Part shown: in pieces, positions 1-39,399 of the stretch
Position numbering within the stretch: position 1 is the stretch's first letter
Layout of the letters: each line of letters starts with the position of its first letter
Made by a program: the position numbers and the translations under genes
Assembly (NCBI GenBank): GCA_947313825.1
Contig: CAMZNJ010000037.1
Span: forward strand, 1-39,399
Length of the DNA stretch: 39,399 bases
Direction: 5' to 3'
From: an uncultured Deferribacteraceae bacterium
Lineage (GTDB): Bacteria; Chrysiogenota; Deferribacteres; CAMZNJ01
Notes under the pieces: generated by a model
What the model saw: the letters and a program-made list of their open reading frames with translations, nothing else
Told to the model about the DNA's origin: nothing
Databases searched by the model: none

Positions 1-2
1 GT

Positions 3-206
3 GCTCACGGTGCTGGCGGTGCTGGCGGTTCTGGCGGTGCTGGCGGTTCTGGCGGTGTTGGCGGTTCTGGCGGTGCTGGCGGTGCTGGCGGTTCTGGCGG
101 TGTTGGCGGTGCTGGCGGTGCTGGCGGTGCTCACGGTGCTGGCGGTTCTGGCGGTGCTCACGGTGCTGGCGGTGCTCACGGTTCTGGCAACGCTCCATCC
201 ATCACC
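3..206 (+). repeat. Gly-rich tandem repeat, in frame with sfsA
   Basis: The first ~190 bases are a degenerate 9-bp repeat of the form GGT-(G/T)CT-GGC, with interspersed GCT-CAC-GGT units. Read in the sfsA frame (codons starting at base 3) it encodes Gly-Ala-Gly/Gly-Ser-Gly/Gly-Val-Gly and Ala-His-Gly units with no stop, and continues without a break into SfsA. The open frame runs off the left edge of the window. It may therefore be an N-terminal extension of SfsA, the tail of a fused upstream gene, or a non-coding array that happens to be open. A Leu-Ala-Val reading in another frame is a by-product of the repeat. Confidence 0.85.
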
Positions 207-914
207 ATGCCCGCACCCTATGGACAACTGCACCAAGGTACCCTCGTTCGTCGATACAAACGGTTTTTGGTGGACGTAATAGATGAAAACGGCGTGCTTA
301 CAACCATGTTCATCCCCAACACGGGCTCCATGAAAACACTGCTCAACGACGAGGCACCCGTTTTGTACTCCAAGTCCAACAACCCTAAGCGGAAGTATCC
401 GTTTACTTTGGAGTACATTCATGCCCATGGCGAGTGGATAGGCACAAACACCATGCTGACCAATGATATTGCTGAGTACGCCATACGTGGCAACTTGGTG
501 AGCTGTTTTGGTGTAGTGAAATCTGTTCGCCGCGAATACACTTACGCCAACAGTCGCGTAGACTTTCTTCTGGAGACGGAGCAATACCCGTTGCCTGTGC
601 TGATGGAGGTTAAAGGTGTGTCCATGTTTCATAATGGTGTAGCCTCGTTCCCCGATGCGGTTACCGTGCGTGGGCTCAAGCACCTCAATACCCTCGTTAA
701 GTCCTTGAGTGATGGCTACAGGGCTGCGAACCTTTACCTTATCAAGGGGGGCGTTTGCAAATTTGAAGTTGCCTCTGATATCGACGCAAAATATGCTGAG
801 GGGTTCCAAAGAGCGATGGATGCTGGTGTTGTAATGGTATTCGTATCTTCCCGTTTGGATGACGCCACAGGGGGTATTGTTTTGACTTCATGCGAGTCGC
901 CATTTTCGTCGTAA
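207..914 (+). CDS. sfsA: SfsA family DNA-binding protein / predicted nuclease
   Basis: This 235-residue protein matches the usual SfsA length. It has the N-terminal signature RRYKRFLVDV (residues 15-24), then PNTGSM, and KRKYPFTLEY near 61-70, which form the OB-fold half. The C-terminal half has PD-(D/E)xK-like residues: Asp119 in SRVDF, and Glu134 and Lys136 in MEVKG. FPDAVTVRG follows. SfsA was named for sugar-fermentation stimulation in E. coli; its biochemical role is unsettled and a nucleic-acid or nuclease function is inferred from the fold. The ATG at 207 gives an N-terminus aligned with known SfsA, but there is no clear ribosome binding site before it. The frame is also open through the upstream Gly-rich repeat, so the true start could lie outside the window. 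Confidence 0.93.
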   Translation: MPAPYGQLHQGTLVRRYKRFLVDVIDENGVLTTMFIPNTGSMKTLLNDEAPVLYSKSNNPKRKYPFTLEYIHAHGEWIGTNTMLTNDIAEYAIRGNLVSCFGVVKSVRREYTYANSRVDFLLETEQYPLPVLMEVKGVSMFHNGVASFPDAVTVRGLKHLNTLVKSLSDGYRAANLYLIKGGVCKFEVASDIDAKYAEGFQRAMDAGVVMVFVSSRLDDATGGIVLTSCESPFSS

Positions 915-996
915 TATTTGGTTGCAAACAAGGTGTTTATTAAACGGTGTAGATGTGGTAAAGTTGTGTCGTAATTAGTATTTTGAGCGGTGGTTT

Positions 997-2184
997 GTGA
1001 AGTCTGTCATAGAGGCGTTTAACTTATTTATTGAACATGTTCGTGTGGAGCGTGGTGCCTCTGAGCATACTGTTCGTGCTTATACGGGGGATTTGCGTGA
1101 GCTTGCGTCGTATATTATTGGGGATGACGTTGGCATAAATGTTGTGGTCGATACCCAAGGCTACCTTCACACAGAACACGCCAGCATGGAACACGCCAGC
1201 ATGGAACACGCCAGCACAGAACACGCCAGCATGGAACACGCCAGCACAGAACATGCCGACGCAAACACACCCGCCGACGCAAACACATCCGCCGACGCAA
1301 ACACATCCGCCGACGCAAACACATCCGCCGACGCAAACACATCCGCCGACGCAAACACATCCGCCGACGCAAACACATCCGCCGACGCAAACACATCCGT
1401 GGACATAGCTCAGGTTGATGCCTATTTTCTACGCAACTTCACACCGTATCTGTCGTCGCGTAAAAATTTGTCCGACTCCAGTATCGAACGCAAAATCGCA
1501 ACAACCAAGTCCCTTTACAAGTACCTCCTTGCCACCGGAATTGTTTCCACTAATCCTGCCAAGGGGCTAAAATTCCCAAAAAAAGACAAGAAGCACCCGG
1601 AAATATTCAGTATCGACAGTATTCTGCAACTCATGAATCTGCCCGATAAGTCCAAGGCTAGCGGTTTGCGAGATGCTCTTCTCATGGATTTCATGTACTC
1701 CATGGGTGTTCGGGTATCGGAGCTGGTAAGCATGGACGTGGGGGATATCGATTTCGGTGCCATGCATATTATCATCACGGGGAAGGGGGGCAAACAGCGT
1801 ATCCTCCCCATGTTTGCGGAACATATGGAGCTTATCAACAAATACATACTCATTCGCTCGCAGATTGTGGCAAAAGGGCATCGTATCGATTCCGATTGCT
1901 TATTCATCAACAAATACGGCAAGAGGTTGTCGGATCGTAGCGTTCGAAACATTGTGGACAAATACCTCACCAAGGCGGGGCTCCCCTTGACACTGTCCCC
2001 CCACTCATTTCGCCACACCTTTGCCACACACCTACTAGAATCAGGGGCAGACATCCGCTCTATCCAAGAATTATTAGGGCACGATAGCCTCGCAACAACA
2101 GAAAAATACACACACATGAACCTCATAGCACTCCTCAAAGTGTACGACGAATCGCACCCCGCTAACGCAAAAAACACAAATTAA
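997..2184 (+). CDS. xerC: Xer-family tyrosine recombinase with internal repeat insertion
   Basis: This is a site-specific tyrosine recombinase of the XerC/XerD type, which resolves chromosome dimers at dif. The N-terminal core-binding domain starts at residue 1 and is interrupted after helix 2 by low-complexity residues 60-134 (see the separate repeat entry). It resumes at about 138. The catalytic domain is intact: Arg239 (GVRVSEL), Lys263 (TGKGGKQR), His336 and Arg339 (HSFRH), His362 (LLGHDS) and nucleophile Tyr371 (TEKYTH). Length is 395 residues against about 300 for the family, and the excess is the insertion. The start is GTG. ispG follows after 15 bp, suggesting co-transcription. Sequence alone does not separate XerC from XerD or a single-Xer system. 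Confidence 0.85.
   Translation: MKSVIEAFNLFIEHVRVERGASEHTVRAYTGDLRELASYIIGDDVGINVVVDTQGYLHTEHASMEHASMEHASTEHASMEHASTEHADANTPADANTSADANTSADANTSADANTSADANTSADANTSADANTSVDIAQVDAYFLRNFTPYLSSRKNLSDSSIERKIATTKSLYKYLLATGIVSTNPAKGLKFPKKDKKHPEIFSIDSILQLMNLPDKSKASGLRDALLMDFMYSMGVRVSELVSMDVGDIDFGAMHIIITGKGGKQRILPMFAEHMELINKYILIRSQIVAKGHRIDSDCLFINKYGKRLSDRSVRNIVDKYLTKAGLPLTLSPHSFRHTFATHLLESGADIRSIQELLGHDSLATTEKYTHMNLIALLKVYDESHPANAKNTN
1174..1398 (+). repeat. Two in-frame repeat blocks inside the Xer gene
   Basis: Block one is a 15-bp unit encoding EHAS(M/T), five copies, residues 60-84. Block two is an 18-bp unit encoding ADANT(S/P), eight copies, residues 87-134. Copies are nearly identical at the nucleotide level, implying recent expansion. 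The units keep the reading frame. The insertion falls in the loop between helices of the N-terminal DNA-binding domain. Confidence 0.95.
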
Positions 2185-2199
2185 TCTAAGGACAAATAT

Positions 2200-3255
2200 A
2201 TGGGAACACTTACAAGAAAAATACAGGTGGGAAACGTGGACGTTGGCGGCGATGCCCCTGTGTCCATTCAGTCCATGACCACCACTAACACCACCGACAC
2301 AGAAGCAACAATCGCACAAATACGAGAATTGGCGAATGCGGGGTGCGAAATAATACGGTGCAGTGTTCCGTGCAAAGATTCGGCAACATCCCTGAAACAC
2401 ATTGTCGATAACGTTGATACCCCCGTTATTGCTGACATACACTTCAGCTACTCCCTCGCAATAGCCGCCATGGAAAACGGTGCTAGTTGCATACGTATTA
2501 ACCCTGGCAACATCGGTGGTGAAAAACGTTTGGAGAGTGTTATTCATGCCGCCAAGGCAAACAACTGCTCCATTCGTATCGGCGTCAATAGTGGGTCCAT
2601 TGAAAAACATGTTTTCGAACAACACGGCATAACACCAACAGCACTAGTCGAGTCCGCACTGAGCACCTTGGCCATATTCGAGCGGAACGGATTCTACAAC
2701 ACAAAACTCTCCCTGAAAGCCTCCCACGTTCCCACAATGGTCGAAAGTTATCGCATATTCGCAAGTCGATCAGACTACCCCCTGCACCTTGGTGTAACCG
2801 AAGCGGGGCTACCCTTTGAAGGGACAGTCAAATCGGCTGTGGGTATTGGTGCTCTTCTGTTGGATGGTATCGGCAACACAATCCGCGTATCACTTACCAC
2901 CGATCCACTGGAAGAGATTGTTGTTGCCAAAGAGATACTGCACGCCTCAGGAGTACGCAGTAGCGGTGTGGAAATAATTGCCTGCCCCACATGTGCACGT
3001 GTGGAGATAGATCTGTTTACGCTGGCTCAGCAGGTGAAAGAACTAACCGTCGGGTTACCCGCGGGCATAAAGATTGCGGTTATGGGGTGCATTGTGAATG
3101 GTCCCGGTGAGGCTCGTGAGGCGGATTACGGCATTGCTGGCGGTCGAGGTTCCGGTATTTTGTTCAAGAAGGGTGTGATTTTACGCAAGGTTTCTGAGGG
3201 GGAGCTACTAGGCAGCTTGGAAGTTATGCTACGTGAGGACGGTCTTCTTAAATAG
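2200..3255 (+). CDS. ispG: 4-hydroxy-3-methylbut-2-en-1-yl diphosphate synthase (IspG/GcpE)
   Basis: IspG is the penultimate enzyme of the non-mevalonate (MEP) isoprenoid pathway. It reductively converts methylerythritol cyclodiphosphate to HMBPP with a [4Fe-4S] cluster. The 351-residue protein has the TIM-barrel start (VSIQSMTTTNTTDT, about 22-35), the IRINPGNIG segment (about 98-106), and the cluster ligands Cys262 and Cys265 (CPTC), Cys297 (MGCIVNGPGE) and Glu304. Length and motifs match the two-domain bacterial form. AAGGA lies about 8 bp before the ATG. It follows the Xer gene by 15 bp. Its stop codon is embedded in the first copy of the downstream repeat array. Confidence 0.97.
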   Translation: MGTLTRKIQVGNVDVGGDAPVSIQSMTTTNTTDTEATIAQIRELANAGCEIIRCSVPCKDSATSLKHIVDNVDTPVIADIHFSYSLAIAAMENGASCIRINPGNIGGEKRLESVIHAAKANNCSIRIGVNSGSIEKHVFEQHGITPTALVESALSTLAIFERNGFYNTKLSLKASHVPTMVESYRIFASRSDYPLHLGVTEAGLPFEGTVKSAVGIGALLLDGIGNTIRVSLTTDPLEEIVVAKEILHASGVRSSGVEIIACPTCARVEIDLFTLAQQVKELTVGLPAGIKIAVMGCIVNGPGEAREADYGIAGGRGSGILFKKGVILRKVSEGELLGSLEVMLREDGLLK

Positions 3256-3452
3256 TCGGACGCGAATAAATCGAATAGGGCGAATAAATCGAACAGGGCG
3301 AATAGTCGGACGCGAATAAATCGAATAGGGCGAATAGTCGGACGCGAATAAATCGAACAGGGCGAATAAATCGAACAGGGCGAATAAATCGAATAGGGCG
3401 AATAAATCGAATAGGGCGAATAGTCGGGACGCGAATAAATCGAACAGTGCGG
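3253..3452. repeat. Mixed 18-bp/14-bp tandem array downstream of ispG
   Basis: The array is built from an 18-bp unit (CGAATAAATCGAA(T/C)AGGG) interspersed with a 14-bp unit (CGAATAGTCGGACG). It starts at the ispG stop codon, which lies in sequence matching the 14-bp unit (AATAGTCGGACG), and ends about 25 bp before the aroE start. The unit sizes are not multiples of three, as expected of a non-coding array. No promoter or terminator is evident inside it. Confidence 0.9.
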
Positions 3453-3475
3453 ACTAAAATGTCAAGGGGTGCTCG

Positions 3476-4420
3476 GTGAACTACAACTACTACAACATGG
3501 GCGTTATCGGATCCCCCGCATCCCACTCCCTCTCCCCCGTACTACACTCCTACCTTCTCCAAGCACAAGGTCTTGTTGGCGGCTACAATATTTTCGACAT
3601 ACCCGAATCACGCATTCGCCAAGTGCTCGACCATGGTGCAATGTTCCACTACTCTGGATTCAACGTTACCCTGCCTTACAAAAAACATATCATCTCCATG
3701 TGCCACCATGTGGATCCGTTAGCGGCTAAGGTTGGGGCGGTGAACACTGTGAAGCTGAGCACACTTGCGAAGGGTGTACAACATGCATGTGAGTCCCCCC
3801 CTGCGTACACTTTGACAGGCTACAACACCGACGTTGTAGGGTTTGAGCTGATGCTACAACACAAAAATATTAATCCTGCTGGTCAAAATGTACTAGTATT
3901 AGGTGCTGGTGGCGGGGCACGAAGTGTTGTAACGCACCTTGATAAAATCGGTGCCAAGGTTCAGATATTCAACCGTACAGTTGACACTGCCGCCAACCTC
4001 ATTGCAGATATGGGTGCTTCCGCCACCATAGCAACAGCAGACAGCATCGCCCACGGGGACTTCTACTTGATAGTGAACACAACATCCTCAGGCGTCCATG
4101 GAGAGGCGTTCACAGCTCTCCCTCGAGGCATCAACCTCAACCCGCCCCATGCTGTTGACCTGATTTACACACAAAAAGTTGGTGCAAGTGGTGCAAAACT
4201 AGCAGGGAGCATTACCACACCCTTTCTTAGCAACATGCAGGCTGATGTTAGTTGTGATGGTTTGTTGCACCTCATTTACCAAGGTGTGGAGTCGTTTAAG
4301 ATATTCACCAACAACACCGAGTCGCAAAATTTTAACACCACTCCTGACGCCACCCCCGACACCGAATTTATAAATTATCTTTACGAGAAACTAACTCGAA
4401 TAATAAGTAGTAGACAGTAG
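3476..4420 (+). CDS. aroE: Shikimate 5-dehydrogenase
   Basis: AroE reduces 3-dehydroshikimate to shikimate with NADPH in aromatic amino acid synthesis. The substrate domain shows GVIGSPASHSLSP (residues 9-21), GFNVTLPYK with catalytic Lys69, AVNTV (88-92) and YNTD with catalytic Asp119. The nucleotide domain has the GAGGGAR turn (143-149) and NRT (about 166). The protein is 314 residues, slightly long. Extra residues sit at about 95-110 and in an Asn/Thr-rich stretch near the C-terminus, milder versions of the low-complexity insertions seen in neighbours. The start is GTG with AAGGGG about 7 bp upstream. The gene begins just after the repeat array. Confidence 0.94.
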   Translation: MNYNYYNMGVIGSPASHSLSPVLHSYLLQAQGLVGGYNIFDIPESRIRQVLDHGAMFHYSGFNVTLPYKKHIISMCHHVDPLAAKVGAVNTVKLSTLAKGVQHACESPPAYTLTGYNTDVVGFELMLQHKNINPAGQNVLVLGAGGGARSVVTHLDKIGAKVQIFNRTVDTAANLIADMGASATIATADSIAHGDFYLIVNTTSSGVHGEAFTALPRGINLNPPHAVDLIYTQKVGASGAKLAGSITTPFLSNMQADVSCDGLLHLIYQGVESFKIFTNNTESQNFNTTPDATPDTEFINYLYEKLTRIISSRQ

Positions 4421-4506
4421 CGAATAGGTAGTATTTAATAGTAAAAAGCTAGCTTAGAAGTGCTGCCCCTTGAAAAAAATATTGAATATGTATAGACTAG
4501 GAAAGT

Positions 4507-6099
4507 ATGAATAACTTAACTACAAATCAAGACCCACAAATAGTCGCTGTTGAACTAATGGAACAGTTTGGACTCCCCGGAGCGGCGTTCGACCTCTTCT
4601 CTGACGGCGAGACAACGTCCATTACAATGAAAAGCAGCATCACCAAACACATTGTAAAGCACCGTATCGCAAAAAATAAGATGACAGCCACAGTTTGCAT
4701 ACTACCTGCAACCATTGACTCCGACTTTACCGAAGAAAGCCTAACCACATTCCTCAAAGATCAAGGTATTAAGTATGGCTTAAAAAGCAAAGCCATCAGC
4801 AAAATTGTTCAGATGGTGAACAACAAAGAACTCGTACTCGACGCCGTTGTTGCCGAAGGGAAAGCTCCTGAAGGGGGAGAAGACGCAAAGGTAACCATCT
4901 TTTTCCGCGACCACTCAGCAAGCAAAGCTCGTATCGACGCCTCAGGACGTGCCGACTACAAAAATATCGACAAATTCATATCAGTTAGAGCAGGAGACAA
5001 ACTGCTAACACTGCAAAAACCCGTTCTAGGTGCACCCGGAATCAATATTGCCGGAGAAGAACTTGTAGCCAAAGGTTTCGACACCATCGATATTACCACT
5101 GGCGACAACATACGAATGCTCGACAAAGGGGGCAGAGTTGTATACTTTGCCACCAAAAATGGGTACGTAAGCTATGATGCCGTATCCTACAAAATCGCCG
5201 TTGTTGACCTACTAGTTGTCAACACTGTGAGCTACGAAACAGGCAGTATCAACTTCCAAGGCTCTGTTTACATCAAAGAAGATGTGTCGAGAGGCTTTAG
5301 AGTGAAAGCAACAGGGGATATCACTGTGGCAGGAGTAGTTTCCGACGCAACACTCATCGCTGGCGGAAGTATTACCATTCTATCAGGAGTTAAAGCCAAG
5401 GGGAGTGCAACCCTTTCAGCTGTGAAAAATATTGAAGTTGGATACCTAGAGCAAGCAAATATTTACTGCTCAGGCAACCTAACAATTAACCGATACGTCT
5501 ACAATAGCGACATAAGGTGCAAAGGTGATCTGTTTTGCAACCGTGAAGGTTCTGTCATCTCCGGCACCACCCTCAGCGTACTGGGAAACGCAAGCATCTA
5601 CCAACTTGGGAGCCCTAGCGATAAAGCAACAAGGGTCAGCATGGGCATTTGGGAAGACAAATCTGCAACTGAAGTGATTGAAAAAGCCTTCGAACTGGAG
5701 GCAACAATCGAACGGCTCTCCCTGATTATGCATTATATCTCATCCCGAGAGGGGACCCTTGGCGAAATCGGTCGCGATAAATACAAAAAACTATGCCTAA
5801 CATACACAAAACTAATGTCAGATTTGGAAGCGTTGGAAGAACAGTTCTATATCTCAGATAGATTCGTGAACTGCCCAAAATCAAAACTTACAATATTTGG
5901 CACAGCTTATGAAGGCGTGAGCGTTGCCTTTTTCTCCTCACTGTTTCGCATTACCGAACAGTTTTCATACACTGTATTTAAATACAACTACCGAACAAAA
6001 CAAATACTCCGTATGGATATCGACGACGACATCGATACTGACAACGTAGCCGATAGTGCACCTCAGGATGCTATTCAAACAGGGGCAACCCCCACTTAA
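4507..6099 (+). CDS. FapA/DUF342 family beta-helix protein
   Basis: This 530-residue protein belongs to the DUF342 (FapA) family. The family signature is visible around residues 155-195 (VRAGDKLL, KPVLGAPGINIAGEEL). It is followed by a beta-helical repeat region (about 245-375) of short strands such as INFQGSVYI, ITVAGVV, ITILSGV and LTINRYV. After that comes a predicted coiled-coil helical segment (about 390-450). DUF342 proteins are common in flagellated and polarly organised bacteria and are reported to influence cell morphology or polar and signalling functions; the exact role is unknown. Its position ahead of flhG- and cheW-like genes fits a motility or polarity link. GGAAAG precedes the ATG. 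There are no transmembrane segments or signal peptide. Confidence 0.85.
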   Translation: MNNLTTNQDPQIVAVELMEQFGLPGAAFDLFSDGETTSITMKSSITKHIVKHRIAKNKMTATVCILPATIDSDFTEESLTTFLKDQGIKYGLKSKAISKIVQMVNNKELVLDAVVAEGKAPEGGEDAKVTIFFRDHSASKARIDASGRADYKNIDKFISVRAGDKLLTLQKPVLGAPGINIAGEELVAKGFDTIDITTGDNIRMLDKGGRVVYFATKNGYVSYDAVSYKIAVVDLLVVNTVSYETGSINFQGSVYIKEDVSRGFRVKATGDITVAGVVSDATLIAGGSITILSGVKAKGSATLSAVKNIEVGYLEQANIYCSGNLTINRYVYNSDIRCKGDLFCNREGSVISGTTLSVLGNASIYQLGSPSDKATRVSMGIWEDKSATEVIEKAFELEATIERLSLIMHYISSREGTLGEIGRDKYKKLCLTYTKLMSDLEALEEQFYISDRFVNCPKSKLTIFGTAYEGVSVAFFSSLFRITEQFSYTVFKYNYRTKQILRMDIDDDIDTDNVADSAPQDAIQTGATPT

Positions 6100-6143
6100 C
6101 AACACACTAAACGCATGATATCACCACTAAATACACCACACCT

Positions 6144-6191
6144 TTGGCGATAATCTATTGCCAATCACAGCTTTAGTCTTATCTTAGCTGT
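6144..6191. promoter_or_regulatory. Two imperfect inverted repeats upstream of lon
   Basis: An imperfect palindrome, TTGGC-N11-GCCAA, spans 6144-6164. A second inverted repeat, ACAGCT/AGCTGT with a 13-base loop, spans 6167-6191. They lie 40-90 bp before lon, a gene often under heat-shock or other stress control, and could be an operator or a terminator of the upstream gene. Neither matches the HrcA/CIRCE element. The function is inferred from position only. Confidence 0.3.
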
Positions 6192-6270
6192 AGAAACACA
6201 CTGCTATGAGCCTCAAACCTTAGCAGGCATAATGAAAACATTGAAAGATATACTAACAGAGGTCTTAGTT

Positions 6271-8670
6271 ATGAGCGATGGCGATAAAGCGACGAATATT
6301 CAAAGCAGAAACCTACCTGTCCTACCCGTAAAAGATATTGTGATATTTCCACAGATGATTGTCCCCCTTTTTATCGGCAGGGAGGGGAGCATCTTGGCAG
6401 TCAACGAGGCAGCCGCCACACCTAGTCGGAGCATCCTTGTGCTGACCCAAAAAGATATCTCCATAGACGATCCTGCACCCGAAGATATGTTTGACGTGGG
6501 GTGCGTTGCCAACATTATGCGTACCCTAAAGCTCAACGACGGTCGTATCAAAATCCTTGTCCAAGGTGTATCGCGTGCGTCGGTCAATAGCATCAAAAAA
6601 GAGGGGGGGTACTATGTTTCTGATGTAACCATTGTTGACACTGAAGAGGTTTCGGAAAACGACTTGGTGCGTGGTGAAGCCCTAATGCGTAGCGTTCGCG
6701 ACAAGCTCGATACCGCTTCCGACCTAGGCAAACCTATCCTGCCCGATCTGCTATCGTTTATCGATGGGCTCAAAGACCAAGACAGACTCGCCGACATGAT
6801 TGCGAGCAACGTGGGGTTCGGGTTCGAAGATACGCAAGAACTACTATCCCTACTCAACCCCATGGAACGCTTAGAACGAATATCCGAACTACTAAGTCGC
6901 GAACTCTCTATTTTAGAAGTTCAACATAAAATTATGGTGGACACTCGAGGCGAAATAGACAAATCACAACGCGAATACTACTTACGTGAACAACTCAAAG
7001 CCATCCTCAAAGAATTAGGGGAAGATGAGGCATTGGAAGAGGAAGTAGAACGTTTCCGTGAAAAAATATACAAATCGAAAATGCCACAAAAAGCTAAAGA
7101 AACAGCACAAAAAGAGGTGAAAAGGCTCGCCCGAATGAACCAAGACGCCGCCGAAGCCACCGTTGTACGCAACTACCTCGAATGGCTCATAGAGCTACCA
7201 TGGGACGCCCATACCAAAAAACAGATGCCTCTAAACAAAAGCAAAGCCGTACTGGATGCCGATCACTACGGACTCAAAGACGTCAAAGAACGCATACTCG
7301 AATTCCTAGCTGTTCTTAGCCTAAAAAATGCCAAAGCCATCAAAAGCCCAATCATATGCCTCGTTGGTCCTCCCGGTGTGGGGAAAACATCCCTAGGTGC
7401 CTCCATCGCGAAAGCAACATCACGCAAGTTTGTGCGTATTAGCTTGGGGAGTATGCATGATGAATCCGAAATAAAAGGGCACCGACGTACCTACATCGGA
7501 GCTATGCCCGGCAAGCTTATTCAGGCGATGAAAACTGCTGGCACTAGCAACCCCGTTATCCTGCTAGACGAAATCGACAAGGTGAGTGTCAGCTACCGTG
7601 GCGACCCGTTCTCAGCGTTGCTGGAAGTGCTTGATCCGCAACAAAACCACTCCTTTGTGGACAACTACATCAACATACCATACGACCTGAGCCGTGTCCT
7701 ATTCATCGCCACCGCAAACTACATCGGCAACATCCCCGCAGCTTTACGCGACAGGATGGATATCGTACAGCTATCTGGGTACACTAACTCGGAAAAACTC
7801 AGCATCGCACAGTCCTACCTCATCCCACGACAACGGGAAGAATCTGGACTGGGGGATCAAGATATTAAGTTCTACCCGAAAGCACTGGAGTTTATCATTA
7901 GCGACTACACTCGCGAAAGTGGCGTACGTCAGCTTGAACGTGAAATAGGTCGCATTTATCGCAAAATTGCACTCAAAAAAGTTACAAAAGAGAAGTTCTC
8001 AACCACCATTACACCTGCTGGCGTAGCAAAATACCTGGGCACACCCCTGTACAAGCGTGAAGACGAACTCATCCACAACGAACTAGGCGTTGTTACTGGG
8101 CTTGCATGGACATCTGTTGGTGGCGACGTTTTGTACGTGGAAGCGTTACGCTACAAAGGGCGGGGCAAGCTAAACATTACAGGATCCTTGGGAGACGTAA
8201 TGAAAGAATCGGCAAGGGCAGCGTTGAGCTACATTCGATCCATGAGCACGGAACTTGGCATTGACAACAGCATGTTCGAAAAATACGACCTGCACATTCA
8301 CGTTCCCGCTGGTGCTACCCCCAAAGATGGACCGTCGGCAGGTATCACAATCGTAACAGCCATCGTATCCATTCTACAGTGCAAATATGTAAGTCGAAAC
8401 GTTGCCATGACGGGAGAAATAACCCTGCGTGGGAAAGTCTTACCCATTGGCGGGCTCAAAGAGAAAATACTTGCAGCCAAGATGGTCGGCATTACAACCA
8501 TTATCATCCCTGAAGGGAACAGGAAAGATGTGGAAAAAATGGAGAAAGAGGTTGTGCATGGTGTGAAAATAATACCCATTGCCAACTACATGGATATCAT
8601 GAACCTAGATGTTTTTGTTGAAAATAGCGAAGACAATGTGAGTAGCTCTGACGGCAACAATGACAAATAA
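6271..8670 (+). CDS. lon: ATP-dependent protease Lon
   Basis: Lon is a cytoplasmic AAA+ serine protease that degrades misfolded and regulatory proteins. Residue numbers here count from an in-frame ATG at 6232. The LON substrate domain starts at LPVLPVKDIVIFP (about 29) and runs to about 220, followed by a helical segment. Walker A is GPPGVGKT (379-386), with Walker B ILLDEIDK further on. The C-terminal protease domain has the Ser-Lys dyad Ser702 (PKDGPSAGI) and Lys745 (GGLKEK). I prefer the ATG at 6271 because AGAGG lies about 9 bp upstream and the N-terminus then matches the family. The 6232 start adds 13 residues and remains possible. No repeat insertion is present, unlike several neighbours. 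Confidence 0.96.
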   Translation: MSDGDKATNIQSRNLPVLPVKDIVIFPQMIVPLFIGREGSILAVNEAAATPSRSILVLTQKDISIDDPAPEDMFDVGCVANIMRTLKLNDGRIKILVQGVSRASVNSIKKEGGYYVSDVTIVDTEEVSENDLVRGEALMRSVRDKLDTASDLGKPILPDLLSFIDGLKDQDRLADMIASNVGFGFEDTQELLSLLNPMERLERISELLSRELSILEVQHKIMVDTRGEIDKSQREYYLREQLKAILKELGEDEALEEEVERFREKIYKSKMPQKAKETAQKEVKRLARMNQDAAEATVVRNYLEWLIELPWDAHTKKQMPLNKSKAVLDADHYGLKDVKERILEFLAVLSLKNAKAIKSPIICLVGPPGVGKTSLGASIAKATSRKFVRISLGSMHDESEIKGHRRTYIGAMPGKLIQAMKTAGTSNPVILLDEIDKVSVSYRGDPFSALLEVLDPQQNHSFVDNYINIPYDLSRVLFIATANYIGNIPAALRDRMDIVQLSGYTNSEKLSIAQSYLIPRQREESGLGDQDIKFYPKALEFIISDYTRESGVRQLEREIGRIYRKIALKKVTKEKFSTTITPAGVAKYLGTPLYKREDELIHNELGVVTGLAWTSVGGDVLYVEALRYKGRGKLNITGSLGDVMKESARAALSYIRSMSTELGIDNSMFEKYDLHIHVPAGATPKDGPSAGITIVTAIVSILQCKYVSRNVAMTGEITLRGKVLPIGGLKEKILAAKMVGITTIIIPEGNRKDVEKMEKEVVHGVKIIPIANYMDIMNLDVFVENSEDNVSSSDGNNDK

Positions 8671-8690
8671 CACTAGCTTCTAACACTCAC

Positions 8691-8718
8691 TTGACAATAA
8701 ATATACATATTTTAAAAT
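8691..8718 (+). promoter_or_regulatory. Sigma-70-type promoter before flhG-like gene
   Basis: TTGACA (8691-8696) is followed by a 16-bp spacer and TAAAAT (8713-8718), a near-consensus housekeeping promoter. A perfect TATAAT at 8748-8753 with a poor -35 (TTTCAC, 17-bp spacer) is an alternative nearer the gene. Either would drive the flhG-like and cheW-like pair. Confidence 0.55.
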
Positions 8719-8786
8719 TTATCGTTTCACAAGTGGGGCATTGGTAGTATAATGACACTATAAATCAAATCATGTGTAGGTTTTAT

Positions 8787-9668
8787 ATGAAAATTATTGC
8801 TATTGGTGGCGGAAAAGGTGGCGTAGGCAAAAGCTTTGTAACATCCTCCCTAGGTATGGCACTGACTAAGGGCGGGCACAATACACTACTGGTTGACTGT
8901 GATCTGGGAAGTGCAAACCTCCACAACTTTGTTGGCGTATCTGCACCAACAAACGCACTGTACAACGTTATGCGTGGGGATATGGGGTTCGACGAATCCA
9001 TAATATCAACACCCTATGGAGTGGATATCCTTTGCGGATCAGTGGACATGCTAGGGATGGCACACATTACACGACACGAACGACAACACCTCCTAAACAG
9101 CATACAAGAATCGAAATACGACTATGCTCTCATGGATCTCGGTGCAGGGAACTCGTTCCATATGGTGGACTTCTTCAACGAAGCACACATCAAAGTAATG
9201 GTTATGACTTCCGAACCAACATCCATCGAAAATACATACGGCTTCCTTAAAGTGGCACTGTACCGTGCAATCGAACGTGGTTTCGCAGAAATGAGCAATT
9301 ACGCCGAAATGTGCAAAATATTGCGTAATGCCTCCCACACCTTTGCCGATATCAGGAGTATCCGATCGTTCATCTACAGCATAGACGTGAACGACTTAAC
9401 CAAACTTGACAACATTATAAACAACTTCCAAGTTTCTGTTTTAATAAACGTAGTTCACAGCAAGAGCGACCTCACTCTGCTAAGCGGCTTCAAACAGATT
9501 ATCTTCAACTACCTAGGTATTCATATCGACTTTGTCGGGTTCGTACCTTACGATAAAATTGTTGTCGAGGCTGTGAAAGCACAACAATCGGTGTATGGAG
9601 ACTCGCTGCACGAAAATATTATCGGGTGTTTCGATTCGATTTCGAACAAGATAACGTCGAGGCTTTAG
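8787..9668 (+). CDS. MinD/ParA-type ATPase, FlhG-like
   Basis: This is a deviant-Walker-A P-loop ATPase with KGGVGKS at residues 10-16 of the 293-residue product and the switch/Walker B segment YALMDLGAG. The family includes MinD, ParA and FlhG (YlxH/FleN). FlhG sets flagellar number and position by acting on FlhF and flagellar assembly proteins. The cheW-like gene directly downstream and the FapA-type gene nearby favour an FlhG-like role, though flhF is not in the window. The ATG at 8787 has AGG 6-7 bp upstream and starts directly at the family N-terminus. An upstream in-frame ATG at 8772 lacks a ribosome binding site. Confidence 0.8.
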   Translation: MKIIAIGGGKGGVGKSFVTSSLGMALTKGGHNTLLVDCDLGSANLHNFVGVSAPTNALYNVMRGDMGFDESIISTPYGVDILCGSVDMLGMAHITRHERQHLLNSIQESKYDYALMDLGAGNSFHMVDFFNEAHIKVMVMTSEPTSIENTYGFLKVALYRAIERGFAEMSNYAEMCKILRNASHTFADIRSIRSFIYSIDVNDLTKLDNIINNFQVSVLINVVHSKSDLTLLSGFKQIIFNYLGIHIDFVGFVPYDKIVVEAVKAQQSVYGDSLHENIIGCFDSISNKITSRL

Positions 9669-9685
9669 TTGAAAAAGGAGCGGAG

Positions 9686-11080
9686 ATGGGAACTGAATAC
9701 GGGCAGGAAATAAATACAGCCAAGCCAATACTAGCGAGAACGGAATCCGAAGACTCTATCCTGCGAAACTACTACTCAAAAACATACGCTCAGGACAAAA
9801 AAGTAGGGCTTCTCGTATTCAGGATAGGAGACGGTGTTTTTGCCATCGCAAGCCTGAAAACACAAGAAATAATACGCTCTGTGGATATCACAAGAGTTCC
9901 ACATCTTGAAAAATATATTCTGGGTATCACAAACTTGAGGGGGAAAATACTACCCATTTGCGACCTCAGACACTTCTTCGGACTAAAAAATACCATCTTC
10001 GACAGAGACACAAGGGTGATTATTGCCAAATTTAACCAAGGCTCAATCGGATTTGTAGTGGATGAAGTGGTGGATACAATTCACGTTGCTGTGTCTTCTT
10101 TGGAAAAAAATAACTCAACGGTGTCCTCGTTACAATTCGACGGGTTCATCTCAGGTATCTGCAACCATCAAGATGGTATCATATTCCTACTGAATATTCT
10201 GAAAGTTGCTGGCATTGAGTCTGCACTAGGGGAAAGCGATCCCCTTGATGACTTCTTGAATATGTTGGGGGACGACAAAAAAGGTGGTAAGGGGTTGAAA
10301 CGCTCAGGCATCACCGATGCGAGCACCACCGATGCGAGCACCACCGACGCGAGCACAAGCACAGGCATCACCGATGCGAGCACAAGCACAGGTGCCGACG
10401 ACGCGAGTGCCACCGACGCCGATGAAATGGGCATTGACGAAATGATTGCCATGGAGCTTGCTTTGCGTGAGAAGGCTATGGCGGAGCGATACCATGGCAC
10501 CGATGCGAGCACAGGCACAGGTGCCACCGACGCGAGCACAGGCACAGGTGCCACCGACGCGAGTGCCACCGACGCGAGTGCCACCGACGCTAGTGCCACT
10601 GACGCGAGCACCACCGACGCTAGTGCCGACGACGCGAGCACAAGCACAGGTGCCGACGACGCGAGCACCACCGACGCTAGTGCCACTGACGCGAGCACCA
10701 CCGACGCGAGTGCCACCGACGCAAGCACCACCGACGCGAGCACAGGCGCAGGTGCCACCGACGCGAGCACCACCGACGCAAGCACCGACGACGCAAACGC
10801 GGGTTCCGATGCAATGACCAGTGGCGAAGCCCTTTCGAAGCTATTTTCGACCTTGAACAATGAGTATGCTACCTATTTGGGCAAATCGCGGGGGGCGGAT
10901 TCTTCCACCGGTGTTGCGGAGCCTAGGGTTAATTTCAAGGAGCTTGTGGCTGTTTTTGGTATGTTGGGTTCTGGGGATATGGTTGTTGATGAGTACCCGC
11001 AGAAGTTTTATGGTGTCAATAATATTCCTCAGGATATGGGTGCATTGATCCAAATGGAGACGCGTTCGCGTTCGCGTTAG
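9686..11080 (+). CDS. CheW-domain protein with long DAST-repeat linker
   Basis: The first ~190 residues form a CheW domain: LLVFRIGDGVFAIASLKTQEI, then LGITNLRGKILPICDLRHFFGL and a second half ending FLLNILKV. CheW domains couple chemoreceptors to CheA. The rest of the 464-residue product is a long Asp/Ala/Ser/Thr-repeat linker in two blocks around a short helix (EMIAMELALREKAMAERY). It ends in a non-repetitive C-terminal segment (about 375-464) that I do not recognise. Typical CheW is about 160 residues. The start at ATG 9686 is chosen for AAGGAG 5 bp upstream. A GTG at 9626 would overlap the preceding gene. The gene ends convergently 16 bp from coaE. Confidence 0.85.
   Translation: MGTEYGQEINTAKPILARTESEDSILRNYYSKTYAQDKKVGLLVFRIGDGVFAIASLKTQEIIRSVDITRVPHLEKYILGITNLRGKILPICDLRHFFGLKNTIFDRDTRVIIAKFNQGSIGFVVDEVVDTIHVAVSSLEKNNSTVSSLQFDGFISGICNHQDGIIFLLNILKVAGIESALGESDPLDDFLNMLGDDKKGGKGLKRSGITDASTTDASTTDASTSTGITDASTSTGADDASATDADEMGIDEMIAMELALREKAMAERYHGTDASTGTGATDASTGTGATDASATDASATDASATDASTTDASADDASTSTGADDASTTDASATDASTTDASATDASTTDASTGAGATDASTTDASTDDANAGSDAMTSGEALSKLFSTLNNEYATYLGKSRGADSSTGVAEPRVNFKELVAVFGMLGSGDMVVDEYPQKFYGVNNIPQDMGALIQMETRSRSR
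10316..10800 (+). repeat. DAST-type tandem repeat in the cheW-like gene
   Basis: Two blocks (about 10316-10420 and 10502-10800) of units encoding DASTT, DASAT, DASTST and DASTGTGAT. All units are multiples of three bases. They are separated by a unique stretch encoding an acidic/helical segment. Synonymous changes (GAC/GAT, GCG/GCT, AGC/AGT) and block shuffling indicate repeated duplication. Confidence 0.95.
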
Positions 11081-11096
11081 TTTTCGGCTATTCTTA

Positions 11097-11699
11097 TTAC
11101 TCCCCCGCAGTTAATATTTTATTGTACACCTCTTTCACCTGAGTTTTCAGGTTTTGTTTGTCCCCGTTATTTTGTATTACGATGTTGGCGTATTTCTCTC
11201 TTTCGTCGTTGGATATTTGTGCTTCAATCATTTTTGTTGCGGCGATTTCGTCCATATTGTCGCGTTTCATGAGTCGTTGTAGTTGGATTTGTGGTGTTGT
11301 GCTGACCACAATTATTTTTTGGTATTTTTGATACCACCCTGTTTCGATGATTGTTGCACCGTGAGTGATAACTATTTTTTGTTGGTTGTTGTCCAATTTT
11401 GTTACGATGTTGTGTTCGAGTTGTTCGAGTGCGGGGAGTACAATACTTTCCAGCTGTTTTTTTGCTTTTGGGTTGCTGAATATGATTTGTCTTAGGGTTT
11501 TGCGTTGAATATTATTGTTGTTGTCGAGTATGTTTTCCCCAAACGTTTCGATAATTTTGTGGTATGCAATTTGGTTTGGTAGTGTTGCTTGTTTTGCTAG
11601 TGCGTCGAGGTCGATTGTTGTGGCTCCGAGTTGTTCGAAGTAGTGTGCGACTAGGGATTTCCCGCAACACACGCCACCAGTTAGTCCTATGTATGTCAT
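11097..11699 (-). CDS. coaE: Dephospho-CoA kinase
   Basis: CoaE phosphorylates the 3'-hydroxyl of dephospho-CoA, the last step of coenzyme A synthesis. The 200-residue protein has the P-loop GGVCCGKS (8-15), the IDLDAL segment (about 34-39) after the first strand-helix, and the lid-like LQRLMKRDNMDEIAATKMIEAQ region (about 139-160). Length is normal. It lies 12 bp downstream of cca on the same strand, so coaE is probably the last gene of a recF-cca-coaE transcript. It converges with the cheW-like gene. No terminator hairpin is visible in the 16-bp gap. Confidence 0.94.
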   Translation of the reverse strand: MTYIGLTGGVCCGKSLVAHYFEQLGATTIDLDALAKQATLPNQIAYHKIIETFGENILDNNNNIQRKTLRQIIFSNPKAKKQLESIVLPALEQLEHNIVTKLDNNQQKIVITHGATIIETGWYQKYQKIIVVSTTPQIQLQRLMKRDNMDEIAATKMIEAQISNDEREKYANIVIQNNGDKQNLKTQVKEVYNKILTAGE

Positions 11700-11711
11700 A
11701 GTTGCCCCCTT

Positions 11712-13079
11712 TTAGTTTTTTTTCAGTTCCATGGGGTATTCTTTTTTGAGGTGTTCGATTGTTTCGTCCATGGTGTAGGTTGTTGTTGCCATTGTGATTT
11801 GTCCGTTTAGGAGAATGGTTTTGAATTGTTTGCTTGGTTGAAATCCGTGTTGGATGAGTGTGTTTCCTGTTAGTGTGAGTCCTTTTTGTCTGTTTAGGGT
11901 TGCGAGTATTTCGTCGAGTTTCGCCATATTTGTACGATTATTTTGCAGTTTGTACACCCATTTTATGTTTTCGAGTAGGTTGTAGTTTACCCAAACTTGC
12001 TCTGTTGTGAGTGGATTTTGTGTGTTTGCACATAGTTGGTAGAGGGTTCGGATTAGTTTTTGTTCGTTATTTGCCATGGAGGCGTTGCGTAGTGTTGTCA
12101 TGGGGTTGTTTTTGGGTAGGCGTATGGTGGTGCTGAAGAGTATTTCGAAGGCGTGGGGGGAGTTTTGTAGATTGCTCCACCAGCTGTCATTGTTGTTGTG
12201 ATTGTGATTGTTGTTTTCGATGGTGTTTAGGGTTTCGAGACGTATGCTTGTGCCTTCAAAAATAAGCGGTAGGATGCCATTTTTGTCCATGGCGTAGAGG
12301 GTTTGCACCATGGCTTCACGGTTGCTACTTGCAAAAATATTTCGCACCTCTTTCAGTATTCTTTCCGCGGGGATACCTTTTAGGAGGTGTTGGCTTTCGC
12401 CCATGAGGGTGCATGTGTGTGGGTGGATGCTGTAGCCCAGCGTGCTTTGGAACCGATAAGCACGCAGTACCCTTAGGGGGTCATCGGTGAGGGAGGAGGT
12501 GCTGACAACGCGAATAGTTTTGTGCAGTATGTCTTCAGGGTTGCCGATTACTGTGTTGTTCATGTCCATTGCGAGGTTGTTGATGGTGAAGTCGCGTTCG
12601 CCAAGGTCGTGCTCGATTGTTGCTCCCCGCGGCTTGGATATGTCGATGGTGATGTCGATGGTACTGTTGATGGTGCAACTTGTTGATGTGGGGAATAGTG
12701 TGTTTTGTTTGTGAGGTGTGATGTTGAGGCGTGTGTTGTCTTTGAAGTGGACACCTTTTGTGCGTAGTTTGCGTGAAACAAGCTCAGCAAATTGTAGGTA
12801 GTCTGTGTCGCTAGTGTTTTTGGTGGAGAAGGGGACGTAGTCTAAGTCGATGGTTGCGTTGTCGTCGATGTCGATGTCGATGTTGGTGTTGGTGTTGTTT
12901 GCGTTGTCATCTGTGATACCCTGACGCATGATACCCTGACGCACCATGCCTCCAACGAGGTACACCTCAAAGTTATGTTTCCTTGCAACCTGAACAACCG
13001 CTTGGTGCACAAGGTTGACGCTGTCGGGGTATGATTTCAGGTTCATGGTGTTGTGTAGGTGTTTTTTAGTTGTATTCAT
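11712..13079 (-). CDS. cca: Class II CCA-adding enzyme / poly(A) polymerase family nucleotidyltransferase
   Basis: The product belongs to the class II tRNA nucleotidyltransferase/poly(A) polymerase family. YLVGGMVRQG lies at 40-49 and the metal-binding IDLD at 77-80. Downstream are ISKPRG, the signature DLGERDFTINNLAM, and SLTDDPLRVLRAYRF with LGYSI after it. The tRNA gene in this window lacks an encoded CCA end, consistent with a need for CCA addition; poly(A) polymerase activity remains possible. Between GG and DxD, the usual short spacer is expanded by an RQGIM/RQGI duplication and an Asn/Asp/Ile-rich stretch, and the usual VRD is VRQ. GGAAAG precedes the ATG. The start overlaps recF by 14 bp. 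Confidence 0.85.
   Translation of the reverse strand: MNTTKKHLHNTMNLKSYPDSVNLVHQAVVQVARKHNFEVYLVGGMVRQGIMRQGITDDNANNTNTNIDIDIDDNATIDLDYVPFSTKNTSDTDYLQFAELVSRKLRTKGVHFKDNTRLNITPHKQNTLFPTSTSCTINSTIDITIDISKPRGATIEHDLGERDFTINNLAMDMNNTVIGNPEDILHKTIRVVSTSSLTDDPLRVLRAYRFQSTLGYSIHPHTCTLMGESQHLLKGIPAERILKEVRNIFASSNREAMVQTLYAMDKNGILPLIFEGTSIRLETLNTIENNNHNHNNNDSWWSNLQNSPHAFEILFSTTIRLPKNNPMTTLRNASMANNEQKLIRTLYQLCANTQNPLTTEQVWVNYNLLENIKWVYKLQNNRTNMAKLDEILATLNRQKGLTLTGNTLIQHGFQPSKQFKTILLNGQITMATTTYTMDETIEHLKKEYPMELKKN
12861..12898 (-). repeat. 6-bp in-frame repeats within cca active-site region
   Basis: GATGTC and GGTGTT hexamers on the plus strand encode alternating Asp-Ile and Asn-Thr on the coding strand, about residues 61-73 of Cca. 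The array lies between the GG motif and the catalytic DxD. A nearby duplication at about 12914-12945 gives the double RQGI. Confidence 0.8.
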
Positions 13080-14307
13080 GGTTGTCTTTCCGGTTTGCGT
13101 CGTTTGTGTTAAGGGGTTTGCCTGTGGTTATGGGCGTGGGCGTGGGCGAGGGCGTGGGCGAGGGCGTGGCGTGTTCGTGATTGCTGTCCATGGGTGTTGC
13201 GGCGATATGGATGTTGTGCATGTGGCTTAGGTTTGCTGATGGGTTTACCCCCGTGGCAATAACCTGAGCGTTGTGGCTACTGTCAAACATGGATAGTAAC
13301 GACTTTATTCGTCGGTTGTCCAGTCCAGCTTCAAAGTCGTCAAGGAGTATTAACGGTGTAATGCCCCGTTCGTGGCTGATTATTTGGGATATGCTTTTGA
13401 GCAGTGTGATATGGAATGCTTTCCCTTGCCCAAACGATGGGAATTTTTCGAATATTTTGCCATCTTTGCGAATATTTATGCGGTCGCGGTGTGTTCCGTA
13501 AAGTGGTGTTCCTTCGATTTTTTCCCTTTCGAGTAGGTTTGTGGTGGCTTCTGTGTTGTGGTTAGGGTCAACATTGGATGAGTACGACAGGTATATTTGG
13601 GTATGTAGATTCGGCTCTGTTATTTGTAGTGTTTCATAGATATTGGTGAGGTTTCGGTTTATCTGTTCAACAATTTTTTTGCGTCTGTGGTGAATAGTTT
13701 TTGTGATTGGTATTAGTTGGTCGTTGAGGACTTTTAGAAGTGTTTGGCTGTTGTGGGAGAGGTGTCCGTCGTTGTTTTGGATGCCATGGAGCAGGTGTCT
13801 TTTTTGGTTTAGTAGGCGGTTGTAGGTATTGAGTTCGTTGGCGTAGTTCATGTACGTGTGGAACACGATTTTGTCTAACTGTTTGCGTTTTGTGCTTTGG
13901 TCGCTGGATAGGAGGCTGTCGGTGTTTGGCGAATAGTAGATTACAGGGTTGTTGTGTAGGTGTTCCATGCTGCTGTCAACCTTTTCGCCGTTGTTTTTGA
14001 GTATCATTTCGTCTTGGTAGAATAGTGTAATGTGGTTGTCAGCACTACTGTTGCCATGGTGTTGAGGTTCGTGTTGAGGTTCGTGGTTTATGGATACTGT
14101 TACGTGGAATGACTGCTCGCCAAATTGAACAATATTTTTCAGTGTTTGTTTTTTGAATGTTCGGAGGTTTAGTGCGAGGTAGATGCTTTCGAGGATGGAT
14201 GTTTTTCCAGAACCGTTATCGCCGTAAATATATGTTTGACGTTGCAGTTGATGATTGAAAAAGGAGTGGTTGCGGAAATTCCTTATTTTAATATTATTTA
14301 CAAACAT
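13066..14307 (-). CDS. recF: DNA replication and repair protein RecF
   Basis: RecF is an SMC-like ATPase that helps load RecA at single-stranded gaps. The product has IKIRNFRNH (6-14), Walker A GDNGSGKT (29-36), the NPVIYYSPN-type segment, the ABC signature region SFGQGKAFHITLLKS and Walker B LILLDDFEAGLD. The C-terminal ~35 residues form a Ser-Pro-Thr-Pro tail made by hexamer repeats, which is not part of the usual 350-370 residue family; total length is 413. The stop overlaps the start of cca, so the two are probably translationally coupled. A plus-strand promoter for the pse operon overlaps its first codon. Confidence 0.92.
   Translation of the reverse strand: MFVNNIKIRNFRNHSFFNHQLQRQTYIYGDNGSGKTSILESIYLALNLRTFKKQTLKNIVQFGEQSFHVTVSINHEPQHEPQHHGNSSADNHITLFYQDEMILKNNGEKVDSSMEHLHNNPVIYYSPNTDSLLSSDQSTKRKQLDKIVFHTYMNYANELNTYNRLLNQKRHLLHGIQNNDGHLSHNSQTLLKVLNDQLIPITKTIHHRRKKIVEQINRNLTNIYETLQITEPNLHTQIYLSYSSNVDPNHNTEATTNLLEREKIEGTPLYGTHRDRINIRKDGKIFEKFPSFGQGKAFHITLLKSISQIISHERGITPLILLDDFEAGLDNRRIKSLLSMFDSSHNAQVIATGVNPSANLSHMHNIHIAATPMDSNHEHATPSPTPSPTPTPITTGKPLNTNDANRKDNHEYN
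13132..13169 (-). repeat. Hexamer repeat encoding RecF C-terminal tail
   Basis: GGGCGT/GGGCGA hexamers on the plus strand are read on the coding strand as Thr-Pro and Ser-Pro dipeptides near the end of RecF. They keep the frame. They lie after the conserved ATPase motifs and so are probably tolerated. Confidence 0.9.
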
Positions 14308-14325
14308 GGGGTATTGTACTATAAT
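14297..14325 (+). promoter_or_regulatory. Promoter of the pse operon
   Basis: TTTACA (14297-14302), a 17-bp spacer and a perfect TATAAT (14320-14325) make a strong sigma-70-type promoter, with a start expected near 14332, about 48 bp before pseB. The -35 region and spacer overlap the recF start codon (14305-14307, opposite strand), so transcription of the two divergent units could interfere. Confidence 0.7.
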
Positions 14326-14379
14326 TAGCAGGATAGTGCAAAGATTGCCTTGTAATTGCGTCTAACTTTGGGAGGTGCG

Positions 14380-15369
14380 ATGTTTAATAACTCAACAATA
14401 CTTATCACGGGGGGCACAGGAACTTTCGGGCACGCATTCGTCAAACACCTCCTAGCCAACTACTCCCCCAACAAAATAATCATATTCAGCCGCGACGAAT
14501 TCAAACAACACGAAATGGCACAAACATTCGCGAACATACCCCAAATAAGATTCTTCATAGGGGACGTTCGTGATGCCTCTAGACTCAAAACAGCCATGTA
14601 CAACGTCGACTATGTGGTACATGCCGCCGCCATCAAACAAGTTGTCGCCTCGGAATACAACCCATTCGAAACCATCAAAACTAACGTTTTTGGTGCACAA
14701 AATGTTATTGAAGCCTCAATCGAAACTGGTGTCAAACGTGTGCTAGCATTGTCCACCGACAAAGCATGCAACCCCACAAACCTCTACGGTGCAACAAAAC
14801 TCAGTGCCGACAAACTATTTGTAGCAGGGAACTCTTACGCTAGCGGAAAAATAACACGATTCTCCGTGCTCCGATACGGCAACGTGCTCGGATCGCGAGG
14901 ATCTGTACTGCCAATATTCATCAAACAACGCAAAGAAAAACGTATTACCGTAACACACTCAGATATGACACGCTTCTACATCACAATAGAAGAGGCAGTC
15001 AAACTTGTGGGCAAAAGTATGAACGCCATGCTCGGTGGCGAAATATTCATACCCAAAATACCATCAATAACCATGGGCGAATTTGCACGAGGTGTTTGCG
15101 AAAAATCCGAAATCGTAGAAATAGGAGTAAGACCAGGGGAAAAGATGCACGAAGCAATGATTAGCCCCGACGACGCACTCTACACATACGAATACGACGA
15201 TCACTACCGAATAATGCCCGCCTTCAACTCTTGGGACAACTCCTCCGACTACATCGGCAAAGGGCAAAAAGTAGCCGAAGGGTTCTCATACACAAGCCTA
15301 AACAATCCATGGAAAATGACGCGGGACGACCTTAAAAAAATCATAAACAACTTAGGCTTGGACAACTAA
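14380..15369 (+). CDS. pseB: UDP-N-acetylglucosamine 4,6-dehydratase (inverting), PseB
   Basis: PseB carries out the first step of CMP-pseudaminic acid synthesis, dehydrating and C5-epimerising UDP-GlcNAc. The 329-residue SDR enzyme has GGTGTFG (11-17), IGDVRD (60-65), HAAAIKQV (81-88), the active-site segment STDKACNP with Asp127 and Lys128, and YGATK with Tyr136 and Lys140. The C-terminal GVRPGEKMHE is typical of this subfamily and of CapD/FlaA1 relatives. The ATG at 14380 has GGAGG a few bases upstream; an in-frame TTG further up lacks one. pseC starts 2 bp after the stop. Confidence 0.92.
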   Translation: MFNNSTILITGGTGTFGHAFVKHLLANYSPNKIIIFSRDEFKQHEMAQTFANIPQIRFFIGDVRDASRLKTAMYNVDYVVHAAAIKQVVASEYNPFETIKTNVFGAQNVIEASIETGVKRVLALSTDKACNPTNLYGATKLSADKLFVAGNSYASGKITRFSVLRYGNVLGSRGSVLPIFIKQRKEKRITVTHSDMTRFYITIEEAVKLVGKSMNAMLGGEIFIPKIPSITMGEFARGVCEKSEIVEIGVRPGEKMHEAMISPDDALYTYEYDDHYRIMPAFNSWDNSSDYIGKGQKVAEGFSYTSLNNPWKMTRDDLKKIINNLGLDN

Positions 15370-15371
15370 AC

Positions 15372-16628
15372 ATGGACAAAAAAATACGATACGGTGAACA
15401 CAATGTACAACCAGATGACGTAGAACGCGTTGTCAAGGTGCTAAACTCGAACTACCTCACGCAAGGTCCCGTTGTAGAAGAGTTTGAACGGGAAATATGC
15501 AAAACAGTGGGTGCCAAGTATGCTGTTGTGTTCAGTAGTGGTACGGCAGCGTTGCATGCCGCCTATTTTGCACTGGGGCTAGGCAACGTGGACAGCTGTG
15601 GCGATGACCACGACCATGACCACGACCACGACCATGACCACGACCACCAACAACACAAAACACTACTAACAACACCAATCACATTTGCCGCAACAGCAAA
15701 TGCAGCACGATACTTGGGGGCTGATGTTGAGTTTTGCGACGTTGACACAAATGCCAACATGGACATTCACACACTAGAAAAGTACATTACGCCACAAACA
15801 GCAATTATCGCACCCGTACACTACGCTGGACTAGCATGTGGTATGCCTGAAATTGCCGAAATTGCAAAACGATACTCGTTAGGCGTTGTGGAAGATGCTA
15901 GCCACGCACTAGGGGGAAGTTACGGTAACGCTGGTAACGCTGGTAACGCTGGTGTTGCCGAAAATATGGTGGGGAACTGCAAGTACTCAGACATTACAAC
16001 CTTCAGCTTCCACCCGATCAAACACATTGCTGCCGGCGAAGGGGGAGCAGCAACCACCAACAACCAACACCTTTACGAAAAAATGAAGCTTTTTCGCAAC
16101 CACGGAATACAAAAGGAAAACTTTGTTAATCAACCCCACGGTGCTCACTACATGGAGATGGTGGAGCTGGGGTACAACTATCGCATGAGCGAACTGCACG
16201 CTGCCCTTGGAGTTTCACAACTGGGAAGGCTACAAAAGAATATGGAGAGTAGACGCAGTATTGCTGAGTTTTATGCCCGTGCCTTGATGGGCAACCCCAT
16301 GGTAACGCTGCCAACGTCATGTACGCACACGGATAACCTAAACAACGGACATGCATGGCACCTTTTCCCCATTACACTACACAGTAGTATCAGTCGAGAG
16401 CGTGTTGTGAACTACATGCACGCCCGTGGAGTAGGGGTACAAGTGCTCTACATCCCTGTGTACATGCACCCTTACTACCGAAAACATGGACACAAATCAA
16501 CAACTAGACCTGTGGCGGAAAAGTTTTACGCAAGGTCGCTTACCCTGCCCATTCACACCAATCTTTCCCAAGATGACCTCGTGTTTATCGTGGAAACATT
16601 AGTTGAAGGTATCGGGCACAGCTCGTAG
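15372..16628 (+). CDS. pseC: UDP-4-amino-4,6-dideoxy-N-acetyl-beta-L-altrosamine transaminase, PseC
   Basis: This PLP-dependent DegT/DnrJ/EryC1-family aminotransferase performs the second step of pseudaminic acid synthesis with glutamate as donor. Features include NSNYLTQGPVVEEFE (about 28-42), FSSGTAALHAA, VEDASHALGG and FSFHPIKHIAAGEGG with PLP lysine Lys217. Two in-frame repeats interrupt it: (Asp-His)x7 at residues 79-92 and Gly-Asn-Ala x3 at about 185-193. Length is 418 against about 380 for the family. It is the second gene of the pse operon, adjacent to pseB and probably translationally coupled. Confidence 0.9.
   Translation: MDKKIRYGEHNVQPDDVERVVKVLNSNYLTQGPVVEEFEREICKTVGAKYAVVFSSGTAALHAAYFALGLGNVDSCGDDHDHDHDHDHDHDHQQHKTLLTTPITFAATANAARYLGADVEFCDVDTNANMDIHTLEKYITPQTAIIAPVHYAGLACGMPEIAEIAKRYSLGVVEDASHALGGSYGNAGNAGNAGVAENMVGNCKYSDITTFSFHPIKHIAAGEGGAATTNNQHLYEKMKLFRNHGIQKENFVNQPHGAHYMEMVELGYNYRMSELHAALGVSQLGRLQKNMESRRSIAEFYARALMGNPMVTLPTSCTHTDNLNNGHAWHLFPITLHSSISRERVVNYMHARGVGVQVLYIPVYMHPYYRKHGHKSTTRPVAEKFYARSLTLPIHTNLSQDDLVFIVETLVEGIGHSS
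15606..15647 (+). repeat. (Asp-His)x7 codon repeat in pseC
   Basis: Seven tandem GAC-CA(C/T) hexamers encode alternating Asp-His, inserted between the FALGLGN helix and the conserved TTPITFAATANA strand. Alternating Asp/His is a potential divalent-metal-binding sequence, although chance slippage is sufficient to explain it. Confidence 0.95.
15924..15950 (+). repeat. Gly-Asn-Ala x3 codon repeat in pseC
   Basis: Three identical copies of the nonamer GGTAACGCT encode Gly-Asn-Ala in a surface loop following the ASHALGGSYG motif. This is a second, independent in-frame expansion in the same gene. Confidence 0.9.
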
Positions 16629-16672
16629 TTCGCTGACGTTGTGTGTGCACAGTTGTGGGGTTGGAGCTAATT

Positions 16673-17629
16673 ATGAAGATGGGAATTATTATTCAGGCTC
16701 GAGTTGGATCAACACGCTTGCCAAACAAAGTGCTGTTGCCACTCCCACGCATCTCCAATGATACTGTTTTGCACTGGGTTGTTGACAGGTGCTGCCAAGT
16801 GCCTATGTTAATGTTTCAAGGGGGGGGATGGGGGGATGACGCACCACAGGTATTGAGCAGGCTCAGTGGGTTTACGGTTATTGTCGCAACAACAACACTC
16901 AAGGAGGACGACGCAATTGTTGACTCCATGAGCGAACGCCTAACAAAGGCGACCACAGTTAGTAACGATTCCCCTGCTTTTCAAAGTGGGGTTGCTGTTT
17001 TTCGAGGCGATTCCGAAGATGTACTAAGTCGCTACTACCATGGTGCAAAGGAGCATAACCTCGACATTGTCATCCGTGTTACTTCCGACTGCCCATTCAT
17101 CGACCCGAGCCTTATTGCAGAAGGGGCAAAACAGTTTTACAACACGTACGACGACTTGGACTACATGAGCAACAACCTCGTACGGGAGTACCCACACGGA
17201 CTAGACTTCGAAATAATGACCTTTGAAGCACTAGAGCGAGCACACAACAACGGTGCACACCATCAGCGAGAACACGTAACAACATATATTCGAGAATCGG
17301 AACAGTTTCGCAAAAAACAGGTGGACAAAACAGATGGTGTCGCAAAAATACTGCAAAAAATAGAAACTCAAGGGCAAGTAGATCCATCGAATATTCGTGT
17401 TACCATCGACAACCATGATGATTATTTGCTACTTTTACGGTGCATAAGCACTCTAAATAAGATGGACAGTATTACTAGCACAAATACAAATACACCAAAA
17501 CACAAACACAGGTGGCTAGGCAGTAACATACACCTCGAAAGCCTAGTAAACCTATTCAACCAGCAACCACACTTGCAACTGATAAATCAAAACAACGAGA
17601 AGAGGAGCGTGAGGAATCGTAATGGTTAA
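16673..17629 (+). CDS. pseF: SpsF/PseF-type cytidylyltransferase
   Basis: The product is a CTP-dependent nucleotidyltransferase of the SpsF (CTP_transf_3) family. IIIQARVGSTRLPNKVLLPL is at the N-terminus, then VFRGDSEDVLSRYY and VIRVTSDCPFIDPSLI (the Asp-containing active-site motif), and HGLDFEIMTFEALERA. Between pseC and pseG it most likely activates pseudaminic acid with CTP (the PseF role), but SpsF-type enzymes also serve other sugars. Length is about 318 residues, with a hydrophilic C-terminal tail longer than usual. I chose the ATG at 16673, with GGAG about 6 bp upstream, over an in-frame GTG at 16643. The 3' end overlaps pseG by 8 bp. Confidence 0.75.
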   Translation: MKMGIIIQARVGSTRLPNKVLLPLPRISNDTVLHWVVDRCCQVPMLMFQGGGWGDDAPQVLSRLSGFTVIVATTTLKEDDAIVDSMSERLTKATTVSNDSPAFQSGVAVFRGDSEDVLSRYYHGAKEHNLDIVIRVTSDCPFIDPSLIAEGAKQFYNTYDDLDYMSNNLVREYPHGLDFEIMTFEALERAHNNGAHHQREHVTTYIRESEQFRKKQVDKTDGVAKILQKIETQGQVDPSNIRVTIDNHDDYLLLLRCISTLNKMDSITSTNTNTPKHKHRWLGSNIHLESLVNLFNQQPHLQLINQNNEKRSVRNRNG

Positions 17630-18581
17630 ATACATTTTTATTACTGAAGGGGGAAGGGACGTGGGGTTAGGACATTTATACCGCATGAGCGGGCTAATAG
17701 ATGCCCTCAAAAAAGATGAATACATACTGCTAGCAGATGTGGACGACTTGGGGGAGTCTGTCATACAAACATACAATTACAAAAAAATCATCAAAGAACG
17801 AATAATAAGGGACGCGTACAGCCTTCTAGGAGGCAATGTATGCGTTATCATAGACTCCTACAGCTACAGCGAACAAGAATGCTCATACCTAAACTCCGTC
17901 AACAAACGCTTGATATTCATGGACGACAGCTTTCGAATCAACTACCCACAAGGGGCAACAGTCATTAACTACAACGCTTACGCACCCGACAAACTAATAG
18001 TAAAATACGACTCAAGCTGCTACCTTGGTGCAAACTTTTTCCCACTGAGAAAAGGGTTCAAAGAGCACACCTACTCGCCATCAAAAAACGGCATAGAAAA
18101 TATACTCGTAATGCTAGGCGGATCAGACTCGCAAGACAAAAGCTCCAACGTAGGGTACTACCTAGCAAGCTATTTCCCACAAAAACAGGTACACGTTGTT
18201 GCACCAAACTCAACGTACGACCTGCGAAACCTTCACCACTACACAGGACTCGATGCCACAAATATGGGGAAACTCATGGCAAAATGCGATATCGCAATTG
18301 TTACAGCAAGCACCATCGCTTACGAATTAGCGTATTACGGTGTGCCCATGATTTTGTTCGGGGTGAGGGGCAATCAGCGAATGAACTACGAATATTTCAT
18401 CGAAAACAACCTAGCTTTTGGGGCTGGAAGAATATCTGCACCACACGTTTTCCGCATGATGATGGATCGTATCGCTATCTTGGAAGATCCTGTTAAACGA
18501 AGCTTCATAACACAAAAACTTTGTGGCTTAGTGGATGGCAGGGGCGTGGAGAGATTATTGGCGGTAATTCGCGGTAAGTAG
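17622..18581 (+). CDS. pseG: UDP-2,4-diacetamido-2,4,6-trideoxy-beta-L-altropyranose hydrolase, PseG
   Basis: PseG removes UDP in pseudaminic acid synthesis and has a GT-B (MurG-like) fold. The N-terminus EGGRDVGLGHLYRM (9-22) carries the catalytic His18 of the family's GxGHxxR motif. The C-terminal half shows ILVMLGGSD, IVTASTIAYELAYYGVPMILF and the NQRMNYEYF segment typical of nucleotide-binding GT-B proteins. Length (319) is normal. The start overlaps the end of pseF by 8 bp, indicating coupling. The operon in this window lacks pseH (acetyltransferase) and pseI (synthase). A repeat array begins almost at the stop codon. Confidence 0.85.
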   Translation: MVKYIFITEGGRDVGLGHLYRMSGLIDALKKDEYILLADVDDLGESVIQTYNYKKIIKERIIRDAYSLLGGNVCVIIDSYSYSEQECSYLNSVNKRLIFMDDSFRINYPQGATVINYNAYAPDKLIVKYDSSCYLGANFFPLRKGFKEHTYSPSKNGIENILVMLGGSDSQDKSSNVGYYLASYFPQKQVHVVAPNSTYDLRNLHHYTGLDATNMGKLMAKCDIAIVTASTIAYELAYYGVPMILFGVRGNQRMNYEYFIENNLAFGAGRISAPHVFRMMMDRIAILEDPVKRSFITQKLCGLVDGRGVERLLAVIRGK

Positions 18582-18585
18582 TGGG

Positions 18586-18920
18586 GGTGTGTGCACACAC
18601 GCTCACGCACACACACGCTCACGCACACACACGCTCACGCACACGCACACACGCTCGCACGCACACGCTCATACGCTCACGCTCACACGCACACGCACTC
18701 ACACGCTCACCACGCTCACACACGCACTCACGCACACGCTCACACGCACACACACGCACTCACGCACACGCACATACGCTCATACGCTCACACGCACACT
18801 CACGCACACGCTCATACGCACACGCTCACACGCTCACACGCACACACGCACACACACGCACTCACGCACACGCTCACACGCACTCACACGCTCACCACGC
18901 ACACCACGCACGCACACACG
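18586..18920. repeat. CACACG/CGCTCA repeat array between pseG and galE
   Basis: About 335 bp consist almost only of CACACG, CGCACA, CGCTCA and occasional CATACG and CACCACG words, filling the whole gap between two convergent genes. Long tracts alternate pyrimidine and purine. The plus-strand transcript would be C-rich, G-poor and unstructured. All three plus frames stay largely open and would encode Thr/His/Ala/Arg low-complexity peptides. There is no ribosome binding site or conserved segment, so I treat this as non-coding. Confidence 0.9.
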
Positions 18921-18921
18921 C

Positions 18922-19929
18922 CTAAGGCTTAGCCTTTGCAAGACGGTTACGCTTGTGCATCTCCCATTCATACGTTGTTTTCACAATATTGTCGATACTA
19001 GAGTGGCACGGTGCAAACCCGAGTATTTCGTTGGCACGCTGAGCATTGGCAACAAGCTCAGATGGATCGCCGGCACGCCTTTCCCCCAAGGTGTACTCCA
19101 CCTTCTTGCCCGTAATACGCTCCACCGAGTCGATAATCTCCATGATACTGAACCCCTTACCCGTACCAAGGTTGAACACATTAGTTGCCCCGCCGTTGCG
19201 AAGGTAGTTTAGTGCGAGCAGGTGTCCTTCAGCCAAATCGGACACGTGGATGTAATCCCGCACGCATGTGCCGTCGGGGGTATCGTAGTCGTTGCCATTA
19301 ACAGTCAGGGGCGTGCCTTCAATTACTGAGTTGACAACATTGGGGATAAGGTGAATGATGGGATCACGGTTGACGCCCATTTCGAGGTCAGCATCGGAAC
19401 CGCACGCGTTGAAGTATCGTAGCGATACCGAGCGTATGTTGTGGGCACGGCTAGCATCTTGGAGCACCTCTTCAAGCATGAGTTTGGATGATCCGTAAGG
19501 ATTGATGGGGCTTTTGGGAGAGTCTTCCGTTACGGGTGTAGTTTTGGGGATACCGTATACGGCCGCTGTGGAGGATAGTACAAAATTGTTGACACCAACA
19601 TGGTGCATGGCTTCCAAAACGGTTATGCCGCCGTGTAGGTTGTTGGTGTAAAAGGATAGGGGGTCGATCATGGACAGTCCTACCTCAATGAATGCCGCGG
19701 CGTGTATGACGCTGGTGATGTTGTATTCTTCCAACACTTTGATGACTTTTTTTCGGTCAGTGATATCCCCTTCGATGAAAGTGCCGTAGAGTTTGTTGAT
19801 GGGTTGTCCAGCGGAGAGGTTGTCGTATAAAACGGGTGAAAAATTGTTGTTATGCAGGGTTTTGGCAACATGGGAGCCAATAAAGCCAACGCCTCCAGTG
19901 ATTAAAACATTACCGTTTGTTGTGGGCAT
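18922..19929 (-). CDS. galE: UDP-glucose 4-epimerase
   Basis: GalE interconverts UDP-glucose and UDP-galactose (or the N-acetyl forms) using bound NAD. The 335-residue SDR protein has TGGVGFIG (11-18), the early YDNLSAG segment, HAAAFIEVGLSM, catalytic SSTAAVYG (119-126) and YGSSK with Tyr145 and Lys149. RYFNACG and the C-terminal RRAGDPSELVANAQRA are characteristic of GalE. AAGGGGGAA precedes the ATG. Its position next to the pse genes suggests a role in surface glycan precursors, although it is separately transcribed from the other direction. Confidence 0.94.
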   Translation of the reverse strand: MPTTNGNVLITGGVGFIGSHVAKTLHNNNFSPVLYDNLSAGQPINKLYGTFIEGDITDRKKVIKVLEEYNITSVIHAAAFIEVGLSMIDPLSFYTNNLHGGITVLEAMHHVGVNNFVLSSTAAVYGIPKTTPVTEDSPKSPINPYGSSKLMLEEVLQDASRAHNIRSVSLRYFNACGSDADLEMGVNRDPIIHLIPNVVNSVIEGTPLTVNGNDYDTPDGTCVRDYIHVSDLAEGHLLALNYLRNGGATNVFNLGTGKGFSIMEIIDSVERITGKKVEYTLGERRAGDPSELVANAQRANEILGFAPCHSSIDNIVKTTYEWEMHKRNRLAKAKP

Positions 19930-19982
19930 AGTTCCCCCTTTTTGTGTATTTATATTTCTGTTGCTAAAGATTATTAAGATAG

Positions 19983-20011
19983 ATTATACTAGCTATGTAG
20001 CTATTTATCAA
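19983..20011 (-). promoter_or_regulatory. Promoter of galE
   Basis: On the minus strand TTGATA (complement of 20006-20011), a 17-bp spacer and a perfect TATAAT (complement of 19983-19988) form a strong sigma-70-type promoter, about 55 bp before the galE start. Confidence 0.7.
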
Positions 20012-20139
20012 TACTATTTACAGTTTGATCGGCAAAATTTCTTGTCCCATGGTAAATAGTTCTTGCTTTTTTGTTATTGTTCGGGTATGCTTGTAATTCA
20101 GTTGAATGATTTAATTTGATTTAATTAAATTGTGTTTCG

Positions 20140-20213
<74 letters not shown>

Positions 20214-20323
20214 TCCCTTTTTCTCTCCCCCTTTATCTTAGTACTTTTCAGTACGCCTTCAGCATGCTTTATATTTTGCTCGTGCTTGCGTGCAGTAAGC
20301 TACTACTACAACTACTACAACCA

Positions 20324-21781
20324 CTACGCCTTGCGACTCAGGATAACAATCACGGCAACAGCGGTGGTGTAGAGCTCAAGGCGTCCTGCTATCATTGCCA
20401 AACTAAGGGTAACTTTAATATAATCTTGGAAAAAACTGAAATCGCCTACGGCACCGATGGCACCAAAAGAGGGACCAACATTGCCGATGGCAGAGATTGC
20501 GGCAGCAAAGGATGTCTCAAGGCTATGCCCGCCAGTGGAAACAAGCATGGTCGTAGCTAGTATGGTCAGTATGTATAGCATGATAAAACCTGTAACAATG
20601 CCCAGAGTGCTTTTCGGTACAGGCATTTTATTAATCTTGAGGGAAAACACACCGTTGGGATAAAGAAGGTATTTCAACTCGAGAACCATCTGCTTGAGCA
20701 TCACAAGTATGCGAATAGGCTTCACACCACCGGCTGTTGAACCGGCACAACCACCAACAAAAAACGTCATGAGCAACAAAAACTGTGCCTGATATGGCCA
20801 TAATCCGTAATCCGTGGTGGCAAAACCTGTGGTACTAATGAGGGATACGGTTTGGAATACCGACTCGCGAATTGCTAGTATCCAGTTGGTGTAGGTTCCT
20901 GTTGTCATTAATATGAAAAATATGCCCAAGGAAATAAATGCTACAACAGCAAAATAAAAGCGTAGCTCGGAGTTGTGAAAAAGGGACTGAGGTTTGCCAT
21001 TGTAAAGGGAGTAGAGGAGGGCGAAGTTGACGCTAGAAATAAGCATGGTTACGATAACAATAAACTCCACGTCAAACGTATTAAAATAAGGCACATAGGC
21101 GTTGTAAGGGGAAAAACCGCCAGTGGATACGGTGGAAAAAGTGAGGGTAAGGGCATCGTAAATACCTAAACCGGACAGCATCAACAAAAATGTGGACATG
21201 ATGGTGAGAAGAAGGTAAATAAGCCACATAATCTTTGCCGTAGAAGAGGCACGGGGAGCAAGCTTGCCAATACTAATTCCTGTCGCTTCACCTTGCATCA
21301 TACTCATATTGCGTATCCCCAACATGGGCATGGCGGAGATGGTAAGGATGACAATACCGATACCACCAAGCCACTGTGTCATGCTACGCCAAAAAAGGAT
21401 GGATCGGGGCAAAGCCTCAATATCAGGCAAAATACTCCCGCCAGTAGTCGTAAAACCTGACACAGTCTCGAAATAAGCATCTGCCCAGTGAGGAATCGCA
21501 CCTGAAAAATAGTAGGGGAACGAAAACAGGATCGAACTCAAAAGCCAAGAAGCCGTAACAATCACAAACCCCGTTTTAGGACGGAGCTTGGCAGGTGGAA
21601 CCGAAATATTGATGAGCGTAATAAATGAACCAATACTTATTGCTACAATAAAGGTGATGAAAAAACCCTTGAACGCGGTAGGCTCATTGAGGGCAAGTGC
21701 CATGAGCATGCAGAGAAATATGGGGATGGATAGCAGAAGCATCATGAAAGCGTTAACACGCAAAAGGATGGAGTGAAACAA
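20324..21781 (-). CDS. trkH: Trk potassium uptake protein TrkH
   Basis: This is an integral membrane subunit of the Trk K+ uptake system: 485 residues with about ten hydrophobic segments arranged as repeated membrane-pore-membrane units. The first selectivity-filter region is SGFTTTGGS (about 127-135); later pore motifs are STVSTGGFSPYN, ISTTGFATTDYG and the final SAIGNVGPSFG. FVGGCAGSTAGGVK and the C-terminal GRLELYT are family hallmarks. It starts 2 bp after the end of trkA and is almost certainly translated from the same message. Confidence 0.94.
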   Translation of the reverse strand: MFHSILLRVNAFMMLLLSIPIFLCMLMALALNEPTAFKGFFITFIVAISIGSFITLINISVPPAKLRPKTGFVIVTASWLLSSILFSFPYYFSGAIPHWADAYFETVSGFTTTGGSILPDIEALPRSILFWRSMTQWLGGIGIVILTISAMPMLGIRNMSMMQGEATGISIGKLAPRASSTAKIMWLIYLLLTIMSTFLLMLSGLGIYDALTLTFSTVSTGGFSPYNAYVPYFNTFDVEFIVIVTMLISSVNFALLYSLYNGKPQSLFHNSELRFYFAVVAFISLGIFFILMTTGTYTNWILAIRESVFQTVSLISTTGFATTDYGLWPYQAQFLLLMTFFVGGCAGSTAGGVKPIRILVMLKQMVLELKYLLYPNGVFSLKINKMPVPKSTLGIVTGFIMLYILTILATTMLVSTGGHSLETSFAAAISAIGNVGPSFGAIGAVGDFSFFQDYIKVTLSLAMIAGRLELYTTAVAVIVILSRKA

Positions 21782-21783
21782 AC

Positions 21784-23310
21784 TTAGCCCCCTGACTTAC
21801 ACTTATTGTTGGTGGGGATTCGTGCCTGCCCCTTAGGGAGGGTATCGTCGATAGTAGCAGTAGCAGTAGCAGTAGCAGTAGCAGTAGCAGGAGCAGTGGC
21901 AGTGGCAGTGGCAGTTCCAGTGGTTGCCTCGGAACCACCGTCCAAGTCGTCAAGGGATGGCACTGAGCCGTCGAAATCGTGTAGAACCGTGGAGATATTG
22001 GTCTTATTGACAAAAAGGTAAACCTCGTCCCCCTCCTGAAATACGTAAGAGCCGTCGGGAACCCAAACATTATCCCCACGCTTGACACACAGAACAATAA
22101 CATTTTTGTGCCTGAAACGGTACAGTGGTTCGTTGAGGAGGCGGTAGTTGCTGTGCACGGTAACGGCGACAACCTCTGCACGGGTATCGAAAACGGAATA
22201 CACATCTTTGACACTTCGCGACTGACGCACAATCTGCGTAATGGATGTAACCAACGCACTAGAAGGGTTAATGAGGGCATCGATACCCATTTCCGAGGCG
22301 ATGTTGGCATAGTTTTGTTTGCTAACGCGGGAAATGCTCCGTTTGACGCCGAGGGTTTTGGCATAGTGGGCAACAAGTATGTTGAATTCCTCGTTATCGG
22401 TAACGCAAATAATGGCATCAGCTTTGTGAATGCCTATCTCTTCGAGAACCGATTGATCAGAGCCGTCCCCATGGATGACCAGAGCTTTGGGGAGTTGTCT
22501 GTTGACACGCTTGCAAACGTCAAGGTCGGTATCGATTAAGGAGATGTGGAGCCCTCTATCGATGAGTATTTTCGCGGTGGTAACACCAACATTGCCCGCA
22601 CCGATGATAACAATATTACGTAGTTTGCGTCGGCTAATGCCTAGTTTTTTGTAGAGTTGTCGGAGGGCTTTGTCGGTGCCAGCGACGTAAACGTGTGAGC
22701 CGGATTCGATAACGTATTCGCCGTTGGGGATGATGAGGTTTTCGTGGTTGTCGAGAACACCGGCGATTACGAAGTCTTCGTCCATGAGTTGGCGGATACG
22801 TTTGACTGTTCTGCCGTTGAAGAATGATTGGTAGTTGATGAAGATGTCGCGGAGTTGTACCTTGCCGCCCACGAGGTTGATGAGGGCACTGCACCCCCCT
22901 TCTTGAATAATATTGGCGATGTATGTGCCTGTTTCTGTTTCGGTATTGATTATCCTGTCAATGCCTTCGATGATGTTGGCGTTGACGGATCCTGAGAGGT
23001 ATGCCACGGATTTTACGGTGGCGATTTTTTGTGGTATGTTGAATGCTTGGTGCATGAATATGCACGAGATGATGTTCATTTCGTCGTCGTCGGTGATGGA
23101 GATGAATATGTCGGATTCGTCTAGGTTGTTTTCTTTCATGAGGTCGATGTCGGTTGCGAGCCCTTCCACTGTGGAGCAGTCGAGTCGTTGGGAGATTACT
23201 TTGAGTCGATCGGCGTTCGAGTCAACGATGGTAACGTCCACGCCATCACCGACTAGTTTGTTGGCGACGTCGATGCCTATGTCTGTTGAGCCAAAGATAA
23301 CTGCTTTCAT
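21784..23310 (-). CDS. trkA: Trk potassium uptake regulator TrkA
   Basis: TrkA is the cytoplasmic NAD(H)/nucleotide-binding gating subunit of Trk. It has two RCK (TrkA-N/TrkA-C) modules. The first Rossmann motif is GSTDIG (7-12) and the second GAGNVG (237-242). Each is followed by a TrkA-C segment (about 150-220 and 370-450). The last ~60 residues are a low-complexity Thr/Ala tail created by a hexamer repeat, absent from the family, giving 508 residues against about 450. trkH follows directly. A strong promoter lies about 65 bp upstream. Confidence 0.92.
   Translation of the reverse strand: MKAVIFGSTDIGIDVANKLVGDGVDVTIVDSNADRLKVISQRLDCSTVEGLATDIDLMKENNLDESDIFISITDDDEMNIISCIFMHQAFNIPQKIATVKSVAYLSGSVNANIIEGIDRIINTETETGTYIANIIQEGGCSALINLVGGKVQLRDIFINYQSFFNGRTVKRIRQLMDEDFVIAGVLDNHENLIIPNGEYVIESGSHVYVAGTDKALRQLYKKLGISRRKLRNIVIIGAGNVGVTTAKILIDRGLHISLIDTDLDVCKRVNRQLPKALVIHGDGSDQSVLEEIGIHKADAIICVTDNEEFNILVAHYAKTLGVKRSISRVSKQNYANIASEMGIDALINPSSALVTSITQIVRQSRSVKDVYSVFDTRAEVVAVTVHSNYRLLNEPLYRFRHKNVIVLCVKRGDNVWVPDGSYVFQEGDEVYLFVNKTNISTVLHDFDGSVPSLDDLDGGSEATTGTATATATAPATATATATATATIDDTLPKGQARIPTNNKCKSGG
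21853..21916 (-). repeat. GCAGTA hexamer repeat encoding TrkA C-terminal tail
   Basis: GCAGTA, drifting to GCAGTG, is repeated about ten times on the plus strand and is read on the coding strand as alternating Thr-Ala dipeptides. It keeps the reading frame. It lies after the second TrkA-C domain. Confidence 0.95.
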
Positions 23311-23378
23311 TTATCACCACACTTTTGTAACGCTGAGGTTACAGTACTTGCAACATTCGTACTTGTAGTATTGTTTAT

Positions 23379-23406
23379 ATTATATTGTTTGCAGTATTTT
23401 TGTAAA
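23379..23406 (-). promoter_or_regulatory. Promoter of trkA-trkH
   Basis: On the minus strand TTTACA (complement of 23401-23406), a 16-bp spacer and TATAAT (complement of 23379-23384) form a good sigma-70-type promoter about 65 bp upstream of trkA. Confidence 0.65.
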
Positions 23407-23444
23407 GTGTCAATTAATTGTAAATTTTTCGGTTTGAAAATTTA

Positions 23445-23535
23445 GGATGCACATGCATACGCACGCACACTCATACGCACGCACGCACACTCATACGCAC
23501 GCACATGCATGGATGCACATGCATACGCACGCACG
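23445..23535. repeat. CACGCACACTCATACG-type array downstream of pyrE
   Basis: This short array has a 20-bp period (GCACGCACACTCATAC plus GCAC) flanked by two copies of a 24-bp segment 66 bp apart, each beginning GGATGCACATGCATACGCAC. Word composition resembles the array between pseG and galE. It lies between the trkA promoter and the 3' end of pyrE, with no coding content. Confidence 0.85.
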
Positions 23536-23592
23536 GTGCACACAACTAATTGGCTGTTGCTTCTTGGTTGTGTGCCCGCGGTGTGCTTTGCG

Positions 23593-24174
23593 TTAGATGT
23601 CCATGATTCTGCTACCCGGTTTGATTGGTTTGTCGCCAGTTTTGCAAAGTGGGCAGTCTTCGGGGAGGTATATTTCGGGAGTGTAGTCTAGCATACTGTA
23701 GAGGTCGTAACCGTGTTCGGCGAAGGGGTTGGATTCGTGTCGGTTGACGATGCATGCGATGCCGAGAATGTTCACGTCGCTTCTTTTGATAACGTCAACA
23801 CATTCCAAGACCGATTTCCCTGTGGCAACAACGTCTTCCATGATGAGAACATTGGTGCCTTTTTCAAGTGTGAAGCCACGTCTTAGGGTCATGATGTTGT
23901 TTTCTCGTTCGGTGAAGATGGCTCTTTTGTCCATGATTTCTGCTAGTTGGTAACCTGTTGTGATACCGCCTAGTGCTGGTGCTACAATGGTTGTAAAGTC
24001 GAGGTGTGCGACTTTTTTGGATAGTTCAATCAAAACTTTTTTTGCAATGGATGGGTATTGCATAAGCAGTGATGACTGCATGTAAACGGGGCTGTGTACC
24101 CCTGCTGACAGCAAAAAGTGTCCCTTACGTAATGCTCCAACTTCTTGGTATATTTTCAATACATCCATTTCCAT
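23593..24174 (-). CDS. pyrE: Orotate phosphoribosyltransferase
   Basis: PyrE makes orotidine monophosphate from orotate and PRPP. The 193-residue protein has the PRPP-binding motif VLIMEDVVATGKS (109-121), upstream APALGGI (65-71), and ends with CPLCKTGDKPIKPGSR, typical of the 'thermophile-type' subfamily rather than the E. coli type. AGGAGG lies 6 bp before the ATG. It is the last gene of the pyrB-pyrC-pyrE series, 52 bp after pyrC. Confidence 0.94.
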   Translation of the reverse strand: MEMDVLKIYQEVGALRKGHFLLSAGVHSPVYMQSSLLMQYPSIAKKVLIELSKKVAHLDFTTIVAPALGGITTGYQLAEIMDKRAIFTERENNIMTLRRGFTLEKGTNVLIMEDVVATGKSVLECVDVIKRSDVNILGIACIVNRHESNPFAEHGYDLYSMLDYTPEIYLPEDCPLCKTGDKPIKPGSRIMDI

Positions 24175-24226
24175 GGTCGTCCTCCTAAAGGTTTATAATA
24201 CGTTTTTCGGTCTTTAATTATTCAGT

Positions 24227-25507
24227 CTAGTTGTTTAATTCGTACACAAGCTCGCCATTTTTGAACGTATGGGTAACAATCCCTCGCATTTTTTTCCCTA
24301 TGAAGGGTGAGTTGGTACTTTTTGAGCGATTTAGTTTGGTGTCGTAGGTATATTTGTGATCGGTGTTGATTACGGCAATATCGGCACGCATTCCCTCTTT
24401 GAGTTCGCCCCTGTCGGATAGTCCGAGTATTTTTGCTGGTTTGCTGGATGTTAGTCGTACAAAGTCGTGCATGGTTATGTAGTTTTCTCTTACGAGGTCG
24501 AGGAGTAGGGGAACCATGGTTTGCAGACCGATTATTCCGAACGGTGCGGAGTTGAAGTTGGTATTTTTTTCGTCGAAATGGTGTGGTGAGTGATCGGTGG
24601 CAATAACGTCGATGAGTCCGTTTCGCAAGCTTTGTCGCAAGTAATCCACGTCGTGGGATTCTCTGAGGGGTGGGTTGACTTTGTAGTTGGTGTCGTACCC
24701 TTTGATACTTTCGTCAGTGAGGTGGAGGTGGTGGGGAGTTACTTCGCAAGTGATGTTGATGTTTTGTTCTTTTGCCCATTTTATGAGTTCGAGTCCTGTG
24801 GCTGTGGAGACGTGGGCAATGTGTAGGTGGCATTTGGTGAGTTTTGCGAGTAGGATGTTGCGGATAATCATAATCTCTTCGGTTTCGCTAGGGATACCGG
24901 GGATGCCAAGTTTGTGGGAGTTGGCACCTTCATGGCAGGCACCGTTATTTCGCAGGTTGGTATCTTCATTGTGTGAGATGATGGTGGTGTTGAACCCTTT
25001 GGCGTATTCCATGGCTTTACGCATCATCAATGAGGAGTCCACGCTTTTCCCGTCGTCCGAGAATGCGACGGCACCGGCGTCTATCATGAGTCCCATTTCG
25101 GCGAGGGAGTGTCCTTTTAGTCCTGTGGTTACTGCTCCAATGGGGTACAGGTCGATGAGTCCGGTGTCTTGCCCTTTGCGGAATATGTACGATGTGATGG
25201 CGGCGTTGTCGTTGACGGGGTTGGTGTTCGCCATACAGCAGGCAGTGGTTACGCCACCGGCAACAGCAGCTTTGGCACCAGTTTCAATATCCTCTTTGTG
25301 TGCTTGACCGGGATCGCGGAAGTGAACATGCATGTCGATCAAACCGGGTACGATGGTGGAGCCGTGGCAGTCGTATGTGTTGCGTGCGTCGGCTTGGGGG
25401 TTGTTGCCCGCCATTATGGATATAATGTGCCCATTGTCCATTAAAATAGAGCCATCGATTATTTCGTCGGGTGTAACTATTTTGGCGTTGGTTAAAAGTG
25501 TTCTCAT
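24227..25507 (-). CDS. pyrC: Dihydroorotase
   Basis: PyrC cyclises carbamoyl-aspartate to dihydroorotate using a binuclear zinc site. The 426-residue class I-type enzyme has DMHVHFRDPGQ (His60, His62, Arg64), the AGGVTTACCMANTNP segment (83-97), Asp151 in the position of the metal-bridging residue of this subfamily, His179 and His232 as further candidate ligands, and catalytic Asp305 in VIATDHSPH. CGGAG lies about 10 bp before the ATG. It is between pyrB (64 bp gap) and pyrE in the pyrimidine operon. No repeat insertion is present. Confidence 0.94.
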   Translation of the reverse strand: MRTLLTNAKIVTPDEIIDGSILMDNGHIISIMAGNNPQADARNTYDCHGSTIVPGLIDMHVHFRDPGQAHKEDIETGAKAAVAGGVTTACCMANTNPVNDNAAITSYIFRKGQDTGLIDLYPIGAVTTGLKGHSLAEMGLMIDAGAVAFSDDGKSVDSSLMMRKAMEYAKGFNTTIISHNEDTNLRNNGACHEGANSHKLGIPGIPSETEEIMIIRNILLAKLTKCHLHIAHVSTATGLELIKWAKEQNINITCEVTPHHLHLTDESIKGYDTNYKVNPPLRESHDVDYLRQSLRNGLIDVIATDHSPHHFDEKNTNFNSAPFGIIGLQTMVPLLLDLVRENYITMHDFVRLTSSKPAKILGLSDRGELKEGMRADIAVINTDHKYTYDTKLNRSKSTNSPFIGKKMRGIVTHTFKNGELVYELNN

Positions 25508-25571
25508 AAATGTTAACTCCGTGCGGGTTGGGAAGAGTTGTGTTTCCTAATTTAGTGTAGCTATTTTGTAT

Positions 25572-26666
25572 CTATTTTGTAGCTGTTTTCTTTTGTTTTG
25601 TTTCGTTGAGTAGGTAGTCCATGATAGCCATGCGGAGGGCAACACCATTGCTAACTTGGTCAAAAATTCGTGATTTGGTGTGTGCAATGGCATCGTCGTC
25701 CATTTCTAGACTACGGTTGACCGATCCGGGGTGCAAAATTATGGTGTTATCGCCAAGCATGTGCAGGTTGCGGCTATTGAGCCCGTAAAAGCGGTTGTAC
25801 TCCTCAGCTGAAGGGATACTCATGCTACCTTTGCCATACTGTTGCTCTATCTGGACACGGAGCATCATCACAACGTTGGCACCTTCTAAAGCAGAGGCAA
25901 CGGTGCGGGCAACTTTGACGCCGTGAGCTGTGTATCTGGGCAGGAGAGTGTTGGGTCCAAATATGGTAATGTTGCACCCCAAGGCACTTAAAAGCTTGAT
26001 GTTGCTTTTGGCTACGCGGGAGGTGGCAATGTTGCCGATGATTGAGACGCGAAGCCCCTTGAATTTGGAAATGTCGGTGATGCTGTTACTTTTTTGCAGG
26101 CTAGTGATGTGTTCCGATATGGTGTAGGCATCGAGAAGAGCCTGAGTGGGGTGCCCATTGTGCCCATCGCCAGCGTTGATAACGTGTGCAGAGGTTCGTT
26201 GGGCAATCTGCTCCACAGCACCAGCATGGGGGTGGCGAATGCAGTACAGGTCAACACCCATGGCATCTAAAGTGGAGATGGTGTCGAAAATTGATTCGTG
26301 CTTAGAGGCACCAGACTTGCTGATGGAAAAATTAATTACGTCGGCATCAAGGCGTTTGGCAGCAACTTCGAACGACACTCGCGTACGAGTTGATTTCTCG
26401 AAAAAAAGATTAACAACAGTGCGACCACGTAGGTTAGGGAGTTTTTTGACAGTTTGGTTATTTAAAAATTTGAAATCAGCAGCTTTAGAAAAAAAATGCT
26501 GAATGAGGGTGGGGTAAATTACCTCAGAGGTGGTATTTAGAATATGGGGGGGGAGGGTAAGGTTGGGAACAGAGATAAAATCAGCCAAAAACTCAGGCTC
26601 GCTAGAGGCGTAACCTTGCGGGGGCTCATGCCCATAATTGTGCTGATGTTGCTGTTCGTCTTGCAT
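25572..26666 (-). CDS. pyrB: Aspartate carbamoyltransferase catalytic chain
   Basis: PyrB condenses carbamoyl phosphate and aspartate. The carbamoyl phosphate loop FFEKSTRTRVSFE (about 88-100), the KSGASKHES loop, GHPTQALLDAYT and LHPGSVNRS (usually HPGPVNRG) are all visible. The ATG at 26666 has GGGAGG about 9 bp upstream and yields 364 residues, with about 40 extra N-terminal residues rich in Gln/His. An in-frame ATG at 26744 would add 26 more but almost coincides with the predicted transcription start, so I reject it. No pyrI regulatory-chain gene is nearby. Confidence 0.92.
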   Translation of the reverse strand: MQDEQQHQHNYGHEPPQGYASSEPEFLADFISVPNLTLPPHILNTTSEVIYPTLIQHFFSKAADFKFLNNQTVKKLPNLRGRTVVNLFFEKSTRTRVSFEVAAKRLDADVINFSISKSGASKHESIFDTISTLDAMGVDLYCIRHPHAGAVEQIAQRTSAHVINAGDGHNGHPTQALLDAYTISEHITSLQKSNSITDISKFKGLRVSIIGNIATSRVAKSNIKLLSALGCNITIFGPNTLLPRYTAHGVKVARTVASALEGANVVMMLRVQIEQQYGKGSMSIPSAEEYNRFYGLNSRNLHMLGDNTIILHPGSVNRSLEMDDDAIAHTKSRIFDQVSNGVALRMAIMDYLLNETKQKKTATK

Positions 26667-26752
26667 CAAATATATCCTCCCACCTGAAGTAATCGAAGTA
26701 TGAGCATACCTGTCATTAGCCGTACAGCTTCTCTTATAGTTCAAACGTCATC

Positions 26753-26781
26753 ATAATACACGACTCGCAAACCCATGTCAA
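26753..26781 (-). promoter_or_regulatory. Promoter of the pyrB-pyrC-pyrE operon
   Basis: On the minus strand a perfect TTGACA (complement of 26776-26781), a 17-bp spacer and TATTAT (complement of 26753-26758) predict a start near 26746. The resulting leader is about 80 nt before the preferred pyrB start. I see no attenuator hairpin with a T-run in this leader. Confidence 0.7.
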
Positions 26782-26956
26782 TAGATAATAAACAATAAAT
26801 AAAAATTAATTCTTAACCTTTGCAACACCACTTCACACCAAAATAAAAAACGCAAACACTGGAAAACTTGAAACGTCATAACCATATTAAACAAATACGA
26901 GGGGCAAACCGAACACAGGCACGATTATTGCTACATATTCGAAAATACTTTAGTAA

Positions 26957-29146
<2,190 letters not shown>

Positions 29147-29192
29147 AAGACTTGACAAGTTGTGCAGAAGGGAGTATTTCTATAGACGTGGA

Positions 29193-29254
29193 GCAGGCAA
29201 CTCGGCACGTTTGGCTCGGCACGTTTGGCAAGCAGGCAACTCGGCTCGGCAAAC
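29193..29254. repeat. Short repeats downstream of ligA
   Basis: A 14-bp unit, CTCGGCACGTTTGG, occurs twice in tandem (29201-29214, 29215-29228), flanked by two copies of GCAGGCAACTCGGC (29193-29206, 29232-29245). It lies about 50 bp after the ligA stop and is non-coding. Confidence 0.8.
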
Positions 29255-29595
29255 AACACAGCCGAACGCACAAACACTGTTGTATCGTACGCCACATAAT
29301 AACACGATTTGCACGCCTGACACCTTACAGTAAATTAGCCCTGAGCAGGTCGCTGCAAAACCTAAACCAAATAACTCTTTTACATTACACCATAAAAATT
29401 TTCCAAGGAATAACTCGCCACCCTTGAGTACGTCTAAGGGTATGTGCCCACGGGCAAACTCTTAACAGGAAAGTACAACCTCGGTGGATAATCACCAACC
29501 ACAAAATACGCAAAAACCAATACTACATTTCAATAACAGTTAGCTAAGACTGCTCAATGGAGCAATCGACGGATAACTAACAATGGAGATACTCT
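29255..29595 (+). promoter_or_regulatory. Rho leader region with two inverted repeats
   Basis: This stretch has no gene. It contains ACCCTT-N10-AAGGGT (29420-29441) and directly after it TGCCC-AC-GGGCA (29445-29456), the latter too tight to close fully. They lie about 140-175 bp before the rho start. rho is autoregulated through its leader in E. coli, so a regulatory leader here is plausible but unproven. I could not settle on a promoter in it. Confidence 0.3.
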
Positions 29596-30840
29596 GTGAA
29601 TTTATCGAAACTAAGGCTGAAACACATTGATGAACTAATTGAAATTGGCAAAGAAGCAGGACTCAAAAAACCCGGCAACTTTATCAAAAGCGAACTTATT
29701 TCTGAAATACTAAAACAGATGAGTGTGAAAAATAATCAGACCATTACAAGCACAGGCTCACTAGAAATACTGCCTGACGGTTTCGGCTTCCTTCGCTCAA
29801 AAGAAAACAACTACCAACCCGGACATGACGACGTTTACGTATCTCCATCACAAATACGAAAAGTAGGACTACGCGGTGGCGATACGGTGGAAGGGGAAAT
29901 ACGAATCCCCAAAGATAATGAAAAATACTTCGCACTCACCAAAGTCAAAAAAGTGAACGGAGAACAACCCGACAAACACCGACCACTATTCGAAACTCTA
30001 ACACCACTATTCCCCGACGAACGGATTAGACTAGAAAATAACCCCGGACGATACGACACACGAATTGTCGACCTAATCGCTCCAATAGGCAAAGGACAAC
30101 GGGGACTACTAGTCGCGCCACCAAAAACAGGCAAAACAATTATGCTGAAATCAATAGCTAACAGCATACTCGCCAATACCGAAAACATTAGCATGATCGT
30201 TCTACTCATCGACGAACGTCCCGAAGAAGTTACCGACATGGCAAGGAGCGTAGACGCTGAAGTTGTTAGCTCAACTTTCGACGAACCAGCATCAAACCAT
30301 GTGAAAGTCGCCGAAATGGTTCTGCAAAAAGCAAAACGACTAGTCGAACAAGGCAAAGATGTTGTCGTACTACTCGACTCCATCACAAGGCTAGCACGTG
30401 CATACAACTCGGTGGAACCATCAAGCGGAAAAGTACTATCCGGAGGCGTGGACGCAAACGCACTACACAAACCAAAAAGATTCTTCGGGGCAGCAAGAAA
30501 TATCGAACACGGCGGATCACTAACAATTATCGCTACAGCACTTGTGGAAACCGGCTCCAAGATGGACGAAGTTATTTACGAAGAATTCAAAGGCACGGGG
30601 AACATGGAACTACACCTAAGCAGGCAACTCGCCGAAAGACGCACCTTCCCCGCTGTGGATATACTCAAATCTAGCACGCGACGAGAAGAACTACTCTACA
30701 CAAAAGAAGAACTCAACAGAGTCTGGATTCTCAAACGATTCCTCTCAAACATGAATACCGTAGACGCAATGGAATTCCTACTAGAAAAAATCAAAGATAC
30801 CAAAGAAAATTCCGAATTCCTACAAAAAATGGGACAGTAA
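29596..30840 (+). CDS. rho: Transcription termination factor Rho
   Basis: Rho is a hexameric RNA-dependent ATPase that terminates transcription. The 414-residue protein is canonical: an N-terminal helical domain (1-45), the RNA-binding OB fold with [10 protein letters not shown] (59-68), Walker A APPKTGKT (174-181), [31 protein letters not shown] and the RNA-contacting [13 protein letters not shown] loop. There is no insertion or repeat, in contrast to LigA upstream. The start is GTG with GGAG about 9 bp upstream. Confidence 0.97.
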
Positions 30841-30896
30841 AAATACTTGCAAATACTTAACAAGTTGAAATAAAATAAACCATCGAGCTGAAATAC

Positions 30897-30923
30897 TTGG
30901 GGTAGGTAACAAACTTACCCCAA
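30897..30923. other. Perfect 8-bp inverted repeat between rho and the DUF4336 gene
   Basis: TTGGGGTA (30897-30904) and TACCCCAA (30916-30923) can pair around an 11-base loop, and inside it GGTAA/TTACC offers a competing stem. No T-run follows on either strand, so it is not a standard intrinsic terminator. It could be a leader element of the next gene or a processing site. Confidence 0.4.
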
Positions 30924-30950
30924 AACCTCACGTAAAAGGTGGTGCTTGTT

Positions 30951-31643
30951 ATGTTTTACGAATTTCAACACAACGTCTGGATACTTGACGGAAACCTGAT
31001 ACACTTCAAAACCATGCCCATACTACCCAAAACAGTTATCATCAAACTTGAAAACGGGAACCTCTGGGTGCACTCCCCAATTACACTCACGCCACAACGA
31101 CTGGAACTCATCAAACCACTAGGAGAGGTACAATACCTCGTGGCACCCAACAAATACCACTACCAAGGCGTGGACGACTGGAAAAAAGAATTCCCAAATG
31201 CACAACTCTGGGTCTCCCCTGACGCACCAAAACACCTCCCAAAAATACACCACGACCATGTCATTGACCCAAATACGGACAATTACCCATGGAGCGGGGA
31301 GATCAACCAAACATTAATGGCAGGGAACAGATTCCTCGACGAAATATTTTTCATACACAAACCATCAAAAACACTAATCATTACAGACTGGGTGCATCGC
31401 CAAGACCCCACAAAAGAAACATTCCCGTGGACCTATATCAAAAAAGGACTCAACATGGTGAACCCAAACGGTGGCGTGCCACGACATATTAAAGGAACAC
31501 TAACAAATAAGGGTTTAGGACGAAAGTCAATAGACACAGTGCTATCGTGGGACTTCGATAGCGTAATCGTAGGACATGGTAGCTGTGTGGAATACGATGG
31601 ACACGACTATGTGAAAGAGGTTTTTGCTTGGCTGTACGCGTAG
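30951..31643 (+). CDS. DUF4336 domain protein (metallo-beta-lactamase-like)
   Basis: The 230-residue protein shows the DUF4336 pattern: an N-terminal NVWILDGNLI strand pair, LWVHSPITLTPQRLELIKPLGEVQYLVAPNKYHYQGVDDWKKEFP (about 40-85), a WVSPDA segment and a later TLIITDWV. The family is related to metallo-beta-lactamase-fold proteins but has no established function. The HxHxD zinc motif of true hydrolases is not evident. The ATG at 30951 has AAGGTGG about 9 bp upstream; a GTG at 30939 is an alternative. It stands alone after rho. Confidence 0.7.
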   Translation: MFYEFQHNVWILDGNLIHFKTMPILPKTVIIKLENGNLWVHSPITLTPQRLELIKPLGEVQYLVAPNKYHYQGVDDWKKEFPNAQLWVSPDAPKHLPKIHHDHVIDPNTDNYPWSGEINQTLMAGNRFLDEIFFIHKPSKTLIITDWVHRQDPTKETFPWTYIKKGLNMVNPNGGVPRHIKGTLTNKGLGRKSIDTVLSWDFDSVIVGHGSCVEYDGHDYVKEVFAWLYA

Positions 31644-31650
31644 GTGGCGG

Positions 31651-31745
31651 GAGCGTCGGTGCGTGGAGGCGTGTGCTGAGTTGTGCAGGAGCGTCGGTGC
31701 GTGGAGGCGTGTGCTGAGTTGTGCAGGAGCGTCGGTGCGTTTAGG
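31651..31745. repeat. 38-bp tandem repeat downstream of DUF4336 gene
   Basis: A 38-bp unit starting GAGCGTCGGTGCGTGGAGGC is present at 31651, 31689 and 31727 (about 2.5 copies). The copies look identical by eye. It starts 7 bp after the DUF4336 stop codon. Confidence 0.95.
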
Positions 31746-31755
31746 CGTGTTCGGG

Positions 31756-31888
31756 CGTACCAACCTCGCCAAGGCGTACCAACCTCGCGAAGCCGTGCCA
31801 ACCTCGCTAAGTCGTGCCAACCTCGCTAAGTCGTACCAACCTCGCTAAGTCGTGCCAACCTCGCTAAGCCGTACCAACCTCGCTAGCC
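31756..31888. repeat. 19-bp tandem repeat ending in the DUF1015-like gene's stop
   Basis: Seven copies of a 19-bp unit, CGT(A/G)CCAACCTCGCTAAG(T/C), lie head to tail. In the last copy the sequence CTAG at 31883-31886 supplies the stop codon (complement TAG) of the minus-strand gene. Plus-strand RNA would be rich in pyrimidine-C dinucleotides. The unit is unrelated to the adjoining 38-bp array. Confidence 0.95.
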
Positions 31889-33154
31889 CTGTGTGTGCTT
31901 GGGTTTGTTGGGGGTAATATCATTGATGAGCAACCCGTCGAATATTGGGGGATCCATGAAAAATGTTTTGTGTGGGTAGATGTGGCTTCCCTGAATAATA
32001 CTCATCTCCTCAGCGTGGGACAATTTGCAGGGGTAGAAGATGACGTAGTCGTCAATATTATTTTGCAGCATTGTGTTGAGGCGACTACTGTGGGGTATGG
32101 ATACAGTGTCGGCATCGGTGTTGAAGCTGGGTGATAGGGTACAGTTGCTTAGTATTAGTTCTTCGTAGAGGTAGCAGTTTCTGACGATACCGTCATCAAG
32201 TATCTCGTCATTGTGTTTGAGTTTGTAAGCGATTTTCTCGCCATTGATTTGCAATGAAAAGTTTGCCTTGTCGTCTGTTGTTGTATTTTCAGTATCTACT
32301 TCGGTAAAGTTTTTTTGTAAATCTTGATTGAGTTTGTTTAGGTCGATGTATTTTTTGTGTACAGCTTTGATGTACATTTGTAGTGCCCCTGCTTGGTGCT
32401 GTATGTTGGTGATAACAGCGAGGGAGTAGTCGTATGTTTTGGTATCGTCTTGGTGATCTCCGTGTGCGTCCCTTAAGGCGTCTTTGTACTCTTTCATGGT
32501 GTAAAAATTTGTTGTATCTTGCATTACGGTAAGGTCGATATTTTTGTAGAATTTTGAGATGGTGTCGTTGTATTCGTCGGGTATTTGCCATAACGACACT
32601 TGCAGTTTGGTATCTTTGCCAGTGGATAGGCATAGGTGTGGTATTTCGGTTTTGACTTTGTTGAGTATTTCGGTTTCGAGGTGTGAGTCGTTGAGGTAAC
32701 CGACTTGTAGTGCACGTATGTTTTCTCCGACTTGTTTTGTTTTTGTGAGTCGACGGTGAACGGCATTACGGTTTTTGCGTTCGATAAGGTTGAGTTGTTG
32801 TTTGTGTATGTTTATCAGCCCCACCACGCAAGAGAGTGAGCGTACTGATCCGTCGGGGTAAGTTAGAACCCTATCGAGTAGGTAGAATGCGGGTTTGGCA
32901 ATGTTGATGAGTTTGCCGTTGTTTATCCATTTGGTGTAGACGCAATTTGGGTTTTCGGCGTTTTTTTCGTCGTTAGGTTCTACGTTTGTGTTGTAGATAT
33001 TGAGTATGCTGTACTCACTGAGATTGCCCCTGTCCACTTCTAGGTATATTTGTGTTGGGTCGAAGATGGCTCTTTTGAGCAATACTTTCTCAACATTGTA
33101 GATACTTGCCTTTAGAGGCTTAACTATTGACACAATATACTCCCATTTAATCAC
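31883..33154 (-). CDS. Divergent DUF1015-like protein
   Basis: The 423-residue protein follows the DUF1015 layout: IVKPLKASIYN at the start, KWINNGKLINIAKPAFYLLDRV (about 75-96), SCVVGLINI, a VSLWQIPDEYNDTISKFYKNIDLTVM segment (about 203-228) and a later NIQHQAGALQMY strand. In typical members the central block reads ADGHHR; here the aligned segment is MQDTTNFYTMKEY, and the early PPYDV motif is also missing. The function of DUF1015 is unknown. It is a soluble protein with no signal peptide. The assignment rests on pattern alignment from memory and needs a profile search. Confidence 0.55.
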   Translation of the reverse strand: MIKWEYIVSIVKPLKASIYNVEKVLLKRAIFDPTQIYLEVDRGNLSEYSILNIYNTNVEPNDEKNAENPNCVYTKWINNGKLINIAKPAFYLLDRVLTYPDGSVRSLSCVVGLINIHKQQLNLIERKNRNAVHRRLTKTKQVGENIRALQVGYLNDSHLETEILNKVKTEIPHLCLSTGKDTKLQVSLWQIPDEYNDTISKFYKNIDLTVMQDTTNFYTMKEYKDALRDAHGDHQDDTKTYDYSLAVITNIQHQAGALQMYIKAVHKKYIDLNKLNQDLQKNFTEVDTENTTTDDKANFSLQINGEKIAYKLKHNDEILDDGIVRNCYLYEELILSNCTLSPSFNTDADTVSIPHSSRLNTMLQNNIDDYVIFYPCKLSHAEEMSIIQGSHIYPHKTFFMDPPIFDGLLINDITPNKPKHTQG

Positions 33155-33382
33155 TCTCGAATAACATTAATAGTACTACTGCCGGCAAGACGAGGGTAAA
33201 AATAGTGCAAGTTATTTTATATCAAGCAATATAGCTGGTGGTGCTTCCTAGTGTGTAGTATGAGTTGTTCACATTGGCACAAGTTATCTATGCTAGAGTC
33301 TTGTAAAAATTTCTTTTCAAAGTCCTTGCTTTACAGGTGTTTCGTCCCTTTTATCTAAGAGGTATCTTTGCACCTTCCTGCC

Positions 33383-33411
33383 ATAATATACCTTAATATT
33401 TATATTGTAAA
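33383..33411 (-). promoter_or_regulatory. Promoter candidate for the DUF1015-like gene
   Basis: On the minus strand TTTACA (complement of 33406-33411), a 17-bp spacer and TATTAT (complement of 33383-33388) predict a leader of roughly 220 nt before the start at 33154. Confidence 0.5.
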
Positions 33412-33508
33412 GTATTAAAATTTACTTTCTTGTAACTACTTTATGACACAATCCGTTAAAGCACTTTTGTTGTTGGTTGTGAGTTATTCGTTATTTTCAA
33501 ACTTTTAC

Positions 33509-33538
33509 TTGACAATGAATGCATCACAGTGCTACAAT
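33509..33538 (+). promoter_or_regulatory. Promoter of ffh
   Basis: Perfect TTGACA (33509-33514), an 18-bp spacer and TACAAT (33533-33538) form a strong sigma-70-type promoter. The start would be near 33545, leaving an untranslated leader of about 215 nt that contains the 21-bp repeat. Confidence 0.65.
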
Positions 33539-33678
33539 TGTCTAAATTTGAATATTGTCGCCGTGGATTGCGTTGAGATATTGATGTATTGTTTCTGCCT
33601 ATAGTTCTATAATTAGTGCTATAATTCTATTTTCAATAGAGTATACTTGGGTGGTTGTCGATATTAATGTCCAACTAG

Positions 33679-33741
33679 TTGCTGTATTAAATGGTATGAT
33701 TGCTGTGTTAAGCGGTATGATTACTGTATTAGTCAGTAGTT
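33679..33741. repeat. 21-bp tandem repeat in the ffh leader
   Basis: Copies start at 33679, 33700 and 33721, each beginning TT(G/A)CTGT(A/G)TTA; the first two end GGTATGA and the third is partial. It lies 20-80 bp upstream of the ffh ATG, inside the predicted 5' leader. It is the only array in the window placed upstream of a gene rather than within a gene or just downstream of a stop codon. Confidence 0.85.
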
Positions 33742-33759
33742 CTTGGTTAGAGGTTTATT

Positions 33760-35607
33760 ATGTTTGCGACACTTGGGAAAAGGCTTTCTAACGCCTTTTC
33801 TACCATAGGAAGTGCTCAGAGGTTGTCCGAAGACACCCTGCATCAAGCTGTAAGTGAAGTTCGAAAAGCTTTGCTCGAAGCTGATGTTAATTACAATGTT
33901 GTAAAAGCACTCACACAAAATATTGAGGAACGCATTAACGCTGCATTGACTGTGTCGCCGGCGGTATCGTCGACAGACGCATTACCCCGTAGCGATGTTG
34001 ATGGCTCCCTAGCATCCTCACCTCTCAGTGGCGTCGGTGGCGTTGCAACATCATCCCAATTAGGTCAGCTGTCCTCCAAGATTACCCTGCACCCAAAAAG
34101 TAGCGGTGCCTCCAAAAACTTACTCCCCCTCCCGTCGTCTTCCTCCCTCGAAGAACAATTTATCGCAGTTTTCCGTGAAGAGCTCCTGAAACTACTCAGT
34201 GGTGGTGCTGGTGCTCATGGTGGTGCTGGTGCTCATGGTGCTAGGGATGACGCACCACTCTCACGCTCAGGCTCAGGCTCCACGGCGAGCATTGTTGTGC
34301 CCCCTGCAGGCTCTGACCCAACAACAATACTCCTCTTAGGGCTCCAAGGTAGTGGTAAAACCACCGCGGCAGGGAAGATAGCACACATATTATCAACACC
34401 ATCCCTGCTAAATAACAGCAACTCAGCACCAATCGAAGCAAAGGACGTCCTCCTTGTGGGGTGCGATACCCATCGCCCTGCAGCACGGGAACAGTTGCGA
34501 ATACTGTCCGAACGCGTTGGGGCAGGCTTCTTCACGCTCCCATCCCCTGAAGAAAGTGGAGAGCAGAGCAACCACCATAACCAAGAATACCTATCCACTG
34601 GCATAGCCTTGGCGGGCTTGGAACACGCCAAAGACAACGGCTACAGGGTTGTTGTTCTCGACACCGCAGGACGCACACATGCCGACAAAGAACTAATGGA
34701 CGAGCTTGATCATATGGTCAAAACCTTGCCACAACTAGACTACCACGTCCTCGTTGCTGATGCCATGCTTGGGCAACGTGGAGTCGAAGTTGCAACAGTG
34801 TTTAACGATTCCGTTGGCGTTTCAGGGGTAGTGCTATCCAAGTCCGACAGTGATGCCAAAGGTGGTATTGCACTGTCGATTAATTATGTTACCGGTGTGC
34901 CCATATTCTACATAAGCGATGGTGAGCGGATTGAAGACATCTCTGTTTTCCATGCAGAACGCCTTGTAGACAGGCTCCTAGGGCGTGGCGACCTCCTTAG
35001 CTTGGCGGATAAAGTTCAGAGCGTCCAAGGTGCTCCCGATGAAAAAGATGCCCAACGTATTATGCGTAGCGGTATGAACTTCAATGACCTATTGACACAA
35101 ATGAAAACCATGCGTAAGATGGGTGGTGTGGCTTCCATGATGAAGCTACTGCCGGGGATGGGAGGCGGTAGTATGGGCGAAGCTGCCAAGATGGCTAGCT
35201 CTCCCGAAGCAAAAAAACGACTGAAAACCACCGAAGCCATTATTCAGTCCATGACACCCGAAGAACGACAAGATTACAAGATCCTCAATGGATCGCGAAG
35301 AAGACGCATTGCCAAAGGTTCTGGTGTCAAGGTGTCCGAAATTAATCGCCTTGTAGAACAGCTTCTCGCCATGAACAAAATGATGAAAACCATGTCGCCC
35401 GCTGTTGCCGGACTATCCAAACGTGGCAAAGGCAAACCCATGGGCAAGAAAAAAGGTCGTCGACAGAAAAATAACCACACAAGACCCAACAACATGCAGG
35501 AGTTAGGCGGACTAACACTACCCAAAAATCTGAATAACCTAAACCTGAACGACCTAAATTTGAACGATTTAAATTTGAACGACTTAAATAAATTTATAAA
35601 ACCGTAA
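33760..35607 (+). CDS. ffh: Signal recognition particle protein Ffh with large insertions
   Basis: Ffh is the SRP54 GTPase that binds signal sequences with SRP RNA and docks with FtsY. The N domain starts at MFATLGKRLSNAF and resumes at EEQFIAVFREELLKLL (131-146) after an insertion of about 65 residues. A second insertion (about 148-186), including a Gly-Ala-His repeat, precedes G1 GLQGSGKTT (194-202). CDTHRPAA, DTAGR (301-305) and a G4 motif reading SKSD (360-363; usually TKxD) follow. The methionine-rich M domain is at about 430-560 and the C-terminus is an LNLND repeat. The product is 615 residues against about 450. No strong ribosome binding site is seen. Confidence 0.93.
   Translation: MFATLGKRLSNAFSTIGSAQRLSEDTLHQAVSEVRKALLEADVNYNVVKALTQNIEERINAALTVSPAVSSTDALPRSDVDGSLASSPLSGVGGVATSSQLGQLSSKITLHPKSSGASKNLLPLPSSSSLEEQFIAVFREELLKLLSGGAGAHGGAGAHGARDDAPLSRSGSGSTASIVVPPAGSDPTTILLLGLQGSGKTTAAGKIAHILSTPSLLNNSNSAPIEAKDVLLVGCDTHRPAAREQLRILSERVGAGFFTLPSPEESGEQSNHHNQEYLSTGIALAGLEHAKDNGYRVVVLDTAGRTHADKELMDELDHMVKTLPQLDYHVLVADAMLGQRGVEVATVFNDSVGVSGVVLSKSDSDAKGGIALSINYVTGVPIFYISDGERIEDISVFHAERLVDRLLGRGDLLSLADKVQSVQGAPDEKDAQRIMRSGMNFNDLLTQMKTMRKMGGVASMMKLLPGMGGGSMGEAAKMASSPEAKKRLKTTEAIIQSMTPEERQDYKILNGSRRRRIAKGSGVKVSEINRLVEQLLAMNKMMKTMSPAVAGLSKRGKGKPMGKKKGRRQKNNHTRPNNMQELGGLTLPKNLNNLNLNDLNLNDLNLNDLNKFIKP
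34201..34242 (+). repeat. Gly-Ala-His codon repeat in ffh
   Basis: An 18-bp unit of GGT-GCT-GGT-GCT-CAT-GGT type occurs about 2.3 times between the N and G domains of Ffh. Codon usage and word content resemble the Gly-rich array ahead of sfsA at the start of the window. Confidence 0.9.
35539..35592 (+). repeat. LNLND codon repeat at the ffh 3' end
   Basis: Three copies of a 15-bp unit encode Leu-Asn-Leu-Asn-Asp (35539, 35554, 35569), followed by a partial copy, forming the last residues of Ffh before the stop. Confidence 0.9.
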
Positions 35608-35630
35608 AATACTATGAATAAGGAGAAAAC

Positions 35631-35930
35631 ATGGCTGTAAAAATTCGTTTGCTCAGAATGGGCAGAAAAAAAAGACCATTTTATCGCATGGTTGTAGTTG
35701 ATAGCAGGACAAGAAGCCGTAGCGGAAGTTACATCGAATCCATCGGGTATTACGATCCCATGACGACCAAAGACCCCGTTAAGGTTGATGAAGCAAAAGC
35801 ACTTCTATGGCTCGGACGTGGTGCTTTACCCACCGATACAGTGAAAAATATTCTTTCGAAGCATGGCGTTATTGAGAAACTTCATACTCAAAAACACACA
35901 TCCTCTAAAGAAGGAAGCAAACTAGTTTAG
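35631..35930 (+). CDS. rpsP: 30S ribosomal protein S16
   Basis: This is a small-subunit protein of 99 residues with the conserved start AVKIRLLRMGRKKRPFYRMVVVDSR, then GYYDP and WLGRGALPTDTV. AGGAGA precedes the ATG by 5 bp. It follows ffh by 23 bp and starts the typical rpsP-khpA-rimM-trmD-rplS gene order. Confidence 0.97.
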   Translation: MAVKIRLLRMGRKKRPFYRMVVVDSRTRSRSGSYIESIGYYDPMTTKDPVKVDEAKALLWLGRGALPTDTVKNILSKHGVIEKLHTQKHTSSKEGSKLV

Positions 35931-35996
35931 TTATACGATTGATTTAATGAGCCTAGACCTCTGGGAACTTAACCTAGACTCACTCGGCTCACTGGA

Positions 35997-36024
35997 TTGC
36001 TAATATTACTATGAATTATATATA
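35997..36024 (+). promoter_or_regulatory. Possible internal promoter before khpA
   Basis: TTGCTA (35997-36002), a 16-bp spacer and TATATA (36019-36024) are a fair match to a sigma-70 promoter in the 123-bp gap between rpsP and khpA. Activity is uncertain. Confidence 0.35.
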
Positions 36025-36053
36025 GATAGTAGTTTATTAAGCGGAGGTTACCC

Positions 36054-36293
36054 ATGGAACAATTGGTAAGGTATATAGCTGAGGCTATTGTAGAAGACAA
36101 ATCGAAGATCGTTATCTCCACTGTGGAGGTTGAACCTGGTAAGAACACTATTAAACTTCAGGTTCCACAAGAAGAACTGGGGAAAGTTATCGGCAGGCAA
36201 GGGCGTACAGCAAAATCTATCCGAACCATTCTTGCCGCTGCTAGCATCAAAGACGGCATAGACAACCGTTTGGAGATTTCGGAGGCTGAGTAG
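36054..36293 (+). CDS. khpA: KH-domain RNA-binding protein KhpA
   Basis: This 79-residue single KH domain carries the RNA-binding GxxG loop in GKVIGRQGRTAKSIRTIL. KhpA-type proteins bind RNA, often with a KhpB partner, and are usually encoded between rpsP and rimM, as here. CGGAGG lies about 7 bp before the ATG. rimM starts 3 bp after the stop. Confidence 0.93.
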   Translation: MEQLVRYIAEAIVEDKSKIVISTVEVEPGKNTIKLQVPQEELGKVIGRQGRTAKSIRTILAAASIKDGIDNRLEISEAE

Positions 36294-36296
36294 AGC

Positions 36297-36812
36297 TTGA
36301 AACTAACACGTATCGGCAAAATTACTGGAACCCACTCACTAAAAGGGAACTTTTTATTTTTACCCGATCCCCCTTATGAGTCCGAAGTTAACGCTTTAGA
36401 CTACATGGTAGTATTCAAAGGGGGCGAGATATTCCGTTCTGTAAAGATACGCAACATCAGCCCCCATAAGGGTCGATACTTAGTCGACTCACCCTCTGTG
36501 AACTCCATAGAGGAAGCAATACTCCTAAAGGGCTGTGATGTTTACTACCCCGAAGAGGCGCTCCCCGAAATTGATCCGGGGATAACTTGGAAGGATGTGA
36601 AAGGCTCGCGAATGATCGACGAAGAAGGCGTACTCGTTGGCACCTTGGTGGACTACATGGACTCGCCTACAGCGGACATTTTTATCATCGAAGCTCCAAC
36701 GGGAGACAGATTCCTGATTGCCGACAACGAAGCACATGTACTAAGCTTCGACAAGGAAAATAAGGTTTTTGTCATCAACAAAGAGGGATTGATTGCTGAG
36801 AATGAAATTTAA
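36297..36812 (+). CDS. rimM: Ribosome maturation factor RimM
   Basis: RimM assists maturation of the 30S head. The 171-residue protein starts KLTRIGKITGTHSLKGNFLF, the typical N-terminal barrel strand pair, has PRC-barrel-like sequence (ITWKDVKGSRMIDEEGVLVGTLVDYM) and ends EGLIAENEI. The start is a rare TTG (36297) with GGAGG about 11 bp upstream inside the end of khpA. The 3' end overlaps the trmD start by 11 bp. Confidence 0.93.
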   Translation: MKLTRIGKITGTHSLKGNFLFLPDPPYESEVNALDYMVVFKGGEIFRSVKIRNISPHKGRYLVDSPSVNSIEEAILLKGCDVYYPEEALPEIDPGITWKDVKGSRMIDEEGVLVGTLVDYMDSPTADIFIIEAPTGDRFLIADNEAHVLSFDKENKVFVINKEGLIAENEI

Positions 36813-38076
36813 CGTACTTACAATTTTCCCCAAGATGTTTGAAAGAGCATACCAAGACGGACAGGGCGTTGTTGCCAAAAGTATTCTGAAAGGTCATATC
36901 GCTGTTAACCCAGTGGACATACGGAACTTTGCCAACGACAAACACCGCTCCACAGACGACTACCCCTATGGCGGCGGGCACGGCTTGGTAATGAAAGTGG
37001 AACCTGTGGTTCTAGCCGTGGAAAGCATTAGCAGTGTGGAAAAAACTCGCACGATAATGCTCGATCCCCGTGGTAAAGTTTTCACCGCCAAGGTGGCACA
37101 AGACTACGCCACCAGCCTGCAAAACGGAGAGTACGAATCGTTAACCTTTATTTGCGGGCGTTACGAAGGATTGGACGAACGTGCATACGATCTCGTAATT
37201 GACGAAACACTCAGCATCGGCGACTTTATTCTCACAGGTGGAGAAGTTGCCGCTATGGTTGCCATTGAAAGCATTGCTCGCCACAAAAGTGGTGTGCTAG
37301 GTGATGAGATGTCTGCCACTGAAGACTCGTTCAGCAACAACATGCTGGAGCAGCCACACTATACACGTCCTTGGACGTTTCGTGGGTTGTCCGTCCCTGA
37401 TGTTTTGAAAAGCGGGAACCCTTTGCTCATTGACGCATGGAAAGAGGAGATGCAACAGAGTGTTACTCGCAAACAACGCCCCGACCTAATTCGTCAACGG
37501 GGAAGAGGTTTGACCGAAAAGCTGGACATTTACGTAGGATTAATGCATTATCCCATGGTGGACAAACGTGGCGATATTGTTGGAACGTCTTTGACCAACA
37601 TGGACATACACGATATCTCGCGTAGTTGCATAACATTTGACGTTAGTAGGTACTTTATTGTAAACCCGCAAGCTGCTCAGCAAGAAGTCGCCATGCGGGT
37701 AACAAAGCACTGGAAGGAGGGGGCAGGCTTGGCATACAATGCCAACAGAAGCGAAGCACTTGAGCGAACAGACGTTGTGTCATCCCTGTTTGAATGTATC
37801 TCATATATTCGCACCACCACAGGGAAAAAACCTTTTATCGTACTCACTACGGCTAGTGGCGATTACGACTTCAAGGCACCATACGAAATTGTTTGTGATG
37901 CTCACGACGCTGAAGCACCTGTACTGCTTCTATTCGGTACGGGGTGGGGTTTTCACGAAAGTGTCTTCCAAATGGCTGATGCAGTAGTATCGCCAATCAA
38001 TGGACGCGGATCATACAACCACTTATCGGTTCGTAGTGCCGTTGCCATTATGCTTGATAGATTTGTAAATTTTTAG
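36802..38076 (+). CDS. trmD: tRNA (guanine37-N1)-methyltransferase TrmD fused to a second SPOUT-type domain
   Basis: Residues 1-240 are TrmD: FNVLTIFPKMF, YPYGGGHGLVMK (54-65), ICGRYEGLDER (117-127), the knot segment LSIGDFILTGGE (137-148) and catalytic Asp175 in DSFSNNMLEQPHYTRP. Residues about 241-424 match the RNA methyltransferase domain of Pfam PF09936: LDIYVGLMHYPMVDKRGDIVGTSLTNMDIHDISR, then VNPQAAQQEVAMRVTKHW and KPFIVLTTAS. TrmD makes m1G37; the second domain's substrate is unknown. Normal TrmD is about 240 residues. The ATG at 36802 overlaps rimM. Confidence 0.93.
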   Translation: MKFNVLTIFPKMFERAYQDGQGVVAKSILKGHIAVNPVDIRNFANDKHRSTDDYPYGGGHGLVMKVEPVVLAVESISSVEKTRTIMLDPRGKVFTAKVAQDYATSLQNGEYESLTFICGRYEGLDERAYDLVIDETLSIGDFILTGGEVAAMVAIESIARHKSGVLGDEMSATEDSFSNNMLEQPHYTRPWTFRGLSVPDVLKSGNPLLIDAWKEEMQQSVTRKQRPDLIRQRGRGLTEKLDIYVGLMHYPMVDKRGDIVGTSLTNMDIHDISRSCITFDVSRYFIVNPQAAQQEVAMRVTKHWKEGAGLAYNANRSEALERTDVVSSLFECISYIRTTTGKKPFIVLTTASGDYDFKAPYEIVCDAHDAEAPVLLLFGTGWGFHESVFQMADAVVSPINGRGSYNHLSVRSAVAIMLDRFVNF

Positions 38077-38091
38077 TTTAGTAGATATTAT
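38063..38091 (+). promoter_or_regulatory. Possible promoter before rplS
   Basis: TTGTAA (38063-38068), 17 bp, then TATTAT (38086-38091, part of an AT-rich run), just after and overlapping the end of trmD. It could give extra expression of rplS, rplM and rpsI. Confidence 0.35.
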
Positions 38092-38117
38092 AATATATTT
38101 GTGAGGAGTGATTTGGT

Positions 38118-38465
38118 ATGAAAAACCAACTATTAGAGGTTGCTGACAAGCTAACAGCTGTCGCACAGTGGCCTGAATTTCGTACTGGTGATACCCTAAG
38201 GGTTCACTACAAAATTAAAGAGGGTGCCAAAGAGCGTGTTCAGGTTTTCGAAGGCTTGTGCATCCGGTTTAAGAAGGGCACGGCGAATCAAACATTTACC
38301 GTAAGAAAAGTTGTTGCAGACATCGGCGTGGAAAGGATTTTCCCCTACCACTCACCTTTTATCAGCAACATCGAAGTTGTTCGTACCGGCAAAGTAAGAC
38401 AATCACGCATTTACTACATGAGAGCTCTCAGAGGTAAAGCTGCACGGATTAAAGAACGTAAATAG
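38118..38465 (+). CDS. rplS: 50S ribosomal protein L19
   Basis: A 115-residue large-subunit protein at the 30S-50S interface. [28 protein letters not shown] (19-46) is the family signature, followed by [23 protein letters not shown] and a C-terminal [21 protein letters not shown] lies about 10 bp upstream of the ATG. It completes the rpsP-to-rplS order. Confidence 0.97.
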
Positions 38466-38536
38466 TCGAAAACCGCCATTACTCGCTATGGAGTAGGCAC
38501 TATTATTGAAATTGATACTTTTTGAGGATGACTACT

Positions 38537-38965
38537 ATGAAAACAACATGGACAACCCCAAAGGACCTAGAACAGAACTGGTTCCTAGTAGATGCTTCAA
38601 GTTATCGCTTGGGCAGGCTTGCTAGTGAAATCGCTGTTTACCTCATGGGCAAACACAAACCGGGGTACACACCCTTCATCGACACAGGAGACTACATTGT
38701 TGTGGTTAACGCTGAAAAAATACAGTTCAGCGGAAGCAAAAAAGACTCCAAAATATACTACAGACACTCAGGCTACATGGGTGGACTAAAGGAAACTACA
38801 CTCAAGGTTATGAACAAAGATAAACCTGAAGAGGTTATCAAACTAGCCGTGAGAAGGATGTTGCCTAAAAATAAACTGGGACGCCAAATGCTAGATAAAC
38901 TCAAAGTTTACAGCGGCGAAACACACCCACATGAAGCTCAACAACCAAAAAAAATAGAACTATAA
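38537..38965 (+). CDS. rplM: 50S ribosomal protein L13
   Basis: A 143-residue early-assembly large-subunit protein. The signature WFLVDASSYRLGRLASEIA and the central GDYIVVVNAEKIQFSGSK and HSGYMGGLKE segments are clear, with AVRRMLPKNKLGRQML near the end. I chose the ATG at 38537 because GAGG lies about 9 bp upstream and the N-terminus then matches L13; ATG 38528 would overlap that site. rpsI follows after 15 bp, the conserved rplM-rpsI pair. Confidence 0.96.
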   Translation: MKTTWTTPKDLEQNWFLVDASSYRLGRLASEIAVYLMGKHKPGYTPFIDTGDYIVVVNAEKIQFSGSKKDSKIYYRHSGYMGGLKETTLKVMNKDKPEEVIKLAVRRMLPKNKLGRQMLDKLKVYSGETHPHEAQQPKKIEL

Positions 38966-38980
38966 TACAAGGAGATAGGT

Positions 38981-39370
38981 ATGTCTAACTATTTTTATGG
39001 CACAGGACGCAGAAAAACTTCTGTTGCCCGTGTATTTCTAAAAGCTGGAACAGGTAAAGTAGTGGTAAACTCTTCCCTCTCCAAAGACTACTTCGATAGT
39101 GCAACACTCAACCAACTGGCGCTCAAACCATTGGCAATAGTGGGAGCTGAATCGAAATTCGATATCATGGCAACCATCAAAGGTGGCGGAAAATCCGGAC
39201 AAGCTGGAGCACTCTCCCATGGACTTTCTCGTGCGTTGCTAGAGTTTGACGCAGAACTAAGACCTGCGCTCAAAAAAGAAGGGTTACTGACTCGCGACTC
39301 TAGAATGGTCGAACGTAAGAAAACTGGGCAACCTAAAGCCCGCAAGAAGGATCAGTACTCCAAGCGTTAA
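38981..39370 (+). CDS. rpsI: 30S ribosomal protein S9
   Basis: A 129-residue small-subunit protein whose basic C-terminal tail reaches the P site. YGTGRRKTSVARVFLKAGTGKVVVN (6-30) and GGGKSGQAGALSHGLSRALL are conserved. The end DSRMVERKKTGQPKARKKDQYSKR has the terminal Ser-Lys-Arg expected for S9. AAGGAGA lies about 7 bp before the ATG. Only 29 bases follow in the window. Confidence 0.97.
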   Translation: MSNYFYGTGRRKTSVARVFLKAGTGKVVVNSSLSKDYFDSATLNQLALKPLAIVGAESKFDIMATIKGGGKSGQAGALSHGLSRALLEFDAELRPALKKEGLLTRDSRMVERKKTGQPKARKKDQYSKR

Positions 39371-39399
39371 GCGTTGGACAATTTGGGACGCAATTACGC

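Follow-up and report, generated by a model that had tools for sequence, protein, structure and literature searches.

Why should nine genes on one stretch of bacterial DNA, ligA and ffh among them, carry tandem repeats that leave the reading frame intact? The question is raised by the window, i.e., the whole stretch of 39,399 nucleotides analyzed here, which is a single contig from a second species of 'Ca. Rimicarispirillum' (Deferribacterota), a genus of the vent-shrimp midgut with host restriction and a reduced genome of 1.25–1.36 Mb (PMC9636832). The species of the window (genome G000) and its sister species of the same genus (G001) are each represented by one short-read metagenome-assembled genome (MAG), with completeness of 86 and 90% for the two genomes. 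About half of each genome (49–55%) was taken as stretches, and every density given below is a value for these sampled stretches. A literature search found no paper reporting repeats in this symbiont. In this gut bacterium of deep-sea vent shrimp, tandem repeats are spread over the whole small genome and occur in about one quarter of the genes, and ordinary proteins (RecA, MutL, Ffh) bear repeat stretches that are changeable between the two sister species. The explanation defended here, which is very probably correct, is a genus-wide, fast turnover of tandem duplications pruned by strong purifying selection.

Using Tandem Repeats Finder (TRF; score ≥50, overlapping rows merged), 23 arrays were delimited in the window, covering 5.6% of its bases, vs. 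2 in total over 50 dinucleotide-preserving shuffles. They lie where a preliminary description of the sequence had placed them, and its count of at least nine affected genes agrees with the 15 coding arrays found in sfsA, the Xer-type recombinase gene, the cheW-like, cca-like and recF-like genes, pseC, trkA, ligA and ffh (two arrays apiece in cca, recF, pseC, ligA and ffh). The arrays are the following:

8..188, + strand: sfsA, ~20 copies of a 9-bp unit, encoding an in-frame N-terminal extension rich in Gly, Ala and Ser; at the contig edge
1170..1399, + strand: Xer-type recombinase, 15-bp (5.6 copies) then 18-bp (8.1 copies) arrays; aa 58–135, within the N-terminal SAM-like domain
3251..3423, no strand: intergenic 18-bp array after ispG/gcpE; G001 has another unit (27 bp) here
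10305..10407, + strand: cheW-like gene, 15/27-bp array; C-terminal extension
10498..10794, + strand: cheW-like gene, 15-bp-based array with 87/102-bp higher-order units; aa 291–390
12640..12675, − strand: cca-like gene, 12-bp array; aa 135–147
12914..12943, − strand: cca-like gene, 15-bp exact duplication; aa 46–56, single copy in G001
13131..13173, − strand: recF-like gene, 6-bp array (Thr-Pro/Ser-Pro); near the C-terminus
14059..14085, − strand: recF-like gene, 12-bp array (HEPQ); G001 has an array of 15-bp units at this site
15606..15647, + strand: pseC, 6-bp array (Asp-His)7; insertion relative to H. pylori PseC
15924..15953, + strand: pseC, 9-bp array (Gly-Asn-Ala)3
18593..18921, no strand: intergenic CACACGC-type array between convergent genes; a different 15-bp unit in G001
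21853..21915, − strand: trkA, 6-bp array (Thr-Ala)10; near the C-terminus
23449..23534, no strand: intergenic 16/20-bp array; a different 15-bp unit in G001
25556..25589, no strand: 11-bp array overlapping the 3′ end of a carbamoyltransferase-type gene
27243..27278, + strand: ligA, 12-bp array (Asn-rich); between domain Ia and the adenylation domain
28255..28296, + strand: ligA, 6-bp array (Ser-Asp)7; between the OB fold and the zinc finger, TTCCGA single copy in G001
29201..29229, no strand: intergenic 14-bp duplication; an 8-bp unit array in G001
31650..31750, no strand: intergenic 38-bp array
31756..31885, no strand: intergenic 19-bp array; a different unit in G001
33679..33731, no strand: intergenic 21-bp array upstream of ffh; unit and copy number identical in G001
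34195..34240, + strand: ffh, 18-bp array; insert at the N-G domain junction, aa 146–161
35526..35589, + strand: ffh, 15-bp array (NLNDL); C-terminal tail, equal length in G001

All 15 coding arrays have units divisible by three, as do just two of the seven intergenic arrays, and the array at 25556..25589 is the sole one of the window with a unit not divisible by three to overlap the edge of a gene. The coding units first listed (6, 9, 15, 18, and 27 bp) are indeed multiples of three, but the 12-bp units and the 87/102-bp higher-order units of the cheW-like gene had been omitted; all the non-genic lengths (14, 18, 19, 20, 21, and 38 bp) were recovered. The sfsA array is probably genuinely coding, to judge from G001, in which the same frame extends back to an upstream ATG located directly after the stop of the preceding gene.

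The excess suspected from the window holds in about half of each genome, where array density reaches 0.53/kb (G000) and 0.57/kb (G001), vs. 0.03–0.09/kb in four relatives, 0–0.25/kb in six further Deferribacteres genomes and 0.057/kb in Burkholderiales/Treponema loci. The samples of both species total 743 arrays, 334 of them inside genes, with a density per kb 4–5 times greater in spacers than in genes; an array is present in 102/446 and 130/533 sampled genes of the two species (about 23–24%). Short-read assembly could have made or distorted such arrays, as both genomes are MAGs, the long arrays (up to a maximum of 447 bp) exceed a short read, and one contig of G001 (C32), likely a chimera, has a Gly-rich array precisely where the N-terminus of cheW meets a RecO-like C-terminus. 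However, the median array is 54 bp long and 75% are ≤101 bp, well within a read, two separate assemblies bear arrays at the same sites with differing lengths and units, and arrays show no more than a slight excess at contig ends (9/55 and 7/31 vs. an expected 14–15%). Moreover, mis-assembly would not yield the patterns of frame and constraint described below, and an artefactual origin is very unlikely.

The clearest of these patterns is the reading frame. Over both genomes, the unit is a multiple of three in 317/334 coding arrays (95%) vs. 149/377 intergenic arrays (40%; p = 2.7e-61), hence the statement that arrays are always in frame stands for the window and becomes nearly always for the two genomes. 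Circularity of gene calling was rejected as the source of this signal, since intergenic arrays that are open in some frame still have units not divisible by three in 209/355 cases. Coding units are nearly all ≥6 bp. Phase-variable contingency loci, with short frame-switching units not divisible by three, were also considered and do not fit the 95% of coding units that are divisible by three, which is the behavior of intragenic in-frame variable-number tandem repeats (VNTRs) of the TolA or Legionella type.

Arrays are also unstable between the two species. Among the coding array sites common to both, 71/81 differ in length, 65 of these by a multiple of three, and among the intergenic ones 71/72 differ, just 28 by a multiple of three; the unit sequence itself often differs at shared sites. 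Lengths are equal at 10/81 coding sites (e.g., the ffh tail). The variation in protein length that the preliminary description had in mind is shown as differences between the two species. Several units are single-copy at the orthologous site of G001, in Xer (18-bp unit, the G001 gene being 168 bp shorter), LigA and Cca, which shows that arrays are born by local duplication. Of 26 coding arrays that G001 lacks, 19 nonetheless match their site at ≥80%, vs. 0 in nulls. A mobile or shared element that invades genes in frame, in the manner of the palindromic elements of Rickettsia, would account for the few clusters of similar units (the largest, of the GCTGGT/CAGCAC type, has 17 arrays). Yet a 12-mer is shared with another array in 45% of arrays vs. 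34–35% of random segments, and units derive locally from their own sites. Such a family is therefore exceedingly improbable, in keeping with the initial view that no single element is spreading, and a high rate of local duplication filtered for frame, as first proposed, is supported by both the frame bias and the ancestral single copies.

Purifying selection is legible in where arrays persist. The share of genes with an array drops from 51 to 10% across identity quartiles (p = 1.3e-6); housekeeping genes do carry arrays, as first claimed for essential genes, but arrays become rarer as gene conservation rises. Arrays make up 33–39% of convergent spacers, 12–14% of tandem ones and 6% of divergent ones. 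Within arrays, the three codon positions have nearly equal mismatch levels (4.4, 5.5, and 5.6%) and evolution is near-neutral, vs. 5.7, 3.4, and 22.9% outside. For codons outside arrays the dN/dS-like ratio is ~0.08, and the sampled stretches revealed no gene that an array had split, two results that give no support to the suggestion of generally relaxed selection. Retention of repeats as an adaptive contingency system, tuning protein function or varying the surface, has precedents: the copy number of in-frame repeats is known to matter for TolA (PMC3477136), and an effect has been suggested in Legionella (PMC2639597). A few arrays, such as that of the ffh tail, are conserved in length, and some may be under selection. 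As a general account it is nevertheless highly improbable, because arrays occur in all kinds of genes and spacers, are scarcer in conserved genes and densest in convergent spacers, where no promoter is expected, codon constraint is nearly absent inside them, and units divisible by three are unable to switch genes on or off by frame.

A mutator state is a further candidate, in which repeats would accumulate in a reduced symbiont because its mismatch repair is lost or weak or because selection is generally relaxed. The small, host-restricted genome would suit it, as would the arrays that MutS, MutL and RecA themselves carry. However, MutS and MutL are present in both genomes with open frames and key motifs kept, contrary to the weak repair first envisaged, and a mutS or mutL gene missing or broken is not what was found. 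Indeed, nine repair genes were looked for and 9/9 were found in both species (MutS, MutL, PolA, RecJ, SbcD, SSB, RecA, UvrD/PcrA, and XseA; PolA of G000 partly on a contig only), none of them missing to explain a high rate. Furthermore, mismatch repair handles loops of 1–4 nt only, and mutS loss is without effect on the 15-bp repeats of tolA (PMC3477136); it is irrelevant to these arrays because their units exceed that range. With the constraint seen outside arrays and the absence of split genes added, the mutator reading is largely refuted as to missing genes and on the whole very unlikely. Separately, arrays show a strong AC/GT strand skew, which correlates weakly to moderately with the skew of their flanks, has no clear dependence on flanking gene order in spacers and is not predicted by simple slippage.

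Under fast turnover with purifying selection, short direct tandem duplications, mostly with units of 6–40 bp, would form and change copy number far faster than in the other bacteria sampled. An array would arise when the sequence that happens to be present is duplicated; it would then grow and shrink via slippage or recombination between copies, decay through point mutation and give way to new arrays at the same tolerant position. Unit length would be set without regard to reading frame. Within genes, purifying selection would then leave hardly any array that breaks the frame, and it would also purge the majority of those in conserved genes and in spacers that bear promoters; the survivors would be in-frame, low-complexity peptides in linkers, loops and tails. 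Slippage or recombination is the presumed duplication event, and the presumed high rate is read from the divergence of two species.

The closest known counterpart is Ehrlichia ruminantium, called the most repeat-rich bacterium in 2012 (TRF table in PMC3287509; 2005 work as cited in PMC7343930), for which these sources give 201 TRF arrays in 1.52 Mb (133/Mb), a mean unit of 139 bp and 6.3% of bases (PMC3287509; PMC7343930). Both bacteria have small host-restricted genomes with very many arrays of changing copy number and a similar TRF share of bases, i.e., 4.0–4.4% in merged arrays for the symbiont with the published settings (2,7,7,50,500). At these settings, array content is far above that of ordinary bacteria, the other symbionts tabulated having about 10–73 TRF arrays/Mb (derived from the table in PMC3287509), and copy number differs between related genomes. 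Unlike in E. ruminantium as so tabulated, the symbiont yields ~880–890 TRF rows/Mb (~500 merged) with a mean unit of only 20–22 bp, and whereas the repeats of E. ruminantium are described as mostly non-coding (PMC7343930), 44–46% of the symbiont arrays lie inside genes, with units divisible by three, in housekeeping proteins. The intragenic repeats of Legionella pneumophila likewise vary in copy number between strains and all have coding units divisible by three, but 26 selected repeats in 23 ORFs were reported for the whole genome, with other software and cut-offs (PMC2639597). E. coli tolA, also a housekeeping gene with in-frame imperfect repeats of 15–18 bp, contracts at ~7e-5 in a RecA-helped, UvrD-suppressed and MutS-independent manner (PMC3477136); it is a single locus, whereas the symbiont arrays are genome-wide and the unit itself is replaced between species. 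Wolbachia VNTRs are similarly inter- and intragenic and vary between strains, but number 11–94 TRF arrays per genome, or 0.1–1.6% of bases (PMC3287509).

The two species thus offer a natural genome in which purifying selection on duplications can be read by frame, gene, spacer type and protein region, and in which arrays map the insertion-tolerant loops of essential proteins. Proteins are growing within a shrinking symbiont genome (Ffh has 615 aa vs. about 450 in relatives), contrary to the usual expectation from genome reduction. The arrays are also ready markers for tracking the transmission of an uncultured vent-shrimp symbiont. With mismatch repair intact and of no consequence for units of this length, the question of what sets how fast bacteria form minisatellites becomes testable by comparison of the genus with its repeat-poor sister families. 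It is conceivable, at somewhat less than even chances, that the genus has a distinct heritable feature or defect of replication, other than in mismatch repair, by which AC/GT-skewed duplications of 6–40 bp are continuously made genome-wide; among the natural bacterial genomes described, none would then be denser in tandem duplications, and housekeeping proteins (including RecA, MutL, LigA and Ffh) would vary in length between the cells of one host.

Within the window, Tandem Repeats Finder (TRF; score 50, overlapping rows merged) called 23 arrays covering 5.6% of the bases, and those listed in the preliminary description were found at their places; 50 dinucleotide shuffles together produced 2. 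Fifteen lie inside nine genes, all 15 with units divisible by three (3n), seven occupy intergenic spacers (2/7 with 3n units) and one further array sits on a gene edge.

Position of coding arrays of the window in their proteins
SfsA: N-terminal extension
CheW-like, RecF-like, TrkA and Ffh: C-terminal tails or near the C-terminus
LigA: aa 83-95 and aa 420-434, domain junctions
Ffh: aa 146-161, domain junction
PseC: loops
Xer recombinase: inside the SAM-like domain

Ffh (33760-35607) also bears a low-complexity insert of ~90 aa leading from the N-domain helices to the G domain, which is only partly repeated and is perhaps an old, decayed array; the protein reaches 615/600 aa, vs ~450-490 in other Deferribacteres with complete frames. 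A single ORF at 36793-38076 combines TrmD (tRNA m1G methyltransferase) with a PF09936 SAM-dependent RNA methyltransferase domain.

The genome holding the window as its entire contig C37 (G000; 1.256 Mb, 66 contigs, estimated completeness 86%) was compared with its sister genome G001; their aligned stretches are mostly 84-91% identical in DNA, so G000 represents another species of the genus, perhaps, to judge by size and identity, the published 'Ca. R. nautilei'. Samples of ~619 kb and ~722 kb, with genes called by a purpose-written codon-score script, yielded 329 and 414 arrays, i.e., 0.53 and 0.57 per kb and 4.3% and 4.8% of the bases, respectively; four short all-N contigs of G000 (C14, C23, C32, C50) were left out of the density count at TRF settings 2,7,7. 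Both are short-read metagenome-assembled genomes, in which lengths of long arrays are unreliable; the median array measures 54 bp and most fit within one read. At a Gly-rich array of G001 (contig C32, ~10272-10301, locus L021), a cheW-like N-terminus runs into a RecO-like C-terminus orthologous to G000 contig C15:2576-3517, and the cheW C-terminus lies at the right end of G001 contig C35 (window counterpart, 10305-10794). This join is probably an assembler chimera through similar arrays, or possibly a real exchange.

Units were 3n in 149/152 coding arrays of G000 and 168/182 of G001, vs 64/166 and 85/211 spacer arrays, the latter close to one third, the share predicted if selection were absent (Fisher p=2.7e-61). 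Open frames define what counts as a gene, which could make this test circular. As one control, 59% of units were non-3n even among spacer arrays open in some frame; as another, no split orthologous genes were found in G000 or G001 among 697 neighbouring ORF pairs.

Turnover was assessed at the 160 G000 arrays with both flanks located in the G001 sample. Length differs at 71/81 coding sites, by a multiple of three in 65 of the 71, and at 71/72 spacer sites, by a multiple of three in only 28. The unit at one site has often been replaced between species:

14059-14085 (window): 12-bp unit in G000, 15-bp unit in G001
18593-18921 (window): CACACGC type in G000, 15-bp unit in G001

A stable minority includes the Ffh tail array, equal in length and peptide in both species. 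G001 sites without an array can keep the unit once (the Xer 18-mer, LigA TTCCGA, the Cca 15-mer), which fits local duplication and speaks against a spreading element; the latter was rejected, sequence sharing among arrays being also barely above random. The 3n bias of coding over spacer arrays and these local single-copy units support the initial proposal of slippage filtered by reading frame.

The suggestion that mismatch repair is weak gained no such support. MutS and MutL are intact, each with repeats of its own, and they would be irrelevant to such units, since mismatch repair handles bulges of 1-4 nt and mutS loss leaves the 15-bp repeats of Escherichia coli tolA unaffected (PMC3477136). 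Contraction of the tolA repeats is aided by RecA and suppressed by UvrD (PMC3477136). RecA, UvrD/PcrA, PolA, RecJ, SbcD, SSB and XseA are all present, and most of them have longer frames than in relatives (e.g., RecA, 378 vs ~345). The SbcD-like nuclease (G000 C46:39393-40319; G001 C34:22453-23586) has an in-frame insertion near residue 73 and scored above cut-off in only 4/21 Deferribacteres searched. In both genes and spacers, arrays are strongly AC/GT strand-skewed (mean deviation 0.17-0.24 vs ~0.09-0.10 in non-array DNA), with little accompanying purine skew, and have a higher G+C content than the DNA around them; this is one clue to the cause. We infer a high rate of array change, by slippage or by recombination between their copies.

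Generally relaxed selection, also raised initially, is not borne out. Outside arrays, G000/G001 orthologues differ at 22.9% of third positions vs 5.7 and 3.4% at the others, and 17082/21201 single-base codon variants are silent; inside coding arrays, units vary almost equally at the three codon positions and 296/457 such variants alter the amino acid. Against a random expectation of 25% silent, raw arithmetic uncorrected for multiple hits gives a dN/dS-like ratio of ~0.61 inside arrays vs ~0.08 outside, the latter indicating strong selection on the genome. Arrays persist because they are located where sequence matters little. Genes with an array fall from 51% in the least conserved orthologue quartile to 10% in the most conserved (p=1.3e-6), whose genes are also shorter, and 85/313 arrays occupy the outer tenths of genes vs 63 expected. 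Divergent spacers bear promoters; arrays make up 6% of these, 12-14% of tandem and 33-39% of convergent spacers. In two small orthologue sets, 16/44 and 22/54 proteins are >20 aa longer than their relatives and 2 in each are shorter.

Array density is 0.03-0.09 per kb in four other Deferribacteres, 0.10-0.11 in two further ones and 0.057 in Burkholderiales and Treponema loci; three genomes of small-genome family f8 gave zero arrays in 95 kb. A low-G+C genome of the Mucispirillum-like gut family f7 (G034, loci L208-L209) has 0.25 per kb in 40 kb, a mild rise that may reflect either the Rimicarispirillum trait in weaker form or a composition effect. With the settings of a published symbiont table, which used another TRF version, G000 and G001 give ~880-890 TRF rows per Mb (~500 merged); the table implies 133 for Ehrlichia ruminantium, there termed the highest reported for bacteria, and ~19 for E. 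coli (PMC3287509). G000 and G001 have a share of bases similar to that of E. ruminantium because their units are short (mean 20-22 bp vs 139 bp). The repeats of these symbionts are real and extend across the genome. In general kind they are known, from tandem-repeat-rich symbionts and from in-frame intragenic repeats; they are far denser than in the published comparators found, and their reach of about one quarter of all genes is unusual.

Follow-up and report, generated by a model that had tools for sequence, protein, structure and literature searches.

Proteins of Plasmodium falciparum carry in-frame low-complexity inserts, which lie within conserved proteins, occur genome-wide and show fast turnover in length, and the Rickettsia palindromic elements are insertions in the reading frames of conserved genes that consist of copies of related mobile elements. 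The protein considered here is a bacterial Ffh (SRP54), for which two described C-terminal regions serve as points of reference. In Escherichia coli the C terminus of Ffh enters the ribosomal tunnel, and N-domain loops lie on uL29 and uL23 (PMC4737761). The chloroplast protein cpSRP54 has a C-terminal tail, with a basic stretch beyond the M domain, which binds cpSRP43 and the ribosome and contains an ARRKR motif (PMC11427828).

The ffh gene described here lies in a 39,399-nucleotide stretch of DNA, analysed as a whole and referred to below as the window, from a reduced-genome lineage of Deferribacterota known from the guts of vent shrimps; the window genome measures 1.26 Mb in 66 contigs and is 86% complete. 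Its sister species is Candidatus Rimicarispirillum atlantis (genome G001), a midgut symbiont of Rimicaris exoculata (PMC9636832) and the only congener among the genomes searched; the window itself probably comes from another species of that genus, possibly Ca. R. nautilei. The open reading frame at 33760-35607 (+) encodes 615 aa, starting with MFATLGKRLSNAF, and has Pfam matches above cut-off to SRP54_N, the SRP54 GTPase and SRP_SPB, with the N, G and M domains in order. Its best PDB matches are 7o5b and 2xxa, with Ffh structures reaching E 2e-72. Downstream of ffh, rpsP, rimM and trmD are also found in the sister genome, and rimM and trmD in the free-living relative G005, in a comparison that used an ORF cut-off below which the shortest genes fall. 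The SRP-type GTPases found in the window genome are one Ffh, one FtsY and one FlhF, the last (contig C49) with an open frame of 583 aa in which NGNG, APAS and DSADSA repeat tracts precede the GTPase domain. A second canonical ffh, which the sequence-only reading of this DNA had named as possible evidence against its own proposal, was not found in the 86% complete assembly, and a scan of viral contigs for more Ffh homologues returned none. The protein is very probably the cell's only Ffh and a working one. We consider it likely that this single Ffh, probably functional, has grown in its surface loops by accretion of low-complexity and repeat sequence, one outcome of a process acting across the genome, and that its LNLND tail is now under selection.

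Other features of the window may be recorded here. TrmD carries a fused SAM-dependent RNA methyltransferase domain (PF09936; 36793-38076), an arrangement that was set aside as an oddity since relatives have full-length matches of similar size, which makes it ordinary for the class. The NAD-dependent DNA ligase gene (26996-29146) holds a 12-bp repeat array at 27243-27278, N-terminal of the adenylation domain match. Dense tandem arrays, some longer than 300 bp, lie in and between ORFs at 1174-1399, 3251-3423, 10305-10794, 18593-18921 and 31650-31885. The features of ffh itself are as follows.

33760..35607, +, ffh, 615 aa, upstream of rpsP, a KH-domain gene, rimM and trmD
33949..34143, +, N-domain insertion, residues ~64-128, Ser-rich, alpha3-alpha4, net +60 over residues 58-133
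34195..34240, +, 18-bp tandem array encoding the GGAGAH repeat (GAGAHGGAGAHG), N-G linker
34204..34320, +, N-G linker (residues 149-187), gain +24 to +27 net, dN/dS near 1 and differences in length
34396..34443, +, moderately conserved insertion in the G domain, residues 213-228, +12
34540..34602, +, G-domain insertion, residues ~261-281, +13
34837..34848, +, G4 motif SKSD (TKxD in relatives), then SDAKGG for GDARGG, from the 19-relative comparison
35158..35217, +, insertion in a loop of the M domain, about +8
35410..35493, +, C-terminal tail, basic portion (residues 551-578, with KRGKGKPMGKKKGRRQKNNH)
35494..35604, +, LNLND tail, residues 579-615, with a 15-bp tandem repeat at 35526-35589

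Segment lengths were measured against 19 full-length relatives from the class, in which they are nearly constant (full length 447-451 aa), and the enlargement that had been noticed from the sequence alone amounts to about 165 residues. The largest gain falls in the alpha3-alpha4 loop of the N domain, where residues 58-133 span 75 positions as against 15 in 19/19 relatives and 65 in the sister; the insertion first seen, put at about 65 residues, is present, and its net size is +60. The N-G linker (residues 148-188) spans 40, compared with 13-16 in relatives and 32 in the sister, so that the gain of about 40 residues once claimed before G1 corresponds to the whole linker and the true gain is +24 to +27, while the Gly-Ala-His repeat reported there is indeed a tandem array and has the unit GVAGAR/T at the same site in the sister. 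Extra residues in the G domain, also part of the first description, are found at 212-229 (span 17; 5 in 19/19 relatives; +12), at 262-282 (span 20; 7 in 19/19; +13) and within 318-412 (+1). The M domain gains about 8 at residues 465-486 (21, mostly 13 in relatives), and from residue 545 to the end there are 70 residues where relatives mostly have 20-23, a gain of about 48 that includes the LNLND tail, itself confirmed as a tandem array.

The sequence-only reading had linked these insertions to the N-G interface that controls FtsY docking, and this part of it is not supported, as the large N-domain insertion falls within the alpha3-alpha4 loop and ALLEADV is intact. From the topology of the helical bundle, the insertion would sit at the ribosome-contacting end, remote from the G domain. 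An AF2 model, run on two sequences and of low confidence (mean pLDDT 38.6), has no secondary-structure element at this insertion. Tandem Repeats Finder detected no tandem repeat in the window copy of the insert, which counts against our preferred explanation; an origin from repeats is suggested here by the abundance of Ser and by an echo, DGSxSSP, in the sister sequence.

Every insertion is found at the same site in the sister Ffh, with the N-domain insert 10 residues shorter and the linker 8 shorter, and none was seen in the other relatives and families inspected within the class, which points to an origin on the stem of the genus or family. The insertions thus appear to be genus-level traits; the objection that they might be an old lineage trait is borne out to the extent that the sister species has them all, but not for any other inspected family of the class. 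The agreement between genomes also bears on whether the insertions are an artefact of assembly or binning in repeat-rich sequence. The sister genome was assembled from a metagenome, the window genome is in many contigs and short reads can mis-size repeats, but two separate assemblies agree on all insertion sites and on the tail, in frame and with synonymous differences, and we find such an artefact scarcely credible.

The enlargement of Ffh is best explained, on the present comparisons, as one instance of genome-wide in-frame repeat accretion. Tandem Repeats Finder was applied to genome samples of 606, 252, 400 and 400 kb, with ORFs defined by a simple longest-frame rule, and gave 53.3 arrays per 100 kb in the window genome and 48.3 in the sister, as against 7.2 in G005 (GC 0.352) and 4.8 in the GC-matched relative G004 (GC 0.488), so that the density in the window genome is 7-11 times that of relatives. 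GC content was rejected as the cause of this density because G004, at 48.8% GC, has so few arrays. Periods divisible by 3 account for 184/210 arrays (88%) inside ORFs of the window genome but only 38/93 (41%) between genes, and the sister shows the same pattern (60/71 inside, 14/46 or 30% between). Insertions of at least 8 aa occur in 35/71 window-genome orthologues, compared with 9/71 in the opposite direction. Counted over reciprocal best hits, there are 63 such insertions in 71 window-genome proteins versus 12 in G005, and 57 versus 13 in the comparison with G004, whereas the control pair G004/G005 is symmetric (12 versus 15). The inserted residues are rich in P, A, G, T, N, H and D and poor in K, F and R, and 32 of the 36 coding arrays shared with the sister are altered in length. 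With about half of the compared orthologues enlarged, and with FtsY, FlhF and the Ffh linker all rich in repeats, the growth of Ffh is part of a general process and the initial framing of it as peculiar to this protein is not supported.

Several causes and consequences of this process were considered and rejected. MutS and MutL genes are present above cut-off in both species, their matched stretches free of stop codons, and RecJ, PolA and SbcD genes were also found, so loss of repair genes is not accepted as the cause of slippage; mismatch-repair-deficient repeat instability in particular would call for a loss of mutS or mutL that is seen in neither species. SbcD was found in the genus (C46:39393-40319; G001:C34:22453-23586) and in 0/7 other genomes of the class that were searched, and its match is broken near profile position 73 in both species, as if insertion-bearing. 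Compensation in the ribosomal docking partners was likewise discarded, as uL29 and uL23 are not enlarged; uL29 scores below its relatives.

Selection on the segments of Ffh was measured by the Nei-Gojobori method on a codon alignment of the window species and its sister, and the selection and turnover comparisons therefore rest on two species. In the core stretches of N and G, dN/dS is at most 0.05 and the alignment is free of gaps; for the M domain the value is 0.105. These values speak strongly against the idea that Ffh is drifting to loss of function in a decaying symbiont whose SRP is failing or dispensable. Such decay would fit a reduced genome, the many changed residues that are normally invariant and an FtsY without GTAKGG, but the catalytic residues, the SRP RNA and both partners are retained and the frame is open in two species, which makes it highly improbable. 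The N-G linker (dN/dS 0.97, 8 gap columns) evolves neutrally and not as a tuned element. For the N-domain insert, pN is 0.21 with 12 gap columns, the ratio of 0.13 being unreliable with dS near saturation. Most of the inserts make best sense as flexible loops that the protein tolerates, and the insert at residues 213-228, which changes little between the species, may also have a function.

The LNLND tail behaves differently from the other arrays. Over its 37 codons there are 0 nonsynonymous changes and 11 synonymously changed codons (dN 0, dS 0.69), and it is the only one of the 36 shared coding arrays without a gap and without an amino-acid change (Fisher p about 6e-6 against the other arrays, Nei-Gojobori differences 0:13). 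LNLND was found in no other ORF of the sampled genomes. The tail is under purifying selection, and since its synonymous sites vary freely it is the protein that is constrained, and not a DNA or RNA signal.

Changes are also seen in positions outside the insertions. The G4 motif is TK[LTM]D in 19/19 relatives and, as first reported, SKSD in the window Ffh, which keeps K and D; this is a conservative change, fixed in both species. The composite GTPase site is otherwise kept (D236, R239 of DxxR, Q245, DTAGR at 301-305, K361 and D363), with S for the first T of G4. The SRP RNA of the window genome scores 49.3 bits with RF00169, over the cut-off, retains its GGAA tetraloop and is identical to that of the sister over 97/97 nt. 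Changes in ftsY, asked about at the outset, are found too: FtsY (C65:19990-21108) reads TKADAHLQPGS where relatives have TKLDGTAKGG, the GTAKGG being lost in both species, and its N-G linker is a (TAT)n repeat in the window genome and (TNT)n, in more copies, in the sister. Of columns invariant in relatives, 49/156 are changed in Ffh (an approximate count, which includes columns in or near inserts and several relatives for which a late start was chosen) and 37/110 in FtsY, where leave-one-out maxima in relatives are 11% and 22%, respectively. About one third of invariant columns changed fits a long branch with relaxed constraint, and co-evolution at the interface is possible.

An adaptive rewiring of the SRP-receptor cycle would make more of these changes, with the N-domain and linker inserts, SKSD/SDAKGG, the FtsY linker repeat and the replacement of GTAKGG by AHLQPG having co-evolved for a new docking and GTPase rate. 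Both partners have diverged at otherwise invariant positions and the changes are fixed in both species, which speaks for it. The diverged columns, however, are spread over both proteins and not confined to the interface, the linker is neutral and has indels, enlargement to the same degree is seen in many proteins of unrelated kinds, and relaxed selection along a long branch would yield the same count, so that we regard rewiring as unlikely. Altered SRP kinetics specific to Ffh, the original proposal, are possible but not the best explanation.

Under repeat accretion, slippage or local duplication would add units everywhere, as suggested indirectly by the array density inside and between genes and by the species differences in units and copies. 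Selection removes arrays that break the frame, as the excess of periods divisible by 3 inside ORFs shows, and, to judge from the unchanged lengths of core segments, would also remove insertions that hit structured cores. Most Ffh inserts would then project as flexible loops, that of the N domain on the ribosome side of the bundle and that of the linker between the N and G domains, as placed from domain topology. The LNLND tail would have been built by the 15-bp repeat and later held by purifying selection, and it is probably a segment of repeat origin that now acts at the ribosome exit or the membrane. Given the tunnel location reported for the E. coli C terminus, an added contact is the most likely role for the tail; the basic part would most likely contact rRNA, and the LNLND part the nascent chain, a ribosomal protein or, on handover, the translocon or membrane. 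A broader suggestion, which we offer tentatively and rate at a little under even chances, is of a bacterial lineage in which in-frame tandem repeats, multiplying in a genome-wide burst, provide the material from which new parts of proteins arise, the 15-bp ffh repeat having become a strictly selected C-terminal SRP element while other arrays (FtsY, the Ffh linker) are still turning over.

As Ffh segment lengths are near-fixed in the class, a working version with seven gains maps the insertion-tolerant sites of the SRP GTPase. The two related species also allow the accretion of repeats in conserved proteins to be followed; intergenic arrays give a neutral standard for this, and one of the repeats is under selection. 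A literature search of open-access papers for a bacterial precedent of repeat accretion returned nothing close, and in the two papers on shrimp-gut symbionts of this kind a text search for protein repeats had no hits.

The window Ffh shares with bacterial Ffh/SRP54 the three domains, the G1-G3 motifs and the RNA-binding motif of the M domain, with SRP RNA and FtsY present, and differs in about 165 extra residues in seven places, in SKSD and SDAKGG, and in the long basic and LNLND tail. Like cpSRP54 it has a lineage-specific basic extension after the M domain, a parallel and not a sign of membership, as the tail sequence has an LNLND repeat and lacks the ARRKR cpSRP43-binding motif, and SRP RNA is retained in the genome. 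Frame insertions in conserved genes of a host-associated bacterium recall the Rickettsia palindromic elements, but insertion of that kind was rejected on reading the inserts, which differ from gene to gene, each with its own unit and many in tandem. Plasmodium falciparum offers a likeness in its genome-wide in-frame low-complexity inserts with fast length turnover, whereas here the genome is that of a bacterium of ~46% GC, the units are longer, mostly 9-18 bp, and the inserts are rich in Pro, Ala, Gly, Thr and Asn.
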